From NCBI GenBank assembly GCA_963556145.1, contig OY744465.1:496001-560000 (forward strand): a stretch of DNA of 64,000 nucleotides. The letters run 5' to 3'. Below are positions 1 through 64,000 of the stretch, one piece after another (the first letter of the stretch is position 1; each line of letters begins with the position of its first letter). The notes under the pieces are model-generated. The model was not told the origin of the DNA and searched no databases. It saw only the letters and a list, made by a program, of their open reading frames with translations. Made by a program: the position numbers and the translations under genes. The DNA is from Hygrocybe punicea. Lineage: Eukaryota > Basidiomycota > Agaricomycetes > Agaricales > Hygrophoraceae.

Positions 1-2074
1 ACAAAGGAAATGAAAAATGGAAACGAAAATATAAATAAGTGAGAACCGGGAACGTGAACAGAAAGCGGAACGGAGGATGAAAACGCAAAAATGGGTGATG
101 GAAATGGGTCTATATCCCCACAAGAGTTTCGGAAAGAAGGTCGGAGGCGGAACGACGAGAGGAGGCAGAGAACTTCTTGCCAATATTCGAGCGAGGTGTC
201 AAGGGGGTGGAGGTCCAAAATGCGATGACAAAGTAGAATGAAGACGGAAACGAGGAATAAAATAAAATCGAGAACCGGAGTGCCAACACCAACACAATCC
301 CATATAATGGGTGTGCCGCGTGACGGGTCTAAAAACGACGGGGTGCCCCAAGCAGGCGAAGACAGAACCGACAACGATACGGGAGCGGAAATGACGAGTA
401 GGCTAGAGCACGGGTAATACAAACCCGCACGGGTATGTGCGGGTAAGAGTACGGGTACATAAAACAGAACCCGTGACCTTCATATATACCTGTCATTACA
501 TCTAACACCAATAGAGAATATAGCCACTTTGTGGCACACTCGTGGATACACAACTACTACATATAAATAGGGGCTCAAACTTCACCCACTCCATCATGCC
601 TCCCCCAAAAAAATCCATGCCTCCTCCCAAAAAATCCCACTCCCAGGCCAAATCCAGGCCTTCCCAGCCTTAACCATCCACCCAAATGTCCAGCAGCCAG
701 CCTTGTAATGGCCAAAAGCAACCTGCTACTGAAGAACCGGTGGCATCCTCCAAGCGGCATAGGCCGTTGACTGCAGACTCGTCCACAGCATCACTGTCTC
801 AGTCACAGACCTTGCAGCAGCCTGCCATCACCCCTGCCATGCAGGTCAGGCCGGCGCCAATGGTCACCACCATCATTGACACTGACGATGATGAAGACCA
901 TGTCCACAGCTCGGTAGCACCAGGATCCAAGAGTGCACGCGATGATGATGAGGAGGGAGAAGAGCCTGTCAATTCCGAGGATGAACTCGGTCAGCCAATA
1001 TTCTATGGTGCCATCCAGATTAAATCACTTACCTTGATGTACAGAGCACCTGCGAAAGGACTGGGTTTCGTCAGTTTATGCATTTTACCATCCTATTCCT
1101 GATATCGGGTACGACGACAAGGGGCGCCGGTTCCATACTTTCCGCTGCGCAGCTCAGGGTTGCCGAAAGGGAATTCGCCGTTTCCTCGATAAGGGCGACG
1201 CTAAATCCACAAGCAACCTTTTAAAATATGCACGAATGTGCTGGGGAGTCCAGACTGTCGACAGCGCGCGTGGCCTCACAGCCACACAGACTCGTGAGGG
1301 TCTTGTAGAGGCCGTGGATGGGTCTATAACGGCACACTTTGAGCATCAGGCAAAAGGCAAGGTAACTTACTCACATCGACCACACACCAAGATGGAGACC
1401 AAGGCAGAGATTGTCCGCTGGGTTGCTGAGAATTGTCGGCCATTTAAGATCGTGGAGGATCGTGGCTTCCGGTCGTTGATGAAAACGGGCTGACCAGAGC
1501 ATTACATACCTTCGCGCCACACCATCTCTCGGGACGTCAAGCAGGTCTTCGCTCGTACAAGGAACCAGATTGCCAAGATGCTTAATGAGTATGAGGGGCG
1601 CATCAGTTTTGCAACTGATGCTTGGACTTCGCCGAACCACAAAGCATATGTTGCTGTGACAGCACACCTGGAATGCAAGGGACAGCCCTTGTGCCTCATC
1701 CTCGACGTTGTCGAGGTCGCGAAGGTATGTCACTCACTATGTTTTCACATCATGACTGATCCAATGATCCCAGTCACACTCAGGCATTAATCTCGCAGCC
1801 GCGTTCATAAACATATTGCGAGAGTTCCAGATCGAGCATAAGGTGGGCGCAAATTGTCAGTCATGCGTCTGCAGCTAAATCAGACGTACCAGATGTTGAG
1901 TGTCACATGCGACAATGCGTCATGCAATGACACGATGGTCAATGAGATGGCTGTGGAGATTGATAACTTTTCCGAGGTCAATTGAACTTGGTGTTTTCTG
2001 CACATTGTGAATCTTGTAGCCAAGTCCCTGCTGAAGCCATTTGAGACCATAAAGAAGGGGTTACAAGATGACGC

Positions 2075-2973
2075 TGTAGATGCGGGTTCTTGGTGGCTTC
2101 GGAACTATATAAAGAAATAATATAATGATCCTAACCAGAGGGTGTCAGCGTAGAAGTGACTGGATAAGTCAGTGTCGGGAATAGTAGTAAAAGGAAGGGA
2201 ATGTTAGTAAAAGTAAAGCCGCCGCGTAAAACTGGACTAATAACGACGAATCCGGTGATGAACGGAGTGAAAACGGGCAAATAATAAAGAACCCGACGAT
2301 GCCGACAATGTCGGGTACAGCGGGTCGGGTCGGGTCGGATCGGAAACAATGAATGAATATACGGAAACAACAATAAAGACGACGAAGTGGACTATAAAAA
2401 GCTAAGGGTCTACGTGGACGAGCATTTGAAGGGATTAAAAGGCGATTCTGACTATGAGGGAAACGGGGACTAAGGGTATCTTATTTTGTACGGTCGTCGG
2501 GGACCGTTTTTATAGTACATGAGTGTGTAGCTACTTTCGGACATGTCTACTTCGGCCGATAGAAACTACAAAGAAACACTGGAATGGGGAAGTGGAAAGG
2601 GGGGTTGCAAAGCAACGAAGACAGGAAAGTGGAGGGGAAAACGAATATCCATGAAAAAGACTGGAAAAGTCCTACATATCTCCGAAAGGACGAGGGGATG
2701 CATAAATAAGGTAAATCCGAAGTCGGGGATTGAGTCCGAAGAGATCCATCTCCTGGAATTGGAACTCCGAGGCGTTTGAGGCTGACGGATTTAGCCCAAA
2801 AGCGGCCATCACAAAGCGGCATGTGTCGGGTTACGTCGGTCACGTCAGGTCACATCACATCATGTCACGTCGGGTTACGTCGGGTTTGAATGCAAGTCGA
2901 ATGGTGGCATCGGGTTGGTCCGGATTCGTGATATATCGATGATACGGACTCAGAGGGACGACGACCCTCTACA
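2075..2973 (-). repeat. LTR, left copy (3' LTR of minus-strand element)
   Basis: 899 bp with perfect 6-bp terminal inverted repeats TGTAGA/TCTACA. It differs from the right copy at seven positions by direct comparison. Six of these are CG/CA or CG/TG alternatives and one is an A/T transversion. It contains GGGTCGGGTCGGGTCGG simple repeats. Confidence 0.95.
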
Positions 2974-5239
2974 TCTCCAGGGTACTTTAAATGAAGACCA
3001 CCCCTGGTCGACACTACGTGGACTCGGGACGTGGATGCGTGAGATGAAGCCGATGCAGTGGTCGTGAAAGCGGGTTCAACAGGATGAGGCGGGTCGTGGA
3101 TGACGCGAACGGGGACAGTGGATCGTGACTAGCGGAGCTCGATGGACGGTCGGAGGCCAAGAGCGGCGAATGGGGAACGAAATGAGTGAAGCCAGTGTCG
3201 AGAAAAAAAAAGGAAACAAAGTACATAGAACCGGGGAAAAGGGAACTGAGCGGAAATGAAAGAAGAGATGGAAAGCTACAAAAACGGGACAAATGGAGAG
3301 CGGAAACGCAAAATAGATGAGAAAATAAATAAATGTCGGGTATCAGAAAGAGGGGACGCAATAGAAATCAAGTCGGGATAAAACTAAACGTGACATAGGA
3401 TTGGGGGCGGGTGACGGAAACGGTGAAGGCATGAGCGGAAACACGTAGGGCATAAGCGGAAACGACAGCGGATGACAAAATGATGTAGTTAGGGTCGGCG
3501 GCTTCGGTGGCTGTGTCAACGGGTGGCGGAAACGGTGGCATAGGCTGCGGAAAGCATAAAACGATAAGCTTGGTGACGTGGGCATAGAGATACGAAGACA
3601 ACAGTAAACATGATATGACGATGGCGGAGGTTCGATATGACAACAACGGAGGTTCCATGGACGACAATGGAGGTTCAATATACGATGGCGGAGGTTCGAT
3701 AGACGACGGCGGAGGTTCGATAGACGGCGGTGGAGGTTCGATATGTCAATACTAATATGGGGGCGATAATCAACGGCTGTGATATCAGCCTCATACTAGG
3801 CAGTTCAGCACCGGCTTGGACCTGTGGGGAAGCATTCTCCCCCATGGAACTGAAATATAAAGTCGGGTGGGTTGGGAATCGAAGCCGAGACAGGGAACAT
3901 TGTGTCTGGGTCGAATCGAAGCCGAGACAGGGAACGTTGTGTCTGGGTCGAAACGGTGGCGGAAACAGTGGGTCATGGAAAGCGGAGAGCGATGTCAATG
4001 GGTGGAATGCGGGTGCATGAGCGGATGAGTCGGGTGCGTGGGGATTGAGTGAAGCGGTGCGTCGGGTTCGTAAGCGGGTGCGGCGGGTTCGTAAACGGGT
4101 TCACTGGGTGCGACGGATTCATAAGCAGGTGTGTCGGGTACGTCGGGTGTATTATGCAGGTGTCGGGTGTGTCGGGAACGAGTGTATTTCTTTTTATCTT
4201 TCTTTATCTCTGACGTTTTTCTTTCTTTTTATTTATTTAATCTATCTATGTATATATTTCTTATACCGATGGACGGTGATGGGGTTTTCGTAGGGTCGGG
4301 TTCCGCGGATACGGGAGTGCGAAGGTGGCGGATACGGGATGTAAAACCGGAACCGGAAGCAGATGCTCGAATTGAGCCGGAACCGGAACCGGATGCCGCG
4401 GAATCGTTGGGAACGCGTCCGGGTTCGTAGTCAGGTGCTGTGATGCGAGTCGCGGATCCGGAACCGGAACCCGGTGTAGCGGGTAGGTTGAAAACGGGTT
4501 GTCAGGTGTGGCGGTATGGCATAGGGCGACGTAGGGAGACGAGGGTGGACGACGTGAGCGGATGAGACGGAACGTGGTTGCGAGGCGTGGATCATGGTTG
4601 CATGGGGTTGTTCGACGCTGCGGGTGGTCGAGGGAAGCGGGTAACAGGTGGTCGAGGTCGGCGGTACGGGATAGGGCAATGTTGGGAAACGGAGGCGGAT
4701 GACGTGGGCAGATACGAAGGGACGTGGTGTTGCATGATGTGGATCGTGGTTGCGTGAGGTCATTCGAGGGTGCTGGAGGCCGGGGGAGCGGGTGACGGGT
4801 GATCGAGGCTGGGGTATGGTGTAAGGAGCTGTTGGAGATGGGGGCGGACGGCGTGGGCGGGGAGATGGATTGGGGTGATACGGGTGGCGTCTTCGTGATG
4901 TTTTCGTGGCGGATAGTTGCGTGGGGATTTGACAATGGTCCATCGGGTCGTGGAACGGGTTTGGGCGGCCGGTGGTCATGGTTTCACGGGCATAACCCAA
5001 CGGGGGCTTTGTTTGGGCTTGCGAAGGGACTTGAAGGACGTCGTGGAGTTGGTCGAGGGCGTAGGTGATCGAAGGGGAGTGGACGAGGACGGGGACGGCT
5101 GGGGGTGAATGGAGGTCGATGGGGGGTGACGTGGCCGCTTGCGTGGGACGACGAGGGACGAGAGCGGAGTCGTTTGGGACGGGAAAGGGTCCCACAGAAG
5201 TGCGGGGGCGTGAACGTGGGTGTGGGGGCTGACGGTCGT

Positions 5240-6360
5240 GGTGGTCGTTGGTGCTGGGTCTGGGAACGTGGTGGTAGGCTGTTGGGTGACGTGGCGAAGC
5301 GTTGATGGCTCGAGGGCAGTGGGGACGGCTTGTACGGCGTCACGACGGACGATGTGTGGCCCTGGGATGCGGTACGAGGCAGCGGTGGGTCCGACGAGGG
5401 CGTGAGCGGCCGGAGATGTCGACTTTGGCTGGGGCACGAAGCCGGTGACGTGGCATGGCGTTGGAGGCTCGAATATAACGGGGACAGCTTGTGCGGGTTT
5501 TCGGGGGCGATGTAGGGTGTTGGGATGTGATACGAGCCGCCGGTGGGTCCTACGAAGGCGTGAGCGGCCGAGGAGGTCATATAGGCGGGTGCATGGGGCG
5601 AGGTGACGTGGCACGCGTGTGGGACATCGACGACGGCGAGGAGGACCCATGAGGGCTCGCAACTGGTGTCGTGGGGTCGTAGGAAGCGGTGCGAGGCGAC
5701 GGGGAGGTCCAACGAGGGCGTGAGCGGCCGGAGATGTCGAGTAAGCTGGGTCGCGAGGCAGGGTGACGTGGCACGGCGTGGGGGATCGATAACGAGGAAG
5801 ACGGCATTTGATGGCTCGCAACTGGCGTCGTGGGGTCGTAGGAAGCGAGGCGAGGCGACGAGGAGGTCCAACGAGGACGTGAGCGGCCGGGGATGTCGAG
5901 TACGCGGGCGTATAAAGCGGTTTGGCGTGGCATGGCGTTGGGGACTCGATAACGGCGAAGACGGCTCGTGAGTGCTCGCGAAGGGCGCTGTGGGGACCCG
6001 GAAAGCCATACGAGGCTGCGTGGGGGTAGCAACGAGGGCGTGAGCGGCCGGGGATGTCGAATAGGCGGGTGCATGAGCTGGGATGACGTGGCAACGCGTT
6101 GGGGACTCGATAATGGCGGAGACGGCTCGTGAGGGCTCGTGAAGGGTGATGTGGGACTCTGGGAAGCGGTGCGAGGCGACGGGGTGTCCAACGAAGGCGT
6201 GAGCGGCCGGAGATGTCGACTTGGCTGGGGCACGAAGCCGGGTGACGTGGCACGGTGTGGGGCATCGATAACGGCGAAGATGGCTTGTGAGGCTCGCGAA
6301 TGGCGTCGTGGGGCTGTAGCTCAGTGTTGAGGGCTCGAACGCGGGGGCTGCTCACATGAA
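5240..6360 (-). repeat. About 160-bp tandem repeats inside the LARD-like element
   Basis: The motif GTGAGCGGCCG recurs near 5402, 5558, 5719, 5880, 6039 and 6199, a period of 156-161 bp. Each unit also carries GTGACGTGGCA and GGGGACTCGATAA variants. The minus strand has a 635-codon frame here (4976-6883) very rich in Pro, Ser, Arg and Thr. Its repetition and composition make it a by-product of the minisatellite. A related array lies at about 34740-35720. The rest of the internal region (2974-5239 and 6361-7014) is G-rich, with no gene recognised. Confidence 0.8.
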
Positions 6361-7014
6361 CTCGTGAAGGGCGCTGACGTGGTTTTGCTGGTAACTTCGT
6401 GGGCTCAGATGATGGGGGGGCTTGTAAGGGCTTGTATCCGGTGACAAGTGCGAGTTCGTAGACGCGAGCGGCTGGGGGTGCACAGGCTAAACCCGTTGCA
6501 CGGAGATCCATCTGTTCCGAGTTGTGAGTGACGCGTGAGTGCCATTGGGCGAGTCGATGTTTTGGGGCTTTCCAGTCGCGGTTTTTCGACAGGTATCGGT
6601 GGGGAGTGGGATTCCGAGCGTGTTGGGAGTCTATAAACGAATGTGGATGGGATGGATGTGACAGAATTCGAGTCGACGAAAGAGTGTTGTTGGATCGTGG
6701 CTGTGCAAGTTTCCTAAAGCGGGAAGCGGCCGTTGGGTTGGGCGGCACAAGGACGGGTTCGAGGTCGTTAGTGAAACTGAACAATTGTAGTCGGCAAAGA
6801 AAAGAAAATATTAATAGAATCAAACCCGGATGATGGTGTGATGGTTGGAGATCGGATGTCAGAGTGTTGGATGTCGGGTGCAAGGAGGTCGGGTAACGGG
6901 TAGCGGATGTGTAGAGTGTGGCGGAAGGACTTGTTCGAGAATGACGAAGGGAAATCTAGGGTTGTTGAATGAATGTGTGATGGACACTGAATTATCCTCA
7001 CGGTGGGCTCCAGA

Positions 7015-7913
7015 TGTAGATGCGGGTTCTTGGTGGCTTCGGAACTATATAAAGAAATAATATAATGATCCTAACCAGAGGGTGTCAGCGTAGAAGTGAC
7101 TGGATAAGTCAGTGTCAGGAATAGTAGTAAAAGGAAGGGAATGTTAGTAAAAGTAAAGCCGCTGCGTAAAACTGGACTAATAACGACGAATCCGGTGATG
7201 AACGGAGTGAAAACGGGCAAATAATAAAGAACCCGACGATGCCGACAATGTCGGGTACAGCGGGTCGGGTCGGGTCGGATCGGAAACAATGAATGAATAT
7301 ACGGAAACAACAATAAAGACGACGAAGTGGACTATAAAAAGCTAAGGGTCTATGTGGACGAGCATTTGAAGGGATTAAAAGGCGATTCTGACTATGAGGG
7401 AAACGGGGACTAAGGGTATCTTATTTTGTACGGTCGTCGGGGACCGTTTTTATAGTACATGAGTGTGTAGCTACTTTCGGACATGTCTACTTCGGCCGAT
7501 AGAAACTACAAAGAAACACTGGAATGGGGAAGTGGAAAGGGGGGTTGCAAAGCAACGAAGACAGGAAAGTGGAGGGGAAAACGAATATCCATGAAAAAGA
7601 CTGGAAAAGTCCTACATATCTCTGAAAGGACGAGGGGATGCATAAATAAGGTAAATCCGAAGTCGGGGATTGAGTCCGAAGAGATCCATCTCCTGGAATT
7701 GGAACTCCGAGGCGTTTGAGGCTGACGGATTTAGCCCAAAAGCGGCCATCACAAAGCGGCATGTGTCGGGTTACGTCGGTCACATCGGGTCACATCACAT
7801 CATGTCACGTCGGGTTACGTCGGGTTTGAATGCAAGTCGAATGGTGGCATCGGGTTGGTCCGGATTCGTGTTATATCGATGATACGGACTCAGAGGGACG
7901 ACGACCCTCTACA
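7015..7913 (-). repeat. LTR, right copy (5' LTR of minus-strand element)
   Basis: 899 bp, 99.2% identical to the copy at 2075-2973. The adjacent primer-binding-like sequence (6995-7012, minus strand) matches that of the gypsy-type element next door, so both families probably use the same tRNA primer. The isoacceptor was not identified. Confidence 0.95.
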
Positions 7914-10054
7914 ACGCGCTGCAGCACGAACTGGATGAGATGGCAGAGGACTTGGAACTCGAAGAAGTCGCCACACAAGCATTTGGAAACGGTGTATGTG
8001 ATGATGACGAGTCCACTGAAGATGACATTGATGGGTTGGTGGACAAGATGGAAGACCTCCCTGAAGAGGAGCGCACAGAGATACGGGCTCAGATCCGTCC
8101 TGTAATGCTTGTTCTCGCCAAGGTTAGTGAACATTGCACGAGTAATGGCGCGACTCATCAGGACCTCGTTATGCAGCTCCGGAAACTAGCGTTCAAGACG
8201 ATACACTCCACCACGATCCTGTTGCCTGCTTGGGACTCGTGCTTCAAGGAAATCGACGAAGCTCTTCGACGAATGCCGCGCGATGTTCGGACTCGTTGGA
8301 ACTCAACCTATGACATGCTGGCCTTTGCTCTGAAATACAGAAATGTCATTGAGAACTACACAGCAGATCGAAAGAACAACTTACATCCATATGAGCTGTC
8401 AGAAAAAGATTGGGATATCATTCAGCAGCTGTGCGACATCTTTAAGGCATGTGCTGTGCACTTTCCCTAAATAGAAATGACTCAACTGGCACAAACATGC
8501 AGATTCTCAAAGACGCAACTCTGTTCTTCTCTCGTGCAACCCCAAATCTCGCTGTCGTCATCCCGGCAATGGACGAGATTGACCAGCGCTTCAATGATAT
8601 ACTCAAAAAATCGACCATCGATAAGTCCATCAAATCCGCTGTCCGCCTCGCACTCGCAACGTTGAATCGGTACTATTCGCTCACAGACGCTTCAGAGGTC
8701 TACCGGATCGTGATGAGTACATTAACATCTATTTTTTTGGTTGAATCTCGAGCTTACCAGAACGCTAGTCCTGCATCCCCGTCACAAATTGGCTTATTTC
8801 AAGACTCAGCAATGGGAGCCGGATTGGATCGCAACTGCAGAGGAACTCCTTCAGACTGAATACAATCGTCACTATGCGTCAGGAACCGAGTGTGTAGACG
8901 TTGCGGCTAGTACTGGTAAAGATACAGCCGCTCAGGTGCGTATATGTATTTTTTTGAGTTTTTTTGTATTGTACTCACAACGCTGCCTGGTCAGGAATCT
9001 TCCGCCAACATTTTCGATACTATTCCCACCCTCGCTGCACCCAAGCTGTCAGAGTTGCGAGACGAGATCACTGTCTACTTAAGCACGGACCTGGAGATGG
9101 TCCCAGATGTCATTGTGTGGTGGATCAACAAGCGGGTGGTCTTCCCGACGCTATACCGAATGGCGCTGGACTACCTGACGATTCCAGGTATGTATCCAGA
9201 CTCTTCATATATGTCCTGATCTAATATATTTGTGCAGCCACCTCTGTTGATGTCGAACGAACATTCAGTCGAGGACGTCTCTTACTCTCTCATGTCCGAA
9301 GCCGGCTCTCAGTCCAGTCCATGCATGCTTTATTGTGTCTGGGTTCCTGGAGCTTATTGGGTCTCATGAAGGATGAGGATGTGTTGAAGGCTACAACACA
9401 GCCAGATCTGCAGGAAGATGAGCCTGAGTTGGCATGGAACTGGGATGCGATAACCCTCAATAAATCATTGTAGTTTTTTTTTTATCTCGTAGACTTGCAC
9501 CCCCCCAAATACATGATGGTACCCCTGGGTACCTGTTACCCGCTGTTACCTGCCATAACCTGAGGGTAGAGGGGTACGGGTCAGTGCGGGTAAGAGTACG
9601 GGTAGCAATGCCAGACCCGCAGGGTTACCCGTGCTCTTGCCTAACGACGAGGGGAACCAGGAACGAAGGGGTCAACATAACGGAATTGGAACCGGAATCA
9701 AAATCAAATAAAAGGGGTGGAATGGGGTCCGGAATGGGAACGGGCATGGAATACTCAACCAAAGTTGACAGAATCTCGATAGACGGTGACAGAGGACAAT
9801 ATGGCGGCAATATCGGGGACGGAATGTCTATTTCTGGAGAATCTGAGGACAATGGGAGCGGGTCCAGTATGAGTTCGTGGACGGAAAGCGGAGGGGTCGA
9901 AAGAGGAGACGACAGGGACGAAATAGGAAACAGAATGGATAAATTGGGAACGGGACCGGAAGGCAAGACGGAATCGATGACCAGCATCGATAAATTGGGA
10001 AGGGGCTCGGATGGGAACAACACGGGACTGGACAACAAAACCAGTGGTCCCTGT

Positions 10055-11210
10055 GGTTTTAGTTAACTGAACCCCAGTTAAGGTACGAAAGTTAGGTGTA
10101 CTATCTGCACTAGTAGCTAGGGCTTAAGTTAAACTCCCAGACAGTGCCTGCTGCGATACAGTTAAACTCGGCCTAGCAATTACTGGTAGGTTCAGTTAAA
10201 CTTTAGACAGCAGTGCCAAGGCCTTCAGTTCACTGTAAAGCTCAGTTAAACCCAGCCCAGTTGTTACTGTGAGCTTAGTTAAACTGTGTGCACTATTTAC
10301 TGCATTGGCAGTTTAACTTTGAGCAGTAGCTACTGGATGGTCAGTTTAACCATCTGCAGCAGTTGCTGTACCTCCAGTTTAACCAGGTGTATTTTATTTG
10401 ATCCTACATACAGAGATATTCACAATGTGTTGTATTCCTCTGCCAAAATTGGACCCTTAATCACCCAACTTTGCGAGTACACATCTCAAAAATCCAAATT
10501 TAATTCTGGGAGTACTAAGTAGATGCTATATGATGTTGAACATCAGTGCCTGGTTATTGGTGGTGTAGAGTATGTCTTGTAGCCAACATGTAACAAATCC
10601 ACAACCTTCAATCACAAATCATTCAAGTTCATGTCTTGGTTGAATAGCCAGCCACAACACAAAGTATCAAACATTTTTTGGCTACAAGACATATCCCGCA
10701 CTACCAATAACCAGGCACTGATGTTCAACATCATATAGCATCTACTTAGTACTCCCAGAATTAAATTTGGATTTTTGAGATGTGTACTCGCAAAGTTGGG
10801 TGATTAAGGGTCCAATTTTGGCAGAGGAATACAACACATTGTGAATATCTCTGTATGTAGGATCAAATAAAATACACCTGGTTAAACTGGAGGTACAGCA
10901 ACTGCTGCAGATGGTTAAACTGACCATCCAGTAGCTACTGCTCAAAGTTAAACTGCCAATGCAGTAAATAGTGCACACAGTTTAACTAAGCTCACAGTAA
11001 CAACTGGGCTGGGTTTAACTGAGCTTTACAGTGAACTGAAGGCCTTGGTACTGCTGTCTAAAGTTTAACTGAACCTACCAGTAATTGCTAGGCCGAGTTT
11101 AACTGTATCGCAGCAGGCACTGTCTGGGAGTTTAACTTAAGCCCCAGCTACTAGTGCAGATAGTACACCTAACTTTCATACCTTAACTTGGGTTGAGTTT
11201 AACTAAAACC
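10055..11210. mobile_element. 1.16-kb palindromic (foldback) element
   Basis: Two inverted arms of about 0.5 kb flank a loop of roughly 100 bp (about 10590-10680). The ends are GGTTTTAGTTAA and its complement. The motif CAGTTAAAC recurs about every 35-50 bp in each arm, the usual look of subterminal protein-binding repeats. A 78-codon frame occurs identically on opposite strands in the two arms (10286-10522 and 10742-10978), simply because the arms mirror each other. Both flanks contain CCCTG, a possible short target duplication. No transposase, so non-autonomous; superfamily unknown. Confidence 0.75.
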
Positions 11211-12052
11211 CCCTGGACTATTGACAAAACCTGTAAACAAATAACGGTCTCGACAGGCACCAGAATGGATGGGGATGGGGAACATGATGATGGGGACGGA
11301 GTATACAAAGGACCGGAATGAACGTGGGGGATGTAATGAACGACAGTGGGCAGGATCGAGGACAGGATCGAGGACGGGATCTGTTCCGGAGGTGAAATAA
11401 CTGCGACAGGTACGGGTGCGGGACCGGAATCGGGACTGGAAATGGCAACAGGGGCTGCCGTGACAATGGATTCCAGAATGGAATGGTAACTGGAAAGGAG
11501 AAACAATGTGGCGTCGTGGAAAATATCAACCGGGTACAGATTGTCGTGGTAATGACTGGGAAGGAGGTAATGGAGTTGTTCTTCAACACGTTGACGAAGA
11601 TCTGAGTCAAATCCGTTGGCAAAATACTCATTCCGCTGCTTGTCCGATAAACGGCCGTTGTCGTATAGTACTCCGGATATGCGTATGAAGTCCCGGAAAT
11701 ATTGTCCTAAGTCCGTCTTGTTTTCTATACCATAATCCGATTGTCGTTTAACCAATTGATTGAGATCTGTGATTGTATACCAAATACTGTCTGTGGCACA
11801 GGGATAGAAGGCGAAAACGGCATGTCGGAAAGCGATGAAGTCCTTTGCTGAAGCGGCGGGAAGGGTAGACCAAAGTTCGTAGTCGTCGTTATCAAGGTAC
11901 CGGAGCATGTAGCGAATTTTCATAGTGTCCGTGAGTCCACAGTCGGAGCCGAGCATGTCAATTTCGTCAAAGAAGCGGGGAAGGTCGTGTTCGTCACCAT
12001 GAAACGTCGGGGCTGAACGATCACCTTGGAGAGGCATCAATCCGTGCGTCAT
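11211..12052 (-). pseudogene. Gypsy-type Gag, capsid-like region, interrupted
   Basis: The frame has the layout of basidiomycete Ty3/gypsy Gag: a start region with APTFHGDEHDLPRFFDE, a YMLRYLDNDDYELWSTLP stretch, a helical capsid-like middle (AFRHAVFAFYP, ITDLNQLV, QYFRDFIRISGVL, EYFANGFD) and then a Pro/Ser-rich tail. In intact elements this would assemble the particle that packages element RNA. Here the tail runs into the palindromic element at 10055-11210, which adds a premature end. Pro/Ser-rich coding continues beyond it at 9652-10054. No zinc knuckle is visible. Family assignment is from recalled resemblance. Confidence 0.65.
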
Positions 12053-12235
12053 ATCGGGGAATTTCCAAATCAGGAAGTGGGTCGGGTCGGGGAGGTATGA
12101 GGAAGGGGTCGAAGTCGTAAGCGGGGCTGAGCGATTAGAGTCGGGAACAAAGGAGAAACGTCATGAAAGTCAAACCCGACGGTGGGGAGGGTATGAAAAG
12201 ACAAAAGAACTAAACTCCTCGCAGTGGGCTCCAGT

Positions 12236-12846
12236 TGTGACGGCGAGTTCTGTTGTAGACCCAGAATAGGAATCTACGAAAGGGGTGATCAGCTAAGAAG
12301 TGATCAGAGGAGTGAAGTCTTTCTATAGTGTCTTGTCAATCCAACCTGAATCCAGGGTTCCGGATCAGAGGGGAAGTGTAGGGAGTGGAGTACAAAGACT
12401 AATATGGAGACGATACGAAGCGAGGACTAAGAAATAGAACTGAAGGGGAGTGATAACCTGTATTTTTCTATATATGATGGGATGTAATATGATGATGGTT
12501 GTAGTATAAGGGTACATCTTTTTATACTACTGGGAGTGATCCTGTGCTGTAGTAACTATGTACTACAAGCGAAGGCTGTAACTGATAGGAGTGGAGTGGA
12601 GTGGAGGAATGCTATGTACTAGGGAGACGGGAAACGTAGATACATGATATATGACTATATGCATAGTGATTCCGGGTCGTTAGGGACATTGCAGTGCGTG
12701 TAGGAACGAATCCGGAGGCGGAATCCAGAGTGGAATCAACGGAGAGGACCGGAATTGGGTGGAATCGATGATACATGAATGGGAATGGACGGGGATGATG
12801 TGGGATATGAAGAGGATTCGGGTCCAGACGGCCCAGAGCCTCTACA
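12236..12846 (-). repeat. LTR (5' LTR of the minus-strand gypsy-type element)
   Basis: This 611-bp LTR starts TGTAGA and ends TCACA when read on the minus strand, so it has TG...CA ends. Just inside it, at about 12218-12233, the minus strand reads TGGAGCCCACTGC, a primer-binding-site-like sequence starting TGG two bases after the LTR. The 5.8-kb element at 2075-7913 has almost the same sequence in the same place. The partner LTR is outside the window. Confidence 0.7.
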
Positions 12847-13612
12847 CCGTCGGCAAGCTATTTGCATCTCCAATGGTCAGAGGCAACCGTCAGAGAAGGG
12901 TTTGTACATACCATTGTATTTGTTAGAGTAGGGTTGATCCAAACCATCAGAACCAGCCACGGTCTCAACAAACCCTCTGCATTCGCCATAGTCAGAGACG
13001 ACCATCCAGAATGGAAGGTTTGTACATACCATTGCACTAGGTAGGGTCCGTCTGAACTGCCACCGCGCTAGCCATGGTGCCAGCAGACCGTCAGCAAGCT
13101 ATTTGCATCTCCCATGGTCAGAGACAACTGTCAGAGAAGGGTTTGTACATACCATTGTATTGTTAGAGTACGGTTGATTCAAACCATTGGCACCGGCCAT
13201 GCTTTCACCATGGTCAGAGATAACCATCAGGGTTGGGGAGGGTTCGTACAAACCACTTACCAGGGGAGGATGGTTCCAGGAAACCTTCACAATACACAGT
13301 GTGGGGTTATCATGCACATCGCTCGCAAATGATGCCGCCGATGTCGCCGATATGAGGTTCTAGGACACCCAGACTTCGTCTACAGGTTGAAGAAGGCAAC
13401 GGTCAACTTGACAGAGTAAATGGTCGAGTTGGATATATCAGCAATGGGAAAGGTCTACAGAAACCACAGGGTGTGGGCCAGCCAGGCGGAAGGTATCCAC
13501 AAACTATCAACTTGAATGCATGGTACAGCCTGCTGTTACCACTTTTCGAGACAAGTCATTACCATGTTTGTCACAAATAAGGTCACTGTTTGTACAATGT
13601 ACACAGTGTTAC
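12847..13612. repeat. 241-bp tandem duplication and unique AT-rich sequence
   Basis: The sequence starting CCGTCGGCAAGCTATTTGC at 12847 recurs as CCGTCAGCAAGCTATTTGC at 13088. The period is 241 bp over about two copies, the second partial (to about 13330). Shared blocks include TTTGTACATACCATTG. From 13330 to the E1 end nothing was recognised. Confidence 0.65.
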
Positions 13613-13615
13613 ATA

Positions 13616-14070
13616 CACATCAGGAGTTTCAACATTTAGTCAGGATCTAAAGTTATTTCTAAAGTTAGCGGCAAAATATAATCTTTAGATTTTCATTTAG
13701 GCCAAGTCTAAATATTGAATTTAAGTCACTGATAAAGGATTGTCTAAATTAATAATAAAAATTCATCTTTAGATTAGTCCTGCAATCAAAATAATTATCA
13801 GTGCTAAATTGTGAAGGGAAGGTGTATTTTAGTTTTGAGTTTGATAACATTTGCTAGTCCAAATTTAGGCATCACTTAAAGGTAGGCTGGAATTAGAACT
13901 TTTGGTAGGGCTTTGGTAGGGTCAAAATAATAAATTTAATGGATATCAAAATATATGATTTCGGCAGTTATCAAAAATCAAAATTTTCTATCAGAACTAA
14001 AGTTATTGCACGCTTGTCACCCGCCCATCACCCGCCCATCGCCTGCCCATCACCCAGCCATTGCCCAACC
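13616..14070 (+). repeat. E1 left terminal inverted repeat
   Basis: AT-rich, with many TCTAAAG, CTTTAGAT and ATTTAGG motifs, followed by repeated CCCATCACCCGCCC-type units (14015-14070). It is complementary to 38195-38596 and similar to both ends of the 1,978-bp element at 58972-60949. The repeated TCTAAA/TTTAGA words look like subterminal transposase-binding sites. Confidence 0.8.
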
Positions 14071-14079
14071 GTCGCCCAC

Positions 14080-14560
14080 TCTCATCCAGTTCTCAACGGC
14101 TGAGCTGTAGAGAACTTTCCTGGCACCCATCCATTTCCTCACCATCACCGTGTCATACAGAACTGTAATACCTGGTGCTCCCATCTCCTTATCAGAACCC
14201 TCTCCTCTCAACGGCTGAGCCATAGAGAACTCTGGTCGTGGACGCCTCATTGTCACCCTCTGGACAGCTGAGCCACAGAGTACTTACCTGGCACTCCCGT
14301 ACTCTCAATGATGCTTCCATCTCCTCATCAGCACTCTCTGCGGCTCAGCCGCTGAGAGCTTACCCGGCGCTTCCATCTCGGCACCCTTTCCTCTCATCAT
14401 TGGCACACCACTGCACTTTAGTGCTGCTTTCATATTCTCGCCGCCGTTGTGGCCTGACATTGGTACTTCTCAAATGGCTGAGCACCCGAGAACTTTACCG
14501 TCATCCCAGTGACTCAACTGCAGAGGCTCCGTTGTCGATACATTCATTGTTTTGAATTAT
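14080..14560. repeat. GGCTGAGCC/GAACTTACCTGGC minisatellite
   Basis: Imperfect units of roughly 60-100 bp carry CTCAACGGCTGAGCCATAGAGAACT, followed by TACCTGGCACTCCC and CATCTCCTCATCAGCACTCTC. The same family occurs inside E1 at 20100-20560, 26540-26960 (opposite strand) and 37440-37640. No gene here. Confidence 0.7.
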
Positions 14561-14633
14561 TATACACAATAGTTATTCAACCTTCAATTCCGTGCAACCT
14601 AGTACTGTCTGGAGGTTAGTACATTGTTGGCTG

Positions 14634-17600
14634 TTATTGCTCAGTGCGGACCTTAGGGAGTGAGAGGACAACAACATGTCCAGCGTTCCATTTCCTGCAG
14701 GTGAAGTGACAGAAAATTGAATCAGGATCCACAAGTTCCAATTCATCTCTCATCTCAGAAGACCAGAGCTGCGCCGGAAAATCGGGGTAAGAGCTGAAGG
14801 GATCAATAACATTGGGTTGTTTTTGGAGATATCTCCTCATAGCGAACATAGTTTTACCCTCCCTTTCAAATATGTGTTGGATACTCCCAGGTACCGGTGC
14901 CGAAGATTTGCTGACCCCTGGGTAGTACATGATCAGAATATTTCCCAGATGAGTAGATGATTGTGCATAAACAACTCCCAGATGCTTGAATCGTGCATGC
15001 AAAACCACGTTTTTACTTTTAACAACAGTCTGGAGGGTGGTAGGTGTTGAGACTTCTTGTTTCTCCTCGAGATCATCCTCGTCGTTACCCCCATCAATGG
15101 ATTGGCGCGGATCAGAACCATATGCCTTTCGTAAAAGTACCTTGCATTCCTGGATTGCGGGAGGGCTATCTGATCTTCCAATCCAACGTCTGAGCCTTGC
15201 TCCTTGCATGAAGGCTTCAGTCAATCTACTCTCTAGTTGACCTAGCCATAAATTGAGATTACTTAAAGCTGGACCAGTAATCGTAAACAGTGGCTCACCA
15301 AACTTATGATTGTGGGGTAAACGCAGCAGCAGACCGATAAGACGTTCAAATGGGAAACACCACCAGGATTGTACTGGTCCAAAGAGGAGGAGGAAATCGT
15401 AGATGTGAACAGCCAGATGGTGATATGTGTGATGGTTGGCATGGGGGTGGAGTTTCTTGAGATCATTTATCCATGCAACAATATGAGAGTGGAATGATGT
15501 GGCCTGTATCGCTGTCATTGTCCACAAACATGAAATAGTGATAGCAGAGATGAGAGCCATGGTGTGATCTAGTATTGCATGCATTTGTCATGCAGCATTG
15601 GTGGATGGATGCAGCTCGTCAACCCCCCACAAACTAATAAGAGCAATTGGAAGATATATCGTGTACATGGTTCGCCATTCATCAGCCTTTAGAGTTCCTG
15701 CTGCCGCATCTCCAAAGTTGTATGGAACTGACCTCACCCAGGATGGTGTAATTGTATCTTTGATGACATCCCGAACGCATTGGAGAACTTGAGGTGTCAC
15801 GACTTTGATGGGCTGATTTGGTGCTTCAAAAGGTTTCTTCTGCTGCTGTAAATTGTTAGTTGATTAACACTATCAGGTGTGAGTGTTGCATACCCAATTC
15901 ACAAGAGACTTAATGAAATCCCTTTTCCTAACAATTGCCCATGTATCTGAGGGATCAGGCTCAACAGTAAGGCCAAGGTAATCCACAACAAATCGTATTG
16001 TGGGCAAATTTTTTTTCTGCAGTCGCTCTGAGAGTTTCTCTAAAGTTGGTTCGGGTGTAATAAGAGCAGTAAGAAGAGAATGGATTTCGTGAACATGTTG
16101 GGAGCAGCGTTCATTCATTGCATCTGAGGTAGGATTAGAGAATTTGTAGGAGAAGGGTCGGACAATTGGTAGTTTTTCAGTGGCAGCGGCAGCTGATAGA
16201 CCAAGTACATCTCGGGAATGGTATGAAGAAATACACTCAAGTATGCAGTGCATGCTATCGATGACAAGCTGCTGAGTTGGATTCCAGTATGGTATAGTGT
16301 TGCCGAAGTTCAGTTCGGTCCGGTTCCGAGCCTTTTTGGCGGAACCGCGAACTGAACTTTGGGTCCGGTTTGGCGCATGGCCAAACCTGGACCCGGACGG
16401 CATTGAACCGTCTCGCCGCGTTCGGTCTGGGTTCAGACCACGTCTGAACCCAGACCGAGGTTGGTTCACCCCGTGAGCTCTGTTCTCCTTGCGAATGGCA
16501 GGCACGTATCAATTGATACAGCGCTACACTTCGCGAGGTAGTTGGGCTGCGGGGGAGCCGTCCGGTGCTGCTGCTGCTGCTGCTGCTGCCGTCGCGTTGC
16601 TGCTGTTGCTGCGGCCGTTGGTGTTGTTGCTGCTGCTGCTGCTGCCGCTGCCATTGCTGCTGTTGCTGCTGTTGCTGCTGTTGCTGCTGTTGCTGCTGCT
16701 GCTGCTGCTGGCCGTCGTGGTTGTCGTTGCTGTTGTTGTTGCCACTGCTGGTGGTGGTGGTGGTGGTGGTGGTGGTGGTGTTGCAGCTGTCGCGCATCCG
16801 TTGCTGCCGGCGCTGCTGCTTCTGTTGCTGCTGCCGTTGCTGCCAGTGCTGTTGCCTCTATTGCTGCTGCTGCTGCTTCTGCTGTTGCTGCTGCTGCTGG
16901 CCATTGCCATTGTCGTTGCCTGGTTGCCATAGCCATTCCCATTTCTGTTGCCGCCGCTGGTGGTGGTGGTGGTGGTGGTGGCGGTGGTGGTGTTGCAGCT
17001 GTCGTGCGTCCGTTGGCATTGGGTTGACGTTGGCATCCATCTTGTGCCAAGATGGGTGTGGCCGCGACGTGGTCGCAGTCGAGTTCCCTGTCGCAAATGA
17101 CATTAGTAAAGTTAAGAAAAGCTTGAAACTGACCTTCGCGTTGAGTGTTGATGTTGTGTTGCGTGTTGATGTTGTGTTGCGTGAAAGCTACACGGTCATG
17201 GCCGGTCACATGATACCATTTAACACGAAATAGTAAGTCAAGAAATACGAAAAACAAATGAAATAAATACCGTAAAAATAGCTGCGTTCGCGGTTTGGAC
17301 GCGGTTTGGAGCCGTTCAGGAAATCCGGCGGGCCTTGAAACCCGGAACTGAACCCGCGGTCCGGTTCAGCACTTGGCTGAACTTAGACTGAACCTCGGGT
17401 TCGGTTCGGGGTTTGAACCGGGTTCGGCTAGGTTCGGAACCGAACTACGGCAACACTAGTATGGTAAATGCCAGAGTTCTGACCACTGAATACCGCAAGC
17501 CTGGAAAATCTTGGTTTGGTGGACAGAAGTCGGAGCATCCCTCCAGGATTCCACAAGTCTCCTCATTTCTTTATGATTGCGAACTCGCCAGTCCTTGAAA

Positions 17601-19521
17601 TTTGTCAAGCCACGAGTATCTAGGTGATGGCACTGGCACACGGAGCAGTAAAAGTGGCTGTTGTGAGATGCCAATGATGCAATTTTGCGAGCAGCAGGAA
17701 GGTCGTTGACAGCAAGGGCAATAGCGCTACAAGTTTGGCAACCTTTCTGGTATCTGGGGGTTCGAGAAATATATATTCCATCATCCCAAGCAACTACCAT
17801 ATCACTGACCAAAGGACGAATGTAATGATTGAGTTCTGTGAGGTGTGGTTCGGTTGGACCAGGTATTAACGAAAGGTACATATTTTTGGGTTTATGGCGA
17901 ATTTCGGGAGGTAAATTCAGGCAGGCTAAAAATATAATTCCACATGAAGTAGCGGAACCCTGTGTTCGCAACCCCTTGACGTTGAAGAAATCAACATTTA
18001 GGGCAAAAAGATAACGACCTTCATCACCTGGGCGCTGGATGAACAAGTGGCCAGGAACAGGCCCCTCAAGACTCCGAATGAATTTGACATCAAATACGCC
18101 TCTGATTGGATTGGGGTTTGAGGATTGCCGAACAGATTTGAAGCAGTCATCGCATGACTTGTCCATCACAGCCTCATATTGTGATAGCAGTCCTGTCAGG
18201 TAGTCAGCGAAATGGTGATAGACAAATGGTTTGATTGGTTTTTGTTGACCATCCCCTGATGCATCCTGAAGTAATGGCATGTCGCAAGGGCCGTTTTCGG
18301 GGATAGGTCAGTTTGTGCAATGCTCCAGATAAGCAGCATTATCTGGCTTTGCAAGAGGTGGATAGGTGGCGTGGCATGCAGGACATACTGCGTATATGGT
18401 ACTTCGACTAACTAGGTTGAACTTCGCAAGGGCTTCCTTGATAGAGCGAGGGACTTGCTGCATAGTACGGGCTTGTAGTGGATCCATGCTTCCGTCAGGT
18501 TTTGCAGAAAGAAGGCGAATAACCAGACGTAAAAGGCCCATGATGAGATCCCCTGCGCGCTGGCTGACTCCCATGATGACGCAACAGACAACACCAAGAA
18601 ACATTGAAACCTGGGCAGCAGTAGTGCATTCATTGACAAGACACTCGTAATGGTGACCTGTAGCACCGTGAATACATATTCCAAGGGAAATTTGATGAAT
18701 TTTCTTACTAGAATCAAAGATCATGGGAGTACGGGGTCGAGGAAAAGAGCATCGTAGTTTGCTGGCCCGCGTCGTTAATGTCTCAAGCTTTGTGGAAAGT
18801 TCCTGTTTTGACTGTACCACCAGTGGGTGGCGACAATTGACTTTCTCCAGGGCTTCACGGAGGATGTCGATTTCCAATTCGGCTTTGCAGAGGATCTGGT
18901 GAGATGGCACAGACAAACTCTTCAGAGTAAGGGATAGGCATGTACGTATGTTCTGCAATATGTCAAGGGATTTTGTGGTCTTGTGATCGGTGCGGCGAAG
19001 AGGTCGACGTGCTGAAGAGGAAGTGGGTAAATCCGGTAATGCAGGGGTTGCGGTCGGTGGGGGAGCAGATATGTTTAGACGAGTGAAAGCATTTATCAGC
19101 TGAGATGATTCTGTAGGAAGCTGCAAATTAGCTGAGGGGGAGACAGAAAGGGATGCAGGAGGTTGGACACTAGTCGTCAAGTTGAGATGGCACACACCAT
19201 CAATAATGTCATCGATATGAAGATCGGGTGTAACCTGATTGCTCTCTGCCTGGAAAGCCATGCGGGATGTCCAAAGTTTTGAAGGCTGGTTAAATGGATC
19301 AGGTGCCGGATCCAAAAGGGTCGAAGTGAGAACTTGCACAGCGTAAATTTTGGGATCCAGGGTTGTATCTGGTCCTGACAGGGCTGCATCAGCGTCGAGT
19401 TCCAATCTGATATGAGCCAGATTGCAGTCCTCTCGACTGAAGAAGAGAATGGAAGGCCATTCGCATTGATGCGGCGGCACTCCAAACAGGTGCAGTATAC
19501 AATGGCTGATTGACAGGGCAT
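14634..19521 (-). pseudogene. TNP2-type (Plavaka/CACTA-like) transposase of E1, disrupted
   Basis: Read from 19521 down: a CTCLEC cysteine start; a long N-terminal part with VCPACHATYPP ... HC zinc-binding signature near 18310-18390; the TNP2-like core (VYHHFADYLTGLLSQYE, LNVDFFNVKG, HFYCSVCQCHHLDTRG, ending WHLPYW) continuing across the MITE into PTQQLVIDSMHCILE; then HHLAVHIYDFLLLFGPVQSWWCFPFERLIG near 15330-15430. One intron at about 15845-15891 is likely. Lesions: a frameshift after the first about 25 codons; in-frame TGA at 18308-18310 (before PIPENGPC) and at 15585-15587; and the MITE at 16295-17458. Excising the MITE with one target copy restores the frame exactly. It would recognise the E1 ends. 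Confidence 0.85.
16295..17458. mobile_element. hAT-type MITE (1,164 bp) inside the E1 transposase
   Basis: The inverted ends TAGTGTTGCCG ... CGGCAACACTA are flanked by the perfect 8-bp duplication gtatggta (16287-16294 and 17459-17466). The ends are rich in GGTTC/GAACC words. The middle (16565-17020) is a CTG/TTGCTG and GTG microsatellite with a roughly 225-bp internal duplication (the GTGTTGCAGCTGTCG block occurs near 16778 and 17001). It encodes only poly-Gln, poly-Ala, poly-Leu or poly-Cys in various frames, with no transposase. Non-autonomous. Confidence 0.9.
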
Positions 19522-19687
19522 GTATAATGAGAGAAGACCTAGGAGATGGCTCATATGGGTGAATGGTGAAGGACCACGACTAGGAGGTCGATGGGGATGG
19601 CAGATGGGAGATCAGGAAGGTAGGGGACCAAGAGGACCAAAAGGTAAGCTCGCTTATACTTTGTACAGGCAAACGATGGCAGAGACC

Positions 19688-20550
19688 AGAGGCAGACAAG
19701 GCGGACAATGAAGGCGGAAGAGATCGATGGGATTAAGGGGTTGATGGGGATGGCAGATGGGTGATCATGAAGGTAGGGGACCAGGAGGACCAAAAGGTAA
19801 GCTCGCTCGTACTTTGTATGGGCGAACGATGGCAGAGACCAGATGCGATGGGAGTGACCTGAACCAGTAGGGGACCACGAGGGAACCAGGAAGGGGACCA
19901 GGTAGGCAACCACGAGGAAGACCAAAGGTAAGCTTGCTAGTACTATGTACGGGCGAATGAGGGGACCTAGGAAGGGTAGTTGCTCGCTGGTACTTTGTAC
20001 TGGCGAACGTTGAAGAAAACAACACAACTAAGTCAGAAAACAACACGACTGAACTGACGTGTCAACAGGGACAAACATCCCAGCTCTTCACAACTGAGTC
20101 GTCAAAGAGCTCTCATCCAGTTCTCAATGGCTGAGCCATAGAGAACTTACCTGGCACCCGCCCATCTCCTCACCGTCATCGTGTCGTACCTGGCGCTCCC
20201 ATCTCATTATCGGCACTCTCAGTGGCTGAGCCATAGAGAACTCTGGGTGCTCCCGTCTCCTCACCATCATGGACTCCTCATCGTCGCCCTCTCAACGGCT
20301 GAGCCGCAGAGAACTTACCTGGCACCTTGTCTACCCAGCGCTCCCATTTCCTCATTGGCAGGCACTCGCTCAATACCCCACCTGGCACCCCTCCTTCTTC
20401 ATCATCACCTCTCCATGGCTGAGCTGTAGAGAGCTTACCTGGTGCTTCCATCTCGACCTTAATGGCAGTGCTTCAGTTCCACTGTCCTGGCACTCCCATC
20501 TCCTCATCAGCACTCTCAGCGGCTGAGCCGTAGAGAACTTATCTGGCGCT
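19688..20550 (+). repeat. Left arm of an internal inverted repeat pair in E1
   Basis: About 860 bp matching the complement of 26533-27395. It contains AAAGGTAAGCTCGCT ... ACTTTGTA units near 19640, 19790 and 19930, then the GGCTGAGCC minisatellite. The pair encloses the coiled-coil, RGGYNL-type and WD40 genes. No target duplication was found, so these may be two opposite copies of one repeat rather than ends of a single element. 20550-20714 has a 27-bp tandem duplication (ATGTACAGTATTATTTGACCA) and nothing else. Confidence 0.7.
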
Positions 20551-20714
20551 CCCGTCTCCTCATCGGCCTCTCAACAGCCGTGCCATGCCGCATTTCCATC
20601 AGTTCAGCTTAATCGCGTCCTTTCTCCATTCAATTTCATGACCATTTCCATCCTGCGGAATACATTATTCCACCACACTATGTACAGTATTATTTGACCA
20701 CATTATGTACAGTA

Positions 20715-23055
20715 TTATTTGACCATCAGTTCCCTCCATACAAATTTCATCCTTGCTGGTTTCAGCATGCGTATAATATACTTGTCTGTCTGCCAGACGA
20801 GCCAGTTCTCATTGTAAAAGCAAGCAGGTAGCTCACAAACGGGATCGTGAACACTGACGGTGTTCCTACCATCCCTTATCCTGTGACACGGTTTAGCACC
20901 CCTGCGGGATTGCGTTCTTGCAATCCTTTGGTACTTGTCATCAATGATCTTCATCTCGAGGTCGCATCGCCAATGCATGGTCATTGGGCGATACGCAATC
21001 TCGAGATCGTCGGCGTCGACGTCGCTGTCTTCTGAACTCATCCCGTCTTCTCCCAAATTTTCCATCACTGACTTTAACCACTCCCAATTGTCGACATCTG
21101 GTGCCTCCTCCTGTTCTTTGCAACTGATGGTCTCCTTTATAATAGTTAGCCGACGATTGAATTTCTGGGGGCGATTGTTTAGCTTGTTTTTTGTTGAAGA
21201 TTTCCGCAGACGCACCACAACACGTCGTTCTCTCCTCCTAGCAAACTTCAACTGCTTATCCTTGTGTGCGATTATTCGATCTTCCACTTGTGCCGGAGTT
21301 TCCAGTGTATCCATATCTGTCAGCTTTGGCTGACTGAGCCTCCAGGCGGCCCTCACCCGCTTGTATCTACCTTGCAGAATGTTGTGAAAGTAGGCCGTTG
21401 ACCTTTCTGGCAACCGAAGTCCTGATTTCCTACAAGCTTTTCTCATCTTCTTCACCAAGATGTCCAAGATGGCAGCGTTCCATTCACTGTTGGGACCAGC
21501 CCCAACGTCGAAATGGAGGTCCTTCAAATCAGGCTCTGCTCTTCCTTCCTGTGCACGTGAACAATTGTAGGGGTCGCAGACCTTTGTCCCATAAAGTCAT
21601 TGTCACCATCGACTTTGAAAACTTCCTTGAAAACTTGGCAGGATATATCCTGTTCAGAGGTCTGTCAATCAATAGCGCAGAATGCGACACACATGCACTC
21701 ACCAAAAAAATTGACCGGATTTCAGCGGTCTCCACCTCCTTTATCGCCAGGACATCCTGATCAATGTTCGATTTTCATCCTCGGCGCCTGGTAGTCTGTT
21801 TCAGTGGCCTGCAGGCGGCTTGCTGCAGTATTAATCGCAGCATGTCGAGGGCTTCTTCTCCTTTATGCTTCTGTCGTCTAGATGCCTTTGACCTATGGGG
21901 ATACTTTCCTTTGCCCATTGTGCGTCCATTATCCTCACTCGATTCACCTTCTGTTTCCTCACTAGTTGAAGATGCAGTAGTATCCGACTTGGCGTTGCTC
22001 TCACTTCCTGTGTCTGACGATTCAGAGTCCATTGTCTAGCATGCCATAAACTTTCTTGCATCGACAGGCAAATATCCAGCCGACGCACCTGTTCATGATT
22101 TCTTAGCACGGGAGTCCCTGAGCAGTTCTTGTGTTTTGATCGCAGTTCTGCCATAAATTTGCTGGTGGATGGAGTTGCTGCTCTGGATTTCGGTTTCTTG
22201 CTCGTGTATGCTGGTCCCTTCGGTGTTTTCTTTGATCCACTCACCTCCAGTGGATCACGGACGGGTTGCTGCATCACGTTGGACCATCGGGCTTCCATAG
22301 CTGCAATGTCTTGCTCTTTCTTGGCCTGAGGGGTGTCATTCTAAATATGATGACTTATCACAATAATACACACCAGCAAGCATCTCAACATCATGTCAAC
22401 TTCTTTCCGGTGCGCTTCCTCCCTTGCTTGGACTCTCGCATTCAACTCCATCATAAGAGCTTCAAATCGCATTTCATATTCGTGGCGAGTTGCTTCTTCC
22501 TTTTCTTGCACAAATTTCTCTAATTCCTTCAATCTCATCTCCAGTTTTGCCTCCATGTGTTGGACAGTGGTTTGATTCTTTAAATGAGTGAGTAAATTAC
22601 ACTTAGGACTTGTTGGGGACGAACCTTCTGTCTCAGTTTCCAGATTCTATACTGAGAGAACTCTAGCTGCTCTCAGAGATACTTCTCATCACGTGAGTAT
22701 CTATCATCCTGTTTTTCCATGATTTGACGTTTATGCTGAATGCTATGATTAGTTTCGATGCTCCTTGAGATATTTGCCGCCAACGTACAGGACTGACAGT
22801 CTGATCATTCATCCGTCCCAGCGTGAAGTCGTTGTCGTTCATCTCCTCATCCTCGTCATTGAAGTGGTCTTCTACTCCCAGGACCGGAGCATTTGTTGTC
22901 ACCGAAACGTCCATCTCCACACCTGAAGCAGCCGGCACTTCTTGACCAGAGGGAACTGAGTGAGGATCAGAGGGAACTGAGTGAGGATCAGAGGGAACTG
23001 AGTGAGGATAGAAAGATGTGCCGTGAAGTTCTCCTGGACTCAGTCCATGAGACAT
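20715..23055 (-). CDS. Repetitive mushroom coiled-coil protein, multi-exon
   Basis: I read this as one minus-strand gene with several introns. Exon 1 (from 23055) has a triplicated 7-residue PHSVPSD unit from a 21-bp repeat, then an acidic patch with DDHFNDEDEEMNDNDFTLGR-like composition. Next is a coiled coil (22560-22390: EAKLEMRLKELEKFVQEKEE). Then comes a basic, Ser-rich stretch (SGSKKTPKGPAYTSKKPK), a Ser/Glu-rich patch (22032-21900) and a long C-terminal part. That part has NWEWLKSVMENLGEDGMSSE near 21080-21020, GAKPCHRIRD near 20905 and LPACFYNENWL near 20820. I recall this architecture as a high-copy family in Agaricomycetes; no biochemical function is known to me. Exon borders are uncertain, and the middle (21530-21780) may be frame-broken. 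Confidence 0.55.
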
Positions 23056-23715
23056 GGTGTCGGGGTGTGGGATGGAGAAAGAAGATGATTGTCGGTCGGA
23101 AGGCTTTTAAGACTAATGTAATTCTTGTTGAAAACAATAATTATTGAGGCATCTTCGACAATGACTCACTGACGCTCCGGTCGTGGAATAGAAATTATAT
23201 TTATTGTTTTAATTCTCTGGCTCGGCGGTCTACGTGATAGCGCGCTTTTCCTAAATGCTTCCGGTCATTTATTGTTCCAACTCTGACCCTGAAAAATAGA
23301 AATTATATTTATTGTTTTAATTCTCTGGCTCGGCGGTCTACATGATAGTGTGCTTTTCCTAAATTCTTCTGGTCATTTATTGTTCCAACTCTGACTCTGA
23401 AGGCAGCAGCCTATCTCGAACGATCGCGCCCTTCCTAAATTCCAGTTATTTATTATGATGACGATGCCTGACAATTAGTATGGCTACTATCCAACTCTGG
23501 CCTATTGTATGACGATGCCTGACATCTTCCAATTGCCCACTCCTATCGCCCGGATGTTTTTATTCATATCGTGTGGTTGCGCGCATTTATTTCCAACAAT
23601 ACAGTTAAATTGTTGAAATACACCTGCAATTGCCTCACATTGCCCGCTCTCATTGCCCGCTCCCATTGCCCGCTCTCATTTCCCGCTCCCATTGCCCTCT
23701 CCCATTGCCCCATTC
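23056..23715. repeat. Promoter region with 108-bp tandem duplication
   Basis: Separates the divergent coiled-coil gene (minus) and RGGYNL-type gene (plus), so it probably holds both promoters. 23187-23294 is duplicated as 23295-23402. Apart from one G/T change, the differences are C/T or G/A transitions, for example CGTGATAGCGCGC versus CATGATAGTGTGC. A TGACGATGCCTGACA block is also repeated (near 23459 and 23508). CCCATTGCCCGCTC repeats at 23640-23710 lie directly before the next start codon. Confidence 0.7.
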
Positions 23716-24457
23716 ATGGTTTCAGAATCAATCCCCCCTTTCTTTGAGGCTGGGCCTCCGCCACCTTCATATCCCCTCCTTACCATCCAGGCCGACCTCG
23801 CCTATGTGTCCACTCCTGCTGTCCCTACGATAACAGCTATGGAGGAACTCAGCCTGCGTAGAGGTCCGACTCCGACCAGTCATGCTCCAAGTCGTGCTCC
23901 CAGTCGTGCAGCCAGTCGTGCTCCCAGCTCTGGCCTGAGTCACACAGTCAAACGCTTACCACCCCACTCCTCATCTCCCTACATCGTACCGGCACCTAAG
24001 GTTAAACCAAAGGTCGCTTTCACTAATGTGGATTTAGCGTCCGAATCGGCCGAGTCATCGTGCCTTTCCAATATTGATGAGTTGTCTGAGTCAAGCGATG
24101 AATTGGAAGATGGCCTCATACAAAAGCCTGCTGGTCAGGTTGGTTGGCCCAACAGAGGTGGATACAATCTTGAGGATGCCATGAATTGGCCACCAAAGAC
24201 GTTTAAGAAATTCCAGGTGGGTGGAGAACTTCCTGCTGTGTTGTGCCTGCTGACAGTGAATACAGAGATATGTGCACAAGCTCATTAACACTCACCTCGA
24301 TACCACGCAAAGTTACCAACCACAGAAGGAGAATCTTCGCCAGGCTGTGCGAGATACGGTCAGCTTTTTTTTTCTGATCGTGAAAATAACTCTAACATAC
24401 AAACAGGCAATGGCAGCCTTTCCTGAACTTGCAAAATACGAAGGCTTTGGCCAGTGA
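23716..24457 (+). CDS. Small repetitive mushroom protein with RGGYNL motif, probably truncated
   Basis: Start ATG 23716 (MVSESIPPFF); an in-frame ATG at 23839 (MEELSLRRG) is an alternative. A Ser/Pro/Ala/Arg-rich N-terminus includes tandem APSRAPSRA units, followed by an acidic stretch and PNRGGYNLEDAMNWPPK. Two introns with good borders (GTGGGT...ACAG near 24218-24265 and GTCAGC...ACAG near 24359-24407) join it to VHKLINTHLDTTQSYQP and AMAAFPELAKYEGFGQ. Relatives I recall continue with W after this point, so the final TGA may come from TGG. Function unknown. I remember the family as high copy in mushrooms. Confidence 0.6.
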
Positions 24458-24497
24458 ATGATGTTATGATGTTACGTTTAAAGAATACATCACGACG

Positions 24498-24782
24498 TGA
24501 GAAATTGACGATACAGAAGTTGGCTGCGGGGACAAAAGGGAAGGGTCGGGAGTAAATGTGTCGTTGCAATTGTCATTGTAAATAATCAGTCGTTGCAGTG
24601 AATTGAGAAATTGATGATACGGAGACAAAAGGAAAGGGTCAGGAGTAAATGCATCGTTGCAATTGTCGTTGTAAATAATCGGTTGTTGCAGTGAATTGAG
24701 AAATTGACGATAGAGAAGTTGCGGAGACAAAAGGAAAGGGTTGGGAGTAATGCGTCGTTGCAATTGTTGTTGTAAATAATGA
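24498..24782. repeat. Three tandem units of about 93-102 bp
   Basis: Each unit starts GAGAAATTGA(C/T)GATA and includes GACAAAAGG, GTCGTTGCAATTGT and TGTAAATAAT. The array fills the gap between the RGGYNL-type gene and the WD40 gene, and its start may be the point where the former lost its C-terminus. Confidence 0.75.
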
Positions 24783-24992
24783 GAGTCAGGTGGCCATGCA
24801 AGCGACAGGAGCATCAGTCGCTCTCTCGTCACCTACTCTCATCGCCTAGAAACAAAATAGGTAGAACAATTAGCAGGAACAGAGACTTGCACCTACATAA
24901 AGGGCGGGTGTCTCTTGTTTCGCCACCCATAAAATCACTTGTTCGCACAGGTCGCCCACTCCATCGTACTCGCTCACACTCCCTATCTAACC

Positions 24993-26569
24993 ATGTATCA
25001 ATTGTTCCAATCGATCACATCGTCGTACACGCTTGTCGCATGTCTCAAAGGTCATACCGATGCTGTCTACTGGCTTGCAGTATCACCAAACGGCGACTTA
25101 CTCGCCAGCACCAGTGAGTAGTCATTAACGACTTCCTAGTAAGTATATTTAATCTATGTGATGATAGGAGGAGACGGTGTAAGGATATGGGACTTACAAA
25201 AGCACCAACACACCTTGGTTTCCCAAAGCCACATCCTGCGAGGACCTACCACTTGCATTGGGTGGGTCAGTGGTAAAGATGATTCGTCTGCAAAGGTATG
25301 TTACGGATCAGCATTGGGCTACCTCGTCATCTGCCAAGTTCTTCCTGAGGTGTGTGCCGTGCCATTCAAAATGTAGAAAAGATACTCAGGCCCTCTAGAC
25401 CCAGGAACTTTGCGCCAAGCGAATTGCAACCAGCCAGGAGATTATCTGTATGGCTGTAGGCGACATGTGCCATGATGGGTCTGCGCGTATCGCCCTTGGC
25501 ACCCGTGACAGGGTAGTCCAAGTCCTCAAGACTGACTCCAAGGGCGAACTTCATTCCGTGTTCAGCATCCGACTGGACACCACAGTTCCGATTACTGTTG
25601 GCTTCGTTGATATTCAGCCTTTACGACGGCAAGATGTAAGTGATTCCTTACTCCTCTATTTCGATGGTAGATTTGAGTTTGTCATACAGGCACACATTAA
25701 GAGGCGACAATGGGAAAGAAATTTCAACCATAGATCTTGGCGGTATGATGTGGGTACTCGCTCACCTCTTTTTAAAAATATCTCATCCAGGAACAGAGGT
25801 AGCGCTGCAGTCAGCTATGGTCGAAATCAATTTGTCATCGACAGCATTACGAATGGTTTCAATTTATATCAGCTCGACAACGGGCACTGGAAGCACAATT
25901 TTCCAACTGGCACACCTACCCGTAAACTTCCCAAATGTGTTGCCTTCGCAGAGGACACTGGGGTTGTCATGGGTGGGAGCGATCATGGCGCCGTCTATGT
26001 GTTCGATAAGAGGACTGGTTCGCCGCTCCACATCCTGCATCACCAAGAGCATGGGATGGTGCAAACGATCATGGTAAGCATACGAATATCCAGCAGGATG
26101 ACTTCCGATAACGTTGGTACAGACACACGACCAAAAAGGCCGGAGCATGATAGCCAGCGCATCGTCCACCAGGTGCGGGGAAACCTCTATCTCTGTCTGG
26201 GTGTGGAAGAATCATCAGGCAAAACATATGAAGCCAATGGAAGTCTCGACAGGTAATCACTTAATGCAATTGGTAATGCTGGTGGCGACCATGCTATTCC
26301 TTTATCAAAATTTCATTGGACGTGATTTTCACCTCGGCAAGAGCATCCGCCGCAACGTCATAGACCCCTGGGTTCACAACGCCAAATGGCAGGTCCAGCA
26401 ACCTGAGACGGTCCATGGGAGTGATGAAAACTTCAGTGAGGCCATGGTTCCATCGATGGCTGCGAAGGTCCACAGGAACGGTGAGACTTTTAGTGAGGAA
26501 CAGGTCAGCTACCCGCTTGCTTTTACAATGAGAAAGCGCCAGATAAGTTCTCTATGGCTCAGCCGCTGA
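24993..26569 (+). CDS. WD40-repeat protein, C-terminus replaced by repeat DNA
   Basis: Start ATG 24993 (MYQLFQSITSSYTLVACLKGH). WD40 blades are visible in HTDAVYWLAVSPNGDLLAST, GDGVRIWDLQ (after an intron near 25113-25168), GWVSGKDDSSAK, RIALGTRDRVVQVLK, GVVMGGSDHGAVYVFDKRTG and, after an intron at about 26073-26128, SMIASASS...ISVWVWKNH. A hydrophobic stretch (LVMLVATMLFLY near 26270-26305) follows, and the last residues (ISSLWLSR) come from the inverted-repeat arm that begins near 26533. Probably 5-6 introns; the 25630-25800 borders are uncertain. A propeller of this type normally binds other proteins; no partner can be named. I recall the family as common and multi-copy in mushrooms. Confidence 0.65.
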
Positions 26570-27395
26570 GAGTGCTGATGAGGAGATGGGAGCGCCAGGA
26601 CAGTGGAACTGAAGCGCTGCCATTAAGGTCAAGATGGAAGCACCAGGTAAGCTCTCTACGGCTCAGCCATGGAGAGGTGACGATGAAGAAGGAGGGGTGC
26701 CAGGTGGGGTATTGAGTGAGTGCCTGCCAATGAGGAAATGGGAGCACCGGGTAGACAAGGTGCCAGGTAAGTTCTCTGTGGCTCAGCCGTTGAGAGGGCG
26801 ACGATGAGGAGTCCATGACGGTGAGGAGACAGGAGCGCCCAGAGTTCTCTACGGCTCAGCCGCTGAGAGTGCCGATAATGAGATGGGAGCGCCAGGTACG
26901 ACACGACGACGGTGAGGAGATGGGTGGGTGCCAGGTAAGTTCTCTATGGCTCAGCCATTGAGAACTGGATGAGAGCTCTTTAACGACTCAGTTGTGAAGA
27001 GCTGGGATGTTTGTCCCTGTTGACGCATCGGTTTAGTCGTGTTGTGTTCTGACTTAGTTGTGTTGTTTTCTTCAATGTTCGCCAGTACAAAGTACCAGCG
27101 AGCAACTACCCTTCCTAGGTCCCCTCGTTCACCCATACATAGTACTAGTGAGCTTACCTTTGGTCTTCCTCGTGGTTGCCTACCTGGTCCCCTTCCTGGT
27201 TCCCTCGTGGTCCCCTACTGGTTCAGGTCACTCCCATCGCATCTGGTCTCTGCCATCATTCGCCCATACAAAGTACGAGCGAGCTTACCTTTTGGTTCTC
27301 CTGGTCCCCTACCTTCGTGATCACCCATCTGCCATCCCCATCGACCCCTTAATCCCATCGATCTCTTCCACCTTCATTGTCCGCCTTGTCTGCCT
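26533..27395 (-). repeat. Right arm of the internal inverted repeat pair in E1
   Basis: Complement of 19688-20550, beginning AGCGCCAGATAAGTTCTCT. It overlaps the WD40 stop codon. The order is minisatellite (26540-26960), then blocks with ACAAAGTACCAGCGAGCAA and GTACGAGCGAGCTTACC. Confidence 0.7.
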
Positions 27396-27428
27396 TCCCC
27401 TCCCCCGTTTGCTTGGCCCATAAAGAGG

Positions 27429-27731
27429 TAGGCAATGCCGCGGGTATACCCGCGGGTATTCAAGGCCCTACCCGTACCCGTACCCGCAGCTACCCGTACC
27501 CGTGATCCGGCGGGTTTACCCGTCATTTTGAGCCTGGGATCATCCAAAACGGTCAAGTATTGAGTAAGATATGATCAAAACACTATATTTCAGTGTTTTA
27601 ATCATATCTCAGTCAATACTTGGCCGATTTGGATGATCCCGGGCTCGAATTAAAGCTCACGGGTATGGGAATCCGTACCCGTACCCGTACCCGTAACCCG
27701 TGCGGGTTACCAAAACCCGCGTCATTCCCTA
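27429..27731. mobile_element. 303-bp hAT-type MITE, copy 1
   Basis: The ends TAGGCAATGCCGCGGGT ... ACCCGCGTCATTCCCTA are flanked by the 8-bp duplication taaagagg (27421-27428 and 27732-27739). Both subterminal zones have (TACCCG)n runs. The centre folds into a hairpin of about 100 bp (GATCATCCAAA ... TTTGGATGATC). It lies just upstream of the gene starting at 27795, so it is in that promoter. Copy 2 at 49081-49383 differs at two bases. Confidence 0.93.
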
Positions 27732-28685
27732 TAAAGAGGTCAGTAGTTTTTCTGGCCATACTGCAAGACTCCATCTAACTCACAAGCTTTCCAGATGAAT
27801 TCCCCACTTACCACTTTCCTCATTGACAATTATGTCATTACTTCTCCGAATGCCAGACCCTTAACGAACTTCCCCAACCACCAATTCTTCGAATGCGATG
27901 ATCCCGACCCAAAGTGGTGCTTCCAGTTGAATTGGGCTCGCAACGACTTCCCGCAACTGGCATTTGCGCCTCGCTCAATACGATTCGATCACCCATTACT
28001 ACAGCGCCCAGTCTACGACTACAAATTGATTCCTCTCGAACGTGTTCGTAATGAGTTCCAACTGGCAGCTGTAGTTCGTGAGAAGTGGAGCAACCTAGAG
28101 AACTCCTTGCATCTGGTTGCCCAGGAACTAATGAGCACAGCGCCTGGTGGGTTTTACCCTCTCGACTTCAAGCATTTCCCCATACCTCGCACATACAGCT
28201 ATTCCCGCTCCCATAAACGCGAACACACTGCCAGGAAGTCTGCTATGCAATCTCGCGATGCTTTCATCCCTCTCATGGCATTATGCTTGATGGCCATCTT
28301 GCACCACACCTTTGAGGATGTTCCATATGGAGATGATCCCTCATGGGTGAAAATACTCGTCAAAGATACCAAAATCCACCCCGAATGGGTTCGGCAACTG
28401 CAGGACTTGCCAATTGCTCGGTTCGATGAGGACAATCCAAGAGTTGGCACAGTCATACACATACAGATAGGGATGACCACGGGTCTTGAACGGCTCAGCT
28501 CGGCTGACACCGCACCCATACCCGTGAACACCTTACCTGGGGCGGTTTTGACCCGCACCGCACCCGAACATCCACGGGTCACGACAGTACACCTTACCTG
28601 TGGTGTACCATCGCGTCCCGCCGTCCACCACAGCCCCCGTTCCACTCTGCAACCTCGCAGATGCAGCGCCGGCGTCAATTGACGC

Positions 28686-29062
28686 GACGTGCTTGTCCGC
28701 GAGGTGATCAACATGGGGAACGAGGGGCATGTGCCGTCGGACGCGTTGTAGCGCGTCTGCGAGGTGGACAAGAGGGGGACAAGAGGGGGACGCGTCACCG
28801 TCATCGCTGTTGCGTGTCCGCAAGGTGGACGAAGGGGGACGCGTCGTTGTTGCGTGTCTGCAAGGTGGATGAAGGGGGACGCGTCGTTGTTGCGTGTCCG
28901 CGAGGTGGACAAAGGCCCGGGCCGGGGGACGCATTGTTGTTGTTGTTGCGTGTCCACGAGGTGGACGAGAGGGGATGCGTCATCGTTGTTGCTTGTCCGC
29001 GAGGTGGACGAGAGGGCAACGCGTCGTTGTCGTTGCGTGCTGTTGCCCCATGCTGTTGTTGT
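28686..29062. repeat. GCGTGTCCGCGAGGTGGAC minisatellite in hAT-2
   Basis: About eight irregular copies of a unit near 40 bp containing GTGTCCGCGAGGTGGACGA, GGGGGACGCGTC and GTTGTTG. It lies downstream of the transposase stop inside hAT-2. Frames here on either strand are repeat by-products. Confidence 0.8.
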
Positions 29063-29399
29063 TGTTGTCATAGCATAGTTAGCTACAGTTCATTACTTGA
29101 TCAGAAATTGAGACTTACCTAGGCCGGGAAGTGGGAGCACCACCCCCTGGCTGCTTCCCTGCTCCTTCCTTTGACTGTTCCAGTCGGTTGTCTGGTCGCC
29201 GCGTGCTTGCTCGCCCTTGGTCGTAGCTAGCGCCGGTCAAGGGTATACCCGAGACCTTCCTGATTGGGACTCGGACCCGTACCCGCCACGGGTACGTACC
29301 CGAAGGTCAAGGGTATGGGTATCACACGGGTTTTCACGGGTCTGCCCAAGTCCACGGGTACTACGGGTTCATGGCAGTGGATTGGGGCACATTGCGTAG

Positions 29400-32176
29400 C
29401 TACAGTATAGAAATATCGATGACAGCATCCACTCGGATACTGTCATCCTCATCGGCTTCATCCTCATCAGGTTCCTTCTCTGCAGTGACATGCAGCACGT
29501 CGTCATCGCTGATCAAATCCAGCCAGGCCCAGTCACCAAGACACATAAGAGCGCGGACTGATTCCGCAGAGAGCCCATTCCTGACATATGGAAGTAAAAG
29601 TCGTCCTCAGCTGAAAAGCCGCTCAACGTCGACAGATGTTGCTGGCAAGGGAGAGGTTAGCCATGTAGATAGAAAAGATCATGTACTTGCCTGGAATTGA
29701 AAGGTAATCGAGTGCCATACGATGGAGACGAGGGTACAATTCACTGCGCGCTTGCCAACTGGCCAACGGGTTCTCGACCTCCTCAGTTTTTGCATCGAGA
29801 TATCTCTGGATCTCATCATCACTTTCATCGGCTGCCGGTTTCGCTCGGAGGAGGTTATCAAACATGTTCTTTGATACCTGCCGACATGTCAGTAGGGTGC
29901 ACTCGAGCAAATGATTCAAACCTTTGCTGGATCGACGGCATCAGCTGCAGTGCATGCCACAATGTTCTCGAGTGCTTCATAGTGCATGGCATACTCCTCT
30001 CAAACGATCTCCTCTGCAGTGTCAATCCAATCCGCTTCCCACCCAGCATTCTTGAAATACGTCAGTTTGTGTGACGGGTGCAGCACCATGGCAATTCGAT
30101 ACATGTTTGATAGATCAGTTTTCTCATAGTATTTGTTGAGTGTTGACTTAGCAAGCTTAGCTGCAGCGTGAATGGAGGGGCGTAGAGTTGCAGCCTTGGA
30201 GTTTTCGTCGAGGGAATTGTCGATTATATCCATTACGGGGATCACCATCGCGAGGCTCGGCGTGGAGCGAGAAAAATACTCGGTTGCGTCGTTGAATATC
30301 TGTGAAGGAAGGAAGGGTGAGCAATGGACAGAGTGAAATGGAGACGGCCGTTGTCAAGTTGGCAACTAGATTTGGCTGTGCTCATGGCTGTGCTCTCACA
30401 CGCAGGACGTCTCGCAGCTCCTCAACAATCCCAAACTCCTCCTCCATGAGCTCACACTTGCGCATGCCCATTGCTCTATTGCTGGTAAGTGAGTCAATGG
30501 CCACTCTGTATTCATTTGCTGAATTCAACATCTTGAAGGTCGAATTCCATCGAGTCCTCACATCGCGTGGCAACGTCTTCTTGTTGAGCTTCAACTTTTT
30601 CAAGATGTCGAACCAGTGTGGCAAGCACTTTGTCGTCGAACGTAGCGTTGAAGAGGCAATTTTCCTGAGCTGGTGAGAGGACATTGGGCCGTTCGTTCGT
30701 CCTTGATATCTCTTTTCACTCACCTTGACAAGCACTGTTGCAACAGGTTCAACCCTCTCGTCATGCGCAAGACGCTCCTCCTCACTCATGCGCGTTCTCT
30801 CGTCTGTCCACCCTTCAATGTCATCCATTTCACCCTCGTCATCGGCAACCTCATTCTCATCGTCGTCACCCTCCCCCTCGACCTCAATGGCCTTTCCTCC
30901 ATCAAACGATGCAAGCAAACTTTTTGCAACCAAATTTGTGACATGGTCGAAGCAACGTACTCTATTTGCTGCCCCACCGAAGCTGGGAATGAGGTCCTCA
31001 AGCCTGTAAACCATAACATCGTTCGGGGACGCATTATCAGCGGTGATCGCGAGGAGCTGTTCACACTGTGAGTTCATGCCTTGTCCCTGGCTGTCATCAT
31101 CTAACGGACCTTCTTAGCGATTCCAAATGCATTCAAGGTGTCAGCGATGGCTTTTGCCATGTTCCGGCCAGTATGCGCCTTCGCCAGTTCAATCACATTG
31201 AGGACCATGCGCAGTGGCTCACCATTGCGCAGAAGGTGCACTGTAATGGCCAAGAATGCCTTGTGGTTGGGCGAGCTCCACGCATCGACGGCAAGACTGA
31301 GGCGGCCTCCATACTCCTAGTGGTAAGTCAGTCTTGCTCAATTGCAACAATGCTCGTCTCACTTGTAATGATTTTGCCAACCGTGCACGACAGCAGGCAA
31401 ATACTCGATGGATGTCTCATGCCACCATCCTAACCGAAGGCAGCCAAAGCTCGGGGCGCCCAGTTTTCATCAGACACCTGAAGCCCTCATCTTCGACAAT
31501 TGAAAATGGGCGTGCTGACTTGCTGACCCATCGTACGATCTCAGCGCTGATCAATCTCCATGAGAACTTCTTTTGCCATGTCAAGATGGTACTCTCACCG
31601 AATCTCCGTCTTTGTATGCTGACGAGTCGAGTAAGTCTTTCTTCCCAATTTGTTTAGTCCTTTGAAGGCTGCAGTGATGGATCCTGATCTGACAAAACTC
31701 GCTACAGCATCCCTTGCTGTTACTGCTTTCAGCCCATCAGAAGCACCGAGTACTTCATCCCCCCAGCAGCGCTTTACATGTTTTTGGAGATTGCTTGTTG
31801 ACCGTGCATCACCTTTATCCAGCCACCTCGTTATCTTCATTGTGCAACCCGGCTTTGCACATGCAAATTCATGGCCCTGGCTTCTGGCCTTGTCCGTTTT
31901 TATTCCTACATCTGGCTTGTAGAATGTATAAACAGGTGAGACCCATTCCTTTGCGAGTCGTTCTAATGTGTCATCAGCTCAATGATGACCATATTAACAC
32001 CTACAACGCACTCAATTCTTCCTTGGGTGTTTCCTTTTCAGTAATCTCCACTATGCTGGGACTCCGAGAGTGAGACGGAGCAGGGGATGACACAGGGGAC
32101 TGTTGTCTGGTGTTTCTCCGTTGCCTTTTTGAAGGTGGAGGTGTTTTGTTGGTTGTTGAAGGTCGCCTTTTGGCCA
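29400..32176 (-). pseudogene. hAT transposase of hAT-2
   Basis: Start at 32176 (MAKRRPSTTNK), a basic nuclear-localisation-like N-terminus. After an intron comes a BED finger at about 31860-31760 (CAKPGCTMKITRW ... HVKRCW). The RNase H-like core follows, with CFDHVTNLVAKSLLASF near 30960 and RDVRTRWNSTFKML near 30560. Then come an acidic insert, STLNKYYEKTDLSNMYRI near 30110 and the hATC domain (NPLASWQARSELYPRLHRMALDY near 29770-29705, SVDVERLFS near 29640). Several introns. In the hATC FSRGR motif the Arg codon is TGA (29607-29609), where hAT-1 has CGA; this is the clearest lesion. Otherwise it looks nearly complete, ending in an Asp/Glu-rich tail at 29400. Confidence 0.8.
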
Positions 32177-33472
32177 TTTTTGAGGTCTTCCTTGTGATCT
32201 TTGTATCCTGTATAGCTATCTCGTTTAGGTTAGAATTCCAGGTACGGGTACCCACGGGTATCACAGGTCATCCATGATTGGACTCAAACCAGTGACCCGT
32301 AGTACCCGTACTCAAAACCCGTACGGTGCTTCGGTACCCTTGACTGGCGCTAGTCGTAGCCGTCGAGGTGGTTGTGGTGGTTGTGTGATGAACCCGTGAC
32401 ACACCGCCAAACCACAGGTACGGGTCACGGTATGGTCACGGGTGATGAAACCAAACACCCTACCCGTACCCGCACAACCCGTTTTGGTAATACCGCGGGT
32501 TGACCCAAACCCGTGGTCATCCCTACATACAGACGTGCAAATGGCTAATCCATTTCCCAAGACTCATAAGGGTCGGCATCCCAGTATGGATCGTCTGGAG
32601 CACCCTTGACGAGCCCTTACGCGAATCGCCCCAACCCGAGGCACAGAAATATTTACCGAACAACGCGCAGGTCCAGGCTGCGATCCAGCAGCAGCGGGAA
32701 GAGCGACTAGCATCAACTGCTGTGCCCTTTACCGAAGGGAGCCCTCAGCCGCCCTCAGGTCCTAACAATACGATGCCTCCACTGGCTCAACAACTTCCCC
32801 AGCCAAGCCCGGGTTCCCGCCAAAAGCGTGGGGAAACGTGGCAGCAATTTTTCGTTCGGCAAACGGCCCGCCACGAGAAAGTTGCCACCTTGGAGACTGA
32901 ACAAGAAAGGGCATCTTGCCTAGCTCGGCAGAAGGAAAGCGAGCACTTCCGTGGGCCAGGCAAGAGAGGGGCCGCCGTCTTCCATTGGTTGGACGTGGAT
33001 GGCTTTTGCATGAGAATGAGAGTCAACTACCGAGAGATAGAGGATCTGTGGGAAGACAGGTCAATGGAGCATATGCGGTACAATGCCTTCAAGAGGGAAT
33101 GGGACATCTGCACCAAATTCGCCCCTGATGCGGTGGATTACGAGGACCCGTTCGGTAATGATGAATACGATGATCCTTTGGAAGAAGGAGAGCTGATGCA
33201 ACCTACTGGTCCCATGGACACCAAGCACTCGGAGAGTCATATGATACCTGTGGCCACGGCTTCGCTTCCCGCTGGAGTCATACCTCAGTACCACCCTGGG
33301 GGCTCACGCAGGACTCAAGAGGAAGTTGACTGGATAGGATGGATGGACTGACTACTACATCTGGAAGGCTACTGACTAGGTCAAACCATGGGAACCTGAT
33401 CACGTGACTGACCAGGCACAACTACTACAAGTGCCCCTCCTCCTCATGGTGACGTCCTCGTCACCATACCGC

Positions 33473-34266
33473 TGTAAAGGCGAGGTCGGGGTGGCTGCGG
33501 AATAATAATCCTAAGCCTGTGGGGGTCAGCGTGAAAGTGACTAGGAATAGTCTAGTGAGCTTCAGTAAGATGATAGGATGTAAATGATAAGAAGCCGCCA
33601 AGTAAACTACTGAAATCTATCAAGGCCGGTCAAAGCTGATGAAGCCGACGGTGTCGGGTACGGCGGGTCGGGTGTCGGGTGATGAGAAACGTAGAGATTA
33701 AGATGGTAGAAGGACGGGGAGAGCGTCGAGGAAACCGACGAGTAGTGTGTGCAATGGATTTTACTGAGAGACTAATTCTCAGAGAGAGGAAACGGGGGAA
33801 CTGGTTTCTTATTTTGAGACGGCGCTTGGGCACCGTTTTTATACTACAAATTTCTGTACCTAGATTCGGACGAGAGTCCTCGGCTGATGAGAGGAAACAA
33901 AGGAGAATAAAAATGGGGAAGTAGGAAGAGCGTTGCAAGGCGACGATGACAGGGAAAATGGGTGGAAGATATCAAAACCATAAAAGATGCAATATACTTT
34001 ACTATATCCCCATAAGGGAGACGCTAGGCGTGAATAAGGCAAGTCCGATGTCGGGATCCCAGTCCGATGAGATCTATCTTTGATATTTGAAGTTCCGTGA
34101 GTTTAGGAGATAGACCGACCAGGTACATGAGCGGCCGTGCTAGTCGGTATGCATCGGGTTGCGTCGGGTTGCGTCGGGTTCGAGCGTAGATTGCTAGAGA
34201 TGTCGGGTTCAAGCGGATTCGCTAGATATCGATGTTACGGCCTCAGAGGGTCGAGGACCCTCTACA
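33473..34266 (-). repeat. Single LTR related to the 2075-7913 element
   Basis: 794 bp, TGTAAAGG ... CCTCTACA, with ccgc on both sides (33469-33472 and 34267-34270), so it could be a solo LTR with a 4-bp duplication. It shares blocks with the 899-bp LTRs, such as GTGGGGGTCAGCGTGAAAGTGACT, GAATAAGGCAAGTCCGA and TTGCGTCGGGTTCG. Minus orientation is assumed by analogy. Confidence 0.75.
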
Positions 34267-34739
34267 CCGCTACTAAAAGAAAACAAAAAGCAAAACAAAA
34301 CTGACCAAGAAAAAAACTCTCCAGTCATGACTCCCAGTCCCTCACGATTCCCTGGGCCTTATACGTGAGGTGGGACCATATCGTCCTCCAAGATTGTTGG
34401 GGGTAGTAGATGACCAAACTGTAACTCTGCTCTGCTCCTCCATCCTCGAATGCCTCTGGGACTCACATCGCAGGGTAGGATAAAAACGTTCAAAACCATA
34501 AGTTCTTGTAGCCCAGGGTGTGAGTTCTTGTGATCCAAAAATAGACTGGGTGGTTCGTGCAAAAGTAAATAGGTACGGTGCTGTCGAGCAGTGATGGTTC
34601 ATAGATAGGTTGAATATCCAATAAATGTCGAGGGTGGGGAAAGGGGGTGGGACGGGACAAGGTACGGTGTAAACAGGGGAGAGGGAAAACGTACAGGTGC
34701 ATTGGGCCATGCGGTGGCATCGGGGATTCTCGATATGAG

Positions 34740-35720
34740 GGGACTAGCGCTGGGGTGCTAAGTGGTCGCGGCGGTGACTCGTTTGGGTCCCTATGGGTCG
34801 GGGAAGTCGCCAGGGTCGAGAATGAGGTCGCGGGGAGCTGAACGAGGGCTCGAGGAGCTGGGTATGGTTCAAGAATCCAGCCGAGAGATGGTGACGTGGC
34901 GGAACGCGGTGGGGGTCTGGGAATGGTGGGCACAGTGGTATTGGATCGAGGTGGGGTGCTCCAGGATGGTGAACGGGTGGGCCGCGAGCTTCGTGAGTCA
35001 GTCCGGGGCTGGGTATGTTGGCAGAACGGGGCCGTGCGATGGTGACGTGGCGGGTGGCCCGGGTGTCTGAAAACAACGGCAGGGGCTCGTTTGGCGCAAT
35101 GGAGGGGAACGGGGGTTCCTGGCCAGTGGAACGAGGGCACGGGAGGTTGAATGGGTCCGTGTGGGGCTGGGGATGCATGGGAAACAGGGACGCGGAATGT
35201 TGACATGGTGGTAACGTGGAGTGTGGCCGGGGCATCTGAAAACCATGGTGGGGGCTCGTTTGGTGCAATGAACAGGAACGGGGGGTTCTGGCCGGTGGAA
35301 CGGGGTGCAGAAAGTTGAATAAGTCCATGTAGGGTTGGGGTACGCGAAAAAATGTGGGTCGATGGTGGTGACGTGGCAGGACGTGGGCACTTAACTTGGA
35401 CGGCGACGGGGGTTCATTTGGGCAGGACCGGAACGCTGGGTCATCAAGCGTGGGTGCAGGGGTTTGGGTGAATGCAGGTGGAGCCTGGTTACACAAAAAA
35501 ACGGGGGGTCGAAAGTGATGACGTGGCAAAATGCCGGTGGGTCTTGAGGCGTCAAAAAACAGGGTCGACGGCGCTCTTGAGGTGACGTGGGGCATGGTGG
35601 GGCCGTACGACGTCGAATGACAGCATGGGGGATGGTCCTGGGTCTGAAAAATGAAGGTTAAGTGGTGTGACGCGGCCTGGTGCTGGGTGTTCAAAACGGG
35701 TCGCACCCGCATTTTTGGAG
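34740..35720. repeat. GC-rich minisatellite with GTGACGTGGC words
   Basis: Imperfect units of about 150-175 bp with GGTGACGTGGC, GGGGCTCGTTTGG(C/T)GCAATG and GGGGGTTCTGGCC(A/G)GTGGAACG. The minus-strand frame over this stretch is Pro/His/Arg/Ser-rich and has no domain, so it is not annotated as a gene. 34271-34740 is AT-richer with nothing recognised. Confidence 0.65.
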
Positions 35721-37310
35721 CGACGTGGGGCGTCGGTGGGTTGGACGAGAGTGCCAGGGGGGTAACTCAAGTACCGTAGGACCTAGAGTAAGGGAAAAAG
35801 TCTGCCGTTGCACAGCGGTGGGTGGTGAGGCCGAAATAAGTCGTCTCACGAGAAAAAAACGTCAGGAGTGAGAAACCGAGAGAAAAAGAGGTGCGTGGGT
35901 CGAAAAACACTCTCATCACCACGTTGGAGTGGTACCAAGGTACCACTCCGGGGGCTCACGCAGGACTCGAGAGGAAGTCGACTGGATAGGATGGATGGAC
36001 TGACTACTACATCTGGAAGGCTACTGACTAGGTCAAACCATGGGAACCTGATCACGTGACTGACCAGGCACAACTACTACACCGCTGAACACTGGCATCG
36101 AGATATCTTCTCCATCCATGGCATCGGCGACCGCCACACCCCCGCGGCAGCTCCAAATTTTGGAAACTCCCTCGACGCCAATCTTTATGAGCGCACTGGA
36201 TTTGATTGGGAAGCTGGCACCATCCCCTTCAAGGGTCCTCCAGCATCGGTTGCTGAGTGGGAGCGAACCCTCAACGTTTTACAGGATGCTCACTCTCAGG
36301 TAGCTGATGCATACAAAGGCCCGATAGCTTCCTTCGTCGCACGTTTGATCAGTAATGACCCAGTGGATGTGCCCCCACCCTTGCCATGGGACCTGAGCTC
36401 GTCGAGTCTCTATCCGCTACACGAAAGACTAGACCATTACGTTGCAATTGAGTCACACGAAACGAGCAACTCACAGAGAATATATTTCCTTCATGCTGCA
36501 AACGGTGCCGAAGGTGCCAAAAGTATCGACTGGCTGCTCACAGTGGACAGTCCAGTCACTGCGCTGCAATGCGCTCGCTCGTGCATGATGGGTATCATAG
36601 ATGTTGTCCATTTTCTTTCAGCACGAGGTATCCCCTTCAACACCCTCCTCCCTTGCCCCCCACACTCAGCAATTCACGACCCTCCGCTCCCTCCCATCTC
36701 TCTCGGTGTGCACGCAATAGGCTATCAGCCTGATGCTGCTGATTATGCGGCTTATGAAGCAGCTCGAGACACTTTCCTCCGTTCTTCCCATGCACGCGTG
36801 GCCATTCTCAAGGGCGGTATTATCTGGCGCCTCGTGATGGAGTTCATCAGCCCCAGGTGCATTCTCACTGGTCCCTCTGATGCAGCCCTCACACGGGGAC
36901 AAGTGTTCCATTTTCGTTCTTCAGACAATATCTTCATTGATGACTGCCTCGATGAGGACAAGCTTGATCTCATCTGTGGCGTATACAGGGTGTATACTGG
37001 TAGTTATTCTTTCTAATTCAGTCCGCCATATACTAACTATGATGTAGGATCAGGCAAGCAGGTCTCCCATCTCTCTTGGTGGCCAAAACACTCAACGTGG
37101 CAGAAGAGCCTTTTCAACGTTGGCTACTGGTGTCCCGCTGCCGAAGACTGGTTCCAGACACGTCTCGAACTCATCTGACTGAACAAAGCATCATGTAGGA
37201 TTGCCACGAAGTGGTACGAGACGCTTCCGAGGCATGGAAGATCGCTTCGATTGGCCAAGAAACTTGAGGATGCAGCGAGCCGATTTCTCAAAGGGCATGT
37301 TTTTCCTTAG

Positions 37311-38194
37311 TGTGTGTCTCGATGGCCGCTCTTCATCATTGTCATTGCAATGCCGACCCCGCCCCCCCTTTATGTATATATTATGAATAATATTACAAAA
37401 CATTCCGCCCAACATGTATATCTGCAAACAACAATGGAGTAAAGGTACCGACAGTGAGTTCTCTACAGCTGAGCCGTTGATCAGAGGGTGCTGATGGAGA
37501 AAGAAGGGATGTCAGGTGACCGTTGAGAGAGCCAATGAGAAAACAGGGCGCCAGGTAAGTTCTCTGCGGCTCAGCTGTTGAGAGGGTGACGAGTAGGTGT
37601 CCACAACTGCGACTCAACCGTTGAGAACCGGAAGAGAGGCTCTTTGACGACTCGGTCACCCCCGATCATGATCCCCATCGTTCGCCTGGTCTCGTGGGTC
37701 AGGTCACTCCCATTGTCACCATCTGCTCTCCTTCCTCACCTGTGCCGTTAAGCAGATCCCCCTGAGTCTTCTGCCTGACGTCACTCTGAAAGGCCTGGCA
37801 AAATCTACTGTTGTAAATCGTGCACGGCGTGACAGCCCAGGCCATGGTAATAGCGTAGCACTTGGGCTTCCAGAGGAGACGCTCAGCATTGGTCAGCCGG
37901 CGCTCCCTCCTCCACCCATTGCTATATTGAGATACACGCTAATCACTCTTCCATTGCATCCGGGTATGCTAAAAGCTACCTGTAAAGGGAGGTGTGTTGC
38001 TCGGGAGGAGCAGGGCAAGGGGATCAAGCTCATGGGCAGAAGGTCTGCCATCCTCATCACTTCTAACCCTGAACAGCGATCCCACCGCTTTAGCGTGTAC
38101 CTGACTCTGTTCTGGCGTCAGATCCGCCGCCTCATCCCTAACAACCTGTAATCCTACCCACAGGCATTTGTAGCCCCATATTGGCAATAGTGAG
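37311..38194. repeat. GGCTGAGCC minisatellite, then sequence with no recognised gene
   Basis: 37440-37640 has about three copies of the GTTCTCT(A/G)C(A/G)GCT(G/C)AGC family on the opposite strand to 14080-14560, so the family sits near both E1 ends. 37650-38194 contains no gene I can support. Confidence 0.5.
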
Positions 38195-38596
38195 TGGGCA
38201 ACGGTTGGGCAATGGCTGGGTGATGGGCGGGCGATGGGCGGGCGACAAGCATGCAATAACTTTAGTTCTGACAGAAAATTTTGAATTTTGATAACCATTA
38301 AATTTATTATTTTGACCCTACCAAAGCCCTACCAAAAGTTCTAATTCTGGCCTACCTTTAAGTGATGCCTAAATTTGGACTAGCAAATGTTATTAAACTC
38401 GAAACTAAAATACACCTTCCCTTCACAATTTAGCACTGATAATTATTTTGATTGCAGGACTAATCTAAAGATGAATTTTTATTATTAATTTAGACAATCC
38501 TTTATCAGTGACTTAAATTCAATATTTAGACTTGGCCTAAATGAAAATCTAAAGATTATATTTTGCCGCTAACTTTAGAAATAACTTTAGATCCTG
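38195..38596 (-). repeat. E1 right terminal inverted repeat, inner part
   Basis: Complement of the left arm (13616-14070), from GGGCGGGCGATGGGCGGGC to GATCCTG. The outermost 25 bp of the arm are displaced to 40955-40979 by the two tandem units inserted between them. Confidence 0.85.
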
Positions 38597-39065
38597 TCTA
38601 TGTTCGTGCATGCAAGGTATTGGCGATATAAGGGGAAGAGGTGGTTATTTGTAGTTAAATGGGTAATTGGCTTTTTTGGGGGAAAAAACATGTGGGGGGT
38701 TTTTTCAAATCCGAAACAAGAGTCCAAACCTAATCAGAGTCTGGTGAGCTGCGAGGGTGGGTGGGAACAGCAACCTCGTGAGCATGGAAACGATTAGGAT
38801 GTGAAGAAGCGTCGAATTGGGGGGGAAATGTCAATGAGAGATGGGTGGTGATGATGTAGACGCGGGTGCTAGGGAGTGGCGGGTGGGTTGAAATTGAAGG
38901 GATGGCGGGTGGGGGAAAGAAAATGCTCTGTTAGGGCAGAGAAGAACTTGAGCGATGCAAGTTGTCGATGGGCAGAGATGAGGATCACTGCGCCACAACT
39001 TGCTAAATTCGTACATAGACATAATTCTAATTTTACACTCATGTTTCGTGTATTTTAGAAAGTCA
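38597..39065 (-). mobile_element. Unit A: 469-bp deletion derivative of unit B
   Basis: It begins TCTATGTTCGTGCATGC and ends TTTTAGAAAGTCA. Its first 158 bp (38597-38754) match the start of unit B, and its last about 153 bp (38913-39065) match the end of unit B; a short unrelated middle replaces the gene. Unit B follows without any spacer. The empty site can be read from the opposite E1 arm (CCTG then ACTAAATG), and no target duplication is visible. Confidence 0.8.
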
Positions 39066-40954
39066 TCTATGTTCGTGCATGCAAGGTATTGGCGATATAA
39101 GGGGAAGAGGTGGTTATTTGTAGTTAAATGGGTAATTGGCTTTTTTGGGGGAAAAAACATGTGGGGGGTTTTTTCAAATCCGAAACAAGAGTCCAAACCT
39201 AATCAGAGTCTGGTGAGCTGCGACTCCCAAGGTATTAGGAGCCCAGCGACGCGTTAGGCGAAGCAGACTCCCCATGATTAGGAGGTGGGTGACATTACTC
39301 ACAGTATCAGCGGAGAGGAGGCATTGCGTAGCGTAGGAATGGTTCTAGGATTGGGGATCCTCAGAGAGGTCTCCGCCGCTTGCGCCGGAGCGAATATCCG
39401 TGCGAATATCCGGGCAGCTGCGGTTGTCACGGGTGCGCGCAGGGGATCTGGATCTGCGGTGTGAGTCGCTGGGTCGGTTCGCTTCGCGGCTGCGCCGGGA
39501 GGGGGGTATATTGGGATTGCCTACAGGTGGGATTGGGATGCGCTGATCCGCCTGTGATGGTGTGTAAGGAGGAGGCGTGGCGTGGGCATGCGTGGCGCAA
39601 AGTGGTGCATGCAAAGTGCAAAAGAGGCAGTGTGATGGCATGCACGGTGCAATGTGTGGCATGCGGGGGTGCAATGTGTGGCATGCGGGAGTGCAATGTG
39701 TGGCATGCGCAGTGCAAGTGAGGCAGTGTGAGGCAATGTGTGGATGATATAAGAAGGCGGTAGAGGGTGGCGGTTGTGGCGTCGTGAATGGTGTATGGTG
39801 ATAAGAGGGGAGCGTGTGGGAATGATGGGTGACGACGAAAGGATTAGCTGGGATTAATGATACGAGGGGGGGGGGACTGACCCGGAAATCCCGGTCGTTG
39901 TCTTTGATTCGTCGGTTGTCCCAATAGACTTCCTCTTTGGTCTGGCGTAGTACGTCTTCATCGATGATGGATAAGTTGTATGCGCCGGCGGGTGTGGGGA
40001 TGGCGATGTGCCAGAGTCGTCGCTGGCGTGCTTGGTAGAGGATCAGCGTCTTTTGGTCTAGGGGGTCACGGGAGGATCTCATCTTGTGAATTTGAAGTTT
40101 GCCCCAGAAGGAGGCGAGCATGGCGACGCGGTCGGTGGGCCAATCGGCTTCTTCCATGGCTACTATCATCCTTGGAACGGCTTGGCAAAAGTCTTCCCAT
40201 TTGATGTCTTTGTCGTCGAGCGCTTTGTTGGCATTATGGGTGGAGGCGGCGGGGACCCAGGAGGTGGAGCCGTCCGCCTTGCGAGCAATGACCATGGCGT
40301 CGTCATCCACGGAGGCGGGGTTCCGGAGGGCCTCATCGAGGCCGTCATTAGTGTAATACCAAAGCTCTACGTATTCACCTTTGTTCATCTTCCTGGTGGC
40401 GTAGGTGGAAGGGATGACTGGGGTCGTGGTGGGCATGGGGCGGTCAGGGATCGGGATGTATTTGGTTTTGTTCTTCTTCATCTCTTCCTTACGGAGGGTT
40501 TGTTGTTCTTCGGCGGTTGCGATGGCTAACTGATCTGCTGCGACTTGGGCCAGGGCGAGTTGTTCTTCCTGTTGGATGATTTCGTCGTGTATCTGGTCGC
40601 GCCATTGCTGTTTGTCGACGTTGTTCCCGAGCTGCCAGATGTTCGTTAGTATCTGAATCGCTTGGGCCTCGGTTGTGTGAGCGTTGACGAGGGGAGCCCG
40701 AGTAGGGGCATAGGCAGCGGAGGCGTAGTCGGGGCAGTGTGCGAGAGCAGGGTCGAAAAGAAGCGGAGGCATGATAGGTAGTGAGTGCGGAGGAAAGAGA
40801 GGGGAAAGAAAATGCTCTGTTAGGGCAGAGAAGAACTTGAGCGATGCAAGTTGTCGATGGGCAGAGATGAGGATCACTGCGCCACAACTTGCTAAATTCG
40901 TACATAGACATAATTCTAATTTTACACTCATGTTTCGTGTATTTTAGAAAGTCA
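39066..40954 (-). mobile_element. Unit B: 1.89-kb gene-bearing mobile unit of unknown class
   Basis: Same ends as unit A, enclosing one minus-strand gene (39345-40772). No terminal inverted repeat, no LTR and no target duplication were found. Head-to-tail units and lack of duplication recall rolling-circle elements, but the canonical TC start and CTRR end were not found in either orientation. Confidence 0.65.
39345..40772 (-). CDS. Repetitive mushroom protein, Ser/Arg-rich C-terminus
   Basis: The start chosen is the ATG at 40772 (MPPLLFDPALAHCPDYASAA). It is followed by AIQILTNIWQLGNNVDKQQW, a Gln/Glu/Ala-rich helical stretch (EEQLALAQVAADQLAIATAE), a basic turn (KKNKTKYIPIPDRPMP), then KGEYVELWYYTNDGL, WEDFCQAVPRMIVAMEEADW, ASFWGKLQIHKMRSSRDP and KTLILYQARQRRLWHIAI. 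An intron from about 39890 to about 39555 would remove a CAT/GCA-rich low-complexity stretch and join a short RS-rich tail (SDSHRRSRSPARTRDN). I recall this as another high-copy family of Agaricomycetes, Gag-like in composition but with no zinc knuckle. Function unknown. Confidence 0.6.
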   Translation of the reverse strand: MPPLLFDPALAHCPDYASAAYAPTRAPLVNAHTTEAQAIQILTNIWQLGNNVDKQQWRDQIHDEIIQQEEQLALAQVAADQLAIATAEEQQTLRKEEMKKNKTKYIPIPDRPMPTTTPVIPSTYATRKMNKGEYVELWYYTNDGLDEALRNPASVDDDAMVIARKADGSTSWVPAASTHNANKALDDKDIKWEDFCQAVPRMIVAMEEADWPTDRVAMLASFWGKLQIHKMRSSRDPLDQKTLILYQARQRRLWHIAIPTPAGAYNLSIIDEDVLRQTKEEVYWDNRRIKDNDRDFRVSPPPLVSLIPANPFVVTHHSHTLPSYHHTPFTTPQPPPSTAFLYHPHIASHCLTCTAHATHCTPACHTLHPRMPHIAPCMPSHCLFCTLHAPLCATHAHATPPPYTPSQADQRIPIPPVGNPNIPPSRRSREANRPSDSHRRSRSPARTRDNRSCPDIRTDIRSGASGGDLSEDPQS

Positions 40955-41097
40955 ACTAAATGTTGAAACTCCTGATGTGATATCCGCAACAGCCTGAGTA
41001 ACCAGTCACATGACTTGAGGAAACTTGGAGACTTGGTCGTACATTATAACCACTGACTGGTACTGACTGACTGGCAGGATACATGGACTCAATAACC

Positions 41098-42450
41098 TCA
41101 AACCTCGAAACGCTCCATTATACCATCCGGCAAGCAGCTGGCCTGGCCGCTCCTCTCAAAGACTTTGAGCTCAGTCCCCTGGTAAACGAGGCTTAATCTC
41201 CCTCGTTGTCCGTTCTGCACCACAATCTTATGAATCGCCTCCAGAGCACGTCTCAACTTCTTCAAGCTGTCCTGCGCATCGCTTTCCTTGACGATACTCT
41301 CGATATCCGACACGAGCGTTTCTGGCACGTATGGAATCTTCCTCTGGAGTGAATGCCCAGAAAGTGGTGGGGCGTTTGAGAGAGGAACAGTTGCGGGTAG
41401 GATTCTTGCCAATCTATCGGATACTTGCTAGTTTCTGATCGGGTTGACAGTTCAATAATGTCTGATTGAGGCACCTTGGAGCCTCCTTTTATGATCAGAA
41501 GAGGCAGTTCCGACACCTCGGTCGATGGAGATACTGGCGGGATGGATGGCGAGGAAATCGATATTCCGGACAGCGTATCGGTCAATTGATCAATGCTGGG
41601 CGCAGCCTTTGCACCCTTGGCATTCCTTGGAGGGATGCGAGCATCCACCTCGAATCGTACGACCATCTTCAATCCGTTCAGATCCTTTGGGGCAATGTAA
41701 CGTAAACCTCGACTGCTAAAAAAGAGGTAGAATCGATACTCACGTAGGTAATAATTCTATGATGCCCAGTCCCGCGTTCGCACCCTGCTGCGGGTGTTGT
41801 TGACGCCTTCTCAAAGTTGAATCCAAATGCTCCACTACCTTGGTCCTGAGTACGCTTCTCCCAGCGATTGAATAACACGGTACGTTGTCCTGCCAGCTGC
41901 ATATCGATCCTGAATTCATTTCTGGCAGAACCATTGATCCATCTCAACAACTTCCTCAAGCCGTTTCGATCCGTGACAAAATCGACGGAGGACCAGTCAA
42001 AATCCGGCTGGTCTTCGTCTTTCGCCACCTTATCGACTGATCTAAACAATGGTAGAAGCGTCGCCGATGGCATCCGGAAACCATTCTGATCGATGAAACA
42101 GATATCCGTATCGGCCGCTACTGTATACGGTGTCGGTCTGTCACGCCACTCGGCAGGCGATCCTGGATGGCATTTGATGAGACGTATCTCGATGCCTGAA
42201 TCACCGTCACAGACTCACCAGGCACGATAATGGTTGCGGGTGTGGCGTTTGTCCAATTATATGACCCAATATACTGGAGGTCTGTGATCTTGATCTTTTC
42301 ATCGGTAGGTCCCACGGTGGGCTTGTCGATGGTGAGAACTGATTGTGGGTTCAGCCCTTGGGTCAGTTCACGGTCAGGCGGAAGCTGGTGTGTGGAAGGT
42401 CTGGAAGTGTGAGTGGTTCTCCTGGCGCCACGCGCCCACCTTGAGTTCAT
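41098..42450 (-). pseudogene. Conserved fungal protein of unknown function, one frameshift
   Basis: Start ATG 42450 (MNSRWARGARRTTH). Two introns with GTGAGT donors: 42163-42218 (56 nt) and 41685-41743 (59 nt). Exon order: DLQYIGSYNWTNATPATIIVPG, then SPAEWRDRPTPYTVAADTDI and IDQNGFRMPSATLLPLF, FVTDRNGLRKLLRWINGS, FRIDMQLAGQRTVLFNRWEK, FGFNFEK and GTGHHRIITY, then NGLKMVVRFEVDARIP, SYPQLFLSQTPHHFLGIHS and, in a shifted frame, SLKKLRRALEAIHKIVVQNG to the stop at 41098. The single-base shift near 41340 is either a real lesion or a sequence error. I recall close relatives in many fungi, sometimes mislabelled geranylgeranyl pyrophosphate synthetase. It lies outside E1, so it is probably host sequence. 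Confidence 0.65.
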
Positions 42451-42615
42451 GATGATGGGATGATAGTTAGCACAAGGGAAACTGGTGCAGGAAATTATAG
42501 TTCCTTTGGGCGCCTAGTAATTAAGCTTTTCCGCAGCCAAAGAGGCATCGAGAACGGCTTTTATATTATAGATGTACATCTGCCTCAGGAAATTAAATTT
42601 AATTAAATTAATTAA

Positions 42616-43968
42616 ATACCTAAAATTAAATTAATTAAATATATGAACAATGACTCATTTGATTGACTAATGTTGGCAGAAGACCTCATGTTATTTTACA
42701 TGGTTGACACTCAAATAATTTGGTGATTTTATCAAATTTATTGAGAAGAATATAATCACTTTTCCCAAAGTAACAGCATATGCTAAGTTCCAAAGTTCCC
42801 TAGTTCCCTTCCCTATACAGTTCCTGCCACCTCCCTACAGTCTCTCCTGCTCAGAGAAGAACACACTATGGCTGCACCCACTCCTCTCACCATCATATTA
42901 ACAGTGTTTTCAACTAAGATTACAAATGGCCTTTTGCTACCACTACTGTGACTGTGTTGAAATAATGTAGGTGCCATGCCTGAGCATTCCATATCTGTTG
43001 TCTTTGATTCATTTCACTTCCTGATTATTTATTGTTTCTTTTATAATTATATTTCCCTTTTGGAGTTCATCTACTTTCAATAGAACAAGCCTATACTTTC
43101 TCATAGTATACTATGTATCTTAGTGATTCTCCTCCAGTGTATCACTGAGTCTAAAACACAGTCTACACTCATCTAATACACTGCTTCAGCCTCACTGTCA
43201 CCATCACCTTCACCAAGGGCAAGGGAGAGTAAGGTCATGATGTTGACAGATGTTTTTCAAGAAATGGCTATATCATTCCTAATGAAATGGCTGAAATTAC
43301 AAGAATAGTTGAGCATGTAGAAGATATGAAAAGCCAAAGGGACCTCAGCCAACATTAGTTGATTGGATGAGCCTTTGCTCACTTATTTGACCAGCTTTGA
43401 ATCAGCTACAATTTAAAGCTGATGTCAAATAAGTGAGCAAAGGCTGATCCAATTGACTAATGTTGGCAGAGGACCCTTTAGCTTGTCATGTCCTCTACAT
43501 GCTCTAATATTCTTGTAATTCTAGCCATTTTATTAGGAATGATATAGCCATTTCTTGAAAAACATTGGTCATAGCTGTGAAAACACGAGAGGGGCACTTA
43601 CATATTAGCTCCAGGTACACTCCCAGAACTCTCACCTTCCAACTTTTCCCCCTGCAACTACCATTATGGCCCAGCCCTGGACAACAAGTGTGATGAGGAC
43701 TGACCACCTCAACTGCTGTTGGAGATGGCACTTTCACACCTAAGTATGAGTGTTTTTCCTTGTAAAGCTTGAATTCTGAAGGCATTTTCTAACAGCTAAA
43801 TCTCAGAAAAATTATAATGTACTCCCAAACAGCTGTTGTACAATAGTCTCTGCAAGACCCAAGCAATAGAAATTGTATTTGACCTAAAAGAAAACAAAGA
43901 CTTCATGAATTTGCTGAATTTGGTCATTTTCACTTTATTTTGCATCTAATACTGCTTATATCGCTTAC
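42616..43968 (+). repeat. Left arm of 1.35-kb inverted repeat
   Basis: It pairs with 44334-45686 without any length difference: 42616 aligns to 45686 and 43968 to 44334. I saw one mismatch in the parts compared (T/G near the outer end). Within the arm is a smaller, diverged inverted repeat (43245-43360 against 43455-43575) that encloses a short palindrome built from GAGCCTTTGCTCACTTATTTGA. A 93-codon frame (43504-43785, minus; mirrored at 44517-44798, plus) matches nothing I know. Confidence 0.9.
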
Positions 43969-44168
43969 NNNNNNNNNNNNNNNNNNNNNNNNNNNNNNNN
44001 NNNNNNNNNNNNNNNNNNNNNNNNNNNNNNNNNNNNNNNNNNNNNNNNNNNNNNNNNNNNNNNNNNNNNNNNNNNNNNNNNNNNNNNNNNNNNNNNNNNN
44101 NNNNNNNNNNNNNNNNNNNNNNNNNNNNNNNNNNNNNNNNNNNNNNNNNNNNNNNNNNNNNNNNNNNN
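43969..44168. other. Assembly gap of 200 N
   Basis: Exactly 200 N at the centre of the long inverted repeat, so its length is probably a placeholder. Any transposase in the loop would be hidden here. Confidence 0.99.
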
Positions 44169-44333
44169 TATCATAATTTTTCCAATATTTATTTATCAGA
44201 AAACACAATCGCTAGAGGCTCACTAGTGCAGATACTGTGAATGTTTGGTTGTGTTACCTTTGTTTGTCCTTAGTTATATTTTCAAACTCAGTTATATCAT
44301 GGCCGGTGTCCAGCTATAGTATGACTGCCAGAT

Positions 44334-45686
44334 GTAAGCGATATAAGCAGTATTAGATGCAAAATAAAGTGAAAATGACCAAATTCAGCAAATTCATGAA
44401 GTCTTTGTTTTCTTTTAGGTCAAATACAATTTCTATTGCTTGGGTCTTGCAGAGACTATTGTACAACAGCTGTTTGGGAGTACATTATAATTTTTCTGAG
44501 ATTTAGCTGTTAGAAAATGCCTTCAGAATTCAAGCTTTACAAGGAAAAACACTCATACTTAGGTGTGAAAGTGCCATCTCCAACAGCAGTTGAGGTGGTC
44601 AGTCCTCATCACACTTGTTGTCCAGGGCTGGGCCATAATGGTAGTTGCAGGGGGAAAAGTTGGAAGGTGAGAGTTCTGGGAGTGTACCTGGAGCTAATAT
44701 GTAAGTGCCCCTCTCGTGTTTTCACAGCTATGACCAATGTTTTTCAAGAAATGGCTATATCATTCCTAATAAAATGGCTAGAATTACAAGAATATTAGAG
44801 CATGTAGAGGACATGACAAGCTAAAGGGTCCTCTGCCAACATTAGTCAATTGGATCAGCCTTTGCTCACTTATTTGACATCAGCTTTAAATTGTAGCTGA
44901 TTCAAAGCTGGTCAAATAAGTGAGCAAAGGCTCATCCAATCAACTAATGTTGGCTGAGGTCCCTTTGGCTTTTCATATCTTCTACATGCTCAACTATTCT
45001 TGTAATTTCAGCCATTTCATTAGGAATGATATAGCCATTTCTTGAAAAACATCTGTCAACATCATGACCTTACTCTCCCTTGCCCTTGGTGAAGGTGATG
45101 GTGACAGTGAGGCTGAAGCAGTGTATTAGATGAGTGTAGACTGTGTTTTAGACTCAGTGATACACTGGAGGAGAATCACTAAGATACATAGTATACTATG
45201 AGAAAGTATAGGCTTGTTCTATTGAAAGTAGATGAACTCCAAAAGGGAAATATAATTATAAAAGAAACAATAAATAATCAGGAAGTGAAATGAATCAAAG
45301 ACAACAGATATGGAATGCTCAGGCATGGCACCTACATTATTTCAACACAGTCACAGTAGTGGTAGCAAAAGGCCATTTGTAATCTTAGTTGAAAACACTG
45401 TTAATATGATGGTGAGAGGAGTGGGTGCAGCCATAGTGTGTTCTTCTCTGAGCAGGAGAGACTGTAGGGAGGTGGCAGGAACTGTATAGGGAAGGGAACT
45501 AGGGAACTTTGGAACTTAGCATATGCTGTTACTTTGGGAAAAGTGATTATATTCTTCTCAATAAATTTGATAAAATCACCAAATTATTTGAGTGTCAACC
45601 ATGTAAAATAACATGAGGTCTTCTGCCAACATTAGTCAATCAAATGAGTCATTGTTCATATATTTAATTAATTTCATTTTAGGTAT
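44334..45686 (-). repeat. Right arm of 1.35-kb inverted repeat
   Basis: Mirror of 42616-43968, ending TTTTAGGTAT where the DIRS element begins. The loop between the arms (43969-44333) includes the assembly gap and 165 bp of unrecognised AT-rich sequence. Confidence 0.9.
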
Positions 45687-45900
45687 CTAATCACACAGGC
45701 CGCCTTTTGAAAGGCTGAAATGGGATAGGAAGCGCGACCGTGCCCTGAGACAGCGGCACGGTCCGAAGGAGTAATAATTGACGTTTTTTGGTATTTTACA
45801 GTAAGGAACCGTAAAAGGCTATGAAGTGGGAGAGGTGGGGGGGAAGAAAGGAAGAAAGGAAGAAAGGTGATAGGATAGGAAGTAAAATGAAAGCAAAAAA

Positions 45901-46779
45901 CTAAAAGGAGGCCCGAGGGGCAAGGTGCGCGGCAAGGAGAGCAGGATGATGACGGATGTAAATGCGGAAAGTGTCGGAGGCCCAGCGGCCGATGGCTTGG
46001 ATGTGGTCGAGGGACACGCCATCGCGAGCAAGAGCAGTGGCCCCACCAGAACGAAGAGATTGGCCAGCGACTTTGCGGGGGAAGTGAAGATGCAAACGGT
46101 GAAGGAACTAGGAGCGGAGGGGCACGGAGCCATCATGGCGGAGCCAGAGTTCCGGGTGGAGCGGGAAGAGAAGGTCGCAGGATGTGAGGTAGGCTTCAAA
46201 TGCAGAGACAGGGTCATCGTGATCGGGTAGTCGACGTAGGAGAATGGTGTTGCCTTCAAACAGCCTGTCGGCCTTATGCCCAGGTAGATGGAAGGAAAAA
46301 CCTTCCGAAAAACTTTTTACTGAGTGCCGCATGACTATCTTTCGGTAATCGCGCAGAGAAGCGCTATCTGGCCACACCAACTCGCCGAGACGGGTGAGGG
46401 CATGGAAGCCTACAAGAAGGAGGGAGAGGAAGAGCTTGTCGTCGTGATCTGAGGACGAGCGGTAGACGTCGCAAAGGGAAGCAAGCTCAGAACAGAGGAG
46501 GGGGCGTTTGCGGGTGGTACCAACGGCGCGCATTTTCTTACAACCGCGAAGGGTCCAGGTAACGAGAGGATGAAGGCGATGGGACCGGACATCAGGGTAG
46601 AACGGTTCAAGCTGGGTGCAGATGCCGGAAAGGTAGGCGGAAACGGAGTTGGGCTTGATGTGGTGGCACATGTATACTGTAAAAAAACTAAGAGTTTCAG
46701 GTGTGGGGGCGATAGAAAAACGGTGGGCGGTGCAAAAGGAAATGTAAGAACGTAGTGCAGATGAGTAGGCAAGCATCAA
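45901..46779 (-). pseudogene. DIRS-type tyrosine recombinase with a premature stop
   Basis: The SAM-like N-terminal part reads YSSALRSYISFCTAHRFSI and YMCHHIKPNSVSAYLSGI. The catalytic part has LVGFHALTRLGELVWPD (first Arg), then QSLRSGGATALARDGVSLDHIQAIGRW (R..H..W-type box, second Arg in SLRSGGA) and FRIYIRHHP (the nucleophile Tyr). A TAG at 46106-46108 interrupts the frame between VPLRS and FLHRLHLHF. Intact copies would integrate a circular cDNA, which explains the missing target duplication. Confidence 0.8.
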
Positions 46780-46880
46780 AGAGTGTTCGAGAGAGAAACC
46801 GAGGGCGATGGCTCGTTCATGAACGAGACGGTCGTGGGTCCAGGCAACCCGAGTGGGCTGCCGGGACCGGCCAAGTGGGT

Positions 46881-48710
46881 TCAGCGTGGATCGGCCCCCA
46901 GCGACAGTCGAGGGGGTAGGAATGTACAGATGCGGAAGTTGGGAAAAGAGGAAAGGAGCACGGTATTATGGAAGCAAGAAAGCGCATCCGCTACAGCATT
47001 ATCGGTACCGCGGACATGGAAGACGCGGAGCTCGGCACAAAAGGCGAGGAGAAGGTCGACAGCGGTGATGAGAATTGGGTTGTAGGCTGGCTGGGCGTGC
47101 AAAGTATTGAAAAGGTCTACGGTGTTAGAGTTGTCAGTGAAAACGGCGACACGACGGGGAGTGTATGGAAGGGCATGAAGTGACCAGTGGAGAGTGGAAA
47201 GGACGGCGAGCGCTTCCCAGAAAAAGATATGGTCGAAGGAAGGATGCGGGATTGCACACTGAAAGCCGACGGACAGTGCGGGGCACCAGAAACTGAGGCC
47301 GGTGAAGGAGGCGTCAGCAAAGAGAACGACGTCGGCCGCGGGAACATCCCAAGAGAAGGACTCAAGGAGAAGGATGCCGGACAAGGACTCCAGATGGCTA
47401 GCGAACCAGAGGAGTTCGCGGGAGAGCACAACACTGACCCAAATCAGTTGATGCGGTCGCGACTTGCCAGCCATTTTGCAGTACAGGACGGATAACCCGG
47501 GGCGTAAGAGTGGGATACATTCAAAGCCCAGTTCATCCATCCAGCGAGCCGTTGGAAATCACGTAGAGGGTTTCAACGACCCAGACAGGCGAAGTTGCGA
47601 ATGGTGACGAGAAGGTCATCCCGTCGGTCGGGGGCCATGGTAAATGTCATGGCATTAGGGTCGACATCGAAGCTGATGATAGGCAAGACCGGACCGGCGA
47701 GTTGCTTGGGTTCATCGTGTGGCAGGCCAATTTCGTCCCACAGCATTAAGAGGCGCACCTGTTTGGCTGGCAACGCCTTGTGGAAGGGTGCGTACCAAAG
47801 GAGATTGCCCTCGAACTCCCATGAGAAAGTGTCGTCAACATAAGTGAAGAGATCGGCGATGGATTTGATAAAGATTGCGATCCAAATAACAAGGCCTATG
47901 AAGGCTCCCCAAATACTTCCGGTGCCGCGATTACCAAAGTTATTGCAGCGGTCGATGTGCCAGAGGCCATCGACGGTGACGACCTGACGGATTTGCCACA
48001 GGCGGTGCATAGGAAGGCGTCGGTAGGCCTGGGATACATCAGACTTGAAGACAATTAGACGGACGTGCGGACCATGGAGAGCACGAACCCGGAGAAGAGT
48101 GTGGCCTAAAAGATGAAGGTCATCAAGCGGGACAGCAACTTTGTCTCGGGGAATGAGTGAGTTGAGGGAGAAAGGCTCAGCACTCTGATCAACGACAAGC
48201 CGGAAGGTTGTGGTTCCGGGCTTGGGCACGACTCCGATCAGGATGGCGTGCATGCCGGGAAGGAGGTCAGGCCCAAACGCTGGAGAGAAACGCCGAAGGG
48301 AGACTTCCTTGTCGCGTTGTGACCGGACAAAATGTTGTTCAGCCTGGTCTCGTAAGATGCACGCGGAATTGTCCCACGTGAGCGGGTGTGATGGGTCATG
48401 TTCCGCCCAGGGCCAGAAACCTTCATACAGTCCCCGGCAGATGGAGTTGACGAGGTTCCGATTCAGGTGGGAGCTGAGTAAACGACGGAAACGAGAGATG
48501 TTGATTGGGGTGACGATGTCGAAAAGGTGCGGATTGTCATCAATGGTGCGTAAGGCGGCAATGTTGGCAAATTCTTCAAGAGGTGGAGACGGAAGCGCAG
48601 GCATGCCGTGGGTTGCTAAAGAAAGAGTGACCCGACGGGTCTCGCCGGATTCATTCCAGACGAAAGCCCGAGCGTATTTTGGACATCGCGAACACAGGGA
48701 ATATGGCTTA
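46881..48710 (-). pseudogene. DIRS-type reverse transcriptase and RNase H, broken
   Basis: The reverse transcriptase is readable from about 48700. It includes PGMHAILIGVVPKPGTTTFR, LVVDQSAEPFSLNSLIPRD, VFKSDVSQAYRRLPMH (first catalytic Asp) and FTYVDDTFSWEF (the YVDD box) near 47850. A TGA at about 47573 and then a frameshift separate it from the connection (LLRPGLSVLYCKMAGK) and RNase H part. The RNase H part has VVLFADASFTGLSFWC, FFWEALAVLSTL, VAVFTDNSNTVDLFN and GTDNAVADALS, which supply the D-E-D-D residues. In an active element this would make cDNA from element RNA. Confidence 0.8.
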
Positions 48711-50233
48711 CTGTTTTTGGAGGATGTTGCAATCGACGGAGGCATGCTGAGGGGACTGGCACTTTGCGCAAACATGCTTGTAGTCGCAAGTGGATGCAGT
48801 GTTGGGGCATCGTTTGGCGTTCCAGCGTCGGCATGGTTCTCTCCTTTTTGCTGGGTCAGTTCGGGAGTGCTCAGCCGCTCGTGTTTGGCCAGTGCCGGCT
48901 CCAGCGTTTTGGATCCAGAGGACGTGAAGATCGGCGAAACGGGAGAAATCCGTGAGTTCGACGTCACATTGTTGGGCGGTTCGGATGCGGGTGGCCCGGT
49001 CGTATTGGATAATACGTTGGTGCATGGGGTCAGGAAACGCGGCGAAGAGCTCGCTGATGTGTTTTCCATAGTCACGTAACTAGGCAATGCCGTGGGTATA
49101 CCCGCGGGTATTCAAGGCCCTACCCGTACCCGTACCCGCAGCTACCCGTACCCGTGATCCGGCGGGTTTACCCGTCATTTTGAGCCTGGGATCATCCAAA
49201 ACGGTCAAGTATTGAGTAAGATATGATCAAAACACTATATTTCAGTGTTTTAAGCATATCTCAGTCAATACTTGGCCGATTTGGATGATCCCGGGCTCGA
49301 ATTAAAGCTCACGGGTATGGGAATCCGTACCCGTACCCGTACCCGTAACCCGTGCGGGTTACCAAAACCCGCGTCATTCCCTACACGTAACTTGGCAGCT
49401 CGGTGAGGGAAGATGAAGACAGTGGCTTCACATGTCCATCCCCATGCGATGACCCACTTCCCGTGGGTGTCGACGACTCTGGCGGGTTTGACGGCTCCGA
49501 CGACAAACTCGACGCCACCAATCTTTTCAGAACGTTTGTCATCGTGCGTGACTGAGTATCCGCTGGTGAGGACGTGGTCGAGATCGACAGCGCGTCCAGC
49601 GAGAAGGTTGGTCCATTCAGAGTCCGGAAACTGGGGGCACCGCGCCAAATTATGCAAGGAGGATTTGGCGAGCTTGGGGTCTCGTGAAATGTTTTCGAGC
49701 GTCGACAACGTTTGTTGGAGCAAGACAGAAAGGCGAGACGGCTCCAGCTCTTCTTGGATGACCCACGGCAAAGATTTGAGGTCGAGCTTAGGCTTAGACG
49801 ATGGCTCGAGCTCTGCTTCATCACTGGGGCTTCGAGGACGCTTAGGCGCTTTATGAACGGCAGTTTCTTTGTCTGGGGCCGGCGAAGTAACGGGCGACGG
49901 CTCCCGCGACTGTATGGTAGAGTCGTCGGGTCCTGCTGGTCCATGTTCTGCGGAGGAGCTGTCCAAAACAGTCCCTCGGTTCCTGGCATCATCGCGCCGA
50001 TGGTCGATGTTGTCGAGGATGCAGAGATAGACGGCAAACGTGGACTCGAGGACGTGGTTGCCGAGTCCAAGACCGGTGAGCACATCCTGTATTTTGAGGG
50101 TGGCTGAGGCTTTAGAGATGTCTCCAAGCCGGAAACGGTCCATAATGCGAACACACTCTTTGACCGTTTCCGCGTCGACGGCGCCAATTGGCGTGGGTGT
50201 AGAAGGTGAGGGTTCATTTTGTGAATTAGACAT
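48708..50233 (-). pseudogene. DIRS-type Gag with zinc-binding C-terminus, split by a MITE
   Basis: Start ATG 50233 (MSNSQNEPSPSTPTP). A helical N-terminal part (ETVKECVRIMDRFRLGDISK) is followed by a Ser/Pro/Glu-rich linker, LPWVIQEELEPSRLSVLLQQ, a WTNLLAGRAVDLDHVLTSGY block and GKWVIAWGWTCEATVFIFPH. The MITE (49081-49383) interrupts the frame. Beyond it, ELFAAFPDPMHQRIIQYDRA leads to a cysteine/histidine cluster, CRRWNAKRCPNTASTC then HVCAKC..PQHASVDC, which resembles the zinc-binding end of Gag in basidiomycete YR retroelements. It ends at 48708, overlapping the start of the reverse transcriptase frame. Confidence 0.75.
49081..49383. mobile_element. 303-bp hAT-type MITE, copy 2
   Basis: Same element and length as 27429-27731, differing at two positions: CCGCGGG to CCGTGGG near the left end and a T/G change in the hairpin loop. 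The 8-bp duplication is cacgtaac (49073-49080 and 49384-49391). Removing it with one target copy rejoins the Gag frame. Confidence 0.95.
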
Positions 50234-50429
50234 GCAAAATGGGCAGATGGGAGGAACGACATTTATTGCAGAAATAAGGCAGAGAATAATGGCTGGGAAC
50301 TGGTTAACTAAAGTAGCAAGAATGGAGAAGCGGGAAGCATACCTCGGAGACGAGACAAGGGGCTTAGGGTGCCCTTGATGTGTTTCCGAGGTATATGACG
50401 ATGCGCAAGGCAGAAGAATGCACCGGGGG

Positions 50430-50565
50430 CGATGTAAGGTTGACGTCAGCTGGTGACGACAAGCGATGCATCAGCTGGTGACGACAGGCGGTGCGTCAGC
50501 TGGTGACGGCTCAGATATTATAGGCTGCATCAGCTGGTGACAGCAGCAGGGGAACACGCTGGGTG
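50430..50565. repeat. CATCAGCTGGTGACG tandem repeats in the DIRS leader
   Basis: Four copies of (C/A)(G/A)TCAGCTGGTGAC spaced about 24-45 bp, upstream of the DIRS gag start. CAGCTG is an E-box-like palindrome, so a promoter role is possible but unproven. Confidence 0.7.
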
Positions 50566-50781
50566 TTGTGGTGAGCGTGAAGGGCACGGCCGTGTGATTA
50601 GCCAAATGTAAACAAGTTTAAAAGGTGATTAATTAATTTAATTTAATTTAATTTCCTGAGGCAGATGTACATCTATAATATAAAAGCCTCGAGAACATAT
50701 AAACTTTGTGCACTACCGCTATTACAGTCAGAAATCGTGAGAACATGTTATTCAGTAATTAATTATTCTCTTACTGAGTGA

Positions 50782-51938
50782 ATGTATCCCAGTGATATCC
50801 ATGGTTTCCTCAACGTGGCTGCGGTAGACTCAGAATCTCTTGATGGACGTCTCTTGTTTGCTATTCCAAAGAAAGGTGCAGCCGTCGGTTTCATCTAGAG
50901 CCTGAGCTAAACTTGTGTACAAATGCAGGACGACTCCACGAGAAATGTCTTGAACTGCTAGCGAGTCAGTTCCAGAAATATTTCTGTTTGCGAGAGAACT
51001 GAGCAAAACTTCCATTGGACACACATCATATATTGTGTTGATAGGCGACATCCAATTTCGGAGACACCATCGGCTGGACGTTTGTCTTGTTCTCAATCAC
51101 CCAATAGCAGCGTCTTTTTCCCCGCAGCCGACATACCGTCGTTCGTTGGCAAAGGGAACGTCGATCTCGGCATTACAGGCCACGATGTGATTCTTGAAGC
51201 CAAAATGCAAGAACACGTTTCAGAGGCGCTTAAGTTGGGGTTCGGGCAATGTGCGCCGCAGGTCCAGGTGCCAGAAGCCGGCTCTTTCAAGACTGTAGAC
51301 GATCTGGTCGGCAAACGGATCGTCACCAGTTTTGAGGTGCTTGCTGGACAGTATTTTGGCGAAATGGACGACAGACTACAACTCACTGGGGAGAGCGGGA
51401 CCAAAATCGAGTACGTTGGCGGGAGTGTAGAAGCTGCCTGCGCGCTTGGTCTTGCAGATGGAATCGGTAGGCCTCTTCAAAAGCGGTGTGGCACCTCCAC
51501 TGACACAACAAACATTCCCGTAGTTGACCTCGTTGGTGAGTTCAAAGGATCAGTTTCATTGAAAGTGTTTGAGATGCTCTTCATCAGAGTCTGGGGATAC
51601 TATGCGGGCAGCGGAATTGCACGCCATTGCCATGGTTCTTCAATCCGAAGCCGTTCTGATTCAATCAAATGTTGCAAAACACCCGGATAATCACAAATCG
51701 TATCGCCAACGTCATCGCGGCCAGGGAAATACGTGGTTTGCGAATATAATATCTCCCGAGCCAAGTTACCGAATGCAACTAGAATTACACCGGGTAGAAG
51801 AGCCCCGACTATTCCCCTGGAGGAGGAGGGTTGAGCAGTATGGTGGAGAAGAAACAGATTGCGGACATCATGCATGAACTCGTGATGATCGGTGCGGAGG
51901 ATATCATGATATTCAATCTAGACAACTGCAAGGTCTAA
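50782..51938 (+). pseudogene. HIS1: ATP phosphoribosyltransferase (HIS1), several frameshifts
   Basis: HIS1 catalyses the first step of histidine synthesis, joining ATP and PRPP. ATG 50782 leads to LDGRLLFAIPKKG. After an intron near 50876-50928, RLHEKCLELLA follows, then a disturbed stretch, HRLDVCLVLNHPIAA, a one-base loss near 51111, and AADIPSFVGKGNVDLGITGH. Then come APQVQVPEAGSF, VGKRIVTSFEVLAGQYF and YVGGSVEAACALGLADGI. Two introns (51467-51522 and 51540-51587) join VDLV and ESGDTMRAAELHAIAMVL. Near the end, YVVCEYNISRAKLPNAT and RITPGRRAPTI lie in a shifted frame, and KKQIADIMHELVMIGAEDIM runs to the TAA at 51938. At least three net frame changes make it a pseudogene, perhaps a redundant copy. 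Confidence 0.85.
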
Positions 51939-53116
51939 ATGTACAGCGCTACGCTGAACCAAGTGTAGGCAAGATAATAACCTCAGGGATTATCTTTTAA
52001 AAAAAAGTAAAACATTCAATAGAAGTACCTTGCAAGTTCAGATTCTTACTGTGGTCAAGGTGGAGAGGAGCTACTCTGGAACTCGAGTCTCCATTATTGC
52101 TTCACTCTATTTGCCCTTCGGATCAGGCATAGAGAGTATTCAGAAGAGCATGAAGAGATAGACATGGCTGCGGAAGACATCTCGACATGAATCCAAAACG
52201 TTCGGAAAAAAGAATGTGAAGGATGCGCGATATAGTGGACCGCCGCGAAGAATGAGCAATTTGGCCACCGGCGTCGCTGCGAGATCAGCTCTGGAATTAC
52301 TATTCCCCCGGGCGATCGCTGACAATGCACAACCTTCACGTCTTGCTGTGTTCGCGCTCGCAAAAGTGGGCCAAATTCTTGATCACGGCGGCAGAGCCCT
52401 GTCGGGGTGGCGGGTCAAAAAGCGTGAATCCGACGTCCTTTAAGTAGTTGGGGTCACAGGTCGCCGTAGAGTAGTAAAGCACACATGTTCAACTCGTTGG
52501 TTGGTACACAGGAAAGTGCCATGAAATAATCTGTTGGTTTCCTTCCAAGTGAACAAAATGTAAATGAAAATAAACGTACTCCACTTCCTTGAGGGGTCTT
52601 TCATCGTCGAGAAACTCAGTGGTGGACTGGAGCCCTGTTTATCATTCCTTCGCTCCGTTCTGGTCTGTTTAGCAGCTTTAGCTTAGTGCAACCCGACCCT
52701 TCTCCACGCTGCCTTGAGACTGACCTGTAAACTTGTCACTCCAACCGTAGCGCCCCTTGTGATTCCCTGTCCGTATTTGAGTCCTCATGGTTATCAGAAT
52801 GAGCATGGTGGGCCGGGTTGTCGAGTGGTGGTATGTACGGTGGCAAAAGCCACGCCTGGGTTCAACATCATGCATCATGATGCGAGGCCATAATAACGAA
52901 GACTTCCTCCATGCACCACAACCAGGTCGGCCACCATCGATAGTCGTCGTCGGGCTTGGTGTTCGCGAGGTGGAAGATGAAGATGCCAGCTTGACTCGCG
53001 CTGGCGGATACACTGAAAAGCCCCTTGCTAAAGTCTCGACTCGGCAGTCCTGATTGCTGCCGCGATATAAGCGCCAGGACTAGCACAGCAACCAGCTTGA
53101 CATTTTCTCGCCAACG
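51939..53116. other. 1.2 kb with no recognised gene
   Basis: Frames on both strands are short, with no domain I recognise. 53040-53116 probably holds the promoter of the NACHT-TPR gene. The A8 run at 51998 and the TATATTC-type words are not informative. Confidence 0.5.
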
Positions 53117-56100
53117 ATGCTGAAACGGTTGAAGAAAGTCATTGACCGCCGCGGTAAAGGCAAAGCAGAAAGGCTTCCGGGGGCGGTGAGTTCTTTTTGT
53201 CGAAGCATTCTGAATGACAATGACAACGACGATTCTTCTTCCAGATTGCAGATATAAGCCCAAATCCAGTTGACCTACGTCCGCCTCCCACTCTCACATT
53301 GAGCGCACATCATATCAGCGCTCCCGGTTCAACGTTCAATGCCGTTGGACGCGATCAGCACAATTATCATTGTACGTCAAGTTGCGGGACAAGCAACATG
53401 CTTTCATTCACGCAATTCGAAACTTATTGCCAAGTTTGTTGAACGTAGTATCTAACAATTCCCTGGGCACCCTTCCATACGCCGAAGGCGCTTCCTGGAA
53501 GCCGCGTCTCGTGTGCTTGCCTGGTACACGCACAGCCCTCCTCGATGATATATGGAAATGGATCAACGAAGCTGATAGTACCAAGTCGGCGGAAATATTT
53601 TTCTTGTCTGATGTGGCCGGCACCGGAAAGAGTGCGATTGCTCACACCGTCGCTCGCAACTGCCACAACGCCGGAATTCTTGCCTCGTCTTTCTTCTTCG
53701 ATCGGGACATCCCGGATCGAAACCAGCCTCAGAAGTTCTTCAGCACCATCGTACGTGACCTCGCTGGACTTAGCAAGGATCTGGCAGAACATATCAGCGT
53801 CATTCTCGAAAACGATCGCAGTCTTGCATCTGCGTCGCAATCTCGTCAATTTGACGAACTCATCCTGAATCCTTTTCAGGTTCACAGGCATCGTATTCGC
53901 AGGCCTATTGTCCTAGTTATCGATGCGCTGGATGAAGGCTACGATCCGGAGACTGTCGAAATCCTTTGCAACAAGATTCCTCACCTTCCCGGGACGTTCC
54001 GCATATTCCTAACCTCACGCCCGAAGGACGACATTTTCACGGATTTGTCCGATTCGAATCATGTCCACCGCAGATCAATCAATATTTACGACGACAGCAA
54101 TCAGAGGGATATTGCTCTGTATGTCCGAGCAAAGCTGCGATATATTGCCTCGCGGAAGCGTTTGGGTGCGGATTGGCCTGGTGTGCAATTAACGAGTGAC
54201 TTTACGGTGAAGGCGGAGGGCTTGTTCATTTGGGCGTCCACAGTCACCAATTACTTGGCCACCACTATTGATCCAGAGAAGAAGCTCAGGAGACTCTTGT
54301 ACGAGAGCGATCCGTCAGTCCTTCATGCAGAAACCAAGATGGACAACTTGTATGCCGAGATTCTTAATACCTGTGACTGGACAGACGAGGATTTTGTAGA
54401 GGGGTACGAGTTACTCATCGGGGCCATCGTCGCAGCCAAGACACCGCTTTCCATGTCTGCGCTCCGGTGCCTTCATTGGGCTAATCCGACATTAAAAGTC
54501 GATGAAATCCTTCGCCAACTCAACTCAGTACTCACTGGCTTGGACGATGAACGTCGACCTATACAATTCCTACATCTCTCCTTCCGAGATTTCGTAACTA
54601 TTCGGGCTCAAACCTCGCCAGCTCATGAACGGTTCTATGTCAACGAGAAGGAGCATAGTCGGAGGCTGGCATTCTTGTGTATTCATGTCATGAATGAACA
54701 GTTGAATCCGGACATACCTGGTACGGGCTACTTAACGGAACAGCAGGAGGTCGAAGGCATCCCTAAAATCGATCAATCAAGTATTTCGGAAGTGCTGTGG
54801 TATGCGTGCAGATTCTGGATGGAGCACATTATCGACATCGAAGAGCCATTGTCGGAAATGTTTCTCGATGCAGTGAGCACATTCCTTGTGAGGCGGCTGC
54901 TGATCTGGATGGAGGTTTTGTATTCCAAATTTGAATTTCAAAGTTTGGTCAATGTACGAGTCTGGCTTCAGGTTAGAAATTTGGATTGAATTTCCTTGGT
55001 ATCAACTAATGTGGCGGTCCCGGACAGAAAACGTATCCGACACTTGTAACTGCAATTTCTGGCAAAACACAGGCTGCAGCGTTGCTTGAGCTCTCCACAC
55101 GATTTCACTACATGGGTCGCCGAGAAGATGCCATGAGAGCGATCGAGGACGCAGTCGAGCTGTACCGGCAGCTTGCTGCTGACCGTCCTGCGACTTTCAC
55201 CCCAAATCTCGCCATGTCCCTGAACAACCTCTGTCTTCGGTTATCCGATCTAGGTCGCCGAGAAGATGCCTTGAAAGCAATTGAGGAGGCAGTTGAGCTG
55301 TACCGGCAGCTTGCTGCTGACCATCCTGTGACTTTCATTCCAGATCTTGCCGGGTCCCTGAACAACCTCTCTCTTGGGTTATCCGATCTGGGTCGCCGAG
55401 AAGATGCGATGAAAGCGATTGGGGAGGCAGTCGAGCTTTACCGGCAGCTTGCTGCTGACCATCCTGCGATTTTCATTCCAGACCTAGCCATGTCACTCAA
55501 CAACCTCTCTCTTCGGTTATCCGATCTGGGTCATCGAGAAGATACCATGAGAGCAATTGAGGAGGCAGTCGAGCTGTACCGGCAGCTTGCTGCTGACCAT
55601 CCTGCGACTTTCATTCCAGATCTCGCCTGTTCCCTGAACAATCTCTCCAGCTGTTTGTCCGATCTGGGTCGTCGAGAAGATGCCATGAGAGCGATCGAGG
55701 AGGCAGGCGAGCTGTACGGGCAGCTTGCTGCTGACCGTCCTGCCACTTTCATCCCAGATCTCGCCATGTCACTCAACAACCTCTCTCTTCGGTTATCCGA
55801 TCTGGGTCGCCGAGAAGATGCCATGGGAGCAATTGAGCAGGCAGTTGAGCTGTACCGGCAGCTTGCTGCTGACCGTCCTGCGACTTTCATTCCATATCTC
55901 GCCATGTCCCTGAACAATCTCTCTAACCGCTTATCCGATCTGGGTCGCCGAGAAGATGCCATGAAAGCAATCGAGGAAGCCGTTGAGCTGTACCGGCAGC
56001 TTGCTGCTGACCGTCCTGCGACTTTCATTCCAGATCTCGCCATGTTCCTTAACAATCTCTCCGTCGACTTATCCAGTGTGGGTCGCCGAGAAGATGCCAG

Positions 56101-56962
56101 GAAAGCAATTGAGGAAGCAGTTGAGCTGTACCGGCAGCTTGTTGCTGACCGTCCTGTGCCTTTCATTCCAGGTCTCGCCATGTCACTCAATAACCTCTCT
56201 CATGGATTATCCGATCTGGGTCGCCGAGAAGATGCCTTGAAAGCAATTGAGGAGGCAGTTGAGCTACGCCGACAGCTTGCTGCTGACCGTCCAGCCACTT
56301 TCATTCCAGGTCTCGCCATGTCACTCAACACTCTCTCCAACCGCTTATCCGATCTTGGTCGCCGAGAAGACGCCATGAAAGCAATCAAAGACGCAGTTGA
56401 GCTGTACCGGCAGCTGGCTGCTGACCGTCCTGCCATTTTCATTCCAGATCTCGCCTCCTCCCTGAACAATCTCTCCAACTGCTTATCCGATCTGGGTCGC
56501 CATGAAGATGCCATGAAAGCAATTGAGGAGGCAGTTAAGCTGTACCGGCAGCTCGCTGCTGACCGTCCTGCTAGTTTCATTCCAGATCTCGCTGGGTCCC
56601 TGAACAATCTTTCCAACCGCTTTTCCAATCTGGGTCGCCAAGCAGATGCTATGATAGCAATTGAGGAGGCAGTTGAGTTACGCCGGCATCTTGCCGCTGA
56701 CCATCCTGTTGCTTTTAATCCCGATCTTGCCATGTCCCTCAACAACCTCTCTCTTCTTTTATCCAATCTGGGTCGCCGCGAAGATGCCTTGAAAGCAATT
56801 GAGGAGGCGGTTGAGCTATGCCGGCAGCTTGCTGCCGACTGTCCTGCTGCTTTTGATCCACATCTTGCCATGTCCCTGAACAACCTCTCCCTTTGTTTAT
56901 CCGATCTGGGTCGCCAAGTAGATGCCCAGACAGCCATGGAGGAGGCAAGGCTGGTCCAGTAA
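53117..56962 (+). CDS. NACHT-TPR NLR-like protein (1,217 aa), intact
   Basis: Four exons with canonical borders (53117-53185, 53245-53371, 53449-54971, 55028-56962) give one frame of 1,217 codons. The basic N-terminus (LKRLKKVIDRRGKGKAERL) is followed by APGSTFNAVGRDQHNY, a motif often found just before fungal NACHT domains. The NTPase has Walker A GTGKSAIAH (about residue 121), Walker B IVLVIDALDEG (about 217-227) and the sensor-like RIFLTSRP. A winged-helix-like region (PLSMSALRCLHW, IQFLHLSFRDF) leads to the repeats. From about residue 601 there are 13 full TPR units of exactly 46 residues plus a partial one. Fungal proteins of this build act in non-self recognition or programmed cell death; the trigger here is unknown. 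No N-terminal effector domain was recognised. Confidence 0.92.
55112..56950 (+). repeat. 13.4 tandem 138-bp TPR-coding units
   Basis: Each unit encodes LGRREDAMKAIEEAVELYRQ, then LAADRPATFIPDLAMSLNNL and S(N/L)RLSD. Units are very similar at DNA level too. Variable places cluster at the M/L and R/K near position 8-9, the H/R before P, the two residues after P, and the two residues after LNNLS. Likely expands and contracts by recombination. Confidence 0.95.
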
Positions 56963-57045
56963 TGCATCTGATGTTATACTTTTCCTCAATATTTTGCAAA
57001 TTACATTTTCGTTATGATATTGTTCTGCAAATACATATTTATCGT

Positions 57046-58067
<1,022 letters not shown>

Positions 58068-58327
58068 GGCAAGCTGAGAGTACTCTCGGCGTGTTGAGTA
58101 ACAGATGAACGGTGGTTACCTTAGGCTAAGAGCTGGGCGCTGGGCGGCACTGGAAATACGAAGCAAGAAAACTTGAAGTACAGTGGCCGTGTAGGTATCG
58201 TCCTGTCGCTGGCCATCAACCAGACCTCTTTCCTGGTTCTTGCAAACTGAGTTCACCGCTGATCGCTGAGCATTGATGCAACATCTTGAGTTATTCCCCA
58301 GCGTCGTTCTCCCTGCAGCTGACATAC
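58068..58327. other. Junction between TRP4 and HEM13 relics
   Basis: No gene recognised. The minus strand has a possible intron (GTAACC...) at about 58125. The missing 3' part of TRP4 should be here; instead the sequence matches neither gene. Confidence 0.4.
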
Positions 58328-58657
58328 CTTGACGACCCGCGCACCTGCACCGGCAGCCACGACGGCTGCTGTCGTGCTCACATTGAAGGTGTTAAAACCA
58401 TCACTTCCTGTTCCGACGATGTCTACCACGAAGTCTTGGTCTCGATCCTGCACCACTGCCTGCCCCCTCAAGACTTCGGCGGCAGCAGCCAGAGATTCTG
58501 ATTTTCTCTCGACGCGGTTTATGTGTAGAACTGCCCGAAATGCACCAATCTGTGCAGGATGGACGGCGTCTGGTGTAAAGAGAAAGATGAAGGCGTGCTT
58601 GAGATCAGTGGGGGTGAAATATTCAGGAGTTTCGACAAGCTTGCGGAGTGGGGATTT
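58328..58657 (-). pseudogene. TRP4: Anthranilate phosphoribosyltransferase (TRP4) 5' fragment
   Basis: This enzyme adds the PRPP ribosyl group to anthranilate in tryptophan synthesis. Read down from 58657: KSPLRKLVETPEYFTPTDLK, AFIFLFTPDAVHPAQIGAF, HINRVERKSESLAAA, then FVVDIVGTGSDGFNTFNVST and TAAVVAAGAGARVVK, followed by a GTATGT donor-like site at 58327. The phosphoribosyl-binding GTGGDG motif reads GTGSDG. The next expected exon (HGSRASTSS region) is absent. The sequence goes on to the HEM13 relic, so only the 5' part of the gene remains. No start codon could be fixed. Confidence 0.8.
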
Positions 58658-58971
58658 GAAGAAAGGAGGTTAAGTTTGTGGAGGAAACCAATCAAGACTT
58701 GGAAGGGCTTACATATAATGCGACCAGCACCTTTTGATCCCGTCTTGAACGTTTGAACAACCCAGCGTCGCGAAACGTGTAGGGTAACGTTGTGAGCGCT
58801 TACCTGCAGCCTATTACAGTAGTTCGCCATAAACCTCGCCCGGCACCGAGGGTTCAATGGTACTTGAGCTAGAGGGCCGTGCAAAGCAACGGCATATCCG
58901 AGTCCTTGTCTAAAAATATATAAATATATATGTTTACAAAAATAAATAGAAGTTCCGAGTCCTCAGTCCCA
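58658..58971. other. Spacer without recognised gene
   Basis: May contain the first exon or promoter of the TRP4 relic. The last part (58915-58950) is an ATATAT-rich run next to the miniature E1-type element. Confidence 0.4.
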
Positions 58972-60949
58972 CACCTCAGGAGTTCCAACATTTAGTTGGG
59001 GTCTAAAGTGGTTTCTAAAGTGAGCGGAAAAATATAATTTTTAGATTTACATTTAGGCCTAGCCTAAATATTGAATTTAAGTCACAAATAAATGTACATC
59101 TAAAGTATTTATTTAGTTTCATCTTTAGACTAGTTTTACAATTAAAATGATGACCTGTTCTAAATTGTGGAAGGAAAACAGAATTTCGCTACAAGTTTAC
59201 TCAAATTTGCTAGTCTAAATTTAGGTATCATCCAAAGGCAGGCCAAAATTTAAACTTTCAGTGTGACTAAAATAATGGATTTAATAGTTATCAAAAAAAA
59301 TAATTTCGGCGGTTATCAACATTCCAAATTTCAATCAGAACTAAAGCTATTGCCCGCGCAATCGTCCACCCGTCGTCCACCCATCGCCCACCCATCGCCC
59401 ACCCATCGCCCACCCGTCGCCCACCTCCCAATCATGACCTGAACCCAGCTCCGACATCGACAAAACCAATCAAATTTTTTTTTTCGACCTCACACCCACC
59501 GTGACGCCATCTCGCCATCTCTCCCGCTCCTGCTCATCCCATCCCCGGCATCTCCCCTGCCCAAGTATGACGATCTCCCACACCCCACGCCATCTCCCTC
59601 GCCCTCGCCGCCATTTTCCACCCTCGATTTCCTGCCAAGCCGTCGCCCACACCTCCGCCCTCCCCATCATCTCCCTCGTCCACACCCACGCCATCTCCCA
59701 TCTCCCTCGTCGTCGTCGCCATCTCTCCTCACACTCGCCATCTCCCACACCCTTGTCGCCCACGCCGCACCCTCGTCGCACACGCGACGCTCTCATCGCC
59801 ACGCCATCGCCACGCTCTCATCGCCCACGCTCTCATCGCCACACTCTCGTCGCCCACGCTCTCGTCGCCCACATCTAACCCATCCAAAATTGGATCCCCC
59901 ATGGCCATGCCCGCGCCATCTCCCTCGTCCACACCCACCATCCCATCCCATCACCACGCAATCTCCCACACCCTCTCGTCGCCCTCCCATCGTGCCCCCG
60001 CCATCTCCCTCACCCATGTCCACGCCATCTCCCTCACCCTCATCGCCAACGCCATCTCCCGCCAAGCCACCTCCGCCATCACCTCCCTCGCCCACACCCC
60101 ACGCCATCTCCCACACCCTCGTCATCCACACCCTCGTCGCCCACGCCACACCCTTGTCGCCCACGCCCACGCCATCTCCTCACCCTCCCACTCCCTCGTC
60201 CCCCACGCCATCTCCTCCCATCCCATCGTGCCATGCCCACGCCATCTCCCACACCTCATCACCTACACCCTCGTCGCCCTCCCATCCTATCGTGCCCCCG
60301 CCATCTCCCACACCCTCATCACCCACGCTCGTCACCCTCCCATCCTATCGTGCCCCCGCCATCTCCCCGCTCTCATTCTGTCGTGCCCCCGTACACCCTT
60401 GTCGCCCCCGCCATCTCCCCCACCTGCCTCTCCCCCTACCTCTGTCATCACCTCACGAACCCCACCACCATGTCAATTGACGTTGGAGCTGGGCTCGTGA
60501 GGTAAGATTGGGAGATGGGTGGGCAATGGGTGGGCAATGGGCGGGCAATGAGCGGGCAATGGCGCGGGCAATATCTTTAGATCTAACAACAACTTTGAAT
60601 TTAAATAGCTGCCGAAAATCTTACATTTTGATAATTATTAAATTTATTATTTTAACGCTACCGAAAGTTTTAATTTTGGCCTGCCTTTAGGTGATGCCTA
60701 AATTTGGACTAGAAATTTGAGTAAACTTGGAACTAAATTATACTTTCCCCTTACAATATAGATCTGATAATTATTTTGATTGCAAGAATAACCTAAAGAT
60801 GAAAATAAATAAATAATTTAGATATACATTTATTTGTGACTTAAATTCAATATTTAGGCTAGGCCTAAATGTAAATCTAAAGATTATATTTTGGTGCTAA
60901 CTTTAGAAATCACTTTAGATCCCGACTAAATGTGGAAAGTCCTGATGTG
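58972..60949. mobile_element. 1,978-bp miniature element with E1-like ends
   Basis: The ends CACCTCAGGAGTTCCAACATTTAG and their near-complement (to CCTGATGTG at 60949) start arms of about 440 bp related to the E1 arms. They are flanked by the 3-bp duplication cca (58969-58971 and 60950-60952). The interior (59345-60555) is a CCCATCGCCC/CGCCATCTCCC minisatellite with no real gene; long Pro/Ser/His-rich frames come from the repeat. It probably depends on an E1-type TNP2 transposase. Confidence 0.85.
59345..60460. repeat. CGCCATCTCCC minisatellite
   Basis: Runs of CCCATCGCCCA, then (C)GCCATCTCCC(T/A)C and CTCGTCGCCCACGC units of 10-30 bp in irregular order. It has the same flavour as the CCCGCCCATC stretches just inside both E1 arms, so this array may be an expansion of the inner arm edge. 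Confidence 0.8.
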
Positions 60950-61092
60950 CCAGTGAAAAGTCGCTCTTTTAGATTATATTTATATATATTATTTTGTACT
61001 CTGTCGTCTCTAAAAGGTTATGATCGATTAATAATAGATGCCTTCGTGATAATAGATTTGTTCAACTTGTCGTTCGTGCAGTGATCTCCACC

Positions 61093-64000
61093 ATGCCGCC
61101 TCGTCCCCTGGGACAAGCCTCTCGAGCGACATTCCGTCGATACTACCAAGCCAATACAGATGCGGCCTTGGCAGAATTTATGAACTCTCGTGGGTTGCCA
61201 GTGACCGGTCCTCGCCAGCCTTTGCCATCTGCCGATTTGGCACAAGGTACACAAACAGGTGCAGGGAATTCAAGAGATCCCGACTTTGACTCCGATACCG
61301 AGGAAGACCAGGAGGCAAGAAGGAATGTCAGGCCACGCTTGGAGCCTGGGCCTGAGGCAGATATAGAACTTGACGTTGATCCAGTCTGTTTCCTTATTTC
61401 TATGGTGTATTGTACACTCAAAAGAACACTAGGATATCGAGCCCTTGCTGGAAAATCAGGATATGGGACTCTTGCCGACTGATCTTGTTGAAGCCAATGA
61501 CGAGATAGACCATGATGTTGGTGCCGATGGACTCGAACACTCTGACAATGATGCCATTGATGAAAATCCACCACCTCAGGCTGTTGAACAACCTGCTGAA
61601 CCCTTTGTATCACCTGGAACTTACTCAGCCATTGAGAACATTCGGATCACCGCTGAATTTATCAATTCCCTCAGATGTGCAACACTTGACGCCAGCAATA
61701 TGAAACCGGAAGCTATTGAATACCTCCGTGAGGCGTCACCGGATCTCCCATATGATGTAGAAAACCCCAACTTTCTCTTCTCATTATGGACATTTCTTTC
61801 CATAACGAATGCTTCACAAGAGATGTATCACTCAATCCGAGCAGCAGCCATAGCTCGGCATCCTGAAGACAAGTTTTTCTCATTTGATCAGATGAAGAGA
61901 CGTGTCAAGATGATTAGTGGAATCTCTCCCATTGTTCATGACATGTGTGTCGATTCCTGTGCTGCCTTCACAGGACCATTCAGTGAGCTCGATGCTTGCC
62001 CAATCTGCTCAGAGGATCATTACCATCCAAACATACAAACCGGGAAAGGTGAACGAGTTCCGCGATGACAATTTCATACCATACCGATTGGACCTGTCAT
62101 CCAAGCGCTCTACCGCTCGCCAAAAACTGCCGTCATGATGCAATATCGTTCTCAGGAAACGAGATGGATACTCGACTATCTTGATACCCATGGAGGCAGA
62201 CTTGACACGTACAACGATACATATTGCGGCCAAGATTATTTGGATGCCATTCGCAGTGGCAAGATCAAAGACGATGACATTTTGTTACAATTATCATTTG
62301 ATTCTGCTCAGTTATACCGGGACAAGTCATCGGACTGTTGGATCTACGTTTTTATCATCCACAACCTTTCTCCTCTATTCCGATATCTTAAAACTTTTGT
62401 TGTGCCAGGTGGATTTGCGGGAGGTCCCAACAAGCCGAAACATCCAGATTCTTTCATCTGGCCTGGTCTTTACCATATTTCCGCTCTTCAAAAAGAGGGT
62501 CTGCGCATTTGGAATGCTGCAACCAACACCCATATCGAAAAATCAATCCCTTTCCTTGCCTTCAACACTGCTGACGGCGTAGCCATGGCCGAAATGACGG
62601 GAATGGTTGGACATCAGGGAAAACATGGTTGTCATATGTATTGTGGTATTCCTGGTCGCCGACCACCCAATGACAACCATTACTACCCTGCCATGCTCAA
62701 GCCAGTCAATTATCCTGTTAAAGGAGGTACACACGACGACGTTATGTTCCAAGAACTGCATAATTTCCGACAGAACATTACACCACGTTATAACAACAAC
62801 CTTGCAGAACTCGTTGCCGCTCCGAATCCCACTCGTTTCAAAGTCATCCGCCTTAAAACTGGTCTCACCAAACCGACAATTCTCAGTGGCCTCGTGGAGG
62901 AACACATTCTCGGTGTTCCAACGATGAATCTCCTCGACATCATGCATCTTGTCACTCTGAATGATCCTGATCTCATGATAGGACTTTGGCGTGGAACTAT
63001 CAAATGTTATCTGCCTGATACGAAGGAGACCTGGGATTGGGCGGTTCTAAAAGGTGCTATATGGGAGGCACATGGCCAAACCGTTGCATTGGCAACATCA
63101 TTCATCCCTTCGTCATTCGATTGTGCTCCACGAAATCCAGCCGAAAAGATCAACTCTGGCTACAAGGCCTGGGAGTTCCTTCTCTACATATTTGGTCTTG
63201 GACCAGCATTGTTCCGATCCATCTTACCCGAAAAGTATTGGCTTAACTACTGTAAACTTGTATGTGGCGTCCATCTTCTGCAACAGCGATCAATCTCAGC
63301 TGCACAATTGACCGAAGGAACAATGATGCTGTGCCAATTCGTGAGGGAGTTTGAAGAATTGTACTATCAGAGGTGACCTGAACGTCTCCATTTTGTCCGG
63401 CACAGCATACACCTCCTGACGCATATGGGTCCAGAAACAGTCCGCGTTGGACCTATGGCCTGCTATGCACAATGGACGATGGAGACGATGATTGGCAATC
63501 TTGGACGAGAAATACGGCAGGACCGTGATCCTTATGCAAACATATCACAACGTGGCATTTTGCGTGCACAACTCAACTCAATGCGTGTGATAATACCAGA
63601 CATTGATCTGAGAACAAAAGACAAGCTACCTCGAGGTGCAGTTGACATTGGTGGAGGCTATGCATTGTTGCGGGCATGCCAGAAGACACCCACTAATGTG
63701 ACTGAGGTTGAATTGGACGCAATTCTTCGCTACTGGACTGACAATGGTTGGGAAAACTGGGATGGCTGGACAAGAATGGTTAAACGGTGGGCCCAAATAT
63801 CCCTTCCAAATGGACAAACAGCCAGATCACTCTGGTATGAGTCTAGGTCTAAAAGGAATCTTCGAAGGACTCGTAACGTTAAGGTGTGTTCACTGTTCTT
63901 TTGCACAAACTTTCTCTCACTTGTTTCTAGATTCGTCTTCAATGCAATGGCAAATCTGAGTTTGCTGAAGTGCAATACTTTTTCCGTCTTCGCTTTGGAC
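61093..64000 (+). pseudogene. Second TNP2-type (Plavaka/CACTA-like) transposase, partial at window end
   Basis: Start ATG 61093 (MPPRPLGQASRATF). An intron at about 61383-61431 (GTCTGT...CTAG) joins the acidic N-terminus to EPLLENQDMGLLPTDLVEAN. The TNP2 hallmark follows: MKRRVKMISGISPIVHDMCV, then CAAFTGPFSELDACPICSED near 61880-62020. The core has FDSAQLYRDKSSDCWIYVFI, AMAEMTGMVGHQGKHGCHMY, VEEHILGVPTMNLLDIMHLV and, later, VGPMACYAQWTMETMIGNLG. In-frame TGA codons at 62066-62068 and 63374-63376 break it; both can come from CGA. An intron near 63883-63930 leads to QCNGKSEFAEVQYFFRL before the window ends. Its own element ends were not found. Confidence 0.85.

Follow-up and report, generated by a model that had tools for sequence, protein, structure and literature searches.

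A degraded five-gene CACTA transposon in Hygrocybe punicea and the gene and motif array that it has in common with a hAT element

The window is a stretch of 64,000 nucleotides of contig OY744465.1 of Hygrocybe punicea. Positions 13616-40979 are a degraded copy of a CACTA (EnSpm/TNP2) transposon, which we call C7. Its exact 18-bp ends lie at 13616-13633 (+) and 40962-40979 (-), and the triplet ATA is read beside each of them (13613-13615 and 40980-40982). The left terminal inverted repeat (13616-14081, +) pairs with a right arm (-) which is 89% identical to it in the inner part (38192-38600) and 100% identical over the outer 25 bp (40955-40979). The right arm is broken by a 2,354-bp insertion (38601-40954) composed of two units in tandem, the ends of which are repeats of 158 bp. 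The original prediction described matching ends, inverted arms and a 3-bp duplication; these are real, and seven complete pairs of such ends were read in the genome, but the insertion that splits the right one of the ~450-bp repeats had gone unnoticed. Across the 92.2 Mb of the genome, the 18-mer end has 17 occurrences and its reversed control none; a 25-bp version of the end, with up to 3 mismatches, finds 262 ends genome-wide, compared to none for its control. Given these differences from the controls, the matches are not due to chance.

The tnp2 transposase gene (14637-19533, -; PF02992, E 8.6e-12) was mapped from C8, another copy of the element, as three stretches (17458-19533, 15876-16294 and 14637-15863). 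It is interrupted by an insertion (16295-17458) which has hAT-type ends and an 8-bp duplication, GTATGGTA. The core of the element contains three gene regions: a coiled-coil gene (20970-23106, -), an RGGYNL gene (23707-24543, +) and a WD40 or beta-propeller gene (24899-26506, +), whose Pfam match is below threshold. The fifth gene, a long hypothetical gene called 796 (27795-37013, +), is in three pieces (27795-28467, 32525-33274 and 36082-37013). It is split by a hAT-like insertion (28468-32525; 8-bp duplication CATACAGA, PF14372 below cut-off) and by an LTR-like insertion that begins and ends with a direct repeat of 160 bp (33275-36081, borders approximate). All five genes that had been predicted are therefore present, but tnp2 and 796 are broken by nested insertions in this copy. 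Likewise, the 27-kb element is a real unit, but about 10.4 kb of its length consists of four later insertions.

The assignment to the CACTA/TNP2 group, already made in the original prediction, is supported by the ends, the duplication and the transposase. The ends are of the CAC..GTG type (CACATCAGG in this family, family 1, and CACTGCTGACAC in a second one, family 2), and PF02992 is above cut-off in the window copy, in C8 and in copy B of family 2. A 3-bp duplication is found in 7/7 copies of family 1 and in both family-2 copies that were read at both ends. Repeated motifs in the subterminal regions are a trait of CACTA/EnSpm elements; in the window copy, motifs of one kind (type II) are present near both ends, at 14088-14360 and at 37457-37584 (-). 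In the reading frames, CSVC and HLAVH were picked out by eye as mere candidates for the C(2)C and H(3-4)H signatures between the second D and the last E of a CACTA transposase.

Seven complete copies of family 1, including C7, were read in the genome. Their duplications are TCA (C8, C39 and C2a), TGA (C1 and C34), TTG (C2b) and ATA (C7). C8 and C39 have their flanks in common, so these two copies are one insertion that was later duplicated, which brings the number of independent insertions to six. In C39, the left end has a changed first base. The six other copies are 16.6, 17.4, 17.7, 17.7, 20.5 and 38.7 kb long. The dN/dS ratios among family-1 copies range from 0.24 to 1.33, so that the copies look relaxed or dying. 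An empty allele (ATA without the insert) had been proposed as a check; a search for such a site within the same genome gave no spanning match. The tnp2, coiled-coil, RGGYNL, WD40 and 796 families are all inside the element in 7/7 complete copies, which upholds the earlier claims that the four non-transposase families lie inside it and that residence on a transposon accounts for copies of them.

The core is flanked by internal inverted repeats, one on the side of tnp2 (19690-20880, +) and one on the side of 796 (26535-27395, -). They form inverted pairs in all seven copies and in an eighth, degraded copy on C40, and they adjoin the places where tnp2 and 796, which face outward, are inferred to start. 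The repeats contain arrays of 25-27-bp dyad motifs, and the motif differs between family 1 and family 2. In the window copy, type I motifs start at 19648, 19801, 19932 and 19982 (19648-20008, +), in or beside the tnp2-side repeat, and at 27077, 27127 and 27258 (27077-27284, -) in the 796-side repeat; type II motifs occupy 20119-20539 and 26546-26966, respectively. The element thus has family-specific, repeated non-coding motifs which are also found upstream of the transposase. The core has one orientation in C1, C7 and C34 and the opposite one in C8, C39, C2a and C2b (3/7 inverted), and it is inverted in one of three family-2 copies. For family 1, the AU test does not reject a history with only one flip (p 0.20 and 0.45).

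Family 2 has ends that begin with CACTG, outer repeats of about 500 bp and duplications AAT and GTA in the 2/3 copies read at both ends. Its tnp2, 796, RGGYNL and WD40 products are 27-40% identical to those of family 1. The plan is the same: tnp2 and a 796-like gene lie on opposite sides of an RGGYNL and WD40 core, which is placed between internal inverted repeats; in copy B, 694 bp of these repeats are 99% alike. This two-tier plan is common to the two families without DNA similarity. The RGGYNL and WD40 genes, which are arranged head-to-tail in family 1, stand head-to-head in family 2. No coiled-coil gene was detected in those family-2 copies that were read, and the third of them gave no 796 either. 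Among the divergent matches in the genome, 17 of 28 for RGGYNL are at most 3 kb from a WD40 match (random mean 0.06), and 16/28 divergent RGGYNL and 9/23 divergent WD40 matches have no tnp2 match within 20 kb.

The original prediction placed the families inside such ends rather than mainly outside them; for 796 the reverse holds literally, with 47 copies of lower identity outside family-1 ends, none of which (0/47) has a tnp2 match within 10 kb. Two of these copies were read, one of them to both ends, and both belong to the same hAT element. The carrier of a 780-codon relative of 796 is 9,328 bp long and has short inverted ends (TAGTGTTGCCACGGCTCGG), an 8-bp duplication (GATCTGCC) and a hAT dimerisation domain (PF05699, E 3.4e-13); a second copy is 99.9% identical over 6,655 bp, and the hAT element is high-copy. 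The motif array of family 1 is upstream of 796 in this carrier too. Between the CACTA and the hAT versions of 796, dN is 0.23 and dS is 1.31. The type I sites of C8 and of the hAT element are 82% alike, a value biased upward by the choice of sites by motif match, and their 30-bp flanks 31%.

Genome-wide, there are 247 type I sites and none for the reversed pattern. Among the best 100 of these, 26 are in family-1 elements, 60 are at most 4 kb upstream of a match to the 796 family, and 14 are in neither class; the random value is 0.4%. The family-2 motif has 135 sites (reversed: 0), of which 66 of the best 100 are within 5 kb of an RGGYNL or WD40 match (random 0.4%). One burst gave rise to many of the motif sites, and these site counts are therefore not independent. 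Sites of the family-2 motif flank 12 of the 23 divergent WD40 loci on both sides within 20 kb.

Because the same layout recurs in family 2, RGGYNL is paired with WD40, and 796 is present in a hAT element, the five families look like the transposon's own genes and not like host cargo. We propose, with about even confidence in the reading as a whole, that the element is a five-gene autonomous CACTA transposon. TNP2 would cut and paste it via the terminal ends. The internal repeats would be a duplicated promoter region from which tnp2 and 796 are driven outward together, and recombination between the repeats would invert the core as a by-product, leaving tnp2 and 796 each joined to its own promoter. 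As its most likely function, the 796 protein, alone or with the product of a core gene, would bind the dyad arrays and keep the promoters of the element active or unmethylated, a form of self-recognition and anti-silencing similar to that of VANC. Such a role would also explain why the gene and the sites are found together in the hAT element. The presence of 796 and its motifs in an unrelated kind of transposon hints at an undescribed mode of self-recognition. More tentatively, CACTA and hAT elements of mushrooms may have a portable module in common, made up of a protein of about 790 residues and its dyad array; the array would mark the promoters of the transposase and of the protein's own gene, the protein and the motif diverging together so that each family would protect or activate its own kin only. 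This module would be an independent fungal counterpart of VANC, and the doubling of the array in CACTA would have made the core invertible. The gene and the array may also travel together merely because a promoter accompanies its gene.

VANDAL elements belong to the MULE superfamily. A study of VANDAL and VANC in Arabidopsis (PMC5735166) describes multi-gene elements with family-specific non-coding motifs, which are also found upstream of the transposase and differ among related families. The present element is likewise multi-gene and has family-specific motif repeats, including upstream of the transposase, but it is a CACTA element, its 796 protein shows no VANC domain, and its binding to the motifs is a prediction. 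No homology to VANC (DUF1985, DUF287) was detected for 796 of C8 (E up to 0.01) or for the relative in the hAT element (E up to 0.1), which is why 796 is not classified as a VANC protein. At the same thresholds, Pfam scans of the two proteins returned no family, and a poor structure model of 796 (pLDDT 63) matched no solved fold.

The CAC..GTG ends, 3-bp duplication, inverted repeats and PF02992 are common to CACTA/EnSpm elements, including fungal EnSpm; the terminal repeats of ~450-500 bp, the five genes, the internal inverted repeats and the invertible core distinguish the present one. Starship giant transposons are also large multi-gene fungal elements, but here the transposase is a DDE-type tnp2, the terminal repeats are long, the duplication is 3 bp, and no tyrosine-recombinase captain was found in the ORFs scanned (20 from the window and 6 from C8). 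According to Kojima 2025 (PMC12730594), TET/JBP is an accessory gene carried across unrelated superfamilies of DNA transposons in Agaricomycetes, including EnSpm. The accessory gene again spans unrelated superfamilies here, but it is 796, in CACTA and hAT, with an array upstream; no TET/JBP domain was found in the same 20 and 6 ORFs (short exons left out), as the original prediction had stated.

An alternative which we regard as unlikely, yet the strongest of those considered, is that 796, RGGYNL, WD40 and the coiled-coil protein are helpers of transposition (end binding, excision, synapsis), comparable to ORF2 of plant CACTA elements, with no role in anti-silencing, the arrays being helper sites or ordinary promoter elements. 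Plant CACTA helpers bind subterminal regions, and type II motifs are also found in the outer subterminal regions here. According to PMC4158355, plant CACTA elements have two ORFs, and ORF2 aids excision and transposition. However, the type I and family-2 arrays are at the starts of genes and not at the ends, and the hAT element in which 796 works, if it works at all, has unrelated ends.

It is improbable that the internal repeats bound an independent transposon nested in the CACTA element and amplified with it. They resemble long terminal inverted repeats and are in part 73% like the outer subterminal region, but the core has no transposase match, all long matches to the internal repeats are within family-1 elements or relics, and family 2 repeats the two-tier plan without DNA similarity. 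No free core copy with its own duplication was seen. Passive cargo captured from the host, as in the original reading of "host-like genes", is slightly less probable still: four non-transposase genes do lie inside the ends and the WD40-like gene is host-like in kind, but the gene set is identical in 7/7 copies, its layout recurs in a divergent CACTA family, RGGYNL and WD40 are paired at 17/28 divergent loci, and 796 is common to a hAT element. A regulated flip-flop of the core, in the manner of phase variation and with an effect on expression, is the least credible: both orientations exist in two families, but tnp2 and 796 retain a repeat arm in either one, no recombinase was seen among the ORFs scanned, ordinary recombination between ~99% identical repeats suffices, and recurrence is unproven, a single family-1 flip fitting the data.

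The coiled-coil, RGGYNL, WD40 and 796 families, described in the original prediction as multi-copy in mushrooms and with no known function, gain a home, as they are transposon genes here, and counts that include them among the genes of the host would be put right. Should the gene and array module be a device for recognition or anti-silencing, transposons that act against silencing would have one more independent example, next to VANC and TET/JBP. The idea is directly testable, the candidate protein (796) and the candidate sites both being named.

The original prediction of a bounded element with matching ends, inverted arms and an ATA duplication is confirmed by exact 18-bp ends (13616-13633 and 40962-40979), both of which have ATA as their outer flank. 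The left arm (13616-14081) matches 38192-38600 at 89% and 40955-40979 at 100%, the right arm being in two parts with a 2,354-bp insertion between them. Across the 92.2-Mb genome of 42 contigs there are 17 occurrences of the 18-mer (reversed control 0), and 262 ends match the 25-bp end with at most 3 mismatches (control 0). The bulk of these probably belong to short relatives like the 2-kb element at 58972-60949 of the window, which has low-complexity repeats inside, CCA on both sides, and ends that differ from those of the large element by two mismatches.

Complete pairs were drawn from these ends and from a left-arm search in which 40 of 290 candidates were scored. Seven were read, named here after their contigs: C8 and C39 (17,714 bp each), C1 (16,564 bp), C2a (20,510 bp), C2b (17,402 bp), C34 (38,694 bp) and C7, the window copy (27,364 bp). 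Each is flanked by a 3-bp duplication. C8 and C39 have common flanks and are 99.7% identical, and are thus counted as a single duplicated insertion; the first base of the left end of C39 is altered. The two loci (C8:5758738 and C39:5826889) form a segmental duplication between two contigs.

Five gene families are matched in each of the seven copies: tnp2, a coiled-coil gene, RGGYNL, a WD40/beta-propeller gene and a 796-codon gene (hereafter 796). The tnp2 of the window copy matches PF02992 (E 8.6e-12); the Pfam match of the WD40/beta-propeller gene is sub-threshold, its repeat motif being seen by eye. C8 has an open 796 frame, and its tnp2 is divided into frames of 901 and 409 codons, probably by a short intron. 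Single-sequence searches of other data gave 12 proteins related to 796 and 7 to RGGYNL, and a profile search gave 76 for the latter.

Comparison with C8 defines four later insertions in the window copy, about 10.4 kb in sum: one in tnp2 (16295-17458, with hAT-type ends and an 8-bp duplication), two in 796 (28468-32525, hAT-like with a Pfam match under the cut-off, and 33275-36081, with direct repeats at its ends) and one in the right arm (38601-40954). They explain the 27-kb length and the fragmented "long hypothetical" of the original prediction. Additional, decayed copies lie on C40 (~3.79-3.81 Mb) and C39 (~5.66 Mb). In-frame stops of decayed copies, in matches to the coiled-coil, RGGYNL, WD40 and 796 genes, appear mostly to be TGA. 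CGA-to-TGA change is the expected outcome of deamination at methylated CpG, and such stops suggest that the decayed copies are methylated.

The window holds other repeats. A perfect 1,358-bp inverted repeat (42611-45691), with a gap of 200 N (43969-44168) in its 365-bp spacer, has the appearance of either an unresolved hairpin or an assembly artefact. Another, at 10065-11199, is 522 bp long and 98% complementary, with a 91-bp spacer. LTR-like direct repeats of 300 bp (2075-2374 and 7015-7314) are 99% identical and spaced by 4.9 kb. Thirteen tandem units of 138 bp (54975-57046) lie mostly within an open frame (55010-56962, 650 codons) whose predicted product is a protein of 46-residue repeats.

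Internal repeats of up to ~1.05 kb (arms 99.3% alike in C8) occur as inverted pairs in all seven copies and on C40, with one arm shortened or broken in several. All long matches to them are within elements of this family or its relics. They enclose a core, which with respect to tnp2 and 796 points one way in C8, C39, C2a and C2b and the other way in C1, C7 and C34. In trees of the outer parts the inverted copies do not group together, but the AU test does not reject a single flip (p 0.20 for the outer parts, 0.45 for the core). In C8 the repeats lie no more than ~250 bp from where tnp2 and 796 are inferred to start. A MITE-like repeat with inner inverted arms is present in two 99% identical copies (27429-27728 and 49081-49380), the one inside the element adjoining an internal repeat.

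A second, divergent family is known from three loci that were fetched (copies A, B and D). Among divergent matches genome-wide, 17/28 RGGYNL are within 3 kb of WD40 (random mean 0.06), and 14/23 WD40 and 12/28 RGGYNL are within 20 kb of a tnp2 match (random 1.35 and 1.62). Both ends (CACTGCTGACAC, one with one mismatch) were found at two of the three loci, with target duplications AAT and GTA; at the third, the 20 kb read contained one end. At 27-40% protein identity, all three share tnp2, RGGYNL and WD40 with the first family, and two share 796; no DNA similarity between the families was found in ends or internal repeats. The order is common to both: outer repeat, outward tnp2, internal repeat, core, internal repeat, outward 796 or 796-like gene, outer repeat. 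In copy B the repeats are likewise at most ~250 bp from the inferred starts of the tnp2 and 796 relatives, and the core of copy A runs opposite to that of B and D. RGGYNL and WD40 are head-to-tail in the first family and head-to-head in the second. The coiled-coil gene was not detected in the three loci; relatives occur near some other divergent RGGYNL/WD40 loci. The five families in seven of seven copies and a divergent family with the same plan replace the proposed host-like cargo by a five-gene CACTA element.

The internal repeats carry dyad motifs. Of type I (GCTYGCTNGTACTTTGTACNGGCGAAC), C8 has 5 sites and C7 has 7, each of them inside or next to one of these repeats. Type II, whose core is GGCTSAGCC, is found in the repeats, and the window copy has it close to its two outer ends as well. 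The second family has its own motif (GCGTGTCTGGGAACCCAAAACACGC and variants), 8 of whose 9 sites in copy B are in internal repeats and which has no site in C8, the hAT element described below or 30 kb of window DNA outside the element. Type I has 247 sites genome-wide (reversed pattern 0). Among the best 100, 26 are in elements of the first family, 60 are upstream of a 796-family match by at most 4 kb (51 of these by at most 700 bp) and 14 are in neither place; the random figure is 0.4%. The second motif has 135 sites (reversed 0); 66 of the best 100 have RGGYNL or WD40 no more than 5 kb away (random 0.4%), and sites among these 100 stand on both sides of 12/23 divergent WD40 loci. One amplification gave rise to many of the sites, and the counts show association rather than independent events.

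With the 796 protein as query, at least 59 matches were obtained (57 of 213 candidates scored). At 59-67% identity there are 47, many with open frames of ~780 codons; a tnp2 match lies within 10 kb of none of them and within 20 kb of three. One of the 47, read to both ends, is in a 9,328-bp hAT element (C3:89497-98824) with ends TAGTGTTGCCACGGCTCGG, an 8-bp duplication (GATCTGCC) and a hAT dimerisation domain (E 3.4e-13). This hAT family has very recent copies: over 6,655 bp the C3 element is matched at 99.9% identity by one on C6, which was read at one end. The CACTA and hAT versions of the gene differ by a dN of 0.23 and a dS of 1.31. Five type I sites lie upstream of the hAT version. Over 15 site pairs, CACTA and hAT sites are 82% alike, a value biased upward by the choice of sites for similarity to the motif, and their 30-bp flanks 31%. 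Sites so alike between unalignable flanks suggest that selection has kept them.

Searches of the open literature yielded no earlier description of such an element, Repbase and closed journals being outside the scope. We have high confidence in the structural reading, a five-gene CACTA element with its own genes and internal inverted repeats. What is established is the structure of the element, its set of genes, the two orientations of its core, the arrays, and a 796 gene common to CACTA and hAT. In the proposed mechanism TNP2 would move the element by cut-and-paste, tnp2 and 796 would be driven by the internal repeats as a duplicated promoter, and 796 or a partner would recognise the arrays. 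The main rival is a helper role in transposition, like that reported for the second ORF of plant CACTA elements (PMC4158355). By homology, in Pfam scans of its C8 and hAT versions, 796 is not a VANC, the anti-silencing protein of Arabidopsis VANDAL elements.

The proposed mechanism is patterned on VANC, which targets family-specific repeated motifs, upstream of the transposase too (PMC5735166), and on fungal TET/JBP genes, which transposon superfamilies have in common (PMC12730594). Anti-silencing would be the most likely role of 796, and a five-gene CACTA element with this function has, as a whole, about an even chance of being correct.
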